Positions 1 to 64,000 of a DNA stretch of 64,000 nt are shown one piece after another. The notes beneath the pieces are model-generated. The model ran no database searches, was not told where the DNA came from, and saw only the letters and a program-made list of their open reading frames with translations. Numbering within the stretch: position 1 is the first letter of the stretch; every line of letters starts with the position of its first letter. Both the position numbers and the translations under genes were made by a program. The DNA comes from Rubrivivax sp. (lineage in GTDB: Bacteria > Pseudomonadota > Gammaproteobacteria > Burkholderiales > Burkholderiaceae_C): positions 62,001 to 126,000 of the forward strand of contig JADCGP010000008.1 of NCBI GenBank assembly GCA_020248915.1, read 5' to 3'.

Positions 1-45
1 CTGCGGGGTTGAGGGCCTGGAGGCGGCGGGACGGCGAGGAGGGCG

Positions 46-438
46 GTGGTGGCGGACAAGGACGACATCGGGGCTGCGGCCCGCGACGGCGAGCACCGCG
101 CGGCGGTCGTGCTGCCCTCGCTGGAGACGCCCACGCTCACCAAGGCGGAACTGGCCGAGATGCTGTTCGACCGCCTCGGGCTGAACAAGCGCGAGAGCAA
201 GGACATGGTCGAGGCCTTCTACGAGATCGTGCGCGGCGCGCTCGTCTCCGGCCAGGACGTCAAGCTCTCGGGCTTCGGCAACTTCAACATCCGGCGCAAG
301 GCGCCGCGCCCGGGTCGCAACCCGCGGACTGGCGAGTCGATCCCGATCGACGCCCGTCAGGTGGTCACGTTCCACGCCAGCCACAAGCTGAAGTCGATCG
401 TGCAGGGCGACACGTCGCTCGGCGAGGACTTCGAGTAG
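46..438 (+). CDS. ihfA: Integration host factor subunit alpha
   Basis: This is the alpha subunit of IHF, the heterodimeric nucleoid protein that bends DNA at specific sites and assists sigma-54 promoters and recombination. The core from about residue 30 ([16 protein letters not shown]) to residue 120 is a typical HU/IHF fold, and the DNA-arm signature [20 protein letters not shown] is intact. The family is usually about 100 residues. This 130-residue protein carries an extra acidic N-terminus of about 25 residues if translated from the GTG at 46; I see no ATG before the conserved core, so GTG is the most likely start. A MerR gene and tRNA-Pro follow. The gene may be co-transcribed with pheT upstream, outside the window. 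Confidence 0.93.
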
Positions 439-472
439 AGTCTGCAAGAGCTAACCGATCCCATTGATTTCA

Positions 473-931
473 ATGGAGAAGTTTCTGCCGCCCATCCCCG
501 CGAAGCGGTACTTCACGATCGGTGAGGTCAGCGAGCTGTGCGGAGTCAAGCCGTACGTGCTGCGCTACTGGGAGCAAGAGTTCGCGCAGCTCAAGCCGAT
601 GAAGCGGCGCGGCAACCGGCGCTACTACCAGCATCACGAGGTGCTGCTCGTGCGGCGGATTCGCGAGCTGCTCTACGACGAGGGCTTCACCATCAGTGGC
701 GCGCGCAACCGGCTCGGCGACGGCGCTGCCGCCGGGGCGGCCGGCAGCGCGCCACGGCCGGCGCGCGCCGCCCCGCCGGGCGCCCGCACTGCGCCGCAGG
801 TGGCCGCGGCGATGGCGGCGCTGTCGGCGCCCAGCGCTGCGGTGGCGGCGGTGCCGGTCGCCGTAGAGCCGTTGCACGTCGACGCGTTGCGCGCTGAACT
901 CATGTCGATCCGCAACCTTCTGGGCGACTGA
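473..931 (+). CDS. MerR-family transcriptional regulator
   Basis: The N-terminal 75 residues form a MerR winged-helix DNA-binding domain (YFTIGEVSELCGVKPYVLRY, then the wing RRGNRRYY). The rest is a low-complexity Ala/Pro-rich linker and a short C-terminal helix (VDALRAELMSIRNLLGD), with no recognisable ligand domain. This compact MerR protein regularly follows ihfA in betaproteobacteria, and its target is not known to me. The ATG at 473 is preferred over an in-frame TTG at 464. It lies 34 bases after the ihfA stop, consistent with co-transcription. Confidence 0.85.
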   Translation: MEKFLPPIPAKRYFTIGEVSELCGVKPYVLRYWEQEFAQLKPMKRRGNRRYYQHHEVLLVRRIRELLYDEGFTISGARNRLGDGAAAGAAGSAPRPARAAPPGARTAPQVAAAMAALSAPSAAVAAVPVAVEPLHVDALRAELMSIRNLLGD

Positions 932-956
932 GCTGCCGCCGGGCGGGGCCTATAAT
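928..956 (+). promoter_or_regulatory. Sigma-70 promoter of tRNA-Pro
   Basis: A perfect -10 box TATAAT lies at 951-956. A weak -35 (CTGAGC, 928-933) stands 17 bases upstream and overlaps the end of the merR gene. The tRNA begins 12 bases after the -10 box, so the primary transcript would have almost no leader. Confidence 0.7.
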
Positions 957-968
957 CTTGGCTTTCGT

Positions 969-1045
969 CGGGGTGTAGCGCAGCCTGGTAGCGCACTTGC
1001 ATGGGGTGCAAGGGGTCGCGAGTTCGAATCCCGCCACCCCGACCA
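969..1045 (+). tRNA. tRNA-Pro(GGG)
   Basis: A complete 77-base cloverleaf. The acceptor CGGGGTG pairs with CACCCCG, the D stem is GCGC/GCGC, and the anticodon stem CTTGC/GCAAG holds the loop ATGGGGT with anticodon GGG. The T-arm has GTTCGAATC and the CCA end is genomically encoded. It reads CCC/CCT proline codons. Confidence 0.97.
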
Positions 1046-1052
1046 AGAAAAT

Positions 1053-1087
1053 CAACGGGTTAGGAGTCACAAGCTCCTAGCCCGTTG
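1053..1087 (+). terminator. Hairpin terminator after tRNA-Pro
   Basis: The arms CAACGGGTTAGGAG (1053-1066) and CTCCTAGCCCGTTG (1074-1087) pair over 14 bases with one G-U and a 7-base loop. A pyrimidine stretch TCCTTTCC follows instead of a pure T tract. It probably ends the ihfA-merR-tRNA-Pro transcripts and insulates the downstream nitrogen operon. Confidence 0.75.
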
Positions 1088-1166
1088 TCCTTTCCGGGGT
1101 TGTCGTCCGCGCAGCCGCCGCGGCGGCGGGGCTGGCCGCTTCCGCGCAGGGCGGTGGGCGAGTAGT

Positions 1167-1182
1167 TGCACCTTATTGGTGC
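1167..1182 (+). promoter_or_regulatory. NtrC-like enhancer site
   Basis: TGCACC-TTATT-GGTGC is a palindrome with half-sites GCACC/GGTGC and a 5-base spacer, which is the established NtrC (NRI) recognition pattern. It lies about 150 bases upstream of a sigma-54-type element, a normal enhancer distance. The region 1088-1388 has no credible gene and appears to be purely regulatory for atzF and the genes after it. Confidence 0.65.
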
Positions 1183-1332
1183 GTTGACGGGCCTGTCGCA
1201 CCGCGCCTTCCCGCGCCGAGGTCACCTCGCCCGGCGCCGGTGCCACCTACGGGTTTGTGCTGATCCATGGCCCCGATACCCAGGGGGCGATCGGCCTGTG
1301 CGTGCCGCGTCCCGACCCGGGAGCGGTGAATC

Positions 1333-1348
1333 AGGCACGAGGTCTGCT
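1333..1348 (+). promoter_or_regulatory. Sigma-54 (-24/-12) promoter element
   Basis: AGGCACGAGGTCTGCT matches the RpoN consensus TGGCACG-N4-TTGCW at all but two positions. The invariant GG (1334-1335) and GC (1346-1347) are separated by exactly 10 bases. Transcription would start near 1358, about 30 bases before the atzF ATG. Together with the NtrC-like site it predicts induction under nitrogen limitation. Confidence 0.65.
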
Positions 1349-1357
1349 AGATGTACC

Positions 1358-1367
1358 TTGTATACCA
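1358..1367 (+). promoter_or_regulatory. GntR/FCD-type operator (GTATAC core)
   Basis: TTGTATACCA is a near-perfect inverted repeat around GTATAC, the kind of sequence bound by FCD-subfamily GntR repressors. It sits on the predicted sigma-54 start site, so a bound repressor would block initiation. The likely ligand-responsive partner is the FCD regulator encoded at 18191-18913, at the end of the same gene block. Confidence 0.5.
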
Positions 1368-1388
1368 GACAGTGCACCAACCCAGCAC

Positions 1389-3212
1389 ATGGCAGCCCAG
1401 ACCCAGCACCCGGCGATCGCGCCACCGCGCACGGTGGCGGAGTGGATCACGGTCGGTGCCGACATGGCCGGGCTTTCCGCCCGGCTGCGTGCCGCTCGCA
1501 GCGCAATCGCGGCCAAGGGCGCGCCGGTCTACCTCCACGTCATCGACGAACACGGCCTCGAGGCAAGGATTGCCGAGCTGGAGGCCGCCGCCGCTGTGGC
1601 TGGGGACGCCGGAGCACTGCGTGTGCGCTGGCCGCTGTTCGGTGTGCCCTTCGTCGTCAAGGACAACATCGACGTCGCCGCCGCGCCGACCACCGCCGCC
1701 TGCCCAGCCTTCGCCTACGTGGCCGAGCGCCACGCCAACGTCGTGCGGCGGCTCCTCGATGCCGGCGCGGTGTGGCTGGCGAAGACCAACCTCGACCAGT
1801 TCGCCACCGGTCTCGTGGGCACGCGCTCGCCCTTCGGAGCACCGGCCAGCGTGGCCGCCGCCGACCGCATCAGCGGCGGCTCGAGCTCGGGCTCCGCCGT
1901 GGCGGTGGCGTGCGGCGACGTGGCGTTCTCCCTCGGCACCGACACGGCCGGTTCGGGGCGCGTGCCGGCGGCCTTCAACGGCCTCGTGGGTCTGAAGCCG
2001 ACGCCCGGAAGGGTAGGCACCAGCGGCGTCGTGCCGGCGTGTCGCTCGCTCGATTGCGTCTCGGTGTTCGCGCACTCGGTGGCCGACGCGGCCGCGGTGC
2101 TGGCAGTCATCGAGGGGGACGACGCCGACGACCCGTACAGCCACTTCGCGCCCGGCCCCGGCGCGCTGCCCACGGCGCGGCCTGGTGCGCTGCGGCTTGG
2201 CGTGCCGTCGACGCTGCCCGCGCTGCGCGACGGTTACGCCGACGCATGGCAGGCCGCCTGCGAGCACGCCCGCGCGGCCGGGCATACCCTGGTGCCGATC
2301 GACTACGAACCACTCGCCGAGGTGGCGGCGCTGCTGTACGAAGGACCCTGGGTGGCCGAGCGGCACCTGGTCGCCGGTCCGCTGCTGGCGCGCGAGCCCG
2401 CGGCGCTCGATCCGGTCGTGGCGCGCGTCATCGGACGCGCGAGCGGCTACAGCGCCGACGACGCCTTCGCCGGCCAGTACCGGCTGCGCGCGCTGGCAGC
2501 ACGCGCCGAGGCCGTGTGGTCGAGCTGTGACCTGCTGCTCGTGCCGAGCACGCCCCGCCACCCCACCTTCGCCGAACTGGCGGCCGACCCCGTAGGCGTG
2601 AACTCCGAGCTCGGCACCTTCACCAACTTCGTCAACCTGCTCGGCTGGTGCGCGCTGGCGCTGCCGGCCGGCCGCACGGCAGGCGGCCTGCCCTTCGGCG
2701 TGACGGCCATCGCGCGCGGTGGCCTCGATGCAGCGCTGGCGCACTTCGGGCAGCTCTGGGCCGGCGAGTCGCCCGCACCGGCGGGTGCGCCATGGCCTCG
2801 GGGCGCGCCGTCGCTGCCGCTGGCGGTGGTGGGCGCGCACCTGTCGGGCCTGCCCCTGAATGGGCAGCTCGCCGAACGCGGCGCGACGCTGCGCGAGCGC
2901 ACACGCACCGCGCCGCTGTACCGCCTGTACGCGCTGCCCGGCACCGTGCCGCCCAAGCCCGGCTTGCTGCGCGTGGGCGCCGGCGGCCAGGCCATCGAGG
3001 TCGAGGTCTGGGACCTGCCGCTCGAGCAGGTCGGATCCTTCCTCGCGCTCGTGCCCTCGCCGCTGGCGCTGGGCACGCTGCACCTCGAGGGCGGCCGCAA
3101 CGTCCACGGCTTCCTGTGCGAACCGCTGGCCCTCGAGGGCGCCACCGACATCAGCCACCACGGCGGCTGGCGCGCCTACCTCGCGCAGCGCGCCGCCACC
3201 GCCCAGTCCTGA
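1389..3212 (+). CDS. atzF: Allophanate hydrolase
   Basis: Hydrolyses allophanate (urea-1-carboxylate) to two ammonia and two CO2, the last step of biuret and cyanurate catabolism. Residues 1-450 are an amidase-signature domain with the Ser-cisSer-Lys triad K91, S165 (GGSSSGS) and S189 (DTAGSGR). With the ATG at 1389 these positions coincide with those I recall for AtzF, which supports this start over the longer reading frame from 1257. Residues from about 480 are the AtzF-type C-terminal domain (LNGQLAERGATL, RTRTAPLYRLYALPG, GFLCE, GGWRAYLA). Length is 607 residues, close to AtzF. The C-terminal domain separates it from generic GatA-like amidases. It is first in a same-strand block reaching 18913. 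Confidence 0.93.
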   Translation: MAAQTQHPAIAPPRTVAEWITVGADMAGLSARLRAARSAIAAKGAPVYLHVIDEHGLEARIAELEAAAAVAGDAGALRVRWPLFGVPFVVKDNIDVAAAPTTAACPAFAYVAERHANVVRRLLDAGAVWLAKTNLDQFATGLVGTRSPFGAPASVAAADRISGGSSSGSAVAVACGDVAFSLGTDTAGSGRVPAAFNGLVGLKPTPGRVGTSGVVPACRSLDCVSVFAHSVADAAAVLAVIEGDDADDPYSHFAPGPGALPTARPGALRLGVPSTLPALRDGYADAWQAACEHARAAGHTLVPIDYEPLAEVAALLYEGPWVAERHLVAGPLLAREPAALDPVVARVIGRASGYSADDAFAGQYRLRALAARAEAVWSSCDLLLVPSTPRHPTFAELAADPVGVNSELGTFTNFVNLLGWCALALPAGRTAGGLPFGVTAIARGGLDAALAHFGQLWAGESPAPAGAPWPRGAPSLPLAVVGAHLSGLPLNGQLAERGATLRERTRTAPLYRLYALPGTVPPKPGLLRVGAGGQAIEVEVWDLPLEQVGSFLALVPSPLALGTLHLEGGRNVHGFLCEPLALEGATDISHHGGWRAYLAQRAATAQS

Positions 3213-3246
3213 CCTCGCACCGATACCCCCCAAGGAGGACCTGTCC

Positions 3247-4869
3247 ATGGACCGTCGCCAGTTCGTCAACGCCGGTGCCGCCGCACCGCTGGCCATCGCG
3301 GCCTCGCCCCTCGTCGTGCCGCTGACCGCACGCGCCCAGGCGCGCCCGAAGGACGTGCTCGTGGTCGCCAACGAGTTCGGCCCTAACTCGCTGGACATCC
3401 AGACCATCGGGGCCAACCGCCCCGCCTACGGCGTGAGCTGGCTCTGCTACGACCGCCTGATGACGTACGGCAAGCGCACGCTGCCCGACGGGCGCGTCAT
3501 GTACGACCGCAACAAGCTTGAGCCCGAGCTCGCCGAGAGCTGGCAGATGGCACCGGACGGCATGTCCGTCACGTTCAAGCTGCGCAAGAACGCGAAGTTC
3601 CACGACGGCACGCCGGTGACGGCCAAGGACGTCAAGTGGAGCTTCGACCGCGCGGTCAGCGTCGGCGGCTTCGCGACCTTCCAGATGGGCGCGGGCTCGC
3701 TGGAGAAGCCCGAGCAGTTCATCGTCGTCGACGACCACACTTTCCGCGTCGTCTTCCTCCGCAAGGACAAGCTGACGATGAACAACATCGCCGTGCCGGT
3801 GCCCTGCATCTTCAACAGCGAGCTCGTCAAGAAGAACGCGACCCCGCAGGATCCCTGGGGGCTGGCCTGGACGCGCAACAACGTCGCCGGCGGCGGCGCC
3901 TACAAGGTCGAGGCCTTCCGCCCGGGCCAGGAGATCGTCTACGTCCGCAACGACGACTGGAAGAGCGGCCCGCTGCCCAAGCTGCGGCGCATCGTGCAGC
4001 GCGAGGTGCCCAACGCCGGCAACCGGCGCGCGCTGCTGCTCAAGGGCGACATCGACATGACCTACGACATGCCGCCGAAGGACTTCTCGGAGATGGCCAG
4101 GGAGGGCGGCGGCGTCAAGGTGACGACGATGCCGATCGAGAACGCCATGTTCTACGTCGGCATGAACGTCACCAGGCCGCCATTCGACAACGTCAAGATC
4201 CGCCAGGCGGTGGCGTTCGCGATCCCCTACGACAAGATCATGGACGCCGCGCTGTACGGGCGCGGCGCCAAGCTCTACGGCGCCGCCAGCAGCAAGGTCG
4301 GCACGACGGCCTGGCCGCAGCCCACCGGCTACCGCACCGACATCGCCCGCGCCAAGGCGTTGATGGCCGAGGCCGGTGCCGCGGCAGGCTTCGAGACCAC
4401 GCTGTCGATCGACCTCGGCGGCGCGACGGTCGGCGAGCCGGCGGCGATCCTGATCCAGGAGTCGCTCGCGCAGATCGGCATCAAGGCGCAGATCAACAAG
4501 ATCCCTGGCGCCACCTGGCGCGCCGCGCTGCTGAAGAAGGACATGCCGTTGATCCTCAACCGCTTCGGCGGCTGGCTGGACTTCCCGGAGTACTTCTTCT
4601 ACTGGTGCTACCACGGCCAGAACGCCGTCTTCAACACGATGAGCTACCAGAACGCGAAGCTCGACAAGGTGATCACCAACGCGCGCTTCGCCGAGAGCAA
4701 GGCCCTGTACGACAGCTTCGTGCGAGAAATGATCCAGATCGCCTATGACGAGGTGCCCCGCATCCCGCTGTTCCAGCCGAATCAGGACGTGGCCATGCAG
4801 AGCAACGTGCAGGGCTACATGTACTGGTTCCACCTGCAGCCCGACTACCGGCAGCTGAGCAAGGTCTGA
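3247..4869 (+). CDS. Oligopeptide-type ABC transporter substrate-binding protein
   Basis: A family 5 (DppA/OppA-like) extracytoplasmic solute-binding protein of 540 residues. It starts with an RR-containing signal peptide (MDRRQFVNAGAAAPLAIA, cleavage likely near TARAQA). Family features include ELAESWQMAPDGMSVTFKLR, KFHDGTPVTAKDVKWSFDRA and IRQAVAFAIPYDKI. A strong ribosome site (AAGGAGG) lies 8 bases before the ATG at 3247. It sits between atzF and atzG, far from the matching permease/ATPase genes at 14193-18131, which carry no binding protein of their own; I infer that they work together. The ligand is unknown. The operon context suggests a ureide or nitrogen-rich amide rather than a peptide. 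Confidence 0.9.
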   Translation: MDRRQFVNAGAAAPLAIAASPLVVPLTARAQARPKDVLVVANEFGPNSLDIQTIGANRPAYGVSWLCYDRLMTYGKRTLPDGRVMYDRNKLEPELAESWQMAPDGMSVTFKLRKNAKFHDGTPVTAKDVKWSFDRAVSVGGFATFQMGAGSLEKPEQFIVVDDHTFRVVFLRKDKLTMNNIAVPVPCIFNSELVKKNATPQDPWGLAWTRNNVAGGGAYKVEAFRPGQEIVYVRNDDWKSGPLPKLRRIVQREVPNAGNRRALLLKGDIDMTYDMPPKDFSEMAREGGGVKVTTMPIENAMFYVGMNVTRPPFDNVKIRQAVAFAIPYDKIMDAALYGRGAKLYGAASSKVGTTAWPQPTGYRTDIARAKALMAEAGAAAGFETTLSIDLGGATVGEPAAILIQESLAQIGIKAQINKIPGATWRAALLKKDMPLILNRFGGWLDFPEYFFYWCYHGQNAVFNTMSYQNAKLDKVITNARFAESKALYDSFVREMIQIAYDEVPRIPLFQPNQDVAMQSNVQGYMYWFHLQPDYRQLSKV

Positions 4870-4886
4870 GCGGAAGGGGCACGACG

Positions 4887-5129
4887 ATGGACTGGGACGC
4901 CTACGTCGATGCGCAGGCCGCGCTGCTCGGGCTGCCGATCGCCCCAGAGCACCGGCCCGGCGTGGTGCGCTACCTGCAGCTGGCGGCCGGCATGGCGCCG
5001 CGGGTGACCGACTTCGCGCTGGCACCCGGCGACGAGTCGGGCAACGTCTTCGTGCCGGTGGCACCCGGCTCTGCGCCTGGCGCCGTGACGGGCCCGCCGT
5101 CCGGTCCGGCTCCCGAGGGCGCCGCGTGA
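4887..5129 (+). CDS. atzG: AtzG-like subunit of carboxybiuret hydrolase (DUF4089)
   Basis: An 80-residue GatC-like protein ([18 protein letters not shown], then [16 protein letters not shown]) of the DUF4089/AtzG type. Such proteins form a stable complex with an AtzE amidase and are needed for its folding and activity. The first 60 residues are helical and conserved; the last 20 are Pro/Gly-rich. It has a good ribosome site (GGAAGGGG) and ends in a 4-base GTGA overlap with atzE, so the two partners are translationally coupled. The homologous HpxX works beside HpxY in oxalurate breakdown, which is the main alternative. Confidence 0.85.
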
Positions 5130-6460
5130 GCGCCGTTGCCAACGTCCGCGCCGCGCTGGCCCGCATCGAGGCCAGCGACGCCCGCGTCAACGCCTTCACC
5201 GCGGTGCTGGCCGAGCGCGCGCTTGCGCGCGCCGAGGTCGTGGACGCGAGGGACATGGGCGGCCCGCTCGCCGGCCTGCCGTTCGCGGTGAAGAACATGT
5301 TCGACCTCGCGGGCCTGCCGACGCTGGCCGGCTCGCGGATCGAGCGCGACGCCGCGCCGGCCGCGCGCGACGCCATGCTGGTGCGCCGGCTCGAGGCGGC
5401 CGGCGCGGTGTGCGTGGGCGCGCTCAACATGGACGAGTACGCCTACGGCTTCACCACCGAGAACACCCACTACGGCCCGACGCGCAATCCGCACGACCTC
5501 GAGCGCCTGAGCGGCGGCTCCTCCGGCGGCTCGGCGGCTGCGGTGGCCGCAGGCCAGGTGTCGCTCGCGCTCGGCTCCGATACCAACGGCTCGATCCGCG
5601 TGCCGGCCTCGCTGTGCGGCGTGTTCGGACTCAAGCCCACCTTCGGGAGGTTGTCGCGGGCGGGCACTTATCCCTTCGTCGCCAGCCTGGACACTCTCGG
5701 GCCGTTTGCACGCAGCGTGCGCGGCCTGGCGGCGGCCTACGATGCGATGCAGGGCGTCGACCTCGACGACCCGGCACAGCAGCGCCGCCCGGTCGAGCCG
5801 ACGCTGTCCCTGCTCGAGCGCGGCACGGAGGGCCTCCGCATCGGAGTGCTCGGCGGCTGGTTCCGGCGCATGGCGCAGCCCGCTGCGCTGCAGGCGGTGG
5901 AACGGATGGCCGCCTCGCTGGGTGCCGATCGCCTGGTCGAGTGGCCCGAGGTCGACCGCGCGCGCACCGCGGCCTTCCTGATCACCAATGCCGAGGGCGC
6001 GGCGCTGCACCTGCCCGACCTGAAGCGGCGCGCCCACGACTTCGAGCCGTTGTCGCGCGACCGCTTCCTCGCCGGCGCGCTGCTGCCCGCGGCGTGGGTC
6101 GTGCAGTCGCAGCGGGTCCGCCATTGGTTCGCGCGCCAGGTGGCCGCCTCGTTCGAGACCGTCGATGTGCTGCTCGCGCCGGCCACGCCGTGCACCGCGC
6201 CGCCGATCGGCACGGAGTGGCTCGAGATCGATGGCACGAAGCTGCCCGCGCGGGCGAGCATGGGCTTGCTGACGCAGCCGGTGTCGTGCATCGGGCTGCC
6301 GGTGGTGACGGTGCCGCGCTGGCATACCGACCCGGCCGCGCCGCACCTGCCGATCGGCGTGCAGGTGATTGCCGCGCCGTGGCGCGAAGACCTGGCACTG
6401 CGCGTCGCCTTCGCGCTCGAGAGCATGGCCGTCACGCACGCGCCGGTGGCGGCCCTGTGA
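5126..6460 (+). CDS. atzE: 1-Carboxybiuret hydrolase catalytic subunit (AtzE-like amidase)
   Basis: An amidase-signature enzyme of 444 residues. Its Ser-cisSer-Lys triad is K56 ([10 protein letters not shown]), S132 (GGSSGGS) and S156 (DTNGSIRVP). It most resembles AtzE, which deaminates 1-carboxybiuret to urea-1,3-dicarboxylate and needs AtzG. The GTG start overlaps the atzG stop by 4 bases. The tandem atzG-atzE-atzH order matches the cyanurate pathway and also the hpxX-Y-Z genes of oxalurate use. The neighbouring allophanate and biuret hydrolases favour the carboxybiuret reading. The substrate remains inferred. Confidence 0.83.
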
Positions 6461-6465
6461 CCGGG

Positions 6466-6873
6466 ATGGCTGCCATGGACATCAACCTGCCCGACGTGCA
6501 CGCCGAGGTCGCGGCCGTGTTCGCGCGCTACGAGCAGGCACTCGTGCGCAACGAGGTCGAGGCACTCGACCAGCTGTTCTGGTCCAGCCCGCACACCGTG
6601 CGCTACGGCGTCGCCGAGAACCTGGTGGGCATCGAGGCCATCCGGGCCTTTCGCGCCGCGCGCTCGCCCCAGGGGCTGATGCGCGCGCTGGCGCACACCG
6701 TGATCACCACCTACGGCCGCGACTTCGCCACCGCGATGACCGAGTTCCGCCGCGAAGGCGGCACCAGGCTCGGCCGCCAGAGCCAGACGTGGGTGCGCCT
6801 GCCGGGCGCGCCGCACGGCTGGTGCGTCGTGGCGGCCCATGTTTCCTTGATCGATCCCCCACCCCAACCCTGA
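6466..6873 (+). CDS. atzH: AtzH-like protein (DUF3225, NTF2 fold)
   Basis: A 135-residue SnoaL/NTF2-like protein ([20 protein letters not shown], then [14 protein letters not shown] and [14 protein letters not shown]) of the DUF3225 family, which includes AtzH and HpxZ. AtzH is described as acting on the 1,3-dicarboxyurea made by AtzEG to give allophanate, avoiding a dead end. I chose the ATG at 6466. An alternative GTG at 6457 overlaps the atzE stop and would reproduce the GTGA coupling seen at the atzG/atzE junction. The set AtzE-AtzG-AtzH-AtzF would carry carboxybiuret to ammonia and CO2. Confidence 0.82.
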
Positions 6874-6892
6874 CCCCGCGAGAGGACTCCCG

Positions 6893-8035
6893 ATGAGCCT
6901 TGACGACCTCCAACCCTGCCCGCCCCACGACGCCACGCGTCGCCACCTGATCGCCGGCGGCGCGCTCGCCGGCGCCTCGCTCGTGCTGCCGGGCGCGCTG
7001 CGCAGCGCCTTCGCGCAGGCCCCCATCACGGTGGGCATCATCTACGTCGGCCCGCGCGACGACTTCGGCTACAACCAGGCGCACGCCGAGGCGGCGGCGC
7101 AGCTGAAGAAGCTGCCCGGCGTCAAGCTCGTCGAGGAGGAGAACGTCCCCGAGACGCAGGCCGTGCAGAAGACGATGCAGGGCATGATCGCGCAGGACGG
7201 CGCGACGCTGCTGTTCCCCACCAGCTTCGGCTACTTCGACCCGCACATGCTTGCCATCGCGGGCCGCAACCCGAAGGTGCGCTTCAGCCACTGCGGCGGC
7301 CTGTGGACCAAGGGCAAGCACCCCGACAACACCGGCAGCTTCTTCGGCTACATCGACGAGGCGCAGTACCTCAACGGCGTCACCGCCGGCCACATGAGCA
7401 AGAGCAAGAAGCTCGGCTTCGTGGCGGCCAAGCCGATCCCGCAGGTGCTGCGCAACATCAACGCCTTCACGATGGGCGCCCGCTCGGTCGACCCGAAGAT
7501 CACCACCACGGTCATCTTCACCGGCGACTGGAGCATGCCGGTCAAGGAGGCCGAGGCCACCAACAGCCTGGCCGACCAGGGTGTCGACGTCTTCACCTGT
7601 CACGTCGACGGCCCCAAGGTGGTGATGGAGACGGCGGCCAAGCGCGGCCGCATGGTCTGCGGCTATCACGCCAGCCAGGCCAAGCTCGCACCGCAGGCCT
7701 ACCTGACCGGCGCCGAGTGGAACTGGCTCACTGCCTACACGTCGATCCTCGACGCGGCGCGCACCGGCAAGCCGCATCCCAACTTCGTGCGCGGCGGCCT
7801 GAAGGACGGCTTCGTCAAGAGCTCGCCCTACGGCGCGATGGTGGGCGAGGGCGCACGCAGGAACGCCGAGGACGTGCGCAAGAGGATGATGGCCGGCGCG
7901 TTCGACATCTTCGGTGGCGAACTGAAGGACAACACCGGCAAGGTGGTCATCCCCAAGGGCAAGGTCTTCAAGCAGACCGACGTCGAGCTCGAGGGCATGA
8001 ACTACCTGGTCGAGGGCGTGATCGGCAAGGTGTGA
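6893..8035 (+). CDS. BMP-family (PnrA-like) ABC transporter substrate-binding protein
   Basis: A 380-residue periplasmic binding protein of the basic-membrane-protein/PnrA family, usually associated with nucleosides or purines. Its twin-arginine-like signal peptide has TRRHLIAGG, a hydrophobic stretch and likely cleavage at AFAQA. Family features are VGIIYVGPRDDFGYNQAH, TGSFFGYIDEAQYLNG and NSLADQGVDVFTCHVDGP. It is followed by two RbsC-like permeases and, two genes later, a double-domain ATPase. Together these form a complete importer. The ligand is not determinable, but the operon suggests biuret, triuret or a related ureide. Confidence 0.9.
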   Translation: MSLDDLQPCPPHDATRRHLIAGGALAGASLVLPGALRSAFAQAPITVGIIYVGPRDDFGYNQAHAEAAAQLKKLPGVKLVEEENVPETQAVQKTMQGMIAQDGATLLFPTSFGYFDPHMLAIAGRNPKVRFSHCGGLWTKGKHPDNTGSFFGYIDEAQYLNGVTAGHMSKSKKLGFVAAKPIPQVLRNINAFTMGARSVDPKITTTVIFTGDWSMPVKEAEATNSLADQGVDVFTCHVDGPKVVMETAAKRGRMVCGYHASQAKLAPQAYLTGAEWNWLTAYTSILDAARTGKPHPNFVRGGLKDGFVKSSPYGAMVGEGARRNAEDVRKRMMAGAFDIFGGELKDNTGKVVIPKGKVFKQTDVELEGMNYLVEGVIGKV

Positions 8036-8065
8036 TGGTCGCCCCCCGAAGCGCCTCCCGCGTCT

Positions 8066-8081
8066 CGCCCCCGGCGGGGCG
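8066..8081 (+). terminator. GC hairpin between binding-protein and permease genes
   Basis: CGCCCC-CGGC-GGGGCG is a perfect 6-bp stem in the 112-base gap between the BMP gene and the first permease. No T tract follows. Such hairpins after binding-protein genes often act as partial terminators or RNA-stability elements that raise binding protein over permease. I see no gene in the gap. Confidence 0.35.
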
Positions 8082-8147
8082 CGGCCAGCGGCCCGGCGCA
8101 GCCCGTGCGACGGCGGCCGCTCGGTCGCCGGCGCACATCGCTTCGCC

Positions 8148-9239
8148 ATGAGTCGACTCGCCACCACCGCCGAGTCGCTGGCCCTGCCGTTGCTGGCCCT
8201 GGGCGGCGGGCTGCTGCTGTTCGGCGGCTTCGTGTGGCTCGGCGGGCACAGCCCGCTGCAGGCCTGGGCGCTGCTGTTCCGCGGCGCCTTCGGCGACGCG
8301 TTCTCGCTGCAGAACACGCTGGTGCGCGCCGCGCCGTTGATGCTCACCGCGCTGGCGGTGGCTTTGCCGGCGCGGGCCGGGCTCACGGTGATCGGCGGCG
8401 AGGGCGCCCTCGTGCTCGGCGGGCTGGCCGCCGCCACGCTGCCGCTCGCGCTGCCGCTGCCGGCCGGCGCGCCGGGCACGGCGCTGCTGCTGCTGGCCGC
8501 GGCGCTGGCCGGCGGGGCGTGGATCGCCCTGGCGGGCTGGCTGCGCCAGTGGCGCGGGGTCAACGAGACGATCTCCAGCCTGCTGCTCGGCTACATCGCG
8601 ATCGCGCTCTTCAAGCACTTCGTCGAGGGACCGCTGCGCGACCCGGCCAGCCTGAACAAGCCGAGCACGCTGCCGCTGGAGGAGAGCCTGCGCATCGGCA
8701 CCATCGCGTTCGGCGAGACGGTGACCGACGTGCACTGGGGGCTCGCGTTCGGCATGGTGGCCTGCGTGCTGGCGGCAGCCTGGCTCGGCCTGACGACGCA
8801 CGGCTTCGCGACGCGCGTCGTCGGCGGCAACCCTCGCGCGGCGCGGCTGGTCGGGCTGCCGGCAACGCGGCTGATCGTGGTCGCGTGCGCGCTGGGCGGC
8901 GCGGCCGCCGGTGTGGCCGGCGGCATCGAGGTGGCTGCAGTGCACACGGCGGCCAATGCGTCGCTGATCGTCGGCCTGGGCTACACCGGCATCCTGGTGA
9001 GCTTCGTCGCCCGCCACCAGCCGCTGGCCATCATCCCGGTGTCCATCCTGTTCGGCGGCTTCCTCGCTGCGGGCAGCCTGCTGCAGCGGCGCATGGGCCT
9101 GCCCGACGCCTCGGTGCAGGTGCTGATGGGCTTCTGCTTCGTGCTGATCCTGGCCAGCGAGGCCTTGCGCGGCCGGCTGGGCGAGCTCTTCGTGCTGCGC
9201 CGGGCGCCGGTAGGCGCGCCCGTGGGGGCCCGCGCATGA
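8148..9239 (+). CDS. ABC transporter permease (YufP/BPD_transp_2 type)
   Basis: A 363-residue polytopic membrane protein of the RbsC-like branched-chain/nucleoside permease family. Hydrophobic segments span most of the sequence, and the conserved GEGALVLGGLAAATLPLAL and WRGVNETISSLLLGYIA regions are typical of nucleoside importers. Its stop overlaps the next permease start (ATGA), indicating translational coupling and a heterodimeric channel. It would partner the BMP-type binding protein and the double ATPase at 11919-13496. Confidence 0.88.
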   Translation: MSRLATTAESLALPLLALGGGLLLFGGFVWLGGHSPLQAWALLFRGAFGDAFSLQNTLVRAAPLMLTALAVALPARAGLTVIGGEGALVLGGLAAATLPLALPLPAGAPGTALLLLAAALAGGAWIALAGWLRQWRGVNETISSLLLGYIAIALFKHFVEGPLRDPASLNKPSTLPLEESLRIGTIAFGETVTDVHWGLAFGMVACVLAAAWLGLTTHGFATRVVGGNPRAARLVGLPATRLIVVACALGGAAAGVAGGIEVAAVHTAANASLIVGLGYTGILVSFVARHQPLAIIPVSILFGGFLAAGSLLQRRMGLPDASVQVLMGFCFVLILASEALRGRLGELFVLRRAPVGAPVGARA

Positions 9240-10177
9240 CCGCCGGCGGCAGCGGCCTGCCGTGGCTCGACGTGCTGGTGGCCGTGCTCGGCGGCGCCAT
9301 CCGCGTCGGCACGCCTTTCCTGTTCGTTAGTCTGGGCGAGTGCATCACCGAGAAGGCGGGGCGCATCAACCTCGGCCTCGAGGGCGTGCTCGTGTTCTCG
9401 GCGATGGCCGGCTTCGCGGGCTCGTACCTGACGGGCGCGTGGTGGGCCGGCGTGCTGCTGGCCGCCGCCAGCGGCGCGCTGATCGCGCTCGTGCACGCGC
9501 TGGTGTGCAGCCTGCCGCGCGTCAACGACATCGCGGCCGGCATCGCCATCATGCTGCTCGGCGCCGGCCTGGCCTTCTACCTCGGCAAGCCGCTGATCCA
9601 GCCGCAAGCCGAGCAGGTGCCGTCGATCCCGCTCGGCCTGTGGCTGGGAGCGGCGCCGCAGAGCGCGCTGGCGGCGGCGATGAACATCAACGCGCTGTTC
9701 CCGATCGGGGTGGTGCTCGCGGTGCTGCTGGCCTGGGGTCTGAAGCATACCGGTTGGGGCCTGAAGGCTCGCATGGTGGGCGACTCGGCCGATGCGGCGC
9801 GGGCGCTCGGTACCTCGGTGACCGCGGTGCGCGTGGCCGCGACAACCGCCGGCGGCGCGATCGCCGGGCTCGGCGGGGCCTCGCTGTCGCTGTACTTTCC
9901 GGGCAGCTGGAACGAGGCGCTGTCAAGCGGCCAGGGACTGATCGCCGTGGCGCTGGTGATCTTCGCGCGCTGGCATCCGCTGCGCTGCCTGGCCGCTGCG
10001 CTGCTGTTCGGCGGTGCCGGCGCCCTCGGGCCGGCGCTGCAGTCGGTGGGCGTCAGCGGCTACTACTACCTTTTCAACGCGGTGCCCTACCTGCTGACGC
10101 TGGCGATCCTGGTGTGGACCTGCTCGCCGCGCCGCAGCCTGGCCGGCGCGCCGGCGGAGCTCGGAGTTTCTCGATGA
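9236..10177 (+). CDS. ABC transporter permease (YufQ type)
   Basis: The second permease of the BMP-type importer, 313 residues. The N-terminal region SLGECITEKAGRINLGLEGV is the usual signature of this subunit, with repeated hydrophobic helices up to LTLAILVWTCSPRR. The ATG at 9236 overlaps the preceding stop by 4 bases. It ends 10 bases before the formamidase gene, so importer and hydrolases share one transcription unit. Confidence 0.88.
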   Translation: MTAGGSGLPWLDVLVAVLGGAIRVGTPFLFVSLGECITEKAGRINLGLEGVLVFSAMAGFAGSYLTGAWWAGVLLAAASGALIALVHALVCSLPRVNDIAAGIAIMLLGAGLAFYLGKPLIQPQAEQVPSIPLGLWLGAAPQSALAAAMNINALFPIGVVLAVLLAWGLKHTGWGLKARMVGDSADAARALGTSVTAVRVAATTAGGAIAGLGGASLSLYFPGSWNEALSSGQGLIAVALVIFARWHPLRCLAAALLFGGAGALGPALQSVGVSGYYYLFNAVPYLLTLAILVWTCSPRRSLAGAPAELGVSR

Positions 10178-10187
10178 GGTACGGACG

Positions 10188-11216
10188 ATGACCGGACTGG
10201 GTGGTCTCAACAAGTCGCCCCACGGCGTGGTGGTGGGGCTCGTGCAACTGCAGCTGCCGGTGGTGGAGACGCCGGCGCAGCTGGCCGCGCAGGCCGAGCG
10301 CATCGCCTGGATGGTGGGCAAGGCGCGCCGCAACCTGGCGACGATGGACCTCGTCGTCTTCCCGGAGTACGCGCTGCACGGGCTGTCGATGAGCACCGCG
10401 CTCGAGCTGATGGTGTCGATCGACGGTCCCGAGGTGGCACTGTTCAAGCGCGCCTGCATCGAGCACCGCATCTGGGGCTGCTTCTCGATCATGGAGGCCA
10501 ACCCGCACGGCAACCCCTACAACACCGGCCTGATCATCGACGACCACGGGCGCATCCAGCTCTACTACCGCAAGTTGCACCCCTGGGTGCCGGTGGAGGC
10601 CTGGGAGCCGGGGAACATGGGCGTGCCCGTATGCACCGGGCCCAACGGCAGCCGCATCGCGCTGATCATCTGCCACGACGGGATGTTCCCGGAGATGGCG
10701 CGCGAGGCCGCCTACAAGGGCGCCGAGATCATCCTGCGCACGGCCGGCTACACGGCGCCGATCCGCCATGCCTGGAAGATCACGAACCAGGCCAACGCGT
10801 TCCAGAACCTGGCGCAGACCGCCAGCGTGTGCCTGTGCGGCAGCGACGGCAGCTTCGACAGCATGGGCGAAGGCATGTTCTGCCACTTCGACGGCACGAT
10901 CCTGGCCGAGGGCGGCAACCGGCCCGACGAGATCGTCACCGCCGAGCTGCGGCCCGACCTGGTGCGCGAGGCGCGCGCGCGGTGGGGCGTCGAGAACAAC
11001 CCCTACCAGCTCTACCACCGCGGCTACGTCGCGGTACGGGGCGGGGCGCAGGATTGCCCCTACACCTTCATGCAGGACATGGTGGCGGGCTGCTACAAGC
11101 TGCCCTGGGATGCCACGATCGAGGTACGCGACGGCACGCCCTGCGGCTTTGCGCCGCCGACGCGGGCCTACCGCGGCCCGGAGGAGAATCCGCTGGAAGA
11201 GGGAGGGGCAGCGTGA
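10188..11216 (+). CDS. amiF: Formamidase-like aliphatic amidase
   Basis: A nitrilase-superfamily amidase of 342 residues most like AmiF, which hydrolyses formamide to formate and ammonia. The Glu-Lys-Cys triad is visible as E60 (VVFPEY), K129 (YYRKLHPW) and C162 ([10 protein letters not shown]). The N-terminal [20 protein letters not shown] is very close to known formamidases. It is embedded between a ureide importer and biuH, with the stop overlapping the biuH start (TGATG). A short-chain amide arising in the pathway is a plausible substrate. Aliphatic amidase AmiE is the main alternative. Confidence 0.85.
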
Positions 11217-11908
11217 TGGCCACGATCGCCGCCGACCCCTATCCCTGGCCTTTCGACGGCGATCTGCGTCCGGGCAACACGGCGCTCGTCGTGATCGACA
11301 TGCAGACCGACTTCTGCGGCGTCGGCGGCTACGTCGACAAGATGGGCTACGACCTGTCGCTGACGAGGGCCCCGATCGGCCCGATCTCGCGCCTGCTGGC
11401 GGCCTTCCGCGGCGGCGGCTTCCACGTCATCCACACCCGCGAAGGCCACCGGCCCGACCTGTCGGACCTGCCGGCCAACAAGCGCTGGCGCTCGCAACGC
11501 ATCGGTGCCGGCATCGGCGACCCCGGTCCCTGCGGCCGCATCCTGGTGCGTGGCGAGCCGGGCTGGGAAGTTATCCCAGAGGTCGCGCCGCTGCCGGCAG
11601 AGGTGGTGATCGACAAACCCGGCAAGGGAAGCTTCTGTGCCACCGACCTCGAGCTCGTGCTGCGCACGCGCGGCATCCGCAACCTGGTGCTGACCGGCAT
11701 CACCACCGACGTCTGCGTGCACACCACGATGCGCGAGGCCAACGACCGCGGCTTCGAGTGCCTGATCGTCGAGGACGGCACCGGTGCCACCGACCTCGGC
11801 AACCACCTGGCCGCGTTGAAGATGGTGACGATGCAGGGCGGCGTGTTCGGCGCCGTGGCGCCTTCGACGGCCGTCCTGGCCGGCCTGGATGGCCTGCGCG
11901 CCGCATGA
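11216..11908 (+). CDS. biuH: Biuret amidohydrolase
   Basis: An isochorismatase-like cysteine hydrolase of 230 residues that should convert biuret to allophanate and ammonia. Every catalytic residue known for Rhizobium BiuH (D36, K142, C175, Q215) is present at a constant offset of eight: D28 (VVIDMQTD), K134 (VIDKPGKG), C167 (GITTDVC) and Q207 (VTMQGG). The substrate-pocket stretches [10 protein letters not shown] and [17 protein letters not shown] also agree with what I recall of BiuH. The ATG at 11216 overlaps the amiF stop by one base. Its product is the substrate of AtzF at the head of the operon. Confidence 0.9.
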
Positions 11909-11918
11909 GGACCGCCGC

Positions 11919-13496
11919 GTGACCGCGCTTCGCCTCGAGACCTATGCGCTGGGCAAGCGCTTCGGGGGCTTTGCCGCGCTGGAGGACGTGTCGATCGTCG
12001 TACAGCCAGGCACCGTCCACGCCCTGCTGGGCGAGAACGGCGCGGGCAAGAGCACGCTGGTCAAGTGCGTGGCCGGTTACCAGCGGCCCGACGCCGGCGC
12101 GGTGCTGATCAACGGCCGAGAGGTGGACATCGGCTCGCCGGGCGCCGCCCGGGCGCTCGGCATCGGCATGGTGTACCAACACTTCACCGTCGTGCCGGGC
12201 ATGACCGTGGCCGAGAACCTGCTGATCGCCCGCGGCGAGTTGCCGGCGGTGATCGACTGGCGGCGCGTGCGCGCCGAACTGGCCGACTTCATGGCCGCGG
12301 CGCCTTTCCGTCTCGACCTGGACGCGACGCCGGCCCAGCTGTCGGCCGGCGAGAAGCAGAAGCTCGAAATCCTCAAGCAGCTGTACCTGCGGCCGCGGTT
12401 GCTGATCCTCGACGAGCCGACCTCCGTGCTCACCCCGCAGGAGGCCGACGAGGTGCTCGGCGCGCTGCGCGAGCGCGCCCACTCCGGGCAGACCACCGTG
12501 GTGCTGATCACGCACAAGTTCCGCGAGGTGATGGCCTTCGCCGACGATGTGAGCGTGTTGCGGCGCGGCCGCCTGGCGGGCGCCTGTGCGGTGGCGGCCA
12601 CCGGCCCGGCGGCCCTCGGGGCCCTGATGGTCGGCGACGACCCGCGCGCCCGCGGCGAGGCGACGTCCAGCGAGCCGCTGCCGCGCGCCGCCGCCTCACG
12701 AGGCGAGGTGCGCCTGAGCCTGCGCGGCCTCGTCGTCGCCGGGGACCGCGGGCAGGCCGCCGTCGACGGCGTCGACCTCGACGTGCACGGAGGCGAGATC
12801 GTCGGCATCGCCGGCGTGGCGGGCAACGGGCAGCGCGAGCTGATGGAGGCACTGGCCGGCCAGCGCGACCGCGCCGCGGGCAGCGTCACCGTCTCGGGCC
12901 GGCCCTACCGGGCGACGCGGGCGCAGAACCGCGCCCTGCGGGTGCGCGGCCTGCCGGAGGAGCCGCTGCGCAACGGCTGCGTGGCGCAGATGTCGGTGGC
13001 GTCCAACATCGGGCTGCGCAGCTTCGACGTGGCGCCGTTCGCGCGCGCGGGCTTCCTCGTGCCTGGGGCGCTGGAGAAGCAGGCGCGCGAGCTCATTGCC
13101 ACCTTCCGTGTGCGCACGCAGGGCGAGGGTGCGCCGATCGGCTCGCTGTCGGGCGGCAACGTGCAGCGCGCCGTGCTGGCGCGTGAGCTGTCCGAGCCGG
13201 CCGACGTGCTGCTCGTGTCCAACCCCGCCTTCGGCCTCGACTTCACCGCGGTGGCCGATGTCCACATGCGCCTGATCGCTGCCCGCGACCGGGGCAGTGC
13301 GGTGCTGATGGTCAGCGAGGACCTCGACGAACTGCTGCAGGTGGCCGACCGTGTCCTGGTGATGAGCGGCGGGCGCTTCGTGCACGAGTGCGCCGCGGCG
13401 GGCGCCGACCGGCTGGACATCGGTCGCCACATGGGCGGCGGTGCGCACCATGCGGCGCCGGCTTCCGGGCCAGCGGACCCGAGGACACTTCATTGA
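11919..13496 (+). CDS. Double-domain ABC ATPase of the BMP-type importer
   Basis: A 525-residue protein with two fused nucleotide-binding domains, as in sugar/nucleoside importers (RbsA/YufO type). The N-terminal domain is complete, with Walker [10 protein letters not shown] (residues 38-46), [15 protein letters not shown] and Walker [12 protein letters not shown]. The second domain has the degenerate [14 protein letters not shown] and [15 protein letters not shown] but a weak Walker B (VLLVSNPAF), normal for this family. I chose the GTG at 11919 because an upstream ATG at 11889 would overlap biuH by 20 bases. Partners are the permeases at 8148 and 9236. Confidence 0.9.
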
Positions 13497-14191
13497 ACAC
13501 CACCGGCATGGTCACCGACGCGCGGCCTTTCGAATTCGTGCTTGCTGCGGGCCACGCGGCACTGGTGGTCATCGACATGCAGCGCGACTTCATCGAGCCC
13601 GATGGCTTCGGCGCCGCGCTGGGCAACGACGTGCGCCACCTGGCCGCGGCGATCGGCCCGACCCGCGCGCTGCTGGAGGCCTGGCGTGCGCGCGGCTGGC
13701 CGGTGGTGCATACGCGCGAGTCGCACGCCCCGGACCTCTCGGACTGCCCGCCCTCCAAGCGCGACCGCGGGCAGCCGGCGCTGCGCATCGGCGACCCGGG
13801 CCCGATGGGCCGGCTGCTGGTGCGCGGCGAGCCCGGCTGCGAGATCGTGCCGGCGCTGGCCCCGGTGCCGGGCGAGGCCGTCATCGACAAGCCCGGCAAG
13901 GGCGCCTTCCACGCCACGCCGCTCGAAGCCGTGCTGCGCGGCCTGGGCGTCACCCAGCTCGTGATCGCGGGCGTCACCACCGAGGTCTGCGTGCAGACGA
14001 CCATGCGAGAGGCCAACGACCGCGGCTTCGACTGCCTGCTGGTGGAGGAGGCCACCGCCAGCTACTTCCCCGAGTTCAAGCGCGCGACGATCGACATGAT
14101 CGTGGCCCAGGGCGGCATCGTCGGCTGGGCGGCACCGCTGGCCTCGGTGCTCGCGGCGCTGCCGGCGCCGGCGGCCGGCGCGGGAGGCTGA
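13493..14191 (+). CDS. Isochorismatase-like cysteine hydrolase, candidate triuret hydrolase
   Basis: A paralogue of the biuH product in the same operon. Numbered from the ATG at 13508, the catalytic set is conserved: D23 (VVIDMQRD), K128 (VIDKPGKG), C161 (GVTTEVC) and Q201 (IVAQGG). The substrate loop differs ([19 protein letters not shown] instead of the [11 protein letters not shown] motif), so it probably accepts a related but different amide. Triuret hydrolase (TrtA) belongs to this family and yields carboxybiuret, which would explain why AtzEGH is here without AtzD. The TTG at 13493 overlaps the ATPase stop and has GAGGAC upstream. ATG 13508 is the alternative start. Confidence 0.72.
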
Positions 14192-14192
14192 C

Positions 14193-15206
14193 GTGGGCCG
14201 CATGGTCCTCAGGCGCCTGCTCTCGGCGCTGCCCAACCTGCTCGGCGTGGTCGTGATCACGTTCCTGCTGACGCGGGCGATCCCGGGCGACCCGGCCGCC
14301 TACTTCGCGGGCGGCGCAGCCACGCAGGAGGCAGTGGAGCAGGTGCGCAAGTCGCTCGGCCTCGACAAGCCGCTGGTCGAGCAGTTCTTCGTGTATCTGG
14401 GCCAGCTGGCCCGCGGCGACCTTGGCCTGTCGCTGACCACCGGCCAGCCGGTGCGCGACGAACTGCTGCGCCGGCTGCCGGCCTCGCTGGAGGTGGTGCT
14501 GCTTGCGCTGCTGCTGTCCTGCGCGGTGGCGCTGCCGATGGGCGTGCTGTCGGCAGTGCGGCCGGGATCCTGGTTCGACCAGCTGGCGCGGCTCGTCACC
14601 ACGGCCGGCGTCTCGCTGCCGGTCTTCTTCACCGGCCTGCTGCTCGCCTACGTGTTCTACTTCCTGCTCGGCTGGGCGCCGTCGCCGCTGGGCCGGCTCG
14701 ACCCGATGTGGTCGCCGCCGCCGCAGGTCACGGGCCTGTACCTGGTCGACGCGGCGATCGCGCGCGACCCGGGCCTGTGGTGGGCCAGCTTCAAGCAGCT
14801 CATCCTCCCGGTGGCGACGATGGCCATCTTCGTGATGGCGCCGATCGCCCGCATGACGCGGGCATCGATGATCGCCGTGCTGTCGGCCGACTTCGTCCGC
14901 ACCGCGCGCGCCTCCGGCCTGACGCCCGGCACGGTGCTCGTGCGCTACGCGCTGCGCAACGCGCTGCTGCCGGTGGTGACGACGCTCGGCATGGTGTTCG
15001 GCTTCATGATCGGCAGCTCGGTCATCATCGAGAAGGTGTTCGGCTGGCCGGGCGTGGGCAGCTACGCGATCGACGCGCTGACGGCCAGCGACTACGCGCC
15101 CGTGCAGGGCTTCGTGCTCGCGATGGGCGTGCTGTTCGTGCTGCTGAACCTGCTGGTCGACCTTCTGTACGTGCTGATCGACCCGCGGGTCACGATCGAG
15201 GGCTGA
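14193..15206 (+). CDS. Oligopeptide-type ABC permease (DppB-like)
   Basis: A 337-residue inner-membrane permease of the DppB/OppB family. It has the typical start (VLRRLLSALPNLLGVVVITF, RAIPGDPA) and C-terminal cytoplasmic loop ([20 protein letters not shown], then GWPGVGSYAIDAL). A GTG start at 14193 has GGAGG five bases upstream; ATG 14202 is an alternative. It heads the dppBCDF-like quartet. Its binding protein is probably the family 5 protein at 3247. Confidence 0.88.
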   Translation: MGRMVLRRLLSALPNLLGVVVITFLLTRAIPGDPAAYFAGGAATQEAVEQVRKSLGLDKPLVEQFFVYLGQLARGDLGLSLTTGQPVRDELLRRLPASLEVVLLALLLSCAVALPMGVLSAVRPGSWFDQLARLVTTAGVSLPVFFTGLLLAYVFYFLLGWAPSPLGRLDPMWSPPPQVTGLYLVDAAIARDPGLWWASFKQLILPVATMAIFVMAPIARMTRASMIAVLSADFVRTARASGLTPGTVLVRYALRNALLPVVTTLGMVFGFMIGSSVIIEKVFGWPGVGSYAIDALTASDYAPVQGFVLAMGVLFVLLNLLVDLLYVLIDPRVTIEG

Positions 15207-15209
15207 GCG

Positions 15210-16133
15210 ATGAGTGCCTCGCTGCCTGCAGTCCCGCCGGCCCCGCCGGCGCCGCCGATCCCGCCCTCGGCCCCGAGGCCGACGGCGCGCGGCGGCACCT
15301 GGGCCCACGTGCGCCACGTGCTGGCGGACAACCCTGTGACCATCGCCGCGGCGGCGCTGTTCGTCGGCTTCGTGCTGCTCGCGCTGTTCGGCCCCTGGCT
15401 GGTGCCGCACGACCCGCTGGCCAGCAATGCGTCGGTGGCCCTGCAGCCGCCGAGCGCGTCGCACTGGTTCGGCACCGACGCGCTCGGGCGCGACATCTTC
15501 TCGCGCGTCGTCGTCGCCACGCGTCTCGACCTGGGCATCGCCTTCGCCGCGGTGCTGCTGAGCTTCGTGATCGGCATGCCGCTCGGGCTGGCGGCGGGCT
15601 TCTTCGGCGGCTGGTGGGACCGCATCGTCAGCCGCCTGGCCGACACCATCATGGCCTTTCCGCTGTTCGTGCTGGCGATGGGCATCGTCGCCGCGCTGGG
15701 CAACACGGTGGGCAACATCGTGCTGGCCACCGCCGTCATCAACCTGCCGTTCTACATCCGCGTCGCCCGCGCCGAGGCCAACGTGCGCCGCAACGCCGGC
15801 TGGGTCGAGGCCGCGCGGCTGTCGGGCAACGGCGAGGCGCGCATCCTGGCGCTGCACCTGTTCCCGAACGCGCTGCCGCCGGCCATGGTGCAGGTGAGCC
15901 TGAACATGGGCTGGGCGATCCTCAACGCCGCCGGCCTGAGCTTCATCGGCCTGGGCGTGCGACCGCCGACGCCGGAGTGGGGGATCCTGGTGGCCGAGGG
16001 GGCGCAGTTCATCGTCAGCGGCGAGTGGTGGGTCAGCCTGTTCCCGGGCCTGGTGCTGATGCTCGCGGTGTTCACCTTCAACCTGCTCGGAGACGCGCTG
16101 CGCGACATATTCGACCCCCGGAGGCGCACGTGA
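15210..16133 (+). CDS. Oligopeptide-type ABC permease (DppC-like)
   Basis: A 307-residue partner permease of the DppC/OppC family. A Pro/Ala-rich N-terminal tail of about 30 residues precedes the first helix (NPVTIAAAALFVGFVLLALF). The family signature HWFGTDALGRDIFSRVV and the loop RNAGWVEAARLSGNGEARI are clear. It starts 3 bases after dppB and ends in a GTGA overlap with the next ATPase gene. Confidence 0.88.
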   Translation: MSASLPAVPPAPPAPPIPPSAPRPTARGGTWAHVRHVLADNPVTIAAAALFVGFVLLALFGPWLVPHDPLASNASVALQPPSASHWFGTDALGRDIFSRVVVATRLDLGIAFAAVLLSFVIGMPLGLAAGFFGGWWDRIVSRLADTIMAFPLFVLAMGIVAALGNTVGNIVLATAVINLPFYIRVARAEANVRRNAGWVEAARLSGNGEARILALHLFPNALPPAMVQVSLNMGWAILNAAGLSFIGLGVRPPTPEWGILVAEGAQFIVSGEWWVSLFPGLVLMLAVFTFNLLGDALRDIFDPRRRT

Positions 16134-17164
16134 GCGCCGCGTCCCAGCCCCCGCTGCTCGACGTGCGGGGCTTCTGCCTGGAGTTCCGTACCCGCGGCGG
16201 CACCGTGCGCGCGCTCGAAGGCGTGGACCTCGTGCTGCACAAGGGTGAGATCGTCGGTCTGGTCGGCGAGAGCGGCTCGGGCAAGAGCGTGCTCAGCTAT
16301 GCGCTGCTGGGCATCAGCGACCGCGCCGCGCGCGTGACCGGCGGCAGCGCCACCTTCGGTGGCCTGGACCTGCTGCAGGCCGACGCCCGCACGCTGGCGG
16401 ACCTGCGCGGGCGCGAGATTTCGATGATCTTCCAGAGCCCGCGCACGGCGCTCAACCCGATCCGCCCCGTGGGCCTGCAGATCGAGGACGTGCTGCGCCG
16501 CCACGCCGCAGCCACCGGCCCCGACCTCGGCCGCAGCCTGCGCGAGCGCGCCGTGCAGGCGCTGCGCGAGGTGGCCATCGCCGACCCCGAGCGGCGCGTG
16601 CACGCCTACCCGTTCGAGCTCTCGGGCGGGATGTGCCAGCGCGTGATGATCGCGCTGGCGCTGGCCTGCCGCCCGAGCCTGCTGATCGCCGACGAGCCCA
16701 CCACGGGCCTGGACGTCACGACGCAGGCCGCGGTCATGGACCTGATCGCCGGCCTCGCGCGCGAGCGCCAGATGGCCACGCTGTTCATCACGCACGACCT
16801 GGCGCTGGCCGCCGAGCATTGCGACCGCATCGTCGTCATGCACGCCGGGCACGCGGTGGAGCGCGCCCCGACGCGGGCGCTGTTCGCGGCGCCGCGCCAT
16901 CCCTACACCGCGCGCCTGATCGGCAGCACGCCCGACGCCAGCAGCCGCGTCGACAGCCTGGTGCCGGTGCCCGGCAGCCTGCCCGACCTGCGCCGCGCCG
17001 ACCTGCCAGCCTGTCGCTTCGCCGAGCGCTGCGATCGCGCCCAGGTGCGGTGCCGCAGCGAGCGGCCGCGGATCGACCCGGCCGACCTGCATGGCGTGGC
17101 CTGCTGGCACCCGCTCGCAGCTGCAGCCGCTGCGCCCATGCCATCGGAGCCCGCCCATGGCTGA
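16130..17164 (+). CDS. Oligopeptide-type ABC ATPase (DppD-like)
   Basis: A 344-residue ATPase with Walker A GESGSGKS, ABC signature LSGGMCQRV, Walker B LLIADEPTTGLDV and the C-terminal oligopeptide-transporter extension containing three cysteines (ACRFAERCDRAQVRC). It belongs to the DppD/OppD half of a heterodimeric motor. The GTG start at 16130 overlaps the dppC stop by 4 bases, and the end overlaps the next ATPase gene by 8 bases. Confidence 0.9.
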   Translation: MSAASQPPLLDVRGFCLEFRTRGGTVRALEGVDLVLHKGEIVGLVGESGSGKSVLSYALLGISDRAARVTGGSATFGGLDLLQADARTLADLRGREISMIFQSPRTALNPIRPVGLQIEDVLRRHAAATGPDLGRSLRERAVQALREVAIADPERRVHAYPFELSGGMCQRVMIALALACRPSLLIADEPTTGLDVTTQAAVMDLIAGLARERQMATLFITHDLALAAEHCDRIVVMHAGHAVERAPTRALFAAPRHPYTARLIGSTPDASSRVDSLVPVPGSLPDLRRADLPACRFAERCDRAQVRCRSERPRIDPADLHGVACWHPLAAAAAAPMPSEPAHG

Positions 17165-18131
17165 GCCGCTGCTTCAGGTGGAGCGGTTGTCGCGCCGCTT
17201 CGACGTCGCCGGCCGGCGGGGCGCGAAGCTGCACGCGGTGGACGACGTGTCGCTCGCCATCGCCGCGGGCGAGAGCCTCGGGCTGGTCGGGGAGTCGGGC
17301 TGCGGCAAGAGCACGCTGGTGCGCCTGCTGGCGCGCCTGCTCGACGCGAGCGCGGGCCGCATCCTGTTCGAGGGCCAGGACCTGGCCGAACTGCCCGCCC
17401 GGCGCTTCGCGCGGCACCCGCTGCGCGCGGAGATTCAGATGGTCTTCCAGGACCCGACCGACAGCCTGAACCCTCGCCACACCGCGCGCGACACGATCGG
17501 CGAGCCGCTGCGCCTGCTCGGCGGCCTGCAGGGCCGCGCCGCCGACGAGCGGGTGGACGAGGTGGCGAGCCAGGTCGGGCTGCCGCTCGAGCTGCTCGGG
17601 CGCTTTCCGCACCAGCTCTCCGGCGGGCAGAAGGCGCGTGTGGGTATCGCCCGCGCGCTGGCGGTGCGCCCGCGGCTGCTGATCCTCGACGAACCCACCG
17701 CGGCGCTCGACGTCTCGGTGCAGGCGGTGGTGCTGCAGTTGCTGGCCCGGCTGCGCTCCGAGCTGGGGCTGGCCTACCTCTTCGTTTCGCACGACCTGAA
17801 CGTCGTGCGGCTGCTCACCGACCGCGTGGCCGTGATGTACCTGGGCAGGCTGGTGGAGGTGGGGCCGTCGGAGCAGGTGTTCCGCGCGCCGGGCCACCCG
17901 TACACGCAGGCCCTGGTGTCGGCCATCCCGGGCCAGGGCCCGCGCGTGCGCCTGAGCGGCGAGATCTCGAGCCCGATCGACCCGCCGCCGCAGGTGTGCC
18001 GCTTCCACGGCCGCTGCCCGCGCGGGGAGGATCGCTGCGCGCGCGAGATGCCGGCGCTGGCGATGCGGCCCGCCGCCGCCGCGCAGCCGCCCGCAGCGCC
18101 GCAGTGGGTGGCCTGCCACTTCGCCCGCTGA
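17157..18131 (+). CDS. Oligopeptide-type ABC ATPase (DppF-like)
   Basis: The second motor subunit, 324 residues, with Walker [10 protein letters not shown], signature [15 protein letters not shown], Walker [14 protein letters not shown] and the C-terminal [14 protein letters not shown] cysteine motif common to DppF/OppF. The ATG at 17157 lies inside the end of dppD (8-base overlap). It closes the transporter quartet. The regulator gene starts 60 bases downstream. Confidence 0.9.
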
Positions 18132-18190
18132 CACACCGTGCCGCAACGCATCCCCATCGGGCACGTGGTGGCACCGCCGGACGCCGAGGC

Positions 18191-18913
18191 ATGATCCAGG
18201 GCGTGACGCCCCCCGCGCTGCCGCGCAGCCCTCGCGCCCACCTCGCCGACAAGGTCTACGCCCGGCTCAAGGCCGAGCTGCACGACTTCCACTGGGTCAG
18301 CGGCGACAGGCTCTCGGAGGCCGAGATCGGCCAGCGCCTGGGCGTCAGCCGCACGCCGGTGCGCGAGGCGCTGTTCCGGCTGCGCAACGAGGGCTTCCTC
18401 GAGGTCGAGAGCAAGACCGGCTGGTTCGTCCGCCCGATCGACTTCGCGCTGCTCGACCAGCTGTACGACCTTCGCATCGTGCTCGAGCTGGCCGCGGTGA
18501 GCCGGCTCGTCGCGCGGCGCCAGGACCCGCCCGCGCTCGACGAGCTGAAGGCCGCCTGGCTGGTGCCGGCCGCCGAACGGCTGGCCGATCCCAAGGCCGT
18601 CGGCGAACTGGACGAGCGCTTCCACGCCGCGCTGGTGGCGGCCACCGGCAACGCCGAGATGGCGCGCGTGCACCAGGAAGCAACGGACCGCATCCGAATC
18701 GTGCGGCGGCTCGACTTCACGCGGCCCGACCGCGTCGAGGCCACCTACCACGAGCACGCCAAGATCCTGCGCGCCGTGCTGCAGCGCAAGCTCGACGCGG
18801 CCCAGATGCTGCTGAAGACGCACATCGAGCAGAGCAAGGTGGAGGTGCGCAAGATCACGCTGCACCAGCTGCACGAGGCGCGGCAGAGGGGGGCGCCTGC
18901 GGCGGCGCGGTGA
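18191..18913 (+). CDS. GntR-family regulator, FCD subfamily
   Basis: A 240-residue repressor-type protein. Residues 18-85 form the GntR winged helix (LADKVYARLKAELHDF, LSEAEIGQRLGVSRTPVREA). The C-terminal helical FCD domain has the expected metal/ligand histidines (ELDERFHAALVAATGN, HEHAKILRAVL, HIEQSK). It is the last gene of the block and the only regulator in it. I infer it senses a pathway intermediate and binds the GTATAC operator at 1358-1367. No second copy of that operator is visible directly upstream of this gene. Confidence 0.9.
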   Translation: MIQGVTPPALPRSPRAHLADKVYARLKAELHDFHWVSGDRLSEAEIGQRLGVSRTPVREALFRLRNEGFLEVESKTGWFVRPIDFALLDQLYDLRIVLELAAVSRLVARRQDPPALDELKAAWLVPAAERLADPKAVGELDERFHAALVAATGNAEMARVHQEATDRIRIVRRLDFTRPDRVEATYHEHAKILRAVLQRKLDAAQMLLKTHIEQSKVEVRKITLHQLHEARQRGAPAAAR

Positions 18914-18938
18914 CGGCTTGCGGTCGCCTGGCCGCGCT

Positions 18939-18960
18939 GCAGCCCGCGACCGCGGGCTGC
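18939..18960 (+). terminator. Hairpin at the end of the ureide gene block
   Basis: GCAGCCCGC-GACC-GCGGGCTGC is a perfect 9-bp stem with a 4-base loop, 26 bases after the GntR stop. No T tract follows, so termination may be weak or factor-assisted. The rest of the gap to 19131 holds no gene that I can support. Confidence 0.5.
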
Positions 18961-19131
18961 GTCGGCCGCGTCCGCCTCGTCGGCCGCCGTGCACGCCACG
19001 CCTCTGATCAGCCCCGGGTCGGCCTCATCCCCATGTGCACGTTCATGCCGAAGCGCCACGGGTTGCACTTTCTGTCCGCCGCCGGATCACGAGGTGGTCC
19101 ACGCCGACAGGATGGTGGTCGGGCCATGGCC

Positions 19132-20091
19132 TCAGCGCGCATAGCGGGAGGGAAAGAGCTTGCGCATGTCGAGCCGATTGGCCTCGACGGTGCAATGCGG
19201 AAGTGCCTGTCCAAACGCGGTCACAGCCGCCGCCGTGACCGCCGTGTCGTTCAGGCTGAGGGTGTGGAGTCCGGAAAGCGCTCGAAGCTTCCGCAGGCCT
19301 TCGTCGGAAACCGCGGTGGAGTCCAAGCGGAGCCACCGGAGTTTCGGGTGTCCCGCCACATGGGACAGCCCGGCATCGGTGACCTGTGTCCAGCCGAGGT
19401 CCAGTGAGTCCAATGCAGTCAGCTGGCCGACTGTCGCCATTCCTGCGTCACCCACCTTCGTGTAGTAGAGCGCCAACGTCTCCAGTGCCGTCAGCCCGCG
19501 GATGGACACGAGCCCCGCGTCGCTGACCGCCGTCTTCGACAAGCGCAAGACCCGCAGGCCGGAGAAGTGACCCAATCCCGCGAGGCCGGCATCGGTGATG
19601 GCGGAGCCTGTCAGGTCGAGGATCTGCAGGTTGCGGAGTCCCTCGAGTCGGGCAAGGCCCCGCCCCGTGATCCTGGTGTTCGAGAGATCCAGGAACCGTA
19701 ACCCGGTAAGCGGCACGATGTGCCGCAGCTCATCATCGCCTACGGGGAGGTTGTGAAAGGACAGACCCCACAAGTCGGCAGCGTTCAGGCGGGAGAGCCC
19801 GGAGAGATCAGTCGCTCCCTGGGCGCTGACTCGCAGCTCAAGTTGCCAGCCGGATGGCACCGCGATCCGCAGCCGCCCTCGGGCGTCACCCTTGTCGACC
19901 TCGCCGGAACGGCTGAGGAAGGAAGGGTTCTCCTCCACGATCCAGAGCCTGCCGAGCGAACCACCCGCAGGAAACTCCAGGGTGCGTTCGGCGATGGGTT
20001 CCCGGCGACTGCAGGCGGAGGACATTGCCAACAGGAGCGCCAGCGGGAGGTAAAGCAGGATCGCGGCTGCTCGTCCGTTCCTGATCGGCAT
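19132..20091 (-). CDS. Leucine-rich-repeat lipoprotein
   Basis: A 319-residue protein with a lipoprotein-type signal (LPLALLLAMSSACS; the -3 position is Ser, slightly off consensus). About eight 24-residue leucine-rich repeats span residues 90-300, with the recurrent pattern LxxLxxLDLSxTxITDAGL. That repeat style is characteristic of planctomycete-type LRR proteins and is rare in Burkholderiales. By eye the DNA is less G+C-rich than its neighbours, suggesting transfer. No enzyme domain is visible. It probably sits on the outer membrane as a protein-binding scaffold; the function is unknown. The 235-base gap up to bciA shows no recognisable feature. Confidence 0.8.
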   Translation of the reverse strand: MPIRNGRAAAILLYLPLALLLAMSSACSRREPIAERTLEFPAGGSLGRLWIVEENPSFLSRSGEVDKGDARGRLRIAVPSGWQLELRVSAQGATDLSGLSRLNAADLWGLSFHNLPVGDDELRHIVPLTGLRFLDLSNTRITGRGLARLEGLRNLQILDLTGSAITDAGLAGLGHFSGLRVLRLSKTAVSDAGLVSIRGLTALETLALYYTKVGDAGMATVGQLTALDSLDLGWTQVTDAGLSHVAGHPKLRWLRLDSTAVSDEGLRKLRALSGLHTLSLNDTAVTAAAVTAFGQALPHCTVEANRLDMRKLFPSRYAR

Positions 20092-20326
20092 CGGCGTCTC
20101 TCCCGTTCGGTTGGTTCAGGCCGGGAATCGTGGCAGCGAAGGATACGCCGGCTGCTCCTGCAGGCACTCCGGGATCGATGACGCCGGGGCGCCACGGTGG
20201 GCCGCCACGGCCGATGGATGCCCTCGGTGGATCCGTCGTGCATCCCCCGGGGAGGCCACAGGATGGCGCGTTCCACGGTCGGGCGGCGCAGCGAACATGT
20301 GGCTCGCGACTGCCGGCTCCGGACTG

Positions 20327-21331
20327 TCAGAACACCGCGTGCGCCCCCCGGTCGTCGGCCACCTCGCCGCGCAGCAGCGCCGCGTAGTGCTCGCGCAGCG
20401 TCCGCGTGCCGAAGCCGGGCGTCAGGTCGGGGTCGTAGCGGCCGGCGACCGCGTCCCACACCAGCATCGACTCGGTGGCGTAGTACAGGCCGATGCGCGC
20501 GAACTCGGCCTTGGCCTCCAGCGCCGGCAGCGCCGGCAGCAGCCGGGCCGCGGCGCCGAGCGTGCCGGCGATGCCCCGCATCAGCTCCACCGGCACGTGG
20601 CGGATGCGGGGCGGACGGCCGAGCAGTTCGAACAGCGCGTGCGCCTGCTCGAGCGGCGTGATCGCCGGCCCCGGGCCGCCGAGCGGCAGCACGCACCCGC
20701 TGCGCGCGGGGTCGTGCAGGCAGTCGACGAGGTAGGTGGCCAGGTCCGCGTCGGCGATCGGCTTGCAGGCCGTGAGCCGGCCGTCGCCGAACACGAGGTA
20801 GGGACGGCCGGCGCGCACGCGCGCCACCTGGCCCGACAGCGACTTGAAGAACGCGGTGGCGCGCACGACGGTCCAGTCCAGGCCGGATGCCGCAAGCTCG
20901 CGCTCGAAGGCGAGCTTGGCATGCTGGAAGGCCAGGCGCGGCTTCTGCACGCACAGGGCCGACAGCAGCACGAAGCGGCGCGCCCCTTGCGCCCGCGCTG
21001 CCTGCAGCGCGTGGCGCTGGGCGCGGTGCTCCACGGCCCAGGCATCGGCCGGCGCGCCCTGGCGCGAGGCCATGCACGACACGACGGCGTCGATGCGCTC
21101 GCCGCGCAAGGCCTCGCGGCAGCTGTCGGCATTGGCCGCGGTGAGGTCGGCCTCGCGCACGGTGACGCCCTCTGGCAGCGGGCCGAGCCGCGCGGTGCCG
21201 CCCGGCCGCACCAGGCAGACGACGCCATGGCTGCGTGCGCGCAACTCGGCCAGGGTGGCGCGGCCGATCGTGCCGCTCGCGCCGAGCAGCAGCACGCGCT
21301 CGGGCGGGTCGGCGGTGGCGGGCTCGGGCAT
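20327..21331 (-). CDS. bciA: Divinyl chlorophyllide a 8-vinyl-reductase, BciA type
   Basis: An NAD(P)H-binding short-chain/NmrA-like reductase of 334 residues. It starts with the Rossmann motif LLLGASGTIGRATLAEL. The DVR/BciA-specific stretches are all present: RFVLLSALCVQKPRLAFQHA, VRATAFFKSLSGQV, FGDGRLTACKPIADADLA, LGGPGPAITPLEQAHALFEL and YYATESMLVWD. BciA reduces the C8 vinyl group of divinyl (proto)chlorophyllide in (bacterio)chlorophyll synthesis. No other pigment gene is in the window, so its use must be judged from the rest of the genome. Generic NmrA-type reductases lack the VQKP and ACKPI motifs. Confidence 0.85.
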   Translation of the reverse strand: MPEPATADPPERVLLLGASGTIGRATLAELRARSHGVVCLVRPGGTARLGPLPEGVTVREADLTAANADSCREALRGERIDAVVSCMASRQGAPADAWAVEHRAQRHALQAARAQGARRFVLLSALCVQKPRLAFQHAKLAFERELAASGLDWTVVRATAFFKSLSGQVARVRAGRPYLVFGDGRLTACKPIADADLATYLVDCLHDPARSGCVLPLGGPGPAITPLEQAHALFELLGRPPRIRHVPVELMRGIAGTLGAAARLLPALPALEAKAEFARIGLYYATESMLVWDAVAGRYDPDLTPGFGTRTLREHYAALLRGEVADDRGAHAVF

Positions 21332-21402
21332 GGCGGAGGGATGATGGCACGCGGCGCCCGCCCGGCCCGAAGGCGGTGCGCCGTCGTGCCATGATCCCGC
21401 CG

Positions 21403-21909
21403 ATGAACACGCTCTCTCGTCGGGTACCGAAGGCGCTGGCCGCCGCCGGTGCTCTGCTGCTGGCGGCCTGCGGCAGCGCGCCGCCGGCGCCGGGCACGGC
21501 GCGCGAGGCCGTGGAGTCCGTCTGGGGCACGCCCACCGCGCGCTATGCCGTCCCCGGCGGCGGCGAGCGACTCGAGTACGCGAGCGGACCCTACGGCCGC
21601 ACCACCTGGATGATCGACCTCGATGCCGCTGGGCGGGTGCGTGCCGCGAGCCAGGTACTCGGCGAACCTCAGTTCGCGGCCTTCGCCGAACGCGCCCCGG
21701 GCCTGTCGGCCGAGGAGGTGCGGCGCGCGCTCGGCACGCCCGGCGAGCGGCAGCGCGTGCGCCATCCGGACGGCGAGCTGTGGTCGTGGCGCTATCCCAC
21801 CAACGACTGCCTCTGGTTCCAGGTGCAGTTCGGCCCGGACGGCCGTGCCGTCGGGGCCGGCTACAACAACGATCCGCGCTGCGAGACAGCCAGCGACGCG
21901 CGCAGCTGA
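21403..21909 (+). CDS. Putative lipoprotein with two BamE/SmpA-like repeats
   Basis: A 168-residue protein with a clear lipobox (AAGALLLAACGS), so it is probably anchored in the outer membrane. The mature part has two similar halves: REAVESVWGTPTARYAVPGG with LEYASGPYGR, then AEEVRRALGTPGERQRVRHP with LWSWRYP. Each resembles the short SmpA/OmlA-BamE fold. No specific function is recognisable. The ATG at 21403 is chosen; ATG 21391 would add four residues. It lies 2 bases before the ArsC-like gene and is likely co-transcribed with it. Confidence 0.7.
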   Translation: MNTLSRRVPKALAAAGALLLAACGSAPPAPGTAREAVESVWGTPTARYAVPGGGERLEYASGPYGRTTWMIDLDAAGRVRAASQVLGEPQFAAFAERAPGLSAEEVRRALGTPGERQRVRHPDGELWSWRYPTNDCLWFQVQFGPDGRAVGAGYNNDPRCETASDARS

Positions 21910-21911
21910 GC

Positions 21912-22262
21912 GTGCCCACGCTGTACGGCATCCCCAACTGCGACACGGTCCGTCGCGCACGCGCCTGGCTCGAGGGGCGCGGCGTCGAGGCGCCCTTTCA
22001 CGACTTCAGGAAGCAGGGCCTGCCCGCCGCGCGGCTCGACGCCTGGCTGGCGGCAGCCGGCTGGGAGCGGGTCGTCAACCGCCAGGGCACGACGTGGAAG
22101 AAGCTCGACGTCGCCGCGCGCGCGGCCGTGGTCGATGCGGCCTCGGCGCGCGCGCTGCTGCTCGCCCACCCGAGCATCGTCAAGCGGCCGGTGGCGGAGT
22201 GGCCCGACGGGGCCATCACCGTCGGCTTCGACGCGGACGACTGGGCGCGCCGCCTTGGCTGA
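21912..22262 (+). CDS. ArsC/Spx-family reductase-like protein (YffB type)
   Basis: A 116-residue thioredoxin-fold protein beginning PTLYGIPNCDTVRRARAWLE, the CxT/CDTV active-site pattern of the YffB/ArsC-like family, with the later signature HPSIVKRPVAEWPDG. Family members are small glutathione-linked reductases of unclear substrate. No ars genes are nearby, so an arsenate reductase role is not supported. It starts at GTG 21912, two bases after the upstream stop. Confidence 0.82.
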   Translation: MPTLYGIPNCDTVRRARAWLEGRGVEAPFHDFRKQGLPAARLDAWLAAAGWERVVNRQGTTWKKLDVAARAAVVDAASARALLLAHPSIVKRPVAEWPDGAITVGFDADDWARRLG

Positions 22263-22274
22263 GAGGGTGAGAGG

Positions 22275-22409
22275 CCATCCATCATGGCCGCTGTGACTGC
22301 CCGCGCCGCCCCGCTCGGCGTTGCAAGTGCTCGCCGTAGCCCGCGCTACGCCTGCGCTCTACGCCTGGGTCGGGACGTCTCGGACAGCCCCCCCGGCCAC
22401 GCTGGATGG
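22275..22409. repeat. Intergenic palindromic element with imperfect terminal inverted repeats
   Basis: The left end CCATCCATCATGGCC (22275-22289) and the right end GGCCACGCTGGATGG (22395-22409) are imperfect inverted repeats (12 of 15). Between them CGTAGC-CCGC-GCTACG (22335-22350) is a perfect hairpin. The 200-base gap between the ArsC-like gene and ychJ has no supported gene. The layout resembles a small non-autonomous or REP-like element, but I found only this one copy in the window. Confidence 0.4.
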
Positions 22410-22466
22410 TCCCCCACTCGCTGAGCCCCACCCGAGGGCCGACGCCGGGGCGTGCTGCGGTCGTGC

Positions 22467-22877
22467 TCAGCCGGCCGCGTCGAGATAGAACCAGCGATCG
22501 GCCACGCGCACGAAGCGGCTCTTCTCCACCAGGCGGTCGGCGCGGCCTCCGAGCTTGCTGACGGCCACGAACTCCACCGTCGCGGTGTCGGGTCCGGTCG
22601 TCTCGTGGTGGCGCACCGTGAGACCGAGCCAGCGCAGCCCGGCGGGCCGCGGCTCGATCGCGGCCGGGCGCGTGGACGGGTGCCAGGTCTCGAGCAGGAC
22701 GTCGTCGCGGCCCAACGCGTAGGCGCTGTAGCGGGCGCGCATCAGCGCCTCGGCCGTCGGTGCCAGTCCGCGCTGCGGGCCGTCGTGGAAGCGGCCGCAG
22801 CAGGCGGCGTACGCGGGGCCGCTGCCGCAGGGGCAGGCGGAGGGCTCGTTGGCTCGTGTGCCCACGGCCCGGGTCAC
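22467..22877 (-). CDS. YchJ-family protein with SEC-C zinc motif
   Basis: A 136-residue UPF0225/YchJ protein. The N-terminal SEC-C motif CPCGSGPAYAACCGRFHDG binds zinc. The following NTF2-like part has ALMRARYSAYALGRDDVLLE and RWLGLTVRHHETTG. Function is unestablished; SEC-C motifs usually mediate protein interaction. The GTG at 22877 overlaps the stop of the Rieske oxygenase gene (GTGA), so the two are probably coupled. GTG 22865 is an alternative. Its place in this oxygenase operon may be incidental. Confidence 0.82.
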   Translation of the reverse strand: MTRAVGTRANEPSACPCGSGPAYAACCGRFHDGPQRGLAPTAEALMRARYSAYALGRDDVLLETWHPSTRPAAIEPRPAGLRWLGLTVRHHETTGPDTATVEFVAVSKLGGRADRLVEKSRFVRVADRWFYLDAAG

Positions 22878-23974
22878 CCGAGTGCTGCCGCCAGCAGGCG
22901 GTGGAACTGGTGCACGCCGCGCTCGTGCTGCGGCGAGTAGCGACCCCCGCGGTACAGGCGCGAGCGGATGCCGCGCTGCACCTGCACCACCGCGGCCTCG
23001 TCCTCGAGTTCCACCGGGTCGAGGGCCGCGCCCGCGCCGGTGGCCAGCTTCGAGGCGTCGGCCACGTAGCTGCGGAAGATCACCCGCGTGCGCGCCGGCG
23101 CCAGCGGCAGCACCAGGTTGAGCGACAGGCCCCAGGGGTAGAAGTTCAGCATCAGGTTCGGGAACAGCCAGAAGTAGCAGGCCGCGATACGCTGGCCGTG
23201 GTCGACCGCGCCGGGGCCGGGCTCGAAGGCCGGGTCGCCCGGCCGCGCCAGCGCGACCTGCAGGTTGCCGCCCTCGAACAGCTCGTAGCGGTAGCCGCTC
23301 CAGTCGAGCGCGGCGTTCAGGCCCGGGTGCAGAAAGGGGATGTGCAGGCCCTCGAGGTAGTTCTCGACGTAGAGCGCCCAGTGGGCGTCGAACTCGAAGC
23401 TGCGGGCGCGCTCGGCGGCCAAGGGCCAGGCCTGCAGGTTCGACACGCCGCCGGGCAGCACGCCGGCCATGCGTCGCTCCACCCATGCCGGCCAGGCGGG
23501 CGGCGCCGCGCCCGCGTCGAGGTTCACGAGCGCGTGACCCTGCCAGGGCACGAGGCTCGCGGCGGGCAGGTCGTCGGCCGCGGACGGGAAGTCGCAGGCG
23601 CCTTCGAACCCGGGCATGAAGGTCATGCGGCCGTCCAGGCCGAAGCGGCGTGAGTGGTAGCCGCAGCGCAGCTGGCTCGCAGGGCCCGCCGCCGGCACCA
23701 GCAGGTTGCCGCGATGCGTGCAGACGTTGGAAAGGCAACGCAGCGCGCCGGTGCCGTCGCGCACGAGCACCAGCGGCTCGTCAAGCAGCCCGGGCATCAG
23801 CACGTGTGGCGCCACGTGGCCGGGCGCAGCGACCTCGCGCAGGTCGGCCAGCCACAACCAGGAGCTGGCGAAGACGCGCTCGCGGACCGCTTCGAACACC
23901 GCCGGGTCGAGGTAGAAGCGTGCGTCGAGCGTGCGCGCGCTCTCGACCTCGCGGTGGATGTCGAAGCGCTGCAC
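22874..23974 (-). CDS. Rieske non-heme iron oxygenase, large subunit
   Basis: A 366-residue ring-hydroxylating-type oxygenase. The Rieske cluster ligands are C85/H87 (CTHRGN) and C104/H107 (CGYH). The catalytic iron site is N205-x2-E208-x2-H211-x4-H216 (NYLEGLHIPFLHP). The bridging residue is Glu rather than the common Asp. I recall Glu there in carnitine/quaternary-amine oxygenases (CntA-like), so demethylation or hydroxylation of a quaternary ammonium or related amine is a reasonable guess. No ferredoxin or reductase gene is adjacent, so electron donors must come from elsewhere. It lies 30 bases after the P450 gene. Confidence 0.87.
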   Translation of the reverse strand: MQRFDIHREVESARTLDARFYLDPAVFEAVRERVFASSWLWLADLREVAAPGHVAPHVLMPGLLDEPLVLVRDGTGALRCLSNVCTHRGNLLVPAAGPASQLRCGYHSRRFGLDGRMTFMPGFEGACDFPSAADDLPAASLVPWQGHALVNLDAGAAPPAWPAWVERRMAGVLPGGVSNLQAWPLAAERARSFEFDAHWALYVENYLEGLHIPFLHPGLNAALDWSGYRYELFEGGNLQVALARPGDPAFEPGPGAVDHGQRIAACYFWLFPNLMLNFYPWGLSLNLVLPLAPARTRVIFRSYVADASKLATGAGAALDPVELEDEAAVVQVQRGIRSRLYRGGRYSPQHERGVHQFHRLLAAALG

Positions 23975-24004
23975 CGAATCCGCCCCGCGGGTCCGACGGC
24001 CCGC

Positions 24005-25267
24005 TCAGCCCAGGCGCACCGGCAGCCGCCGGAAGCCGCGGAAGCGGAGGCGCCGGTCGCGCTCGGGCCCGCCGTCCGGTCCGCCGGCCAGTGCCATTGC
24101 CGGGTAGCGCGCGAACAGCCGGCCGATGGCGATGCGGCCTTCCATCCGGGCCACGTTCATGCCGCTGCAGGCGTGCGCGCCCTGGCCGAAGGCGAGGTGG
24201 TTGTTCGGCCTGCGGCCGATGTCGAGCCGCTCGGGTTCGGCAAACTCGGCCGGGTCGCGGTTGGCCGCGCCGATGGCCAGGTTGATGTACGTGCCCGCGG
24301 GCACCTCGCCGGTGGAGAGCCGGATCGGCGCGGTGCTGAGCCGGTTGTTGATCTGGATCGGGCTCTCGTAGCGCAGCAGCTCCTCGATGGCCGGATTGAT
24401 CAGCGCCGGCTCGGCGAGCAGGCGCTCGAGCTGGTCGCGGTGCGTCATCAGCGCGTGCGCGCCGTTGCCGATCAGGTTGGTGGTGGTCTCGTGGCCGGCG
24501 TTGAGCAGGAAGATGCAGTTGTGCAGCAGCTCCTTCTCGGAGAGCTGCCCGTTGGCGTCGCCCTGCATCAGGCGCGTCAGCACGTCGACCTCGGGGTCGC
24601 CGGGGTGGGCGGCGCGGCGCGCGACGAGGTCCTTCAGGTAGGCCAGGAACTCCGCCACTGCCGCCTGACCGCGGGCGAGCACGTCGGGGGCGGGGGCGGG
24701 CTCCAGCGCCGACAGCGTGGCGAGCGACCATTCGCGCAGCGGCCCGCGCTCGTCGCGCGGGATGTCGAGGAGGTTGCCGATCACCTCCACGGGGATGCGC
24801 GCGGCGAAGTGCTCGATGAGGTCGGGTGCACTCTCGTCTGCCAGCGAATCGAGCAGCGCGTCGACCATGGTCAACACCCCGGCCTCCATGCGCTGGATGG
24901 CGCGCTGGTTCACCGCGCCCATCAGGATGCGGCGCAGCCGGGTGTGCAGCGGCGGATCGCTGAACACCTGGCTCGTGGTGTGGTGCTCGTACAGCGGCGT
25001 GCCCACGCCGAACCTGGGCGCGAACTCCTTCTTCTTGTCGCTGCTCACGTGAGGGCTGCGGTAGACGGCGAGCACGTCGTCGTAGCGCGTGAGGTACAGC
25101 ACGCCGGGGCCGAGGGCATGCACCGGGTCGTGCCGGCGCAGTGCGGCCCACACCGGCGCCGGATCGTCGGCAAAGCCCGGCGGGGGCGCGCTCAGGCTGA
25201 ACCCATGCGCAAGTGCGGCCTCGGCAGCGTCGGCCGCACCCGGCATGCCGGCCGGCACCTCAGCCAT
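24005..25267 (-). CDS. Cytochrome P450
   Basis: A soluble bacterial class I-type P450 of 420 residues. The heme ligand is C367 in FGQGAHACSGMNVARMEGR, the I-helix oxygen-activation motif is AGHETTT (257-263), and the K-helix ExxR is E296-R299. The Gly/Ser flanks of the heme Cys are unusual but tolerated. Its start overlaps the aminotransferase end by 8 bases, so the genes form one operon. The substrate is unknown, and no redox partner is encoded nearby. Confidence 0.92.
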   Translation of the reverse strand: MAEVPAGMPGAADAAEAALAHGFSLSAPPPGFADDPAPVWAALRRHDPVHALGPGVLYLTRYDDVLAVYRSPHVSSDKKKEFAPRFGVGTPLYEHHTTSQVFSDPPLHTRLRRILMGAVNQRAIQRMEAGVLTMVDALLDSLADESAPDLIEHFAARIPVEVIGNLLDIPRDERGPLREWSLATLSALEPAPAPDVLARGQAAVAEFLAYLKDLVARRAAHPGDPEVDVLTRLMQGDANGQLSEKELLHNCIFLLNAGHETTTNLIGNGAHALMTHRDQLERLLAEPALINPAIEELLRYESPIQINNRLSTAPIRLSTGEVPAGTYINLAIGAANRDPAEFAEPERLDIGRRPNNHLAFGQGAHACSGMNVARMEGRIAIGRLFARYPAMALAGGPDGGPERDRRLRFRGFRRLPVRLG

Positions 25268-26492
25268 CGCCGCCCGGCTCGCGGCTGAGCGCCGCGATCG
25301 CCGCCTCCAGCGCGCCGGGGCCGTGCGGCACGTTCAGCACCCGCAGTGCGGCCTCGACGCCGGCCAGCGCACCCAGGATCGTGGCCTCGTTCATGTCCCC
25401 CAGGTGCCCGATGCGGAACACGCGGCCTGCGAGGGGGCCGAGGCCGCCGGCGATGGCGACCTGGAAGCGCTCGCGCGCCACGCTGCGCACCTGCTCGGGG
25501 TCGACACCGCTGCCGGCCCGCACCTCGATGGCCGTCACCGAGGCCGATAGGGCCCGGGGCACGCGGCAGTGCAGGCCCAGCACGCCGGCGGTGGCCCAGC
25601 GGCCGACCGCCGCATGGACGGCGCCGGCCAGCCGGCAGTGCCGCGCATGCACGCCGTCGAGCGTCTCGCGCTCGATCAGCCCCAGCGCCGCCTCCAGGCC
25701 CTGAAGATGAGCCAGTGGCGGCGTGCCGCAGAACTTGCGGTACTGCAGGTCGCTCCTGCGGCGCACCCAGTCCCAGTAGAAGCGCGGCCCCGGGTGGGCC
25801 TCGCTGAAGGCCATCGCCCTCGCATTGACCGCGGCGACGCCCAGCCCCGGCGGCATCATCAGGCCCTTCTGCGAGGCGCTCATCAGCACGTCGATGCCGA
25901 GATCATCCATCGGCAGCGGCGCGGCGGCGAGCGACGCCACGGCGTCGACCACGAACAGCGCCGGGTGACGTGCGGCGTCGATGGCGCGCCGGATCGCGCC
26001 GAGGTCGCTGGTGATGCCGCTCGAGGTGTCGGTATGCACGACCAGCACGGCGGCGATGCGATGCGCCCGGTCGTCGCGCAAGGCGGCCTCGATCGCGGCG
26101 ACGTCGATCGGATGGCCTTCGCGGTACGGCGTGCGCAGCACGGTGCTGCCCAGCACCTCGGTCTGCATGGCCCAGCTGTCGGAGAAGTGGCCGCCGCCGG
26201 CGACGAGCAGCGCCTTGCCGGGGGCACTGAGGTTGGTCGTCACCGCTTCCCACATGCCGTGGCCGTTGGCGGCGTAGAAGAAGACGTCGGCGCGCCCGCT
26301 GCGCACGAGTCGACGCACGCCGGCCTCGCAGCTGGCGATGACGGCCGCGACGCGCGGGTCCATCAGGTCCATCATCGGTCGCTGCATCGCGTGCATCACC
26401 TCGTCGGGCACCCGGGTCGGCCCGGGGCTGTGGATGAAGCGCGCGCCGGGGATGCGGGCCGGAACCGTCGACGTGGGGGGCAGGGCGGACAT
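25260..26492 (-). CDS. Class V aminotransferase (alanine-glyoxylate/serine-pyruvate type)
   Basis: A PLP enzyme of 410 residues with the family start FIHSPGPTRVPDEVMHAMQR, cofactor-binding D183 (VVDAVASLAA) and the Schiff-base lysine K209 in SASQKGLMMPPG. Late motifs (RIGHLGDMNEATILGALAGV) match alanine-glyoxylate and serine-pyruvate transaminases. It is the first gene of the operon with P450, Rieske oxygenase and ychJ. It may supply or remove the amino group of the oxygenase substrate, or simply process glyoxylate. Confidence 0.88.
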   Translation of the reverse strand: MSALPPTSTVPARIPGARFIHSPGPTRVPDEVMHAMQRPMMDLMDPRVAAVIASCEAGVRRLVRSGRADVFFYAANGHGMWEAVTTNLSAPGKALLVAGGGHFSDSWAMQTEVLGSTVLRTPYREGHPIDVAAIEAALRDDRAHRIAAVLVVHTDTSSGITSDLGAIRRAIDAARHPALFVVDAVASLAAAPLPMDDLGIDVLMSASQKGLMMPPGLGVAAVNARAMAFSEAHPGPRFYWDWVRRRSDLQYRKFCGTPPLAHLQGLEAALGLIERETLDGVHARHCRLAGAVHAAVGRWATAGVLGLHCRVPRALSASVTAIEVRAGSGVDPEQVRSVARERFQVAIAGGLGPLAGRVFRIGHLGDMNEATILGALAGVEAALRVLNVPHGPGALEAAIAALSREPGGDG

Positions 26493-26500
26493 GGCGGAAT

Positions 26501-26588
26501 GGTAAGGGCGCGCCCGTGCCGGGGTAGGGGCGCGCGCCGCCGGAGCAAGGGCCCGCCCGTGCAGGAGCAAGGGCGCGCCCGTGCCGTG
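26501..26588. repeat. Four 22-bp imperfect tandem repeats
   Basis: Units start at 26501, 26523, 26545 and 26567, with a consensus near GCAAGGGCGCGCCCGTGCCGGA. Each unit holds a GGGCGCGCCC-like palindrome. They fill the 122-base gap between the divergent aminotransferase and riboflavin synthase starts, so they lie in both promoters. They could be a variable-number repeat or clustered binding sites. Confidence 0.75.
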
Positions 26589-26614
26589 CGGTGCGTCTTG
26601 CTATGCTGCGCCGC

Positions 26615-27337
26615 ATGTTCACCGGCATCGTGCAAGGGGTGGCGCGCGTGACGCGCCGGGTCGAGCGCCCGGGGCTCGTCTCGTTCGAGCTCGCCCTCCC
26701 CCCGGGCTTCGACGAGGGGCTCGAGGTCGGCGCCAGCGTCGCCGTCGACGGCGTGTGCCTGACGGTGACCGGGCACGCCGGCCCGTCGCGCGCCACCTTC
26801 GACGTCATGCAGCAGAGCCTGGCGCTGACCACGCTCGGCGCCCTGACCGAGGGCAGCGCGGCCAACGCCGAGCGTGCGGCGAAGGACGGGGCCGAGATCG
26901 GCGGCCACCCGCTGTCGGGCCACGTCGATGGCCTGGGGCGCATCGTGCAGGTGCGGCGGCCCGAGAACAACCACGTGCTGCGCATCGAACTGCCCCCCGC
27001 GCTGCGCCGCTACGTCTTCGCCAAGGGCTACGTGGCCGTGAACGGCTGCAGCCTGACCGCGGCCGAGGTCGACCGCACCGCCGGCTGGTTCGAGGTCTGG
27101 CTGATCCCCGAGACGCTGCGCATGACGACCTTCGGCTCCCGTCGCGAGGGCGACCCCGTCAACATCGAGATCGAGCGCCAGACCCAGGTGTTCGTCGACA
27201 CCGTGCGCGAGGCCATCGACGAGCGCCTCGGGCCCCTGCTGCCCGCGCTGAGGGCGCTGCTCGGCGAGCGCGCCGCCGCGCTGGACGACCTGGCGCTGCC
27301 GCCGGCTGGAGCGCCGCCTCTGCCGCCGTCGCGCTGA
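26615..27337 (+). CDS. ribE: Riboflavin synthase, alpha chain
   Basis: Two tandem lumazine-binding repeats identify the enzyme that dismutates 6,7-dimethyl-8-ribityllumazine to riboflavin. The start MFTGIVQG, VAVDGVCLTV, EIGGHPLSGHVDG, FAKGYVAVNGCSL, IPETLRMTTF and VNIEIERQTQVFVDTV are diagnostic, and fix the start at 26615. At 240 residues it is longer than the usual 200-215, with an Ala/Pro-rich C-terminal tail. It stands alone rather than beside ribD, ribBA and ribH, so it may be a second copy. No FMN riboswitch was seen upstream. Confidence 0.92.
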   Translation: MFTGIVQGVARVTRRVERPGLVSFELALPPGFDEGLEVGASVAVDGVCLTVTGHAGPSRATFDVMQQSLALTTLGALTEGSAANAERAAKDGAEIGGHPLSGHVDGLGRIVQVRRPENNHVLRIELPPALRRYVFAKGYVAVNGCSLTAAEVDRTAGWFEVWLIPETLRMTTFGSRREGDPVNIEIERQTQVFVDTVREAIDERLGPLLPALRALLGERAAALDDLALPPAGAPPLPPSR

Positions 27338-27355
27338 CCCGGGCGACCGCGGCCG

Positions 27356-28378
27356 CTACGGCAGCCGCGCGGCGAAGAAGGCCCAGACCACTTCGGCAAA
27401 CTCGATGTCGCGGTTCTGGATGCCGCTCGTGGGGCTGGGGTTCACGAGCACGATTTGGCTGGGCGTCGCGTGACCGGCGCCATCGAGCCGCCACCACTGC
27501 ATCGGTGTCGCTCCGGCATAGTCGAAGCGGTTGGCCGGGCCAGGGTCGCTCTTGTTGCCGTCGAGCACGGTCTGGGTCGGGCTGACGCCGGTCAGGCTGT
27601 TGATCTGCAGCCAGCGGTCGCGCGTGGCCTCGGCCGAGATCACGCGGCCGCGATTGCAGGCGCCGCCCACGTTGGCCACGCAACCGCCGGCCCAGGGCAT
27701 GGCGGGATCGCCGGTGCCGTGCAGCAGCAGGATCGGCAGCGGCCGGCTTGGGCCGGTAGTGCAGGCGCCCGGCAGCGGCGTTTGCGGCAGGCTGCCCGCG
27801 CCGCTGGCAACGGCGGCCACCAGGTCGGCGCGGTTGAACGCGAAGGCGTGCGTCATCTGTGCGCCGTTGGAGCCGCCGGTCATGAACATACGCGACGTGG
27901 TCAGCCCGTACTCGGTCCGCACGCGCTCCACCAGCGCAGCCAGGAAGCCGACGTCGTCGGCGCCGCTGGATACCGTGTTGTCGGCGCGGCAATCGACCCA
28001 GCCGGGATTACCTTCAATGTCCTTGGCGGGCAGTCCGCCGGGGTAGACCACGACGAAACCCTCGCGGTCGGCCACGGTGCGGAACACCGACAGCGGATGC
28101 TGGCCAGTGTTGGCCACGTTCAGGCCCTCGCCACCGCCCCCGTGCAGCACCAGCACGATGGCCTTGGGCGTGGCCAGACCGGCCGGCACGTGCACGCGGT
28201 ACTGGCGTGCCACGCCCGCGACCGTGAGGCTCTGGTCCGACAGGCCGGTCGGGTAGGGCGCCGCCGGCGGGGGCGGTGCCACGGGCGGCGGGGCGGGTGC
28301 AGCGTCACCCGATCCGCCGCCGCAGCCGGCGGCGACGACGGTGGCCAGGAACGCGAGGGTGCGCAGGCGAGGGTGCAT
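27356..28378 (-). CDS. PHB-depolymerase/feruloyl-esterase-like lipoprotein (LpqC type)
   Basis: A 340-residue alpha/beta-hydrolase with a lipoprotein signal (LAFLATVVAAGCGGG) and a short Pro-rich linker. Motifs are the oxyanion region VLVLHGGGGEG, nucleophile elbow MTGGSNGAQM (GxSxG) and LLLHGTGDPAMPW. It belongs to the LpqC/poly(3-hydroxybutyrate) depolymerase-like esterases and would act outside the cytoplasmic membrane. The precise ester substrate is open. The gap to the next gene (28379-28482) may hold its promoter. Confidence 0.85.
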   Translation of the reverse strand: MHPRLRTLAFLATVVAAGCGGGSGDAAPAPPPVAPPPPAAPYPTGLSDQSLTVAGVARQYRVHVPAGLATPKAIVLVLHGGGGEGLNVANTGQHPLSVFRTVADREGFVVVYPGGLPAKDIEGNPGWVDCRADNTVSSGADDVGFLAALVERVRTEYGLTTSRMFMTGGSNGAQMTHAFAFNRADLVAAVASGAGSLPQTPLPGACTTGPSRPLPILLLHGTGDPAMPWAGGCVANVGGACNRGRVISAEATRDRWLQINSLTGVSPTQTVLDGNKSDPGPANRFDYAGATPMQWWRLDGAGHATPSQIVLVNPSPTSGIQNRDIEFAEVVWAFFAARLP

Positions 28379-28482
28379 GATGGGCTCCCATGGGTTAAGG
28401 TGGGCGAGGCTTGCAGTCTGCTGAGGCCCCGCCGGCGCGACGATTACTCGCAGGCAAAGATGTGTTGCTGGCGCGCCCAGCC

Positions 28483-29502
28483 TCAGCCAGGGCCGGGTGC
28501 CGTGCGCTGGCCCGGCGCAGATGGCGCAGATGGCGCAGATGGCGCGGCAGGCCCTGCCGGAGTCCCCGCTGCAGCGCCGGCTGCGGAGCAAGGGCCGGGT
28601 CGGAACAGGCGCCCGTCCGGCACGACGACCCGCGTTCCGGCAGAGCGCAGCCGCAGGCCGTCCGCACCCCACGTCATGTCCACGCCGCCGGCGTCCGCGG
28701 TCCGCAGCCGCGTGCCCTCGACCCGGCCGTCGAACACGGCCAGCGGCGCGGCAGCGCCAGCGTCGTCGATCTCCAGCGTGCCGGAGAAGGCCGCGAAGCG
28801 CTGCGCGATCGCGAGCTGCAGGCGCGGCGTGCCCTCGCTGCACCAGGGGCCATGCAGCGCCACCGGCACCGTCCACAGGTGCAGCCGCGAGACCTTGTCG
28901 CGGCCCACCGTCTTGTCGGGCACGTCGACGACCACCGTGCGCTCGGGCGTCCAGTCGCCCAGATCCCAGTCGTGAGACACGATGCGCGTGCCGGGCGCCA
29001 GGGCCAGCAGCCGTGGGCGCAGCTGCAGGTTGACCCTCGGCAGCAGGTACATCGTGACCACCGTGGCGCGCGCGAGGTCGGTGGCGAACAGGTCCTGCAC
29101 GCGGAACTCGGTGCGCGCCTCGACGCCGGCCGTGCGGGCGAGCGTGCGGCTGCGTGTCACCAGCTCGGGCACGATCTCCACGCCCAGCCCGGTGGCGCCG
29201 AAGTGGCGTGCGGCAGTGATGACGATGCGCCCGTCGCCCGACCCGAGATCGATCACGTGGTCGCCAGGGCCCACGCGCGCCAGCTCGAGCATTGCGCGGG
29301 TCACGTGATCCGGCGTCACGATGAAGGGCACCTCGTCCTGCGCCGACGCGGGCGGCACTCCCGACAGCGCGATAGCCAGAGCCGCGGCCAGCGCCGCCGC
29401 CCGCGCAGGCGACCAGGGCCTTGACCACGTCGGCGCCAGGACCGTCGCTGCCGTCTGCGGGCTACCGGCCGTCGCCGCCGGACGAGCCGGTCTGGCGTTC
29501 AC
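28483..29502 (-). CDS. Class I SAM-dependent methyltransferase with N-terminal signal peptide
   Basis: A 339-residue protein. The SAM-binding motif I is VIDLGSGDGRIVI (about residues 83-95), followed by GLGVEIVPELV and ATVVTMYLLPRVN, typical of small protein/lipid methyltransferases. The first 55 residues look like a secretion signal (arginines, hydrophobic AAALAAALAIALSG, then a PASA-QDE cleavage site), which is odd because SAM is cytoplasmic. A second domain of unknown type and a Ser-Ala-Pro-rich tail follow. The GTG at 29502 overlaps the sppA stop, so the genes are coupled. Confidence 0.75.
   Translation of the reverse strand: MNARPARPAATAGSPQTAATVLAPTWSRPWSPARAAALAAALAIALSGVPPASAQDEVPFIVTPDHVTRAMLELARVGPGDHVIDLGSGDGRIVITAARHFGATGLGVEIVPELVTRSRTLARTAGVEARTEFRVQDLFATDLARATVVTMYLLPRVNLQLRPRLLALAPGTRIVSHDWDLGDWTPERTVVVDVPDKTVGRDKVSRLHLWTVPVALHGPWCSEGTPRLQLAIAQRFAAFSGTLEIDDAGAAAPLAVFDGRVEGTRLRTADAGGVDMTWGADGLRLRSAGTRVVVPDGRLFRPGPCSAAGAAAGTPAGPAAPSAPSAPSAPGQRTAPGPG
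28514..28540. repeat. Three 9-bp tandem repeats (GGCGCAGAT)
   Basis: Three exact copies of GGCGCAGAT encode a repeated Ser-Ala-Pro tripeptide near the C-terminus of the methyltransferase. Slippage would change protein length in frame only. Confidence 0.85.
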
Positions 29503-31367
29503 GGCGCCTCGCAAAGGCAGTGCACAACGGCAGCGAAAGGCTGCGAGCGACTGGTGCTGCGGACGAGCCAGCCGAGGTCCTGCGCCACGTCCTTGGCCAC
29601 CGGCTCGGGCAGCATGCCGAGCGCGGTGGCGGCCGCGGGCAGATCCCAGTCGACGCCGAAGGACGAGTGCGCGGTGGTCGCGATGCGCTCCAGCAGGCGT
29701 TGCAGCCGGCCCGGCGCGGCCTCGATCCACGCCAGCCGGGGCGTGCCCTCGAGCCGCGCCAGCTTCGCGGCGGCGCGCACGGCGCTGTCCAGTCCGCCGA
29801 GCTCGTCGACCAGTCCGCGCGCGTGGGCGTCGCGACCGCTCCACACCCGGCCCTGGCCGACGGCGTCGATCTTGTCCGGCGTCGTGTTCCGCTGCCTGGC
29901 GGCGAGCTCGGTGAACTGCGCGTAGATGCCGCCCATGACCGACTGCACCAGCTCGGCCAGGCGCGGGTCGGCGGGCCGCCGCCAGTCGGGCGCGCCGGCC
30001 AGCCACGTGGTGGTGGTGCCGCCGGTGGCCACGCCCACCTTGTCCAGTGCGGCCTTGGCGCTGGGCAGCAGGCCGACCACCCCGATCGAGCCGGTGACCG
30101 TGGCTTCGTCGGCGAGGATGCGGTCGGCTGCCATCGAGATCCAGTAGCCGCCGGAGGCCGCCACGTCGCCCATGGACACGACGACCGGCTTGCCGGCCGC
30201 CCGCGTCAGCTCCAGCTCGCGCCGCACCAGCTCGGAGCCGGTGGGGCTGCCGCCCGGCGAGTTCACGCGCAGCACGATGGCCTTGACCTGATCGTCCTCG
30301 CGCGCCTTGCGCACCAGCGCCGCCGTCGAGCGTCCGCCGACCCGGCCTGCCGGAGCGTCGCCGTCGGAGATCTCGCCCTGGGCCACGATCACGGCCACGG
30401 CGGGGCCGTCGGGTGAGGTCGGCACGCGGCGCAGGTAGGTGCCGGCCGAGACCTGGCGGAAGCTCTTCGACGCGTCGTCTTGCGCGCCGCGCTCGATCAT
30501 CGTCGCCCGCAACTCGTCGGGTGTCTTCAGCGCGTCGACGAGCCCGGCCTGCAGCGCGAGCTTCCCGGTCCGTCCTCCGAGGGCCTGCAGGCTGCCCGGC
30601 AAGCCGTCCACGTAGCGCATCAGTGCGCCCGCGGGCAGCCGGCGCGCCTTCTCGACGCCGGCCGTGTAGGTGTCCCAGAGCGACCGGTACAACGCGCCCT
30701 CGCTCTCGAGGGTCTCGGGGCTGGGCCCCGTGGCGTCGAAGACCTCGGCGGCGTTCTTGAAGCGACCCACACGCTGCACGTTGGCCTGCACCCCGAGTCG
30801 GTCGAGCGCGTCGCGGTAGTAGTTTCGGTGGCGGCCATAGCCCTGCACGAAGACGGCGCCCATCGGGGCCATCCAGACCTCGTCGGCGTGGGCGGCCAGG
30901 TAGTACTGCGCCTGGCTGTAGCTGCCGGCCCAGGCGAAGAGCTTCTTGCCGGAGGCGCGAAAGCGCTGCATCGCGGCAGCCACCTCGCGCAGGCTCGGCA
31001 GGCCGGCCGCCTCGAGGTCGTCGAGCACCAGCAGGACGTGCGGGACCTGGGGGTCCCGCGCCGCCGCGTCGAGCACGGCCACCAGGTCCCTCAGGCGCAC
31101 CCGCGAGTCCCTGCGCTCCTGGGCACCGCTCAGCAATGCGTCGCGCAGTCCGGACGAGGTGCCCTGGTCGACGAGCCGGCCGCGCGGCTCGATGACCAGC
31201 GCCGTCCGGGGCTCCAGGGCCGGTGGCGTGCGGTTCCACAGCCACCACAGCGCCGCGAGCGCGAGCCCGAGCAGCAGCAGGTTGAGGATCGCGCGGCGTG
31301 TGCCGTCGAGCAGCCACAACAGGCCGCGCAGCACGCTGCCCAGGCCGGCAAGGAAGGATCGGGTCAT
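29499..31367 (-). CDS. sppA: Signal peptide peptidase SppA, 67-kDa type
   Basis: An inner-membrane Ser/Lys protease of 622 residues that degrades cleaved signal peptides. An N-terminal membrane anchor (residues 27-43) precedes two tandem ClpP-like domains. The general base is K204 (VGRFKNAAEVF) and the nucleophile S405 (GDVAASGGYWIS), equivalent to K209/S409 of E. coli SppA, with the domain contact VNSPGGSPTGSE. Length matches the long type, not the short archaeal form. The methyltransferase gene is coupled downstream. Confidence 0.93.
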   Translation of the reverse strand: MTRSFLAGLGSVLRGLLWLLDGTRRAILNLLLLGLALAALWWLWNRTPPALEPRTALVIEPRGRLVDQGTSSGLRDALLSGAQERRDSRVRLRDLVAVLDAAARDPQVPHVLLVLDDLEAAGLPSLREVAAAMQRFRASGKKLFAWAGSYSQAQYYLAAHADEVWMAPMGAVFVQGYGRHRNYYRDALDRLGVQANVQRVGRFKNAAEVFDATGPSPETLESEGALYRSLWDTYTAGVEKARRLPAGALMRYVDGLPGSLQALGGRTGKLALQAGLVDALKTPDELRATMIERGAQDDASKSFRQVSAGTYLRRVPTSPDGPAVAVIVAQGEISDGDAPAGRVGGRSTAALVRKAREDDQVKAIVLRVNSPGGSPTGSELVRRELELTRAAGKPVVVSMGDVAASGGYWISMAADRILADEATVTGSIGVVGLLPSAKAALDKVGVATGGTTTTWLAGAPDWRRPADPRLAELVQSVMGGIYAQFTELAARQRNTTPDKIDAVGQGRVWSGRDAHARGLVDELGGLDSAVRAAAKLARLEGTPRLAWIEAAPGRLQRLLERIATTAHSSFGVDWDLPAAATALGMLPEPVAKDVAQDLGWLVRSTSRSQPFAAVVHCLCEAP

Positions 31368-31519
31368 GGCGTCGGGGGGTCGAGTCGGAAGGTGCCGGGA
31401 GGATACGCAGATCGCGATCGGCCCCGCGAGGCCGCGGCGAACCCGGGCACGTGCCCGGCGGGTTGCGATACTCGCAGGGCGGGCCGCATCGTGCCCGCGC
31501 TCCCGTCGCCGCGCACCGC

Positions 31520-32506
31520 ATGCTTGCCTCGATCCTTGCCGTCACCGTCCCGTTCTTCGCCCTCGTGCTGGCCGGTTACCTGGCGGGGCGCGGCCGAGTG
31601 CTGCCCGACAGCGCGATCCCGGGGCTGAACGCCTTCGTCCTGTACTTCGCGTTGCCGTGCATGCTGTTCCGGTTCGGCGCCGGCATGCCGGTGCTGGAGC
31701 TGCTGAACCCCGCCGTGCTGCTGGTCTACGTGCCGGTCCAGCTGCTGATGGTGCTGTTCACGATCGGGGTCACGCTCGGCCCCCGCGTGGGCCTGAAGGA
31801 CGCCAGCTTCGGGGCACTGGTGGCAGCTTTCCCGAACACCGGCTTCATGGGGGTACCGCTGCTGGTGGCGCTGCTCGGGCCGGCGGCGGCCGGCCCGCTG
31901 ATCACCTGCATCCTGGTCGACCTGTTCATCACCAGTTCGCTGTGCATCGCCTTGTCGCAGTGGGTCGCGCACGCGCCAGGTGACGCGGCGGCCGGCTCCG
32001 AGGCGCGGGCCGCGGCGCTGCGCGCGCTGCGCGGGGCGCTGTCGAATCCGCTGCCGTGGTCGATCGCCCTCGGCGCGCTGTTCTCGGCCATGCAGTGGCG
32101 GCTGCCGGGCCCGGCGGACGCCGTGGTGCGCATGCTGGCCGACGCGGCCTCGCCGGTGGCGCTGTTCACGATCGGCGCCGTGCTGTGGCGTGCTGGCCAG
32201 CACGCCCATGCCCGCACGCCGCCGGCGCTGTACCTGCCGGTGGCGCTGCTCAAGCTCGCCCTGCACCCGCTGCTCGTGCTGGTGCTGGCGCTGTCGGCCA
32301 AGGCGATGGGCCTGCCGCTCACGCTGTTCCAGATCACGGTGATGACGCTGGGCGCCGCGCTGCCCAGCGCCAGCAACGTGTCGCTGCTGGCCGAGCGCTA
32401 CGGCGCGGACAACGGGCGCGTCGCGCGCATCATCATGAGCAGCACGGTGCTGGCGTTCGTGACGTTCTCGGCCGCGGCCTGGCTGTTCGGGGTGCAGCCG
32501 CGCTGA
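31520..32506 (+). CDS. AEC-family transporter (auxin efflux carrier-like)
   Basis: A 328-residue membrane protein with about ten hydrophobic helices and the family signature FPNTGFMGVPLLVALLG near residue 100. Another signature, TLGAALPSASNVSLLAERYG, lies in the second half. Bacterial members export or exchange organic acids such as malate. The ATG at 31520 begins the first helix directly. It is convergent with hppA with only 22 bases between stops, and I see no clear terminator there. Confidence 0.87.
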   Translation: MLASILAVTVPFFALVLAGYLAGRGRVLPDSAIPGLNAFVLYFALPCMLFRFGAGMPVLELLNPAVLLVYVPVQLLMVLFTIGVTLGPRVGLKDASFGALVAAFPNTGFMGVPLLVALLGPAAAGPLITCILVDLFITSSLCIALSQWVAHAPGDAAAGSEARAAALRALRGALSNPLPWSIALGALFSAMQWRLPGPADAVVRMLADAASPVALFTIGAVLWRAGQHAHARTPPALYLPVALLKLALHPLLVLVLALSAKAMGLPLTLFQITVMTLGAALPSASNVSLLAERYGADNGRVARIIMSSTVLAFVTFSAAAWLFGVQPR

Positions 32507-32528
32507 GCGGCGTGCACTCCGGGCGGGT

Positions 32529-34715
<2,187 letters not shown>

Positions 34716-34936
34716 GTCGGGGATCTCCTTGCTCTCGGATCGTGTTGTGGAAAGCGGGGCCGCAGCGGCGCTCCCGGAGGAGGGGTGCCGACCCGAAATT
34801 ACGCGGGCGGATGCTACGGGATGACCCTGAGCCCCCGGCCTTGGGGTTTCCCTGCCCGAGCCTTGTCCGGGGGGCGCGTCAGACGTCGGCAAGCCCGCTG
34901 CCTAGAATCCGGGTTCACCCTGACCTCGGACCCCAC

Positions 34937-35473
34937 ATGAGCCTGCACAACGTGACCCCGGGCGCCAAGGCTCCCGACGAATTCAACGTGATCATCGAGA
35001 TCCCGATGAACGCCGACCCGATCAAGTACGAGGTCGACGAGGAGTCCGGGGCTCTGTTCGTCGACCGCTTCATGGCCACGTCGATGCACTACCCGTGCAA
35101 CTACGGGTACATCCCTCAGACGCTCGCCGACGATGGCGACCCGGTCGACGTGCTGGTGATCACGCCGGTGCCGCTGATCCCGGGCGTGGTGGTCGCGTGC
35201 CGCGCGCTGGGTATCCTGAGGATGCAGGACGAGGCGGGTGGCGACAACAAGCTGCTGGCCGTGCCCATCGACAAGATCCTGTCGATCTATACGCAGTGGC
35301 GCAAGCCCGAGGATCTCAACCCGATGCGCCTGCGCACGATCCAGCACTTCTTCGAGCACTATAAGGATCTCGAGGCAGGCAAGTGGGTCAAGGTGATCGG
35401 CTGGGACGGCCCCGAGGGCGCGCGCGAGGAGATCACCGGCGGCATGGCGGCCTGGAAGGCACGCCACCCCTGA
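34937..35473 (+). CDS. ppa: Soluble inorganic pyrophosphatase
   Basis: A 178-residue family I pyrophosphatase that hydrolyses PPi to phosphate in the cytoplasm and drives biosynthetic reactions forward. The metal-binding signature [23 protein letters not shown] and the late [13 protein letters not shown] are all present. A possible -10 box TAGAAT lies at 34903-34908. The gene pair with hppA suggests the cell partitions PPi between energy conservation and rapid removal. Confidence 0.96.
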
Positions 35474-35491
35474 GCCGCGGCCGCGCGGCGC

Positions 35492-36685
35492 TCACGCCGT
35501 GCCGGAGTCCTTGAACGGGTTGCGCTCGCGCAGCTCGTCGACGTACCCGTCGATGCCCCGGCCCTCGGCCGCAAGGAAATCGGCCACCGCGCGGGCGAAC
35601 CGCGCGTCGCGCAGCCAGTGCGCCGAGCTGGTGCGCACCGGCAGCAGGCCGCGCGCCATCTTGTGCTCGCCCTGGGCCCCACCCTCGAAGCGCAGGTAGC
35701 CATTGGCGATGCACCACGCCAGCGGCTGGTAATAGCAGGCCTCGAAGTGCAGGCAGGGCACGAAGCGGGTCGCCCCCCAGTAGCGGCCCCAGGCGGTGCG
35801 GCCCTGTGGGTCGATGGCGACCAGCGACGCGGCCACCGGCTCCCCGGTGGCGGCCGCGTCCCGCGCGACGAACATCACCCAGTTCGCCGCCATCGACGAG
35901 GCCATGCGCGCGAAGAAGTCGCGCGTCAGGTATGGCGTGCTGTGGTGGGCCCGGTAGGTCAGGGTGTAGCAGCGGTGGAAGAAGTCCCACAGCGGCTCGT
36001 CGATGGCGCCTCCCTCGTGCGTCGTGAAGACGATGCCGGCCTCGGCGACGCGGCGCCGCTCCTGCTGGATCTTCTTGCGCTTTTCGCGCTGCATCTGCGC
36101 CAGGAAGCCGGCGAAGTCGCTCGCGGGCGCGCCGGCGTCGGCCTGCCAGTGGAACTGCACGCCGTGGCGCAGCATCCAGCCGTGGCGCTCGAACGCCGCG
36201 GCCTCGGCCTCGTCGAGAAAGAGCACGTGCGCCGAGGACAGGCCGGCGCGGTCGGCCAGCGCCTGCACGGCCTGCACCAGGTGCTCGCGCCACACCGGGT
36301 CGCGCGCCAGCAGTCGCGAGCCCGGCACCGGTGTGAACGGGACCGCGCCGAGCAGCTTCGGGTAGTAGGCGAGTCCGTGGCGACGATAGGCATCGGCCCA
36401 GGCCCAGTCGAAGACGTACTCGCCATAGGAGTGCGCCTTCAGGTACAGCGGCGCCGCGGCCTGCAGACCGGCGCGGTCGATCAGGCAGACGAAGCGTGGC
36501 GCCCAGCCGGCCTCCGGCACCGCGCTGCCCGAGGCGTGCAGCGCGTGCAGGTACTCGTGCCGCATGAACGGGGTGGGCGCAGGCTGCACGGCCAGCAGCG
36601 CGTTCCACGCCGCCGGGTCGAGCGCGCCCGGGTCGTCGAGCACCTCGACGCGATAATCGCTGCCGATGGGCTCACTCATCGACAT
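35492..36685 (-). CDS. FemAB-like GNAT-fold N-acyltransferase (PF04339 type)
   Basis: A 397-residue protein of the FemAB_like/DUF482 family, common in proteobacteria and never firmly assigned. Conserved stretches include PFMRHEYLHALHASG, YGEYVFDWAWADAYRRHG, REKRKKIQQERRRV and ACYYQPLAWCIANGY. Members have two GNAT-like folds as in peptidoglycan-modifying FemX enzymes, suggesting aminoacyl or acyl transfer. Its start codon is only 21 bases from the divergent nadE start. Confidence 0.85.
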   Translation of the reverse strand: MSMSEPIGSDYRVEVLDDPGALDPAAWNALLAVQPAPTPFMRHEYLHALHASGSAVPEAGWAPRFVCLIDRAGLQAAAPLYLKAHSYGEYVFDWAWADAYRRHGLAYYPKLLGAVPFTPVPGSRLLARDPVWREHLVQAVQALADRAGLSSAHVLFLDEAEAAAFERHGWMLRHGVQFHWQADAGAPASDFAGFLAQMQREKRKKIQQERRRVAEAGIVFTTHEGGAIDEPLWDFFHRCYTLTYRAHHSTPYLTRDFFARMASSMAANWVMFVARDAAATGEPVAASLVAIDPQGRTAWGRYWGATRFVPCLHFEACYYQPLAWCIANGYLRFEGGAQGEHKMARGLLPVRTSSAHWLRDARFARAVADFLAAEGRGIDGYVDELRERNPFKDSGTA

Positions 36686-36706
36686 TCAGCGGACCCGGGG
36701 CAGGGC

Positions 36707-38389
36707 ATGAGGGCCGCGATCGCGCAGATCAACCCGACGGTGGGCGACCTCGCAGGCAACGCGCGGCGCATCGCCGAGTCCGCCCGCGTGGCGCACGCCC
36801 AGGGAGCGGCGCTGGTCGTCGCGCCCGAACTGGCGCTTACCGGCTACCCGCCCGAGGATCTGCTGCTGCGCCCGGCCTTCATGGCCGATTGCGCGGCGGC
36901 GCTCGCGGGGCTGGCGCGCGATCTGGCTGACTGCGAGGGCCTGCATCTGGTGGTGGGGCATCCTCACGCCCTGGACGACGCCGGGGATGTTAGGTCGAAG
37001 TCCATCGCCGTGCCGCGCCGCTTCAACGCGGCCTCCGTGCTGGGTGGGGGACGCGTGCTGGCCACCTACTGCAAGCGCGAGCTGCCCAACTACCAGGTCT
37101 TCGACGAGCGGCGCTACTTCGCCTCGGGCCGCGACGCCGGTCTCGGCGCCTGCGTGTTCGAGGTGCAGGGCCGGCGCGTCGGGCTGCTGATCTGCGAGGA
37201 CGCCTGGTTCGACGAGCCGGCCGACCGCGCCGTGGCCGCCGGGGCCGAGGTGCTGTGCGTGCTGAATGCCTCGCCCTTCCACCTCGGCAAGGCCGGCGAG
37301 CGTGAGCAGCGCATGGCGGCACGCGCGCAGGCCGCCGGCCGGCCCCTGCTGTATGCCCACCTGGTGGGCGGGCAGGACGAGATCGTCTTCGACGGCGCGT
37401 CGTTCGCGCTCGACGCGTCGGGCGCGGTCGCGGCGCGCGCCGCGACCTTCGCCGAAGACCTGCTGATCGTCGACCTCGACGCGGCGGCGGCGCCCCGCGG
37501 GCGCATCGAGCCGGTGCCGGGTCTCGAGGCGCAGGCCTGGGCGGCGCTCGTCACCGGCGTGCGCGACTACCTCGGCAAGAACGGTTTCCCGGGCGCCATC
37601 GTCGGCCTGTCCGGGGGCATCGACTCTGCGCTGGTGCTGGCGGTGGCCGTCGATGCGCTCGGAGCCGCCCGGGTGCGCACCGTGATGATGCCCTCGCCGT
37701 ACACCGCCGACATCTCCTGGATCGACGCCCGCGACATGGCCGACCGTCTCGGTGTGCGCCACGACGAGATCGCGATCGCGCCGATGTTCGACGCCTTCCG
37801 CGCCGCATTGGCGCCGCGGTTCGCCGGCCTGCCGGAGGACACGACCGAGGAGAACCTGCAGGCGCGCATCCGCGGCACGCTGTTGATGGCGCTTTCGAAC
37901 AAGACCGGGGCGATCGTGCTGACCACCGGCAACAAGAGCGAGATGGCCACCGGCTACTGCACGCTGTATGGCGACATGGCGGGCGGCTTCGCGGTGATCA
38001 AGGACGTGGCCAAGACCCTGGTCTACCGCCTCGCCCGGTGGCGCAACCTGCAGCCGACGCCGCGCGCCGACGGCAGCGTGGGGCCGGTGATCCCCGAACG
38101 GATCATCACCCGGCCGCCCTCGGCCGAGCTGAAGCCCGGGCAGATCGACCAGGACAGCCTGCCGCCCTACGACGTGCTGGACGCCATCCTGGCCCGCTAC
38201 ATGGAGGAGGACCAGGGCGTCGAGGCGATCGTGGCGGCGGGCTTCGAGCGCGCCACGGTGGAACGCGTCGCCCGGCTGATCCGGCTCAACGAGTACAAGC
38301 GCCGCCAGGCGCCGGTGGGCATCCGCATCACCCACAGGGCGTTCGGGCGCGATTGGCGCTACCCCATCACCTCGAAGTTCCGTGCTTAA
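36707..38389 (+). CDS. nadE: Glutamine-dependent NAD+ synthetase
   Basis: A 560-residue fusion of an N-terminal nitrilase-type glutaminase and a C-terminal ATP-dependent amide synthetase, making NAD from deamido-NAD. The glutaminase triad is E41 (VVAPELALTGYPP), K123 (YCKRELPNY) and C163 (LLICEDAWF). The PP-loop SGGIDS is at residues 302-307, with TGNKSEMATGYCTLYGDMAG later. A short insertion near residue 93-105 (GDVRSKSIAVPRRF) interrupts a usually compact loop. It is followed 36 bases later by glnB. Confidence 0.95.
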   Translation: MRAAIAQINPTVGDLAGNARRIAESARVAHAQGAALVVAPELALTGYPPEDLLLRPAFMADCAAALAGLARDLADCEGLHLVVGHPHALDDAGDVRSKSIAVPRRFNAASVLGGGRVLATYCKRELPNYQVFDERRYFASGRDAGLGACVFEVQGRRVGLLICEDAWFDEPADRAVAAGAEVLCVLNASPFHLGKAGEREQRMAARAQAAGRPLLYAHLVGGQDEIVFDGASFALDASGAVAARAATFAEDLLIVDLDAAAAPRGRIEPVPGLEAQAWAALVTGVRDYLGKNGFPGAIVGLSGGIDSALVLAVAVDALGAARVRTVMMPSPYTADISWIDARDMADRLGVRHDEIAIAPMFDAFRAALAPRFAGLPEDTTEENLQARIRGTLLMALSNKTGAIVLTTGNKSEMATGYCTLYGDMAGGFAVIKDVAKTLVYRLARWRNLQPTPRADGSVGPVIPERIITRPPSAELKPGQIDQDSLPPYDVLDAILARYMEEDQGVEAIVAAGFERATVERVARLIRLNEYKRRQAPVGIRITHRAFGRDWRYPITSKFRA

Positions 38390-38764
<375 letters not shown>

Positions 38765-38785
38765 CGCGGCGCCACCGGAGCCGCG
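38765..38785. terminator. Possible bidirectional terminator between glnB and LOG gene
   Basis: CGCGGC (38765-38770) and GCCGCG (38780-38785) pair around a 9-base loop between the convergent glnB and LOG genes. The + strand continues CCGGGTTTGC, a weak T stretch. The stem is short. Confidence 0.4.
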
Positions 38786-38795
38786 CCGGGTTTGC

Positions 38796-39377
38796 TCAGA
38801 TCCGCGAGTAGTCGTCCTCCCGGCCGCCGCTGGCGGCCAGGCGGTGAAGCCGGTCCAGCAGCGCGGCGGGGTCGGTGTCCACCTGCAGCAGCGCGTGCTG
38901 GGTCGGGGCGAGAAAGCCCTCGTCGACGCTGCGGGACATGAAGCGCAGCAGCGCATCGTAGTAGCCGTCGACGTTGAGCAGCCCGATGGGCTGGTCGTGG
39001 TAGCCGAGCTGGCGCCACGTCCAGACCTCGTAGAGCTCCTCCAGCGTGCCGATGCCGCCTGGCAGCGCGACGAAGGCGTCGGCACGCTCTGCCATCATCT
39101 GCTTGCGCAGGTGCATCGTCGGCACGACATGCAGCTCGTGCAGCCCGAGGTGGCCGACCTCGCGCTCGCGCAGCGTCTGCGGGATCACGCCGACGACGCG
39201 AGCCCCGGCCGCGAGTGCGGCGTCGGCCGCCTCGCCCATCAGTCCGACGCGCCCGCCGCCGTAGACGAGCTGCCATCCGCGGCGCCCGATCTCGGCGCCG
39301 ATGGCGCGGGCGGCCGCGGCATAGCTCGCTCGCACGCCGTGACGCGAGCCGCAGTAGACGCAGACACGGAAGGTCAT
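38796..39377 (-). CDS. LOG-family nucleotide 5'-monophosphate phosphoribohydrolase
   Basis: A 193-residue Rossmann-like protein with the diagnostic PGGIGTLEELYE motif and catalytic-region arginine (HLRKQMMAERADAFV). It starts FRVCVYCGSRHG as in TIGR00730 proteins. LOG enzymes release the base from nucleoside monophosphates, and some make cytokinins. In non-plant bacteria a nucleotide-recycling role is likelier. The ATG at 39377 is chosen over a GTG two codons earlier. Confidence 0.88.
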   Translation of the reverse strand: MTFRVCVYCGSRHGVRASYAAAARAIGAEIGRRGWQLVYGGGRVGLMGEAADAALAAGARVVGVIPQTLREREVGHLGLHELHVVPTMHLRKQMMAERADAFVALPGGIGTLEELYEVWTWRQLGYHDQPIGLLNVDGYYDALLRFMSRSVDEGFLAPTQHALLQVDTDPAALLDRLHRLAASGGREDDYSRI

Positions 39378-39446
39378 GGGCACGACGGGAACCGGGGCCG
39401 GGACAGCGGTGATGCTACGCGCTGCGCTCGCGACCCCGGCGCGGGT

Positions 39447-39971
39447 TCAGGGGCGCGGTGACGGCCGCCAGTCCACCAGGCGGGTGCCGCAGACGGCGTC
39501 GTGCCAGTACTGGCGCTCCGGATGCAGGCGCGCGAGTGCCGCGTAGGCGAGCACGCCGACCGTCACGATGACAGTCGTAGCCAGCCCGCCCTTCAGGCCC
39601 GACAACTCCAGCAGCAACAGGGCCGGCGCGAACCACATCCAGGAGAGCAGGTAACGCGCGAGTGCCCGCGGCCACCCTGGCACCCGACCGTCCCGGGTGA
39701 GAAGGCGGATGTGCCAGGTCTGCATCGCCAGCGTCTGGCCCTGCCGGGACCAGAAGTAGACGAAATACAAGCCGAGCACCGCGAACAGGAAGGCCCGCAT
39801 CCCCGGCGCGCCTTCCAGCGCGTGGCGCTGGTCGGTGAGCACGCTGTAGAGCAGCCCGGAGATCGTCACGACGCCGAATAAGAGCACGCCTTCGTAGAGG
39901 AAGCAGGCCAGCCGGCGCGCCAGCCCGGGCGCTGCCGGGAGGGCCGGCGCCGATGCCGCCGCCTCGCTCAC
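39447..39971 (-). CDS. RDD-family membrane protein
   Basis: A 174-residue protein with about four hydrophobic segments and the RDD-like core (LARRLACFLYEGVLLFGVV, then QTLAMQTWHIRLLTRDGR). RDD proteins are small membrane proteins of mostly unknown function. The GTG start overlaps the DUF3106 stop by 4 bases, placing it last in the sigma factor operon. Confidence 0.82.
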   Translation of the reverse strand: MSEAAASAPALPAAPGLARRLACFLYEGVLLFGVVTISGLLYSVLTDQRHALEGAPGMRAFLFAVLGLYFVYFWSRQGQTLAMQTWHIRLLTRDGRVPGWPRALARYLLSWMWFAPALLLLELSGLKGGLATTVIVTVGVLAYAALARLHPERQYWHDAVCGTRLVDWRPSPRP

Positions 39972-40738
39972 GGCTGGCGGGTCGGGTCGACCGAGGCCTC
40001 CGCGTGCACGGCCGCACCTTGGGGGCCGCGTCGCGGCAGCAGGGTGGCCGGGTCGACGAAGCCTGGCGTGGCCACGATCTTGGGCAGGCCGGCCTGATGG
40101 TGCGCCGGCGGGACCGGGCGGGTGCCGATAGGCACCGTCGTCGCGCCGGGCTTGGCCTGAAGCGCGGTCGGAACCGCCCCGCGGGGCGCCGGCTGGGCCA
40201 CCGCCACGTTCACGAGGTTGCTCTTGGCGGGTGCGGCGGGCTTTCCCGCCGGCGCGGGAGCCGTTGCGCGCCGTGCGAGGCGTTGCCGTTCCTCGTCCGG
40301 GAGGGCCGCATACCGCTCCCACAGCGCCTGCCGCTCGGCCGGACTGAACTGCCGCGTCTCCTCGAACTCCATCCGGGCGCGTGCTCTGTCCGCCGGCGAG
40401 AGCGCGGCCCAGGCAGTCATCCGCTGCTGGACGCGCTCGCGTTCCTCGGCGGGCATCGACGGAAAGCGGGCCGCCAACTCGAGCCACTTCTGCCGCCGGG
40501 TCGTGTCGATCGTCGACCACTTCCACTCCAGCGGCGCAAGGGCCGTCCGCTGCGCCGGCGTGAGCTGCGGCCACCCGGCCCGGCCGTCGTCACCGCCCGC
40601 GCTGCCGAGCGCCGCGGCGAGCAATGCGGCTGCAGCAAACCGAAGCGCCCGCGAGGCCCGGCGCGGTGCGCCAGCCACACCATCCTGACGCGGCGCGCAC
40701 CGATCCGCGGCGGCCGGCAGGTTGCAGATGGGGCGCAT
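39968..40738 (-). CDS. DUF3106 family protein
   Basis: A 256-residue protein with a hydrophobic export or anchor segment (FAAAALLAAALG, about residues 34-45). A helical repeat region follows in which the motif LTPAQRTALAPL / LSPADRARARMEF / FSPAERQALWERY recurs, the hallmark of DUF3106, and then a Pro/Ala-rich C-terminal half. It is likely periplasmic. Its fixed position after a sigma factor and DUF3619 gene in Burkholderiales suggests an extracytoplasmic partner in envelope-stress signalling, but the role is unproven. Confidence 0.8.
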   Translation of the reverse strand: MRPICNLPAAADRCAPRQDGVAGAPRRASRALRFAAAALLAAALGSAGGDDGRAGWPQLTPAQRTALAPLEWKWSTIDTTRRQKWLELAARFPSMPAEERERVQQRMTAWAALSPADRARARMEFEETRQFSPAERQALWERYAALPDEERQRLARRATAPAPAGKPAAPAKSNLVNVAVAQPAPRGAVPTALQAKPGATTVPIGTRPVPPAHHQAGLPKIVATPGFVDPATLLPRRGPQGAAVHAEASVDPTRQP

Positions 40739-40745
40739 CACGGGT

Positions 40746-41192
40746 TCACGGAGGAGCAAGGCGACGGAACTCGGCGAAGCCCGGATCCGAGTAGGCCGTG
40801 GGCGGGAGGTCGTCGGCCAGCAGCAGCGCGTCGAACTCGGCGGCGGCGATCACCTGTTCGCGCATCGCCACGTGTTCGATGACCAGCAGGCCGGCCAGCA
40901 GCAACAGCAGTGGCGCCAGCGCCACGAAGCGCCGCCACACCGAAGGCGCTCCGCCGCCCAGCGCCAGCGCGGGGCCGGCAGCAACGGCAGCGGCGGCCGG
41001 CTGCGGCGCGGCTGCGCGGCGACGGGCCAGGCGGGCGCGGGCGAGGGCCTGCTCGCGCGCAGCCCGAAGACGCTCCGCGGGCACGTGCGGCAGCATCTCC
41101 GCCTGCTCGGCCAGCATCCGCCCCAGGCGCAAGCCAAGGCGTCCCGCGGCATCCTGCTGCAGGTTGTCCAGCGGGCGTCGATCGGCGCTCAT
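40746..41192 (-). CDS. DUF3619 family protein (possible anti-sigma-like membrane protein)
   Basis: A 148-residue protein with a cytoplasmic N-terminal half (AAGRLGLRLGRMLAEQAEML, then an Arg/Ala-rich linker), one membrane segment (FVALAPLLLLLAGLLVIEHV) and a short outer C-terminus. The layout resembles single-span anti-sigma factors. The ATG at 41192 overlaps the sigma gene stop by 4 bases. Functional assignment is inferred from topology and position only. Confidence 0.8.
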   Translation of the reverse strand: MSADRRPLDNLQQDAAGRLGLRLGRMLAEQAEMLPHVPAERLRAAREQALARARLARRRAAAPQPAAAAVAAGPALALGGGAPSVWRRFVALAPLLLLLAGLLVIEHVAMREQVIAAAEFDALLLADDLPPTAYSDPGFAEFRRLAPP

Positions 41193-41755
41193 CCGTGTAT
41201 ACCCCGGGTTCGAAGTGCCTTGGCCAATGCGTGTACGGCCCGCGAGCAGTGGGTCTTGACACTGCCCTCGGAGCAACCCATCGCTGCGGCCGTCTCGGCG
41301 ACATCGAACTCCTCCAGGTAACGCAGCAGGAAGGCCTCCCGTTGACGGGCCGGCAGCGCAGCCACCTCGGCGTCGATGGCATGCAGGATCTGGGCCCGGG
41401 ACACGCTCTCGTCGGCACCTTCGGTGCCGAAGGTGCCCTCGAGGGCGGCCAGCGTGTCCAGCAGGTCGAAGTCGCCATCGTCGTCCGGCGGATCGAACTC
41501 GGACATGCTCTGCAACACCGAATTGCGCACCTTTTCACGACGGAACCAGTCCATCGTGGCGTTGGACAGGATCCGCTGGAAAAGCAGCGGCAATTCCGCA
41601 GGCGGCCGGTCGGCGTACTTCTCGGCCAGCCGGATCATCGCGTCCTGCACGATGTCCAGCGCCGCATCGTCGCTGCGGACCGCATAGACCGTGCGCTTGA
41701 ATGCGCGCTTCTCGACGCCCTTCAGGAAGTCGGAGAGTTCTTTGTCGGAGGCCAA
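41189..41755 (-). CDS. RNA polymerase sigma factor, ECF type
   Basis: A 188-residue ECF-like sigma factor. Region 2 has AALDIVQDAMIRLAEKYADR and FQRILSNATMDWFRREKVRN; region 4 has LPARQREAFLLRYLEEFDVA and MGCSEGSVKTHCSRAVHAL. The TTG at 41755 gives the N-terminus MASDKELSDFLKGVEKRAFK, which matches relatives, and no ATG lies nearby. It heads an operon with DUF3619, DUF3106 and RDD genes, a conserved Burkholderiales arrangement. The regulon is unknown to me. Confidence 0.87.
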   Translation of the reverse strand: MASDKELSDFLKGVEKRAFKRTVYAVRSDDAALDIVQDAMIRLAEKYADRPPAELPLLFQRILSNATMDWFRREKVRNSVLQSMSEFDPPDDDGDFDLLDTLAALEGTFGTEGADESVSRAQILHAIDAEVAALPARQREAFLLRYLEEFDVAETAAAMGCSEGSVKTHCSRAVHALAKALRTRGIHG

Positions 41756-41972
41756 CGCGGGCGGTGGGCGGCTGCCCGGTCTTGGGCGCAGCGGATTATC
41801 GCACCGGGCATCGAGAGAGCCGGGCCGGCGGCCCGGCCGGGCCCGAGCGATGACATAATGGAGGGCTCGCTTACCGCTATCTGGTCTCCATGCCGGCCGC
41901 CCGATCCCGGGTCCGGCGTCCCGACCGCGCAGGCACCGAATCCGCCCCACGAGGGCGCGTGGAGGTGCACCG

Positions 41973-43805
41973 ATGGATTTTCGTCAGAGAAAACCTCAGA
42001 GGTTCGACATGGATTTGTCTGCCGCGGAAGTCAAGCGTGCCCCCGGCGTGCCGGGCCGCGCACCGTCTTCCCCCACTTCCTCCCCGCCCGCAGCCGAGAT
42101 CAACGGCTCGGAGATCCTCGTCCGTTGCCTGCAGGCGGAGGGCGTCCAGTACCTCTGGGGCTATCCCGGCGGTGCTGTGCTGTACATCTACGACGCGCTG
42201 TACAAGCAGGACACCATCCAGCACGTCCTCGTCCGGCACGAGCAGGCCGCGGTCCACGCCGCCGACGGCTACGCCCGCGCCACTGGCGAGGTCGGCGTGG
42301 CACTGGTCACGTCGGGCCCGGGCGTCACCAATGCGGTGACCGGGATCGCCACCGCGTACATGGACTCGATCCCGATGGTCATCGTGACGGGCCAGGTCCC
42401 GACGCCGGCGATCGGCCTGGATGCGTTCCAGGAGTGCGACACCGTCGGCATCACGCGCCCGATCGTCAAGCACAACTTCCTCGTCAAGGACGTGCGTGAT
42501 CTGGCGCTGACGATGAAGAAGGCCTTCCACATCGCCCGCAGCGGACGGCCGGGCCCGGTGGTGGTTGACATCCCGAAGGACGTGTCGCTGAAGACCGCGC
42601 CCTTCCACTACCCGGACAAGGTGGAGCTGCGCTCGTACAACCCGGTGCGCAAGGGCCACGGGGGCCAGATCCGCAAGGCGGTGCAGCTGCTGCTGGGCGC
42701 CCGGCGCCCGTACATCTACACGGGCGGCGGCGTCGTGCTGGGTAACGCCTCGGGCGAGCTGCGCCAGCTCGCCGACATGCTCGCGTTCCCGTGCACCAAC
42801 ACGCTGATGGGGCTGGGCGCGATCCCCGCGAGCAGCCCGCTGTTCCTGGGCATGCTCGGGATGCACGGCACCTACGAGGCCAACATGACCATGCAGCACT
42901 GCGACGTGCTGCTGGCCGTGGGTGCGCGGTTCGACGACCGCGTGATCGGCAACCCCAAGCACTTCGCGCAGAACGAGCGCAAGATCATCCACGTCGACAT
43001 CGACCCCTCGTCGATCTCCAAGCGCGTGAAGGTCGACATCCCGATCGTCGGCGACGTGAAGGAGGTGCTGCTCGAGCTGATCTCGCAGATCCGTGAGGCG
43101 TCCCAACGGCCAGACCCGGTGGCCCTTGCCGCATGGTGGGCGCAGATCGCCGAGTGGAAGAAGCGCGACTGCCTCGCCTACCGCCGCAGCGACGACGTCA
43201 TCAAGCCGCAGGCGGTGGTGCACAAGCTGTGGGAGCTGACCCGCGGCACCGACGCGTACGTCACCAGCGACGTCGGCCAGCACCAGATGTGGGCGGCGCA
43301 GTTCTACGGCTTCGAGGAGCCCCGGCGCTGGATCAACTCCGGCGGCCTGGGCACGATGGGGGTCGGCCTGCCGTACGCGATGGGCATCAAGCTGGCCCGG
43401 CCGGAGGCCGACGTGTTCTGCGTCACCGGCGAGGGCAGCATCCAGATGTGCCTGCAGGAGCTGTCGACCTGCAAGCAGTACGAGACGCCGGTCAAGATCG
43501 TCTCGCTGAACAACCGCTACCTCGGGATGGTGCGGCAGTGGCAGCAACTCGACTACGGCGGCCGCTACTCCCACAGCTACATGGACGCGCTGCCCGACTT
43601 CGTCAAGCTCGCCGAGGCCTACGGGCATGTCGGCATGCTGGTGGAGCGGCCTGCCGACGTCGAGCCGGCGCTGCGCGAGGCGATCCGGCTGAAGGACCGC
43701 ACCGTGTTCCTCGACGTGCGCACCGACCCGACCGAGAACGTCTGGCCGATGGTCCAGGCCGGCAAGGGCATCACGGAGATGCTTCTGGGCAGCGAGGACC
43801 TCTGA
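41973..43805 (+). CDS. ilvI: Acetolactate synthase large subunit
   Basis: A ThDP-dependent enzyme (610 residues) that condenses pyruvate with pyruvate or 2-oxobutyrate in valine, leucine and isoleucine synthesis. Signatures include VQYLWGYPGGAVLYIYDALY, the catalytic-Glu region RHEQAAVHAADGYARA, FAD-binding middle-domain motifs, and the ThDP site VTGEGSIQMCLQELST with NNRYLGMVRQWQ. The ATG at 41973 has GGAGG seven bases upstream and gives a 40-residue Pro-rich N-terminal extension. ATG 42009 is an alternative start. I found no ilv leader peptide upstream. Confidence 0.95.
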   Translation: MDFRQRKPQRFDMDLSAAEVKRAPGVPGRAPSSPTSSPPAAEINGSEILVRCLQAEGVQYLWGYPGGAVLYIYDALYKQDTIQHVLVRHEQAAVHAADGYARATGEVGVALVTSGPGVTNAVTGIATAYMDSIPMVIVTGQVPTPAIGLDAFQECDTVGITRPIVKHNFLVKDVRDLALTMKKAFHIARSGRPGPVVVDIPKDVSLKTAPFHYPDKVELRSYNPVRKGHGGQIRKAVQLLLGARRPYIYTGGGVVLGNASGELRQLADMLAFPCTNTLMGLGAIPASSPLFLGMLGMHGTYEANMTMQHCDVLLAVGARFDDRVIGNPKHFAQNERKIIHVDIDPSSISKRVKVDIPIVGDVKEVLLELISQIREASQRPDPVALAAWWAQIAEWKKRDCLAYRRSDDVIKPQAVVHKLWELTRGTDAYVTSDVGQHQMWAAQFYGFEEPRRWINSGGLGTMGVGLPYAMGIKLARPEADVFCVTGEGSIQMCLQELSTCKQYETPVKIVSLNNRYLGMVRQWQQLDYGGRYSHSYMDALPDFVKLAEAYGHVGMLVERPADVEPALREAIRLKDRTVFLDVRTDPTENVWPMVQAGKGITEMLLGSEDL

Positions 43806-45509
<1,704 letters not shown>

Positions 45510-45561
45510 TCCGGGCCTGCCTCGCCCGGCGCCGCGACCCGCGGGCGGTATGCTTCCGACC

Positions 45562-46425
45562 ATGAACCAGGACACGCGCCCGGCACCCGAGGCCGCCGAG
45601 ACCGAGGCGGGCGAGGCCCAAGAGGTGACGGAGGTCGCGCTGCCGGCTCGGCCGCGCCGGCGCGGCATCTACGTGCTGCCCAATGCAGTCACGCTGGCGG
45701 CACTCTTCTCCGGCTTCTGGTCGGTCGTGATGGCCATGAACGGCCGCTTCGAGGCGGCCTGCGTCGGCATCTTCGTGGCTGCCGTGCTCGACAGCCTGGA
45801 CGGGCGGATCGCCCGGATGACGCACACGCAGAGCGCGTTCGGCGAGCAGATGGACAGCCTGTGCGACATGGTCAGCTTCGGCGCGGCGCCGGCGCTGATC
45901 ATGTACGAGTGGGCTCTCAAGGGCCTTGGCAAGCTGGGCTGGATCGCCGCCTTCGTGTACTGCGCCGGGGCGGCACTGCGGCTGGCGCGCTTCAACACCA
46001 ACATCGCAGTCGTCGACAAGCGCTTCTTCCAGGGCCTGCCGAGCCCTGCGGCGGCGGCGCTGGTCGTCGGGCTGATCTGGGTGATGGACGATGCCGGGCT
46101 GCGCGACGCCAGCCGCATCGAGTGGCTGGCCTGGGTTGCGTTCGGCGTGACGCTGTACGCCGGGCTGACGATGGTGACCAACGCGCCGTTCTACAGCTTC
46201 AAGGCCGTCGGCGGTCGGCGCACCGTGCCGTTCGCCGTGATCGTGGCTGTGGCGCTGCTGATCGCCTTGGTCAACGTGCACCCGCCGATCGTGCTGTTCG
46301 CGATGTTCTGCCTGTACGGAGTGTCCGGGTACGCGGTCTACGCGTGGCGCAAGGCCAAGGGGCTGCGCACCAGCGTGATCGCCACCTCCACCGACGAGCC
46401 CGAGGAGAAGGGGCTGCACCCCTGA
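45562..46425 (+). CDS. pssA: CDP-diacylglycerol--serine O-phosphatidyltransferase
   Basis: An inner-membrane CDP-alcohol phosphatidyltransferase of 287 residues that makes phosphatidylserine, the precursor of phosphatidylethanolamine. The catalytic motif D-G-x2-A-R-x8-G-x3-D-x3-D is complete in LDGRIARMTHTQSAFGEQMD and the following SLCD. About seven helices follow a 35-residue charged N-terminus. ATG 45550 is an alternative start. In many betaproteobacteria psd lies between ilvC and pssA; it is absent here, and the decarboxylase gene must be elsewhere. Confidence 0.93.
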   Translation: MNQDTRPAPEAAETEAGEAQEVTEVALPARPRRRGIYVLPNAVTLAALFSGFWSVVMAMNGRFEAACVGIFVAAVLDSLDGRIARMTHTQSAFGEQMDSLCDMVSFGAAPALIMYEWALKGLGKLGWIAAFVYCAGAALRLARFNTNIAVVDKRFFQGLPSPAAAALVVGLIWVMDDAGLRDASRIEWLAWVAFGVTLYAGLTMVTNAPFYSFKAVGGRRTVPFAVIVAVALLIALVNVHPPIVLFAMFCLYGVSGYAVYAWRKAKGLRTSVIATSTDEPEEKGLHP

Positions 46426-46459
46426 TCCCGTCCGGGCGGCCCGTGCTACATTCCCGCAC

Positions 46460-46516
46460 ATGATGTCGAGTGCCTGCCCGGCCCTGCTGCTTCTACGCAC
46501 CCTGCGGGTGCGCTGA
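46460..46516 (+). CDS. leuL: Leucine leader peptide (LeuL-like)
   Basis: An 18-codon reading frame, [18 protein letters not shown], with four consecutive Leu codons (CTG CTG CTT CTA, 46484-46495), a fifth Leu and a valine, ending in TGA at 46514. It lies between pssA and leuA, 125 bases before the leuA start, and is followed by a strong terminator hairpin. This is the classic design of ribosome-mediated attenuation: scarce charged tRNA-Leu stalls the ribosome on the Leu run. No clear Shine-Dalgarno precedes the tandem ATGs; a TACATT -10-like box at 46447-46452 would give a near-leaderless message. Confidence 0.8.
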
Positions 46517-46558
46517 TCGAGCCTGTCCGAAGACCCTCGTCCCAGGTTCCTCCCGATC

Positions 46559-46590
46559 GACGGCCCGCCAGCGCAACGCAGCGGGCCGTC
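46559..46590 (+). terminator. leuA attenuator terminator
   Basis: GACGGCCCGC (46559-46568) pairs perfectly over 10 bases with GCGGGCCGTC (46581-46590), followed by TCCGTTT. A 7-bp pause-type hairpin CGCACCC-TGC-GGGTGCG (46496-46512) overlaps the leader codons just after the Leu run. Its GCGGG segment (46504-46508) can instead pair with CCCGC (46564-46568) as a candidate antiterminator. Confidence 0.75.
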
Positions 46591-46640
46591 TCCGTTTCAG
46601 AAGCTGCCTGCGTGTCCACACCTCCCGCCGAGGCCACACC

Positions 46641-48182
46641 ATGTCCGACAAGCTGATCATCTTCGACACCACGCTCCGCGACGGCGAGCAATCGCCCGGC
46701 GCCTCGATGACGCGCGACGAGAAGCTGCGCATCGCGCGCCAGCTCGAGCGCCTGCGGGTCGACGTGATCGAGGCCGGCTTCGCGGCCAGCAGCAACGGCG
46801 ACTTCGAGTGCGTCAAGGCGATCGCGTCGAGCATCCGCGACAGCACCGTGTGCTCGCTGGCGCGGGCCAACGACCGCGACATCGGTCGCGCCGCCGAGGC
46901 GCTGCGGCCCGCTGCGCGGTCGCGGATCCACACCTTCATCGCCACGTCGCCGCTGCACATGGAGAAGAAGCTGCGGATGACGCCCGAGCAGGTGCACGAG
47001 CAGGCCAGGCTCGCGGTGCGCTTCGCGCGCAACCTCTGCGCCGACGTCGAGTTCTCGCCCGAGGACGGCTACCGCAGCGAGCCCGACTTCCTGTGCCGGG
47101 TACTCGAGACGGCGATCGCCGAGGGCGCGACGACGATCAACATCCCCGACACCGTGGGCTACGCGGTGCCCGAGCTGTACGGCAGCTTCATCCGGATGCT
47201 GCGCGAGCGCATCCCGAACAGCGACAAGGCGGTCTGGAGCGTCCACTGCCACAACGACCTCGGGATGGCGGTCGCCAATTCGCTGGCCGGCGTCAAGCTG
47301 GGCGGCGCGCGCCAGGTCGAGTGCACGATCAACGGCCTCGGCGAACGCGCCGGCAACTGCTCGCTGGAGGAGGTGGTCATGGCCGTGCGCACGCGCCGCG
47401 ACTACTTCGGCCTGGACGTCGGCATCGACACCTCGCAGATCGTGCCGGCGTCGCGGATGGTCAGCCAGACCACGGGCTTCGTCGTCCAGCCGAACAAGGC
47501 GGTCGTCGGCGCCAACGCGTTCGCGCATGCCAGCGGCATCCACCAGGACGGCGTGCTGAAGGCGCGCGACACCTACGAGATCATGCGCGCCGAGGACGTG
47601 GGCTGGAGCGCCAACAAGATCGTCCTCGGCAAGCTGAGCGGCCGCAACGCCTTCAAGCAGCGGCTGCAGGAGCTGGGCATCGAGCTCGACAGCGAGTCCG
47701 AGGTGAACGCGGCGTTCGCGCGCTTCAAGGACCTCGCCGATCGCAAGAGCGAGATCTTCGACGAGGACATCATCGCCCTGGTCAGCGACGAGAGCGTGAC
47801 CCCCGACCGCGAGCACTACCGCCTGCTGGCGCTGTCGCAGCGCAGCGAGACCGGCGAGCGACCGCACGCGCGCGTGGCCTTCGCCGCCGGCGAGGTGGAG
47901 CACCACGCCGAGGCCGATGGCAACGGCCCGGTCGACGCCAGCCTGAAGGCCATCGAGAGCCGGGTGGCGAGCGGCGCCGAGCTCGTCCTGTACTCGGTCA
48001 ACGCGATCACCAGCGGGTCCACCGAGTCGCAGGGCGAGGTGACCGTACGCCTGCAGCACGGCGGCCGCGTGGTCAATGGCGTGGGGGCCGACCCGGACAT
48101 CGTGGTCGCGTCCGCCAAGGCCTACCTCTCGGCGCTCAACAAGTTGCACAGCAAGGTCGAGCGCGTCGCGGCCCAGGGTTAA
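46641..48182 (+). CDS. leuA: 2-Isopropylmalate synthase
   Basis: A 513-residue enzyme that condenses 2-oxoisovalerate with acetyl-CoA, the committed step to leucine. The TIM-barrel domain carries the family start [18 protein letters not shown] and the metal-binding [16 protein letters not shown]. The C-terminal LeuA dimer domain (from about residue 390) binds leucine for feedback inhibition. Transcription is probably attenuated by the leader peptide and hairpin upstream, adding leucine control at the RNA level. Confidence 0.97.
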
Positions 48183-48264
48183 CCCTGTAACCGGGGCTCA
48201 CGTGGCCAACACCTGGACACGCTTTGCAGCCTCGGCATGAGGAAAACCACGCAACCCGTTGATC

Positions 48265-48293
48265 TTGGCGGCGTTCCTTCGTGCCGATACACT
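48265..48293 (+). promoter_or_regulatory. Sigma-70-like promoter of the endopeptidase gene
   Basis: TTGGCG (48265-48270) and TACACT (48288-48293) are separated by exactly 17 bases. The predicted start near 48300 argues that translation begins at 48318 or 48339, not at the upstream in-frame ATG 48237. Confidence 0.5.
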
Positions 48294-48338
48294 CGGCTGG
48301 CTGTACGCGGGGTCGCCTTGTCCAAGTCATCGCTGTCA

Positions 48339-49436
48339 ATGGTTCGCGCGCTGGTGGTCGGCGTGTCTGCATGCCTCGTCCTGGCCGTTCCCGCCGTGGC
48401 GAGTCAGAAGCAGAAGGAATCGGGCCGCGCCCCGGCAACGGCCAAGGCCGGGTCGGGCGCTGCGCCTGCTGCCGCCCGCGCCCAAGGGCAGCGCAAGGCC
48501 GCCGTGCGCCAAGCCGCCAGGCCGGCGAAGGCGAGGGCGGCAAAGAGCCGGCCTTCGTTCGGCCAGCTGGCCGGCCTGCACGACACCGATGACGCGCTGT
48601 CGCTGCGGTCGAGCGTCGCTCTCGTCGTCGACAAGGAGACCGACGAGGTCGTGTTCAGCAAGAACCCGGATGCCGTGCTGCCGATCGCATCGATCACCAA
48701 GCTGATGACCGCGCTCGTCGTGAGCGAGGCGGACCTGCCGCTCGACGAGAAGCTCACGGTCACCCAGCACGACGTTGAGGGCACCCTGGGCAGCCGCTCG
48801 CGCCTGAAGGTGGGCACCGCGCTGAGCCGAGGCGAGATGTTGCACCTCGCGCTGATGGCCTCGGACAACCGCGCCGCCCACGTGCTCGGACGCACCTACC
48901 CAGGCGGGCTCTCTCGCTTCGTCGAGACGATGAACGTCAAGGCCCGGTTGCTGGGCATGCTCGACACGCGCTACGTCGAGCCGACCGGCTTGTCCAGCGA
49001 CAACCAGTCCAGCGCGCAGGATCTCGCGCGGCTCGTGCGCGCCGCCTCCACCCACCCGCTGATCCGCGAGTACTCCACCACGCCCGAGGCCAGCGTGCCC
49101 GTCGGCTCGCGCCAGGTCCAGTTCCACAACAGCAACGGGCTGGTCCGCCACCCCGAGTGGGACATCCTGCTGCAGAAGACCGGCTACATCTCGGCCGCCG
49201 GACGCTGCGTCGTGATGCAGGCGCAGCTTGCGGGTCGCCAGTTCATCATGGTGCTGCTCGACTCGGCCGGGAAGTACTCGCGCATCGCCGACGCCGAGCG
49301 CATCCGCCGCTGGCTGGCCGAGACCAAGCTGCTGCCCGGCAGCGGCCCGGCCGGCATCACCCCGCAAGCCGTCCTGGCCGGCACGGCCGCCCTGGCCGGC
49401 CCGGCCACGCTCGCGGCCGACGTTCAGCCGCGATAG
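48339..49436 (+). CDS. pbpG: D-alanyl-D-alanine endopeptidase (PBP7/PbpG type)
   Basis: A 365-residue S11-family penicillin-binding protein that cleaves D-Ala-meso-DAP crosslinks in peptidoglycan. After a signal peptide (VVGVSACLVLAVPAVAS) and a basic Ala/Lys-rich linker come the active-site motifs SITKLM (SxxK), MASDNRA (SxN) and QKTGYIS (KTG). The start is uncertain: ATG 48339 is used here; TTG 48318 would add a more basic n-region. A C-terminal extension follows the catalytic domain. It overlaps the convergent iclR-type gene by 13 bases at their ends. Confidence 0.88.
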   Translation: MVRALVVGVSACLVLAVPAVASQKQKESGRAPATAKAGSGAAPAAARAQGQRKAAVRQAARPAKARAAKSRPSFGQLAGLHDTDDALSLRSSVALVVDKETDEVVFSKNPDAVLPIASITKLMTALVVSEADLPLDEKLTVTQHDVEGTLGSRSRLKVGTALSRGEMLHLALMASDNRAAHVLGRTYPGGLSRFVETMNVKARLLGMLDTRYVEPTGLSSDNQSSAQDLARLVRAASTHPLIREYSTTPEASVPVGSRQVQFHNSNGLVRHPEWDILLQKTGYISAAGRCVVMQAQLAGRQFIMVLLDSAGKYSRIADAERIRRWLAETKLLPGSGPAGITPQAVLAGTAALAGPATLAADVQPR

Positions 49437-50191
49437 CCTAGCGCCGACGAGATCTGGGTCGCGGTCGCGCGCACGCGGTCGATCCAGCCCTCTTCCAGCC
49501 GGTCTGCCGGCGCCGACACCGACAGCCCGGCAACGAGCCGGCCCTGGTCGTCGTGAATGCCGGCCGCCAGGCAGCGGACCCCGAGCTCGAGTTCCTCGTC
49601 GTCCCGCGCGACACCGGTGGCGCGGACCGAGGACAACTCCCGCTCCAGACGGGCCAGGTCGGTGATGCTGTTGCGGGTGTGGCCGGTCAGGCCGGTGCGC
49701 ACGGCGTAGGCCCGCACGCGCGGCGGGTCGTCCTGGGCCAGGAACAGCTTGCCCACCGAGGTCAGGTGCAGTGGCGCGCGCCCGCCGACCGCCCGCACGA
49801 CCTGCATGCCCGAGCGTTCGCTGTAGGTGCGCTCGATGTAGACGATCTCGTCCCCTTGCCGGACCGACAGGTTCACCGGCTGGTGCGTGATCCGGTGCAG
49901 TTCGCGCATCGGGCCGAGCGCCGCGTCGCGCACGTCCAGCCGCGCCTTGACCAGGTTGCCGAGCTCGAGCAGCCGCATGCCGAGCCGGTAGTGCCCGGAC
50001 TGCGGCCGGTCGACCAGACGCCCGACGGCCAGGTCGTTGAGGATCCGGTGGGCCGTGGACGGGTGGAGGCCGGTGCGCTCGCTGATGTCCTTCAGGGCAA
50101 CTGGTTCAGGCTGGGCGGCCAGTGTGTCCAGCAGCGCGAAGGCGCGCTCCAGGACCTGGATCGTCGGGGTCGGGCGGTCTTTGGTGGGCAT
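49424..50191 (-). CDS. IclR-family transcriptional regulator
   Basis: A 255-residue regulator. The N-terminal helix-turn-helix has VLERAFALLDTLAAQPEPVA and ISERTGLHPSTAHRILNDLA. The C-terminal effector domain contains HLTSVGKLFLAQD and LELGVRCLAAGIHDDQGRLV. The closest feel is to regulators of organic-acid or aromatic catabolism, but no catabolic gene is next to it, so the target is unknown. The ATG at 50191 is chosen; an adjacent ATG at 50194 is equivalent. Confidence 0.92.
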   Translation of the reverse strand: MPTKDRPTPTIQVLERAFALLDTLAAQPEPVALKDISERTGLHPSTAHRILNDLAVGRLVDRPQSGHYRLGMRLLELGNLVKARLDVRDAALGPMRELHRITHQPVNLSVRQGDEIVYIERTYSERSGMQVVRAVGGRAPLHLTSVGKLFLAQDDPPRVRAYAVRTGLTGHTRNSITDLARLERELSSVRATGVARDDEELELGVRCLAAGIHDDQGRLVAGLSVSAPADRLEEGWIDRVRATATQISSALGYRG

Positions 50192-50312
50192 CATCGGTGC
50201 GAGGAAGCATCGCGTGCCCGGATTCTGCATCGCGGAAGGCTTCGATGCATGACGGAATGACCCGGAGCGACCCGGTGCCCGTGAGCATGGCGCGCCGGAG
50301 CCCGGAAGCCGC

Positions 50313-51581
50313 TCAGGCCGGGGCCGACAGGGCGGCGGCGGCGGCTTCGCCGCTGCGCACGGCGCCCTCCAGTGTGGCGGGATAGGGGCCGTCGACGTGA
50401 TCCCCGGCAGCAAGCAGCCCCGGGGCGATCCGCAGCGCGGGCCTGCGCAGCGCCGGCGTGCAGCGGAACGTGGCGCGCTTCTCCGCCAGCGCGCGCACCA
50501 GGCTCGGCTCGACGCCTGCGAGCAGCGGCCGCGCCTGCTGGAGCACGGCCTGCGCCGTGGCGGTCAGGCCGCGTTCGACCCACGGTGCGGCCCCGCTGAC
50601 GACGAACGCGAACAGCCCGTCGTGTCCGCCGAGCGCGCCGTGGTCGAAAGCGAACTGGGCCGGCTGTTCTGGCCCCTCCTGCAGCGCCGTCATCGGGGCC
50701 GGGAGGCGGGCACCGCGGGCTCGCAGGTAGACGGTGACGATCGGCTCGTATCGCAGCGCGGCCGCCGTCGCAGCCCACTGCGGATTCGCCTCGCCCACCA
50801 GCCGTGAGGCCTCGGCGGCGGGTGCCGCCACGACGACGGCGTCGAACGGATCGCCATCGACGGTCCAGCCGGCGGATCCCTCGATCGGCTCGATCCGTTC
50901 CACGCGCCGGCCGTTCACGACGCGCGCGCCCCGGTCAACCAGCCATCTCTGGGCGGGCGTCGGCAGCAGGGCGGACAGCGGCCGGCGCGGCAGCAGCAGG
51001 TCGCTCGCCCCGGGACCGCCGAACAGGGCATCGCGCAGCACGCGCAGCAGCACGACCGCGCTGGCGTCGCGCGCGGGCGTGTTCAAGGCGGCCACGCACA
51101 GCGGGTCGATCATCAGCGCGCGCACCCGCTGCGGCAGGCCGGCGCACAGGCGCTCGACGGTCCAGTGTGGCGGGCAGGTGAAGCCGCGCGCCGCCCAGCC
51201 GGCCGCAGCAGCGCCAAAGCGCAGCCGGTCGCCCCATGTCCAGCCGCGCGCGGCGGCGATCGCGCGCGCAAACCCCAGCGCCGCCGGCCCGGGCGGGACC
51301 GCGAGGCCCCGGCCATCAGGGTATCGCAACTCGAGCCCCAGCCGGCACAGCACGCCGTCTGCATCGCTGCCCACTGTTCGCATCAGTGCCAGCGTGCGGA
51401 CGTAGGCGCCGATCAGGATGTGCTGTCCGTTGTCCAGGGCCAGCCCGTCGAGGTCGACGCCGCGTGCGCGGCCCCCCAGCGCGGCGGCCATCTCCAGCAG
51501 CGTCACATCGTGCCCGGCCTCGACCGCGCGCACCGCGGCGGCCAGCCCCGCCCATCCGCCGCCGACGACCGCGATGCGCAT
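50313..51581 (-). CDS. hpnE: Hydroxysqualene dehydroxylase
   Basis: A 422-residue FAD-dependent amine-oxidase/desaturase-like protein with the dinucleotide motif VVGGGWAGLAAAVRAVEAGH and the HpnE-typical ALDNGQHILIGAYVRTLALM and C-terminal DHVDGPYPATLEGAVRSGE. HpnE reduces hydroxysqualene to squalene, the last step of the HpnCDE route to hopanoid precursors. It follows hpnD by 14 bases. A carotenoid desaturase is the main alternative, but the hpnC-hpnD context decides. Confidence 0.9.
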   Translation of the reverse strand: MRIAVVGGGWAGLAAAVRAVEAGHDVTLLEMAAALGGRARGVDLDGLALDNGQHILIGAYVRTLALMRTVGSDADGVLCRLGLELRYPDGRGLAVPPGPAALGFARAIAAARGWTWGDRLRFGAAAAGWAARGFTCPPHWTVERLCAGLPQRVRALMIDPLCVAALNTPARDASAVVLLRVLRDALFGGPGASDLLLPRRPLSALLPTPAQRWLVDRGARVVNGRRVERIEPIEGSAGWTVDGDPFDAVVVAAPAAEASRLVGEANPQWAATAAALRYEPIVTVYLRARGARLPAPMTALQEGPEQPAQFAFDHGALGGHDGLFAFVVSGAAPWVERGLTATAQAVLQQARPLLAGVEPSLVRALAEKRATFRCTPALRRPALRIAPGLLAAGDHVDGPYPATLEGAVRSGEAAAAALSAPA

Positions 51582-51595
51582 CCCGACGCGCCGCC

Positions 51596-52444
51596 TCAGC
51601 GCCCGCGCAGGTGGGTGCGGGTGGCGATCCAGAGCTTGCGCAGCGGCGTCAGGGAGATTCGCTGGTGCAGCACCTGGAACCCAGCCTTCTCGATCTCGTC
51701 GAGCAGCGCGCGGTAGATGTTGGCCATCATCAACCCGGGCTTCTGGGCCTCGCGGTCGCGCTCCGGCAGCAGCGCAATGGCCTCGTCGTAGGTGGCGCGC
51801 GCGCGCGCAGCCTGGAAGCGCATCAGCGCATCGAAGCGCTCGCTGTAGCCCCATGGCGACTCGCGCCGCAGCAACTCGTGCGCCTTGACGTCGAAGCGCT
51901 GCAGCTCGGACAGCGGGAGGTAGACGCGGCCGCGTCTGGCGTCGTCGCCGACGTCGCGGATGATGTTGGTCAGCTGCATCGCCCGCCCGAGCCGGTGCGC
52001 GTACTGCACGGTGGTCGCTTCGGTGCGGCCGAAGATGTTGGCCGCGACCTCGCCCACGATCCCGGCCACCAGGTGGCAGTAGTGCTCGAGGGCGGGGTAG
52101 TCCAGGAAGCGCGTCTGCGTCAGGTCGATCCGGCAGCCGTCGATCACGGCCATCAGGTGGGCCTGCTCGATGCCGTACCCCGGGGCAAGGGGCATGAGCG
52201 CCCGGGTCACCGGGTGGGTCGGCTGGCCACGGTAGGCGGCATCGACCTCGCCGCGCCACCAGTCCAGCTTCGCCGCGGCGACGCCCGGGTCGGTGACTTC
52301 GTCGACGACGTCGTCGACCTCGCGGCAGAAGGCGTAGAACGCGGTGATGGCCGCGCGCCGCGGCGGAGGCAGGAAGAGGAACGCGTAGTAGAAGGAGGAG
52401 CCGCTGCGGGCGGCCTTCTCCTGGACGTACTGCTCCGGCGTCAT
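51596..52444 (-). CDS. hpnD: Presqualene diphosphate synthase
   Basis: A 282-residue trans-prenyltransferase that joins two farnesyl diphosphates. Both Asp-rich motifs are present (FCREVDDVVDEV and NIIRDVGDDARRGRVYLP), with YGYSERF-like aromatic elements. The ATG at 52444 overlaps the hpnC stop by 4 bases (ATGA). Phytoene synthase is the related alternative; the pairing with hpnC and hpnE favours squalene. Confidence 0.92.
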   Translation of the reverse strand: MTPEQYVQEKAARSGSSFYYAFLFLPPPRRAAITAFYAFCREVDDVVDEVTDPGVAAAKLDWWRGEVDAAYRGQPTHPVTRALMPLAPGYGIEQAHLMAVIDGCRIDLTQTRFLDYPALEHYCHLVAGIVGEVAANIFGRTEATTVQYAHRLGRAMQLTNIIRDVGDDARRGRVYLPLSELQRFDVKAHELLRRESPWGYSERFDALMRFQAARARATYDEAIALLPERDREAQKPGLMMANIYRALLDEIEKAGFQVLHQRISLTPLRKLWIATRTHLRGR

Positions 52445-53310
52445 TGCGCCGCCGTGCCGGTCGCGCTCATCCGCCATGCGCGCCAGAGCATCGGCGGCAG
52501 GTCGCGCACGCCCAGCGCAGGGCGCCGGGAGAGCGTCGCGTGGTCCATCCTGCCGATTCTCTCAAGAACCCGCAATCCGCCCTGCACCACGAGGCGCAGT
52601 TCCCAGCCCGCCCGACCGGGCACCTGCAGCGCGAGCGGGGCGCCCCGCAGCATCAGGTCCCGGGCCCAGCCGCACAGCGCCGCCACCAGCGCCCGCGTCG
52701 CGACCGTGTCGCGTCCGGAGGCCAGATCGGCGCGGGTGCATCCGAACCCCTCGAGGTCGCTGGCCGGCACGTAGCAGCGGCCGGCGCGCAGGTCGCGTCC
52801 GAGGTCCTGCCAGAAGTTGATCAGCTGCAGCGCGGTGCAGACGGCATCGGAGCGCTCGCCTGCGAGCACGTCGGAGATGCCGTACAGGTGCAGGAGCAGG
52901 CGCCCGACCGGGTTGGCCGAGCGGGCGCAGTAGTCGAGCACGGCAGCCCGGTCGGCGTAGGGCGGGTTGCGAACGTCCTGCACGAAGGCGTCCAGAAGGG
53001 CATGGAGCAGCGCCGTCGGCAGGGAGAAGGCACGGACCTGCTCGGCCAGCGGCAAGAACACCTGGGGCCAGCGCCGCGAGCCGGCACCTGCGGGCACGGG
53101 GGCGGCGCTGGCCGCCGCAGCCAGGGCCGCTTCGAGGTCGTGCCGGTACTCGGTGAGGTCGGACAGCCGGGTCGCCTGGTCCGCTGTGCCTTCGTCGGCA
53201 AGGTCGTCTGCGGTGCGCGCGAAGTGGTAGATCGCGGCGACGGCAGGACGCAGCCGCGGGGGACAGAGCACCGATGCGACCGGGAAGTTTTCGTAGTGGC
53301 CGACGCCCAT
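52441..53310 (-). CDS. hpnC: Hydroxysqualene synthase
   Basis: A 289-residue squalene/phytoene synthase-family enzyme with FARTADDLADEGTADQATRL and QLINFWQDLGRDLRAGRCYV as the two Asp-rich motifs. HpnC converts presqualene diphosphate to hydroxysqualene. The start MGVGHYENFPVAS is typical. It is first of the hpnCDE operon. No squalene-hopene cyclase or hpnH is in the window. Confidence 0.92.
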   Translation of the reverse strand: MGVGHYENFPVASVLCPPRLRPAVAAIYHFARTADDLADEGTADQATRLSDLTEYRHDLEAALAAAASAAPVPAGAGSRRWPQVFLPLAEQVRAFSLPTALLHALLDAFVQDVRNPPYADRAAVLDYCARSANPVGRLLLHLYGISDVLAGERSDAVCTALQLINFWQDLGRDLRAGRCYVPASDLEGFGCTRADLASGRDTVATRALVAALCGWARDLMLRGAPLALQVPGRAGWELRLVVQGGLRVLERIGRMDHATLSRRPALGVRDLPPMLWRAWRMSATGTAAQ

Positions 53311-53390
53311 GGGGCGATTCTGGCGCGGCGACGGCCGGCGCCGGTCGTGCGAGTGTCGTTGGGGCTGAACACCGCGTTCGTGCCTGCAGG

Positions 53391-53434
53391 TTGACAGCAG
53401 GCGCAGGCGCTTCCTATAGTACTGACCAGTCAGT
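53391..53434 (+). promoter_or_regulatory. Consensus promoter with TetR-like operator for the RND efflux genes
   Basis: A perfect -35 TTGACA (53391-53396) is followed by an 18-base spacer and -10 TATAGT (53415-53420). Directly after it, ACTGAC-CA-GTCAGT (53421-53434) is a perfect 14-base palindrome of the TGACCAGTCA type bound by TetR/AcrR-family repressors. It covers the expected transcription start, 31 bases before the adaptor ATG. A strong promoter held by a repressor fits a drug-inducible pump. Confidence 0.8.
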
Positions 53435-53464
53435 CATTACCAAGAGCGCGGTGCGGCCCCCACC

Positions 53465-54598
53465 ATGAAAATCCTACAGCCACGGATGACGGTCCCGAAG
53501 CCAGGTCTCTGGCTGCTCCTGGTCAGCTTGGCCCTGGCGGCGTGCACCAAGCCGGCGCCGCCGCCCGAGCCTGTCCGTGCCGTCCGCACCCAGGTCGTCG
53601 AGCTGTCCGGCGCGGGCGGGACACTGGAATACGCCGCGGAGGTCAGGGCGCGGACCGAGTCACGGCTCGGGTTCCGGGTCCCGGCCAAGCTGACGGCACG
53701 TCCAGCCGAGGTAGGGCTGCGCGTGCGCACCGGCCAGGTGCTGGCGCAGGCCGACCCGGCGGACCTCAGGCTCGGCGAAGAGGCCGCCGCAGCCGCGCTG
53801 CGGGCCGCGGCAACGCAGTCCGAGCAGGCCGCGTCCGACCTGCGCCGCTTCCAGGAGCTGCGCGCCCAGGGCTTCATCAGTGCCGCCGAGTTGGAGCGGC
53901 GCGAAACCGCGGCCAAGGCGGCAGCGGCGCAACTCGAGCAGGCGCAGGCCCAAGCCGGCCTGCAGCGTAACCAGTCGGCTTACTCGTCGCTGCTGGCGCC
54001 CGCGGCTGGGGTGGTGACGGCGGTGGAGGCCGAGGTCGGAGCAGTGCTGTCGGCCGGCACGGCAGTGGTGCGCCTCGCCCACGACGGCCCGCGCGATGCG
54101 GTGTTCTCGGTGCCCGAGGACCTCGTTGCAGCCGCCCGGGCGCTGGTCGGCCGTCCGGGGGTGCTGCGGGTGCGTACCTGGGGCAGCGGTCAGTCCTTGT
54201 CGGCGACGGTGCGCGAGGTCGCCGCCGCGGCCGATCCGGTCACGCGGACCTTCCTCGTCAAGGCGGACCTGGGCGCCGCCCCGGTCCAGCTGGGCCAGAC
54301 GCTCACGGTCCAGATCGATCTGCCGCGACGCGAAGGTGTGGTGCGACTGCCGCTGAGCGCGGTGATGCAGCAGAAGGGGGCGCCGTCGGTGTGGGTGGTC
54401 GAAAAGGCGTCGATGACGGTGCGCGTGCAGCCCGTCGCCGTGGCCGGCACCGACGGCAATGCCGTCTTGATCGCCTCGGGCCTGTCCGCGGGCCAGACGG
54501 TGGTGACCGCGGGGGTACACCTGCTGTCGCCGGGGCAGAAAGTGCGCCTGTACGGCGCCGCCGTGGCTCCGGCGCCGGCATCGGCCGCCAGCCGCTGA
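53465..54598 (+). CDS. RND efflux periplasmic adaptor (membrane fusion) lipoprotein
   Basis: A 377-residue adaptor with a lipobox (LVSLALAACTK), lipoyl/barrel-sandwich halves (VPAKLTARPAEVGLRVRTGQ and LLAPAAGVVTAVEAEVGAVL) flanking a helical hairpin (residues about 100-165), and beta-barrel plus membrane-proximal domains. It bridges the inner-membrane pump and an outer-membrane channel. No channel (TolC/OprM) gene follows in the window. The permease gene starts 10 bases downstream. Confidence 0.92.
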   Translation: MKILQPRMTVPKPGLWLLLVSLALAACTKPAPPPEPVRAVRTQVVELSGAGGTLEYAAEVRARTESRLGFRVPAKLTARPAEVGLRVRTGQVLAQADPADLRLGEEAAAAALRAAATQSEQAASDLRRFQELRAQGFISAAELERRETAAKAAAAQLEQAQAQAGLQRNQSAYSSLLAPAAGVVTAVEAEVGAVLSAGTAVVRLAHDGPRDAVFSVPEDLVAAARALVGRPGVLRVRTWGSGQSLSATVREVAAAADPVTRTFLVKADLGAAPVQLGQTLTVQIDLPRREGVVRLPLSAVMQQKGAPSVWVVEKASMTVRVQPVAVAGTDGNAVLIASGLSAGQTVVTAGVHLLSPGQKVRLYGAAVAPAPASAASR

Positions 54599-54608
54599 GG
54601 GCGCAGCG

Positions 54609-57600
54609 ATGACCACCGACACGACATCGTCGGGCGCAGGCCGCCCGTCGCGCCTGAACATCTCGCAGTGGGCGCTCGACCATCCGGCCCTGACCCGCTA
54701 CCTGATGGTGGTGATGATGGTGCTCGGGTTCGCGGCGTACTTCCAGCTCGGCCAGGACGAGGACCCGCCATTCACCTTCCGGGCGATGGTCGTCCAGGCC
54801 TTCTGGCCCGGCGCCAGCGCCCACCAGATGGCCGAGCAGGTGACGGACAAGGTCGAGCGCGCGCTGCAGGAAGTGCCGTACGCCGACGTGATCCGCAGCT
54901 ACACCAAGCCCGGCGAGAGCCTGACGATCCTGCAGCTGAAGGACAGCTCGCCCCCGAAAGAGGTGGCCGCCAGCTGGTACCAGGCGCGCAAGCGCGTGGG
55001 CGACATGCGCGCGACGTTACCGGCAGGCGTGATCGGCCCGGTGTTCAACGACGACTTCGGCGACGTCTACGGCTCGATCTTTGCGCTGTCCGCCGACGGG
55101 TTCAGCCGCGAGGAGACGCGCGTCCAGGCCGAGCGCGTGCGCCAGCGCCTGCTGAAGGTGCCCGACGTGGCCAAGGTCGAGGTCTTCGGTGCCCAGGCGG
55201 AGAAGGTGTTCGTCGAGATCTCCCAGAAGCGGCTTGCGCAGCTCGGGCTCGACGTCAACCAGGTGGTCGCCCAGATCGCGGCGCAGAACGCGGTGGAGGG
55301 CGCGGGCGTGATGAACGCCGGCCTGGAGAACCTGCAGGTGCGCGTTGCCGGGCAGTTCGGTTCCGTCGAGGAGCTCGGGCGGTTCCCGATCCGTGCCGTC
55401 AATCCCGCCACCGGCGCGGCCAGCCAGCTGCGCCTGTCGGACATCGCCGAAGTGCGGCGCGACTACGCCGATCCGCCGCAGGTGCTGGTGCGCCACCAGG
55501 GCCGCGACGTCGTCGCGCTCGGCGTCTCGATGGCCAAGGGCGGCGACATCATCGCCCTCGGCAAGGCGTTGCGCGCCGAGGTCGCCAGCCTGAAGGCCGA
55601 GCTTCCGGTCGGGCTCGAGCTGTCCCAGGTGCAGGACCAGCCCGAGGCCGTCAGCCGGTCGGTGGGCGAGTTCGTCAAGGTCCTGCTCGAGGCGATCGTC
55701 GTCGTGCTGGCAGTCAGCTTCATCAGCCTGGGCCTGCACACGAGGCCGCTGCGCATCGACATCTGGCCGGGCCTAGTGGTCGCCATCACGATCCCGCTGG
55801 TGCTCGCGATCACCTTCGTCACGATGTACTACTGGGGCGTCGGCCTGCACAAGATCTCGCTGGGCAGCCTGATCATCGCGCTCGGCCTGCTGGTCGACGA
55901 CGCGATCATCGCGGTGGAGATGATGGTCCGCAAGCTCGAGGAGGGCCACGACCGCGTGCGTGCCGCGACCTTCACCTACGAGCTGGTGTCGATGCCGATG
56001 CTGACCGGCACGCTGATCACGGCGGCCGGCTTCCTGCCGATCGGCCTGGCCAAGAGCGTGACCGGCGAGTACACCTTCGCGATCTTCGCGGTCACCTCGG
56101 CGGCGCTGGTCATCTCCTGGGTGGTCTCGGTCTACTTCGTGCCTTACCTCGGCTTCCTGATGCTGCGCAACCGGCAGCGCCAGGACGGCCAGTCCCACGA
56201 GCTGTTCGACACCCCCTTCTACAGTCGATTCCGGCGGCTGGTGGACTGGTGCGTGCGCCACCGCTGGATCACGATCGGCCTGACGATCGCCACCTTCGTT
56301 GCCGGCCTAGCGGGGATGGGCCGGGTGCAGCAGCAGTTCTTCCCGGACTCCAGCCGCCCCGAGATCCTGGTCGACCTGTGGCTGCCCGAGGGGTCGACGA
56401 TCCAGCAGACCGGCGAGGTCGCGCGCCGCTTCGAGGCCCGGATGGGCAAGGAGCCCGGGGTCGCGACCGTCACGACCTGGATCGGGTCGGGCGTGCCGCG
56501 CTTCTACCTGCCGCTCGACCAGATCTTTCCGCAGGCCAACGTCAGCCAGACCATCGTGCTGCCGCGCGACCTCGCGGCGCGCGAGGAACTGCGCAAGCGA
56601 CTGCCCGAGATCCTGGCAGCCGAGTTCCCCGAAGTGCGCGGGCGCGTCAAGCTGCTGCCCAACGGGCCTCCTGTTCCCTATCCGGTGCAGTTCCGGGTCG
56701 TCGGGCCGGAGATGGTCCAGGTGCGGCAGTGGGCCGACCGGGCCAAGGAGATACTGAACGCCCATCCCGACATGCGCGGGGTCAACGACAACTGGAACGA
56801 GGCGATCAAGATCCTTCGGCTGCACATCGACCAGGACAAGGCGCGCGCGCTCGGCGTGACCAGCCAGGCCGTCGCCCAGGCGTCGCGCACCATCCTGTCC
56901 GGGAGCGTGATCGGCCAGTACCGCGAAGGCGACCGCCTGATCGACATCGTGCTGCGCCAGCCGCTGGCGGAACGCGACGCGATCGACGACCTGGCCCATG
57001 GCTACCTTCCCACGACCAGCGGACGGTCCATCCCCATCACTCAGATCGCCGAGGTGCGGTTCGACTTCGAGCCCGGGGTGCTGTGGCGCGAGGGCCGCGA
57101 CTACGCGGTCACCATCCAGGGCGACGTGGCCGAGGGCCTGCAGGGCCCGTCCGTGACCGCCCGGATCTGGCCCCGGCTGCGCGAGCTGGCCGAGACGATG
57201 CCTCCTGGCTATCGGATCCAGATCGCCGGCGCGGCCGAGGAGAGCGGCAAGGGCCAGGGGTCGATCGCGGCCGGGGTGCCGGCGATGCTGTTCATCATCT
57301 TCACCCTGCTGATGCTGCAGCTGCAGAGCTTCAGCCGGGCGATCCTGGTGTTCCTGACGGGGCCGCTGGGCATCGCCGGGGTGGCCGGCGCCCTGCTGCT
57401 GCTAGACCGGCCGTTCGGCTTCGTCGCGCTGCTGGGAGTCATCGCGCTGACCGGGATGATCATGCGCAACTCGGTGATCCTGATCGACCAGATCGAGCAG
57501 GACCGCCGCCAGGGCGTTCCGACCTGGGATGCCATCGTCGAGGCGGCGGTGCGGCGCTTCCGGCCCATCGTGCTGACGGCCGCCGCGGCGGTGCTGGCGA

Positions 57601-57743
57601 TGATCCCTCTTTCGCGCAGCGTGTTCTGGGGGCCGATGGCGGTGGCGATCATGGGCGGTCTCGTCGTCGCCACGGTGCTGACGCTGCTGGCGCTGCCGGC
57701 GATGTACGCCGCCTGGTTCCGTGTCCGGCGCCCCGAAGCCTGA
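54609..57743 (+). CDS. RND-family efflux permease
   Basis: A 1044-residue, 12-helix proton-driven pump of the AcrB/HAE-like superfamily. The proton-relay acidic pair is in TM4 (LGLLVDDAIIAVEMMVRKLE). The porter domains include FWPGASAHQMAEQVTDKVER and VEVFGAQAEKVFVEISQKRL, and TM10-11 has GVIALTGMIMRNSVILIDQI. The N-terminal variant QLGQDEDPPFTFRAMVVQA marks the subgroup often paired with lipoprotein adaptors and TetR control. Substrates are unknown; drugs, solvents or toxic metabolites are plausible. Confidence 0.94.
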   Translation: MTTDTTSSGAGRPSRLNISQWALDHPALTRYLMVVMMVLGFAAYFQLGQDEDPPFTFRAMVVQAFWPGASAHQMAEQVTDKVERALQEVPYADVIRSYTKPGESLTILQLKDSSPPKEVAASWYQARKRVGDMRATLPAGVIGPVFNDDFGDVYGSIFALSADGFSREETRVQAERVRQRLLKVPDVAKVEVFGAQAEKVFVEISQKRLAQLGLDVNQVVAQIAAQNAVEGAGVMNAGLENLQVRVAGQFGSVEELGRFPIRAVNPATGAASQLRLSDIAEVRRDYADPPQVLVRHQGRDVVALGVSMAKGGDIIALGKALRAEVASLKAELPVGLELSQVQDQPEAVSRSVGEFVKVLLEAIVVVLAVSFISLGLHTRPLRIDIWPGLVVAITIPLVLAITFVTMYYWGVGLHKISLGSLIIALGLLVDDAIIAVEMMVRKLEEGHDRVRAATFTYELVSMPMLTGTLITAAGFLPIGLAKSVTGEYTFAIFAVTSAALVISWVVSVYFVPYLGFLMLRNRQRQDGQSHELFDTPFYSRFRRLVDWCVRHRWITIGLTIATFVAGLAGMGRVQQQFFPDSSRPEILVDLWLPEGSTIQQTGEVARRFEARMGKEPGVATVTTWIGSGVPRFYLPLDQIFPQANVSQTIVLPRDLAAREELRKRLPEILAAEFPEVRGRVKLLPNGPPVPYPVQFRVVGPEMVQVRQWADRAKEILNAHPDMRGVNDNWNEAIKILRLHIDQDKARALGVTSQAVAQASRTILSGSVIGQYREGDRLIDIVLRQPLAERDAIDDLAHGYLPTTSGRSIPITQIAEVRFDFEPGVLWREGRDYAVTIQGDVAEGLQGPSVTARIWPRLRELAETMPPGYRIQIAGAAEESGKGQGSIAAGVPAMLFIIFTLLMLQLQSFSRAILVFLTGPLGIAGVAGALLLLDRPFGFVALLGVIALTGMIMRNSVILIDQIEQDRRQGVPTWDAIVEAAVRRFRPIVLTAAAAVLAMIPLSRSVFWGPMAVAIMGGLVVATVLTLLALPAMYAAWFRVRRPEA

Positions 57744-57817
57744 CGCGGCACCCGATGCAACGCGGGCCCGGTGTGGCAGGCTAAAATGCTGCCTTCGCCG
57801 AAAGCCGGCGCCGGCCC

Positions 57818-57904
57818 GCGCGGGTGGCGAAATGGGTAGACGCACCAGGTTTAGGTCCTGACGCCTTCATCGGCGTGCCGGTTCGAGTCCGGCCCCGCGC
57901 ACCA
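57818..57904 (+). tRNA. tRNA-Leu(TAG)
   Basis: An 87-base class II tRNA. The acceptor GCGCGGG pairs with CCCGCGC, the anticodon loop TTTAGGT holds TAG at 57852-57854, the long variable arm contains GCCTTCATCGGC, the T-arm has GTTCGAGTCC and the CCA is encoded. The outermost anticodon-stem pair is C-A. A -10-like TAAAAT lies at 57782-57787. It reads CTA/CTG leucine codons. Confidence 0.97.
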
Positions 57905-57973
57905 CCGCTCGCAGCAACCCGACGTCCCCACCCGCGGCGCCCACCGGCGCCCGCACCTGCTCCAGCCCCGATC

Positions 57974-59284
57974 ATGGCCGTCCAAGTCGAAACCCTCGAG
58001 AAGCTCCGTCGCCGCATCACGCTCACGCTGCCCGCCCAGGACATCCACGGCGAGGTCGAGTCGCGCCTGAAGCGCCTCGCCCGCACCGTCAAGGCCGACG
58101 GCTTCCGCCCCGGCAAGGTGCCGATGAGCGTCGTGGCCCAGCGCTACGGCTGGAACGTCCAGTACGAGGTGGTCAACGACAAGGTCGGCAAGGCCTTCAG
58201 CGATGCCGCGGCCGAGGCCCGGCTGCGCGTGGCCGGGGCGCCCAGGATCACCCAGAAGGACGACGCGCCGGAGGGGCAGATCGCCTTCGACGCCACCTTC
58301 GAGGTCTTCCCCGAGGTCACGATCGGCGACCTGTCGGCGGTCAGCGTCGAGCGCATCGACACCGAGGTCACCGAGGCCGCGATCGACCGCACGGTCGAGA
58401 TCCTGCGCAAGCAGCGCCGCACGTTCTCCCTGCGTCCGGCCGCCGAGGGCGCCGCCGAGACCGACCGGGTGACGATCGACTTCGAGGGCAAGATCGACGG
58501 CGAGCCTTTCGCCGGAGGCAAGGCCGAGGCCTTCCAGTTCGTGATCGGCGAAGGCCAGATGCTCGAGCAGTTCGACCGGGCCGTGCGCGGGATGAAGGTC
58601 GGGGAGAGCAAGACCTTCCCGTTGCAGTTCCCGGCCGATTACCAGGGCGCCGAGGTAGCCGGCAAGGAAGCCGACTTCCTGGTGACGGTGCGGCGCATCG
58701 AGGCGCAGCACCTGCCCGAGGTGGACGATGCGTTCGCCCGCTCGCTGGGCATCAAGGAGGCCACGGTCGACGGGCTGCGGGCCGACGTCCGCCGGAACCT
58801 CGAGCGCGAGGTCGGCTTCCGTGTGCTGTCGCGCAACAAGGCGGCGGTGATGGACGCGCTGGTCGGCGCTGCCACGCTCGACCTGCCCGAGTCGCTGATC
58901 GAGGCCGAGACGGAGCGGCTGGTCGAGAAGACCCGCGCCGACCTGAAGCAGCGCGGCATGAAGGACGCGGACAAGGCCGAGATCCCGCCCGAACTCGTGC
59001 GCCCGCAGGCCGAGCGCCGCGTGCGCCTGGGCCTGGTGGTGGGCGAGCTGGTGCGGGCCAACGGGCTGCAGGCCCGGCCCGAGCAGCTGCAGGCCCACAT
59101 CGAGGAACTGGCGCAGAGCTACGAGAAGCCGGCCGAGGTGATGCGCTGGTACCTGGGCGACCGGCAGCGGATGGCCGAGGTCGAGGCCATCGTCGTCGAG
59201 AACAACGTCACCCGCTTCGTCCTCGACAAGGCGCAGGTCACGGCCACGGTGCTACCGTTCGACGATCTGATGACTGCGGCCTGA
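57974..59284 (+). CDS. tig: Trigger factor
   Basis: The ribosome-associated chaperone and peptidyl-prolyl isomerase, 436 residues. The N-terminal ribosome-binding domain has the signature [17 protein letters not shown], the FKBP-like PPIase domain spans about residues 155-245 ([40 protein letters not shown]), and the helical C-terminal arms complete it. The ATG at 57974 is 69 bases after tRNA-Leu. It heads the conserved tig-clpP-clpX-lon protein quality-control block. Confidence 0.97.
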
Positions 59285-59321
59285 GCCGCGCCTGCACGCC
59301 GCGCACCGCGAGGAACGGAAG

Positions 59322-59930
59322 ATGAGCCAGCCAGACACCGTCGGCCTGGGCATGGTGCCCATGGTGATCGAGCAGTCGGGGCGCGGGGAGCGCGCCTACG
59401 ACATCTACAGCCGCCTGCTGCGCGAGCGCATCGTGTTCCTGGTCGGCCCGGTCAACGACCAGACCGCCAACCTGGTCTGCGCACAGTTGCTGTTCCTGGA
59501 GAGCGAGAACCCCGACAAGGAGATCTTCCTCTACATCAACAGTCCCGGCGGCAGCGTCAGCGCCGGCCTGTCGATCTACGACACGATGAACTTCATCAAG
59601 CCAGACGTCAGCACGCTTTGCATGGGAATGGCCGCCAGCATGGGCAGCTTCCTGCTGATGGCCGGCGCCAAGGGCAAGCGCTTCGCGCTGCCGAACTCGC
59701 GCGTGATGCTGCACCAGCCGAGCGGTGGCGCACAGGGCCAGGCGAGCGACATCGAGATCCAGGCGCGCGAGATCCTGAAGACGCGCGAGCAGCTCAACCG
59801 GATCTACGCCGAGCGCACCGGCCAGAGCTACGAGAAGATCACCTCCGACATGGAGCGCGACTTCTGGATGTCGCCGGGCGAGGCGCGGGAGTACGGCCTG
59901 ATCGATCAGGTCCTGGACAAGCGGGCCTGA
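59322..59930 (+). CDS. clpP: ATP-dependent Clp protease proteolytic subunit
   Basis: A 202-residue serine protease forming the double-heptamer barrel that degrades substrates delivered by ClpX or ClpA. The catalytic triad is S106 (GMAASMGSF), H131 ([10 protein letters not shown]) and D180 (DMERDFWMS). Its N-terminal propeptide region is short, as is common. It lies 37 bases after tig and before clpX. Confidence 0.98.
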
Positions 59931-59937
59931 GCCCGGG

Positions 59938-59952
59938 CGGGGCCGGGCCCCG
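59938..59952 (+). terminator. GC hairpin between clpP and clpX
   Basis: CGGGGC-CGG-GCCCCG forms a perfect 6-bp stem just after the clpP stop, with no T tract. It may be a partial terminator or stability element in the 124-base clpP-clpX gap. Confidence 0.35.
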
Positions 59953-60054
59953 AATCGCACCTGGAACGGACGCCAATTCCGTGCCGGGCCGAGGCGTGCA
60001 GTTGCACTATCATGAGGCTGCATTCCGCGTCTCACTCCGCGCACCGACACCTCC

Positions 60055-61320
60055 ATGGCCGAAAAGAAGGGCAGCTCCGCAGAGAAGGTGCTCTACTGCT
60101 CCTTCTGCGGCAAGAGCCAGCACGAGGTCAAGAAGCTGATCGCCGGCCCGTCGGTGTTCATCTGCGACGAGTGCATCGAGCTCTGCAACGACATCATCCG
60201 TGACGAGGTCCCGGCCGACGGCGCCGCCGGCAAGGCGCAGCGGTCGGACCTGCCGGTGCCCGGCGAGATCAAGTCGATCCTCGATCAGTACGTGATCGGC
60301 CAGGACGTGGCCAAGCGCACCCTGTCGGTGGCCGTGTACAACCATTACAAGCGCCTGAAGCACATGGGCGCCGGCAAGGACGAGGTCGAGCTCACGAAGA
60401 GCAACATCCTGCTGATCGGTCCCACCGGCAGCGGCAAGACGCTGCTCGCCCAGACGTTGGCCCGGCTGCTCAACGTGCCGTTCGTGATCGCCGACGCAAC
60501 CACGCTGACCGAGGCGGGCTACGTGGGCGAGGACGTCGAGAACATCATCCAGAAGCTGCTGCAGAACTGCAGTTACGACGTCGAGCGCGCGCAGCGCGGC
60601 ATCGTCTACATCGACGAGATCGACAAGATCAGCCGCAAGGCCGACAACCCGAGCATCACGCGCGACGTGTCCGGGGAGGGTGTGCAGCAGGCGCTGCTGA
60701 AGCTGGTCGAGGGCACGATGGCCAGCGTGCCTCCGCAGGGCGGCCGCAAGCACCCGAACCAGGACTTCCTGCAGATCGACACCACCAACATCCTGTTCAT
60801 CTGCGGCGGAGCGTTCGACGGCTTGGAGAAGGTCATCCAGAACCGCACCGAGAAGTCGGGCATCGGCTTCGCAGCCACGGTTCACAGCAAGAGCGAGAAG
60901 CGGTCCTCGGAGCTGTTCCGCGAGGTCGAGCCGGAGGACCTGATCAAGTTCGGCCTCATCCCCGAACTCGTCGGCCGACTGCCGGTCGTGGCCACGCTGG
61001 GCGAGCTGACCGAGGACGCGATGGTCCAGATCCTCACCGAGCCCAAGAACGCCCTCATCAAGCAGTACCAGAAGCTGTTCGCGATGGACGGCGTGGAGCT
61101 GGAAGTCCGGCCCTCGGCCTTGTCGGCGATCGCCCGTCGCGCGCTGGAGCGCAAGACCGGGGCCCGGGGTCTGCGCTCGATCATCGAGCACGTGCTGATC
61201 GACACGATGTTCGACCTGCCGACGCTGGACGGCGTGGCTAAGGTCGTGGTCGACGAGCACATCGTCGAAGACGGCGGCAAGCCGCTCCTCGTCTACCGCG
61301 AGCAGAAGGCCAAGGCGTGA
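60055..61320 (+). CDS. clpX: ATP-dependent Clp protease ATP-binding subunit ClpX
   Basis: A 421-residue AAA+ unfoldase. The N-terminal zinc-binding domain has C15, C18, C37 and C40 ([20 protein letters not shown]). Walker A is GPTGSGKT (122-129), Walker B IVYIDEID (183-190), the substrate-gripping pore loop GYVG (155-158) and the ClpP-binding IGF-type loop SGIGFAATV. It unfolds tagged proteins and threads them into ClpP. Confidence 0.98.
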
Positions 61321-61391
61321 TCCCGCCCCGCGCGGGCGCGCGCGGCCCGGCCGGGGTCCCCGGCGAGTCTGCCGGAGCGGCCAACGCATAG

Positions 61392-61419
61392 CTTGCAATC
61401 GAGCCTCCCGGCCCCAAGT
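61392..61419 (+). promoter_or_regulatory. Sigma-32-like heat-shock promoter of lon
   Basis: CTTGCAA (61392-61398), a 13-base spacer and CCCCAAGT (61412-61419) resemble the RpoH consensus CTTGAAA-N11-16-CCCCATNT. The element is 25 bases before the lon ATG, consistent with heat induction of lon independent of clpX. Confidence 0.55.
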
Positions 61420-61443
61420 CGGCGAGAGAAAGAGAGGTTTGCG

Positions 61444-63891
<2,448 letters not shown>

Positions 63892-63920
63892 GCGGAGTTC
63901 GTCTATACTGCGAGGCTTCT

Positions 63921-63996
63921 GCGGGAATAGCTCAGTTGGTAGAGCGCAACCTTGCCAAGGTTGAGGTCGCGAGTTCGAGACTCGTTTCCCGCTCCA
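63921..63996 (+). tRNA. tRNA-Gly(GCC)
   Basis: A complete 76-base tRNA. The acceptor GCGGGAA pairs with TTCCCGC, the anticodon stem CAACC/GGTTG holds loop TTGCCAA with anticodon GCC, the T-arm has GTTCGAGAC and CCA is encoded. A -10-like TATACT stands at 63904-63909, giving the gene its own promoter after lon. Confidence 0.97.
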
Positions 63997-64000
63997 GACG

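Follow-up and report, generated by a model that had tools for sequence, protein, structure and literature searches.

In the window, i.e., the whole analyzed stretch of 64,000 nucleotides of the Rubrivivax sp. contig JADCGP010000008.1, we identified 17 genes at positions 1389–18913 that all run in a single direction on the + strand and, judged by their sequences, probably form a two-module nitrogen-scavenging operon for triuret and biuret (Table 1). Close or overlapping junctions had originally been predicted, and the widest of the 16 gaps indeed measures 112 bases (5' of permease A), while at least five junctions overlap. The parts named in that prediction, namely AtzF, AtzG, AtzE, and AtzH, a biuret hydrolase (BiuH), a second hydrolase, a formamidase, two ABC importers, and a regulator, were all found within these limits. 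One importer is of the BMP/AtzT type and the other of the Opp/Dpp type, each consisting of a binding protein, two permeases, and ATPase domains. Module D comprises atzF, the gene for the family 5 solute-binding protein (SBP5), atzGEH, the opp genes, and gntR, and occurs uninterrupted elsewhere. Cassette T (6893–14191), encoding the BMP importer, the formamidase, BiuH, and the second hydrolase, separates the atzH and oppB genes of module D.

Table 1. Features of the operon and its upstream region
Feature	Position	Strand	Evidence or remark
tRNA-Pro (GGG)	969..1045	+	ARAGORN, Rfam; outside the operon
Candidate operator CCTTGTATACCAGA, near-palindrome around GTATAC (1360–1365)	1356..1369	.	ends 19 bases 5' of the atzF start
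atzF, allophanate hydrolase	1389..3212	+	TIGR02713, 717 bits (cut-off 511)
Solute-binding protein family 5, Opp/Dpp-type importer, module D	3247..4869	+	PF00496
atzG, 1-carboxybiuret hydrolase small subunit	4887..5129	+	PF13318, 59.8 bits
atzE, 1-carboxybiuret hydrolase amidase subunit	5126..6460	+	NF006631, 688 bits (cut-off 461)
atzH, 1,3-dicarboxyurea decarboxylating hydrolase family, NTF2 fold	6466..6873	+	NF033625, 199.5 bits (cut-off 135)
BMP-family binding protein, AtzT relative	6893..8035	+	opens cassette T
BMP-type importer permease A	8148..9239	+	PF02653
BMP-type importer permease B	9236..10177	+	
amiF, formamidase	10188..11216	+	NF009803, 542 bits (cut-off 406)
biuH, biuret amidohydrolase	11216..11908 (alternative start 11213)	+	NF050097, 417 bits (cut-off 370)
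BMP-type importer ATPase	11889..13496	+	two ABC stretches
trtA, predicted triuret hydrolase	13508..14191 (alternative start 13493)	+	closes cassette T
oppB-type permease	14193..15206	+	restart of module D
oppC-type permease	15210..16133	+	
oppD-type ATPase	16130..17164	+	
oppF-type ATPase	17157..18131 (alternative start 17091)	+	
GntR/FCD-family regulator	18191..18913 (alternative start 18104)	+	

The tRNA-Pro gene forms the left edge of a variable segment bearing the cluster and is kept in two congeners. A search for its last 32 bases with up to three mismatches gave no second copy in the window, and the stretch 986–1110 revealed no exact repeats of 13 bases or more up to 36.5 kb. Due to these missing repeats, an island integrated at the tRNA gene through att sites was rejected, and the evidence reaches as far as a variable segment.

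The second hydrolase displayed an isochorismatase fold but scored below the BiuH cut-off of model NF050097 (251 vs. 370 bits), while its top match among solved structures was the triuret hydrolase TrtA (6xix, 301 bits; best BiuH 211 bits). All 14 TrtA residues compared are retained (D24, F29, F35, N41, E72, K129, K132, A134, T158, E160, C162, Y187, Q202, and I205), including the catalytic triad D24, K129, and C162, the substrate residues, and all six that discriminate TrtA from BiuH (F35, N41, A134, E160, Y187, and I205), the catalytic and discriminating residues being those named by Tassoulas et al. (2020, PMC7948467). By its sequence, this protein is thus assigned to TrtA, and its identity as another BiuH was ruled out. 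The preceding hydrolase (11216–11908) carried 13 of 13 BiuH-type residues, with the numbers 47, 147, 171, 175, and 200 being counterparts of TrtA positions assigned in the present analysis. AtzF retained its nucleophile Ser189.

As originally noted, AtzD is missing from the cluster, and it was not found in the whole window either. The suggested check of the remaining genome (99.01% complete, 54 contigs) detected none either, be it with PF09663 or with AtzD of pADP-1 as query. With PF09663, 14 control genomes gave no match either, but when 200 genomes of the order were searched in the same way, 16 did, so that the model works, and an AtzD hidden elsewhere in the genome was rejected. The enzyme that defines the cyanuric acid operon atzDGEHF was not found in the window. 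That the cluster serves the later steps of cyanuric acid breakdown, with AtzD located elsewhere or lost, was already disfavored and is highly improbable, though AtzGEHF does form the lower pathway of pADP-1, AtzD occurs inside or beside some TrtA operons (L072, L154, L168, and L219), and 11 of the 26 AtzE-bearing genomes in the order sample harbor AtzD, mostly unlinked (17 possess a TrtA/BiuH-type hydrolase). Against this stand the 99% complete genome without detectable AtzD and the supply of the same product by TrtA. Within 12 kb of AtzE, AtzD was found at 2 of 25 fetched loci in the order sample and 2 of 51 in the family sample. The AtzD tree was used solely for AtzD neighborhoods and the pair L001–L213, with rows L062, L068, and L069 excluded as artefacts of translation in the wrong orientation. 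The assumption that AtzD is the usual supplier of AtzEGHF is likewise off, according to the available text of Esquirol et al. (2018, PMC6219798).

Given that every TrtA residue examined is retained in the second hydrolase and that no AtzD was found, the predicted route from triuret through carboxybiuret and biuret to allophanate and ammonia stands as the best reading, with AtzEGH as a second arm. The BMP-type importer, perhaps together with the Opp-type importer, would take up triuret and biuret, and TrtA would convert triuret to 1-carboxybiuret and ammonia. In one arm, AtzEG would deaminate 1-carboxybiuret to 1,3-dicarboxyurea, from which AtzH would produce allophanate; in the other, 1-carboxybiuret would spontaneously lose CO2, and BiuH would deaminate the resulting biuret, as well as imported biuret, to allophanate. 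Finally, AtzF would release ammonia and CO2. The arms need not be redundant, as AtzEGH may take carboxybiuret before its decay and BiuH may catch the leak.

The linkage of TrtA with AtzE turned out to be frequent among relatives. In samples of 200 genomes each, both including the window, TrtA and AtzE were no more than 12 kb apart in 35 of 52 AtzE-bearing genomes of the family and in 11 of 26 of the order, compared to about 0.5% of 4.5-Mb genomes in which, by our own arithmetic, an unlinked pair would be that close by chance. Leaving the window aside, the family sample contains 51 genomes with AtzE, and in 29 of them both TrtA and BiuH lie within 12 kb of it, so that the supposed unusualness of combining the AtzEGH and BiuH branches with two transporter types did not hold, and the relatives' loci also ruled out a unique layout. 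The TrtA and AtzE matches of six genomes are separated by 239–279 bases on the same strand, which is space enough for atzG, though our search detected no AtzG between them. In the remaining 17 of the 52 family genomes, no TrtA occurred within 12 kb, with some contigs ending early. A further 80 named loci were selected by similarity to AtzE of the window; since they overlap other sampled genomes, the counts are not additive.

Members of the AtzE and AtzH families act in oxalurate degradation as well (HpxXYZ), and Klebsiella HpxY clusters with three TrtA-linked AtzE proteins (L079, L080, and L087; SH-aLRT 98), so that neither linkage nor family membership decides on the substrate of AtzGEH. It is conceivable, though rather unlikely, that AtzEGH is an oxalurate system of the HpxXYZ kind and that several end products of purine metabolism, and not triuret as such, are broken down by the cluster. 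AtzH exceeds the cut-off of an NCBI model bearing the name HpxZ, its nine pocket residues (9/9, including Y22, R46, and the arginine-rich pocket) are all shared by Klebsiella HpxZ, and AtzT, a relative of the binding protein of the BMP importer, binds guanine (PMC6834077). Against the oxalurate reading, the best PDB match of AtzE is AtzE of strain ADP (6c62, 542 bits; runner-up 212 bits), though no HpxY is among the matches. Pfam and NCBIfam scans also revealed no HpxW or allantoate-type family among the 17 genes, and the frequent neighborhood of TrtA and AtzE in the family likewise argues against it. An AtzE-family amidase with an adjoining AtzG partner is present as expected for AtzEG. Apart from that, a divergent AtzH-like clade in TrtA loci devoid of AtzE represents a candidate for the decarboxylase TrtB; AtzH of the window falls outside this clade.

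Five loci (L103, L104, L108, L111, and L234) carry module D uninterrupted by T. L209, with its Opp genes upstream of atzG, was not counted among the loci with T nested in D. Two distantly related T cassettes fill the same atzH–oppB slot in related D modules. A clade uniting the cassettes of the window and genome G435 was rejected (AU p 8e-7; six-row test p 2e-59), whereby groups were set by layout, tests were done after the trees had been seen, and L180 of the second test is without Opp genes. For a cassette tree, 41 of 59 cassettes were picked by hand and the window was added. Importer residues H218 and D220 were dismissed as a T-only signature, being common to other AtzT-type proteins, and E165Q was weakened as such because three BMP proteins in TrtA loci (L087, L153, and L157) bear E.

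These modules might also represent two pathways in one operon, T for triuret and biuret and D (Opp importer, AtzGEH, and AtzF) for a substrate of its own other than carboxybiuret, meeting only at allophanate. We consider this unlikely, but the likeliest of the rival readings. Module D carries its own importer and regulator, and genomes G175, G138, G152, and G062 encode AtzE but are absent from both the TrtA-type and the AtzD match lists, so that AtzGEH would be fed otherwise there; G175 (89% complete) harbors the whole module D (L111). Bradyrhizobium loci possess Opp genes, AtzE, and AtzH but no TrtA above 200 bits within the locus, and TrtA operons without AtzGE exist with other AtzH-family proteins. 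On the other hand, many relatives, such as Variovorax, link AtzGEH to T without SBP5 or OppBCD, as expected if AtzGEH serves T, and two loci (L233 and L238) are organized as AtzF-AtzGEH-T-GntR without SBP5/Opp.

Compared to known systems, the triuret operon trtA-biuH-atzF of Herbaspirillum sp. BH-1 and Rhizobium leguminosarum (PMC7948467) likewise encodes TrtA, BiuH, and AtzF for the same route and is mostly AtzD-independent like the window. While that operon pairs TrtA with the decarboxylase TrtB, the window has AtzGEH in the same operon along with a formamidase and one more importer. The triuret chemistry was published in the same study, where AtzEG is mentioned as an enzyme acting on what TrtA produces; its available text reports no linkage. 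Floodplain ammonia oxidizer contigs (trtA-biuH-trtB-atzF-bmpA-nupABC, PMC12625717) also combine a BMP-type importer with TrtA, BiuH, and AtzF, but, unlike the window, no AtzGE is reported in the part of that source available. Esquirol et al. (PMC6219798) described atzF-ABC-atzG-atzE-atzH-ABC-amidase clusters in Rhodoferax, Variovorax, Rhizobacter, Leptothrix, and Methylibium. As in the window, atzF precedes atzGEH in the same orientation, ABC and 'amidase' genes follow 3', and ABC genes separate atzF from atzGEH in about half of the clusters. As far as the text available goes, their function was left open. In Variovorax, Rhizobacter, and relatives, the matching genes encode BiuH, TrtA, and, in part, formamidase, and the Variovorax and Rhizobacter loci found here are presumably the very loci of that study. 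The pADP-1 operon atzDGEHF (L001) shares AtzG, AtzE (60% identical), AtzH, and AtzF with the window but has AtzD in place of TrtA, a LysR-type instead of a GntR regulator, and AtzF last instead of first; BiuH and TrtA were not found in its 12.3-kb stretch. The AtzE of pADP-1 falls into a clade with 12 of 22 rows TrtA-linked. For an AtzE tree, 37 of 90 rows were picked by hand.

The GntR/FCD protein at the operon end probably regulates via the candidate TTGTATACCA site before atzF. The core GTATAC was found 5' of AtzF at 37 of 97 AtzF-led loci, with about 2 expected.

Thus, the triuret chemistry (2020) and, without a function given in the text available, the atzF-ABC-atzGEH-ABC-'amidase' layout (2018) were already known, while a search of open-licence papers gave no printed report of the trtA–atzGEH link. 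New are T within D, two T cassettes in one slot, the GTATAC operator candidate, and pADP-1 AtzE in a partly TrtA-linked clade. Taken together, it is possible, though we propose it only tentatively, that triuret and not cyanuric acid is the older and commoner task of AtzGEH in Burkholderiales. TrtA would then feed 1-carboxybiuret to AtzEG, and the cyanuric acid operon of pADP-1 would have arisen within this lineage when AtzD replaced TrtA. The AtzH family would be two-armed, with AtzH acting on dicarboxyurea and a deep sister clade decarboxylating carboxybiuret in those TrtA operons that lack AtzE. Operons would exchange T as a cassette, and N-formylurea, once cut to formamide by the ureide hydrolases, would be finished by the formamidase. 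This proposal is weakened by the order sample, where 11 of 26 genomes with AtzE also have AtzD, mostly unlinked.

Should AtzEG accept what TrtA produces, many of the orphan atzGEH clusters of the 2018 paper could be accounted for by triuret, and the origin of the lower half of a well-known pesticide-degradation pathway becomes testable. The operon would also provide a concrete case of whole-cassette exchange inside an operon. Though its parts are mostly known, their combination may show why herbicide-degradation genes have orphan relatives. If true, Variovorax, Rhizobacter, Rubrivivax, and their kin would be users of triuret and biuret, which bears on the fate of urea-fertilizer impurities.

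Profile scans of the window revealed a cluster of 17 genes on one strand (see Table), with the widest intergenic gap (112 bases) located in front of permease A; the cluster as originally described stands. Two of its genes encode isochorismatase-fold hydrolases. The first product passed the NCBI model for biuret hydrolase BiuH (417 bits, cut-off 370), was closest to BiuH 6azo among solved structures (404 bits; TrtA 215) and agreed at 13/13 BiuH positions. The second failed the same model (251 bits) and was closest to triuret hydrolase TrtA of Herbaspirillum (6xix, 301 bits; best BiuH 211). Since its alignment to 6xix is gap-free, published TrtA positions could be mapped directly, and 14/14 checked positions agreed, including six at which the TrtA and BiuH consensus differ. 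According to Tassoulas et al. (PMC7948467), the TrtA product is 1-carboxybiuret, which has a half-life of about 20 min and then gives biuret, and AtzEG is named as a known carboxybiuret enzyme. Thus, the original prediction of a route from triuret via carboxybiuret and biuret to allophanate is sound, since the TrtA residues are kept and this TrtA chemistry is published; as chemistry, the route is already in print.

Features of the cluster, its surroundings and a related locus (window positions, except for L213)
Feature	Position	Strand	Remark
GTATAC, candidate operator	1360-1365		upstream of atzF
Cluster: atzF, SBP family 5, atzG, atzE, atzH, BMP-family binding protein, two permeases, formamidase, isochorismatase-fold hydrolase, ATPase with two ABC stretches, second isochorismatase-fold hydrolase, oppB, oppC, oppD, oppF, GntR/FCD regulator	1389-18913	+	17 genes
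Cassette T: BMP-permA-permB-(amiF)-biuH-ATPase-trtA	6893-14191	+	
First hydrolase (BiuH)	11216-11908	+	
Second hydrolase (TrtA)	13508-14191	+	
Leucine-rich-repeat protein	19132-20091	-	319 aa, adjoins operon
Rieske oxygenase, cytochrome P450, class-V aminotransferase	22874-26570	-	genes in a row
Variable segment after tRNA-Pro	1046-34936		synteny with G761 resumes at about 34.9 kb
atzD-atzG-atzE-atzH of L213 (G652)	13220-14590 region		chromosomal, window's own family

With regard to the carboxybiuret arm, AtzE had AtzE of strain ADP as nearest solved structure (542 bits; runner-up 212), and its best matches among named records came from Rubrivivax, Piscinibacter and other Burkholderiales, which makes this order the probable home of the host. 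The nine AtzH pocket residues named in PMC6219798 were all kept (Y22, R46, R63, R66, R73, F94, R96, Q106, Q108). Because HpxZ of the Klebsiella oxalurate system keeps the same nine residues and its partner HpxY falls beside three TrtA-linked proteins in the AtzE tree (SH-aLRT 98), work on carboxybiuret and on oxalurate is not separable by sequence. AtzF keeps K91 and S165. It also keeps S189, the nucleophile according to PMC6219798. In a tree of 99 AtzH-family proteins, 13 from AtzE-less loci formed one deep clade (SH-aLRT 100, branch 1.16, few columns); TrtA adjoins 12 of them, and Y22 and R46 are kept in 13/13, while R66 is replaced by T, S or V. Six further AtzH proteins, which a distance rule classed as TrtA-only, fall outside this clade; those of loci L077, L163 and L168 form a group of their own (97). 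We tentatively propose the deep clade as a candidate for TrtB, the carboxybiuret decarboxylase known from the literature.

Linkage of TrtA to AtzE was then counted over several samples, which overlap in that several loci belong to the same genome, so that the sets are not additive; TrtA and BiuH were assigned by the better match to the two proteins of the window, and loci cut by contig ends counted as misses. Among 200 Burkholderiales genomes, a TrtA/BiuH-type hydrolase (E ≤ 1e-50) was found in 34, AtzE (E ≤ 1e-100) in 26 and the AtzD family (PF09663) in 16, one AtzD match (G180) being a fragment. TrtA lay within 12 kb of AtzE in 10/25 fetched loci, plus the window, and AtzD in 2/25. Counts over whole genomes are less lopsided than linkage within 12 kb: 17 of the 26 AtzE genomes harbored a TrtA/BiuH-type hydrolase and 11 AtzD. 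In 200 genomes of the window's own family, AtzE (E ≤ 1e-110) was present in 52 and a TrtA/BiuH-type hydrolase (E ≤ 1e-60) in 56; TrtA was within 12 kb of AtzE in 34/51 fetched loci, plus the window, both TrtA and BiuH were near AtzE in 29/51, and AtzD in 2/51. A phylum sample of 398 genomes had AtzE in 34, with TrtA within 10 kb in 7/34 by coordinates. For the best 80 named AtzE loci (most like alignment A1), TrtA was found within 12 kb in 34 and AtzD in none, within each locus's reach. These 34 include Variovorax soli, V. guangxiensis, V. paradoxus, Rhizobacter sp. Root404, Curvibacter gracilis, Pseudorhodoferax, Ramlibacter, Aquincola, Polaromonas, Rubrivivax and Piscinibacter MAGs, and Azospirillum. 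The V. ginsengisoli locus harbors BiuH and stops ahead of the expected place of TrtA. In the Bradyrhizobium loci, AtzE and AtzH are accompanied by Opp genes, and no TrtA match exceeded 200 bits. Four cyanobacterial records (L265, L266, L272, L309) revealed AtzE (58-59%) and AtzG (39-45%) homologues, with no match to TrtA, BiuH or AtzH in these loci.

The cluster is built from two modules, D (atzF-SBP5-atzG-atzE-atzH-oppBCDF-gntR) and the triuret cassette T. Module D is uninterrupted by T in L103, L108 and L111, and in L104 as far as the contig end, the short atzG being detected only in L111; L234 also has D genes without T between them, atzF missing from the locus. Of 90 complete T cassettes, a count that includes duplicates between locus sets, 46 are in standard order without amiF, 39 have amiF between permB and biuH, and five deviate. 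In the window, T begins 19 bases from atzH and ends 1 base before oppB (with starts as listed). The same nesting was seen in G435 (L151), G587 (L173), G612 (L176) and G630 (L177, AtzH not found), as well as in the named loci L232, L235, L239, L240 and L244, whose right ends are cut. L241 and L242 have an intact D with T genes downstream, and L233 and L238 display atzF-atzGEH-T-gntR without SBP5 or Opp, as does L236 up to its right end.

A six-protein tree of module D (22 rows) united the window, L151, L173, L176, L177, L172 (visible as far as BMP) and L171 (contig ending at atzH) in one clade (100/100), next to which the uninterrupted modules of L103, L104, L108 and L111 were placed (84/88). 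In six-protein T trees, one group comprised the window, L173 and L176, and a second, distant one L151, L177 and L180; a separate T tree with the window and L151 as sole rows of the two groups again set them apart. Constraining these two together cost 136 log units (AU p 8e-7), and all six T rows 193 (p 2e-59), in tests run after the trees were seen and subject to unequal rates. Since the D rows form one clade and the T groups lie far apart, either T was inserted at this site on two occasions or a resident T was exchanged for another.

No AtzD was found in the window's genome, either with the PF09663 profile or with pADP-1 AtzD as query. In the AtzE tree, pADP-1 AtzE belonged to a clade of the window's family with 22 rows (SH-aLRT 99; 12 TrtA-linked, 8 unlinked or cut, 2 AtzD-linked), and in a joined AtzE, AtzH and AtzF tree of 37 hand-picked rows (AtzF in 24) to a 25-row clade (96/98) with 15 TrtA-linked rows. 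Among the loci compared, the pADP-1 set is closest to the chromosomal set of G652, followed by a TrtA-linked set (98/61, not firm). In L219, L154, L072 and L168, AtzD is part of a TrtA operon or adjoins one. An origin of the pADP-1 operon by AtzD being swapped in for TrtA would suit these trees and neighbourhoods. In L219 (G614), AtzD stands between AtzH and the TrtA-bearing T, giving two carboxybiuret makers in one cluster, with AtzE as two matches; L072 (G171) reads atzF-atzH-T-gntR-atzD at 1.2-12.5 kb, with AtzD added at the end of the TrtA operon and no close AtzE.

Complete T cassettes include the formamidase gene amiF in 33/65 cases where the locus holds AtzE and in 9/25 where it does not. 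Formylurea is the best of TrtA's poor substrates (0.3%; PMC7948467); its cleavage, followed by loss of CO2, might yield formamide as a substrate for AmiF, though this is a guess. No paper naming both formylurea and formamidase was found among the open-licence papers searched. As regards transport, 90 TrtA-locus BMP proteins more than 50% identical to that of the window were compared at AtzT residues taken from PMC6834077: the aromatic sandwich is kept (Y45 88/90, W194 90/90), as is S97 (90/90), whereas E165 is Q in 88/90 and N218 and N220 are H and D in 90/90. Among nine other BMP proteins of these loci at 27-41% identity, pADP-1's own aside, position 165 is Q in two (L217 and L218, both TrtA loci), E in six, of which three are also in TrtA loci (L087, L153, L157), and unlike either in one. 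A planar ureide as ligand would fit these residues.

In 37/97 AtzF-led loci (at least three pairs being the same genome twice), the 450 bases upstream of the AtzF match contain the sequence GTATAC, compared to 0.02 expected per region (157 sites in 3.97 Mb); in 20 of the 37 it takes the form TTGTATACAA, TTGTATACCA or TGGTATACCA. Because many of these operons end with a GntR/FCD gene, its product is proposed as the regulator for this candidate operator.

To the left of the cluster, an HU/IHF-type gene, a MerR gene and tRNA-Pro are conserved in two congeners. In one of them, G761, the backbone past tRNA-Pro picks up again near the 34.9-kb mark of the window, and some 4.6 kb of other DNA takes the place of the variable segment; by eye, this DNA encodes a metallo-beta-lactamase-type hydrolase, an ArsR-type regulator and a sulfate-transporter-like protein. 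As the two congeners of the family sample also gave no AtzE or TrtA match, the cluster lies within a roughly 34-kb variable segment; repeat searches of the window found no repeat marking integration. A urease gene is located elsewhere in the genome, so that urea escaping from allophanate or dicarboxyurea could still be recovered.

Altogether, the chemistry and the parts were already known and the layout was partly described before. Added here are the identity of TrtA, sample-wide counts of its physical linkage to AtzGEH, the two-module build with exchanged cassettes, and a directly testable explanation for many orphan atzGEH clusters.
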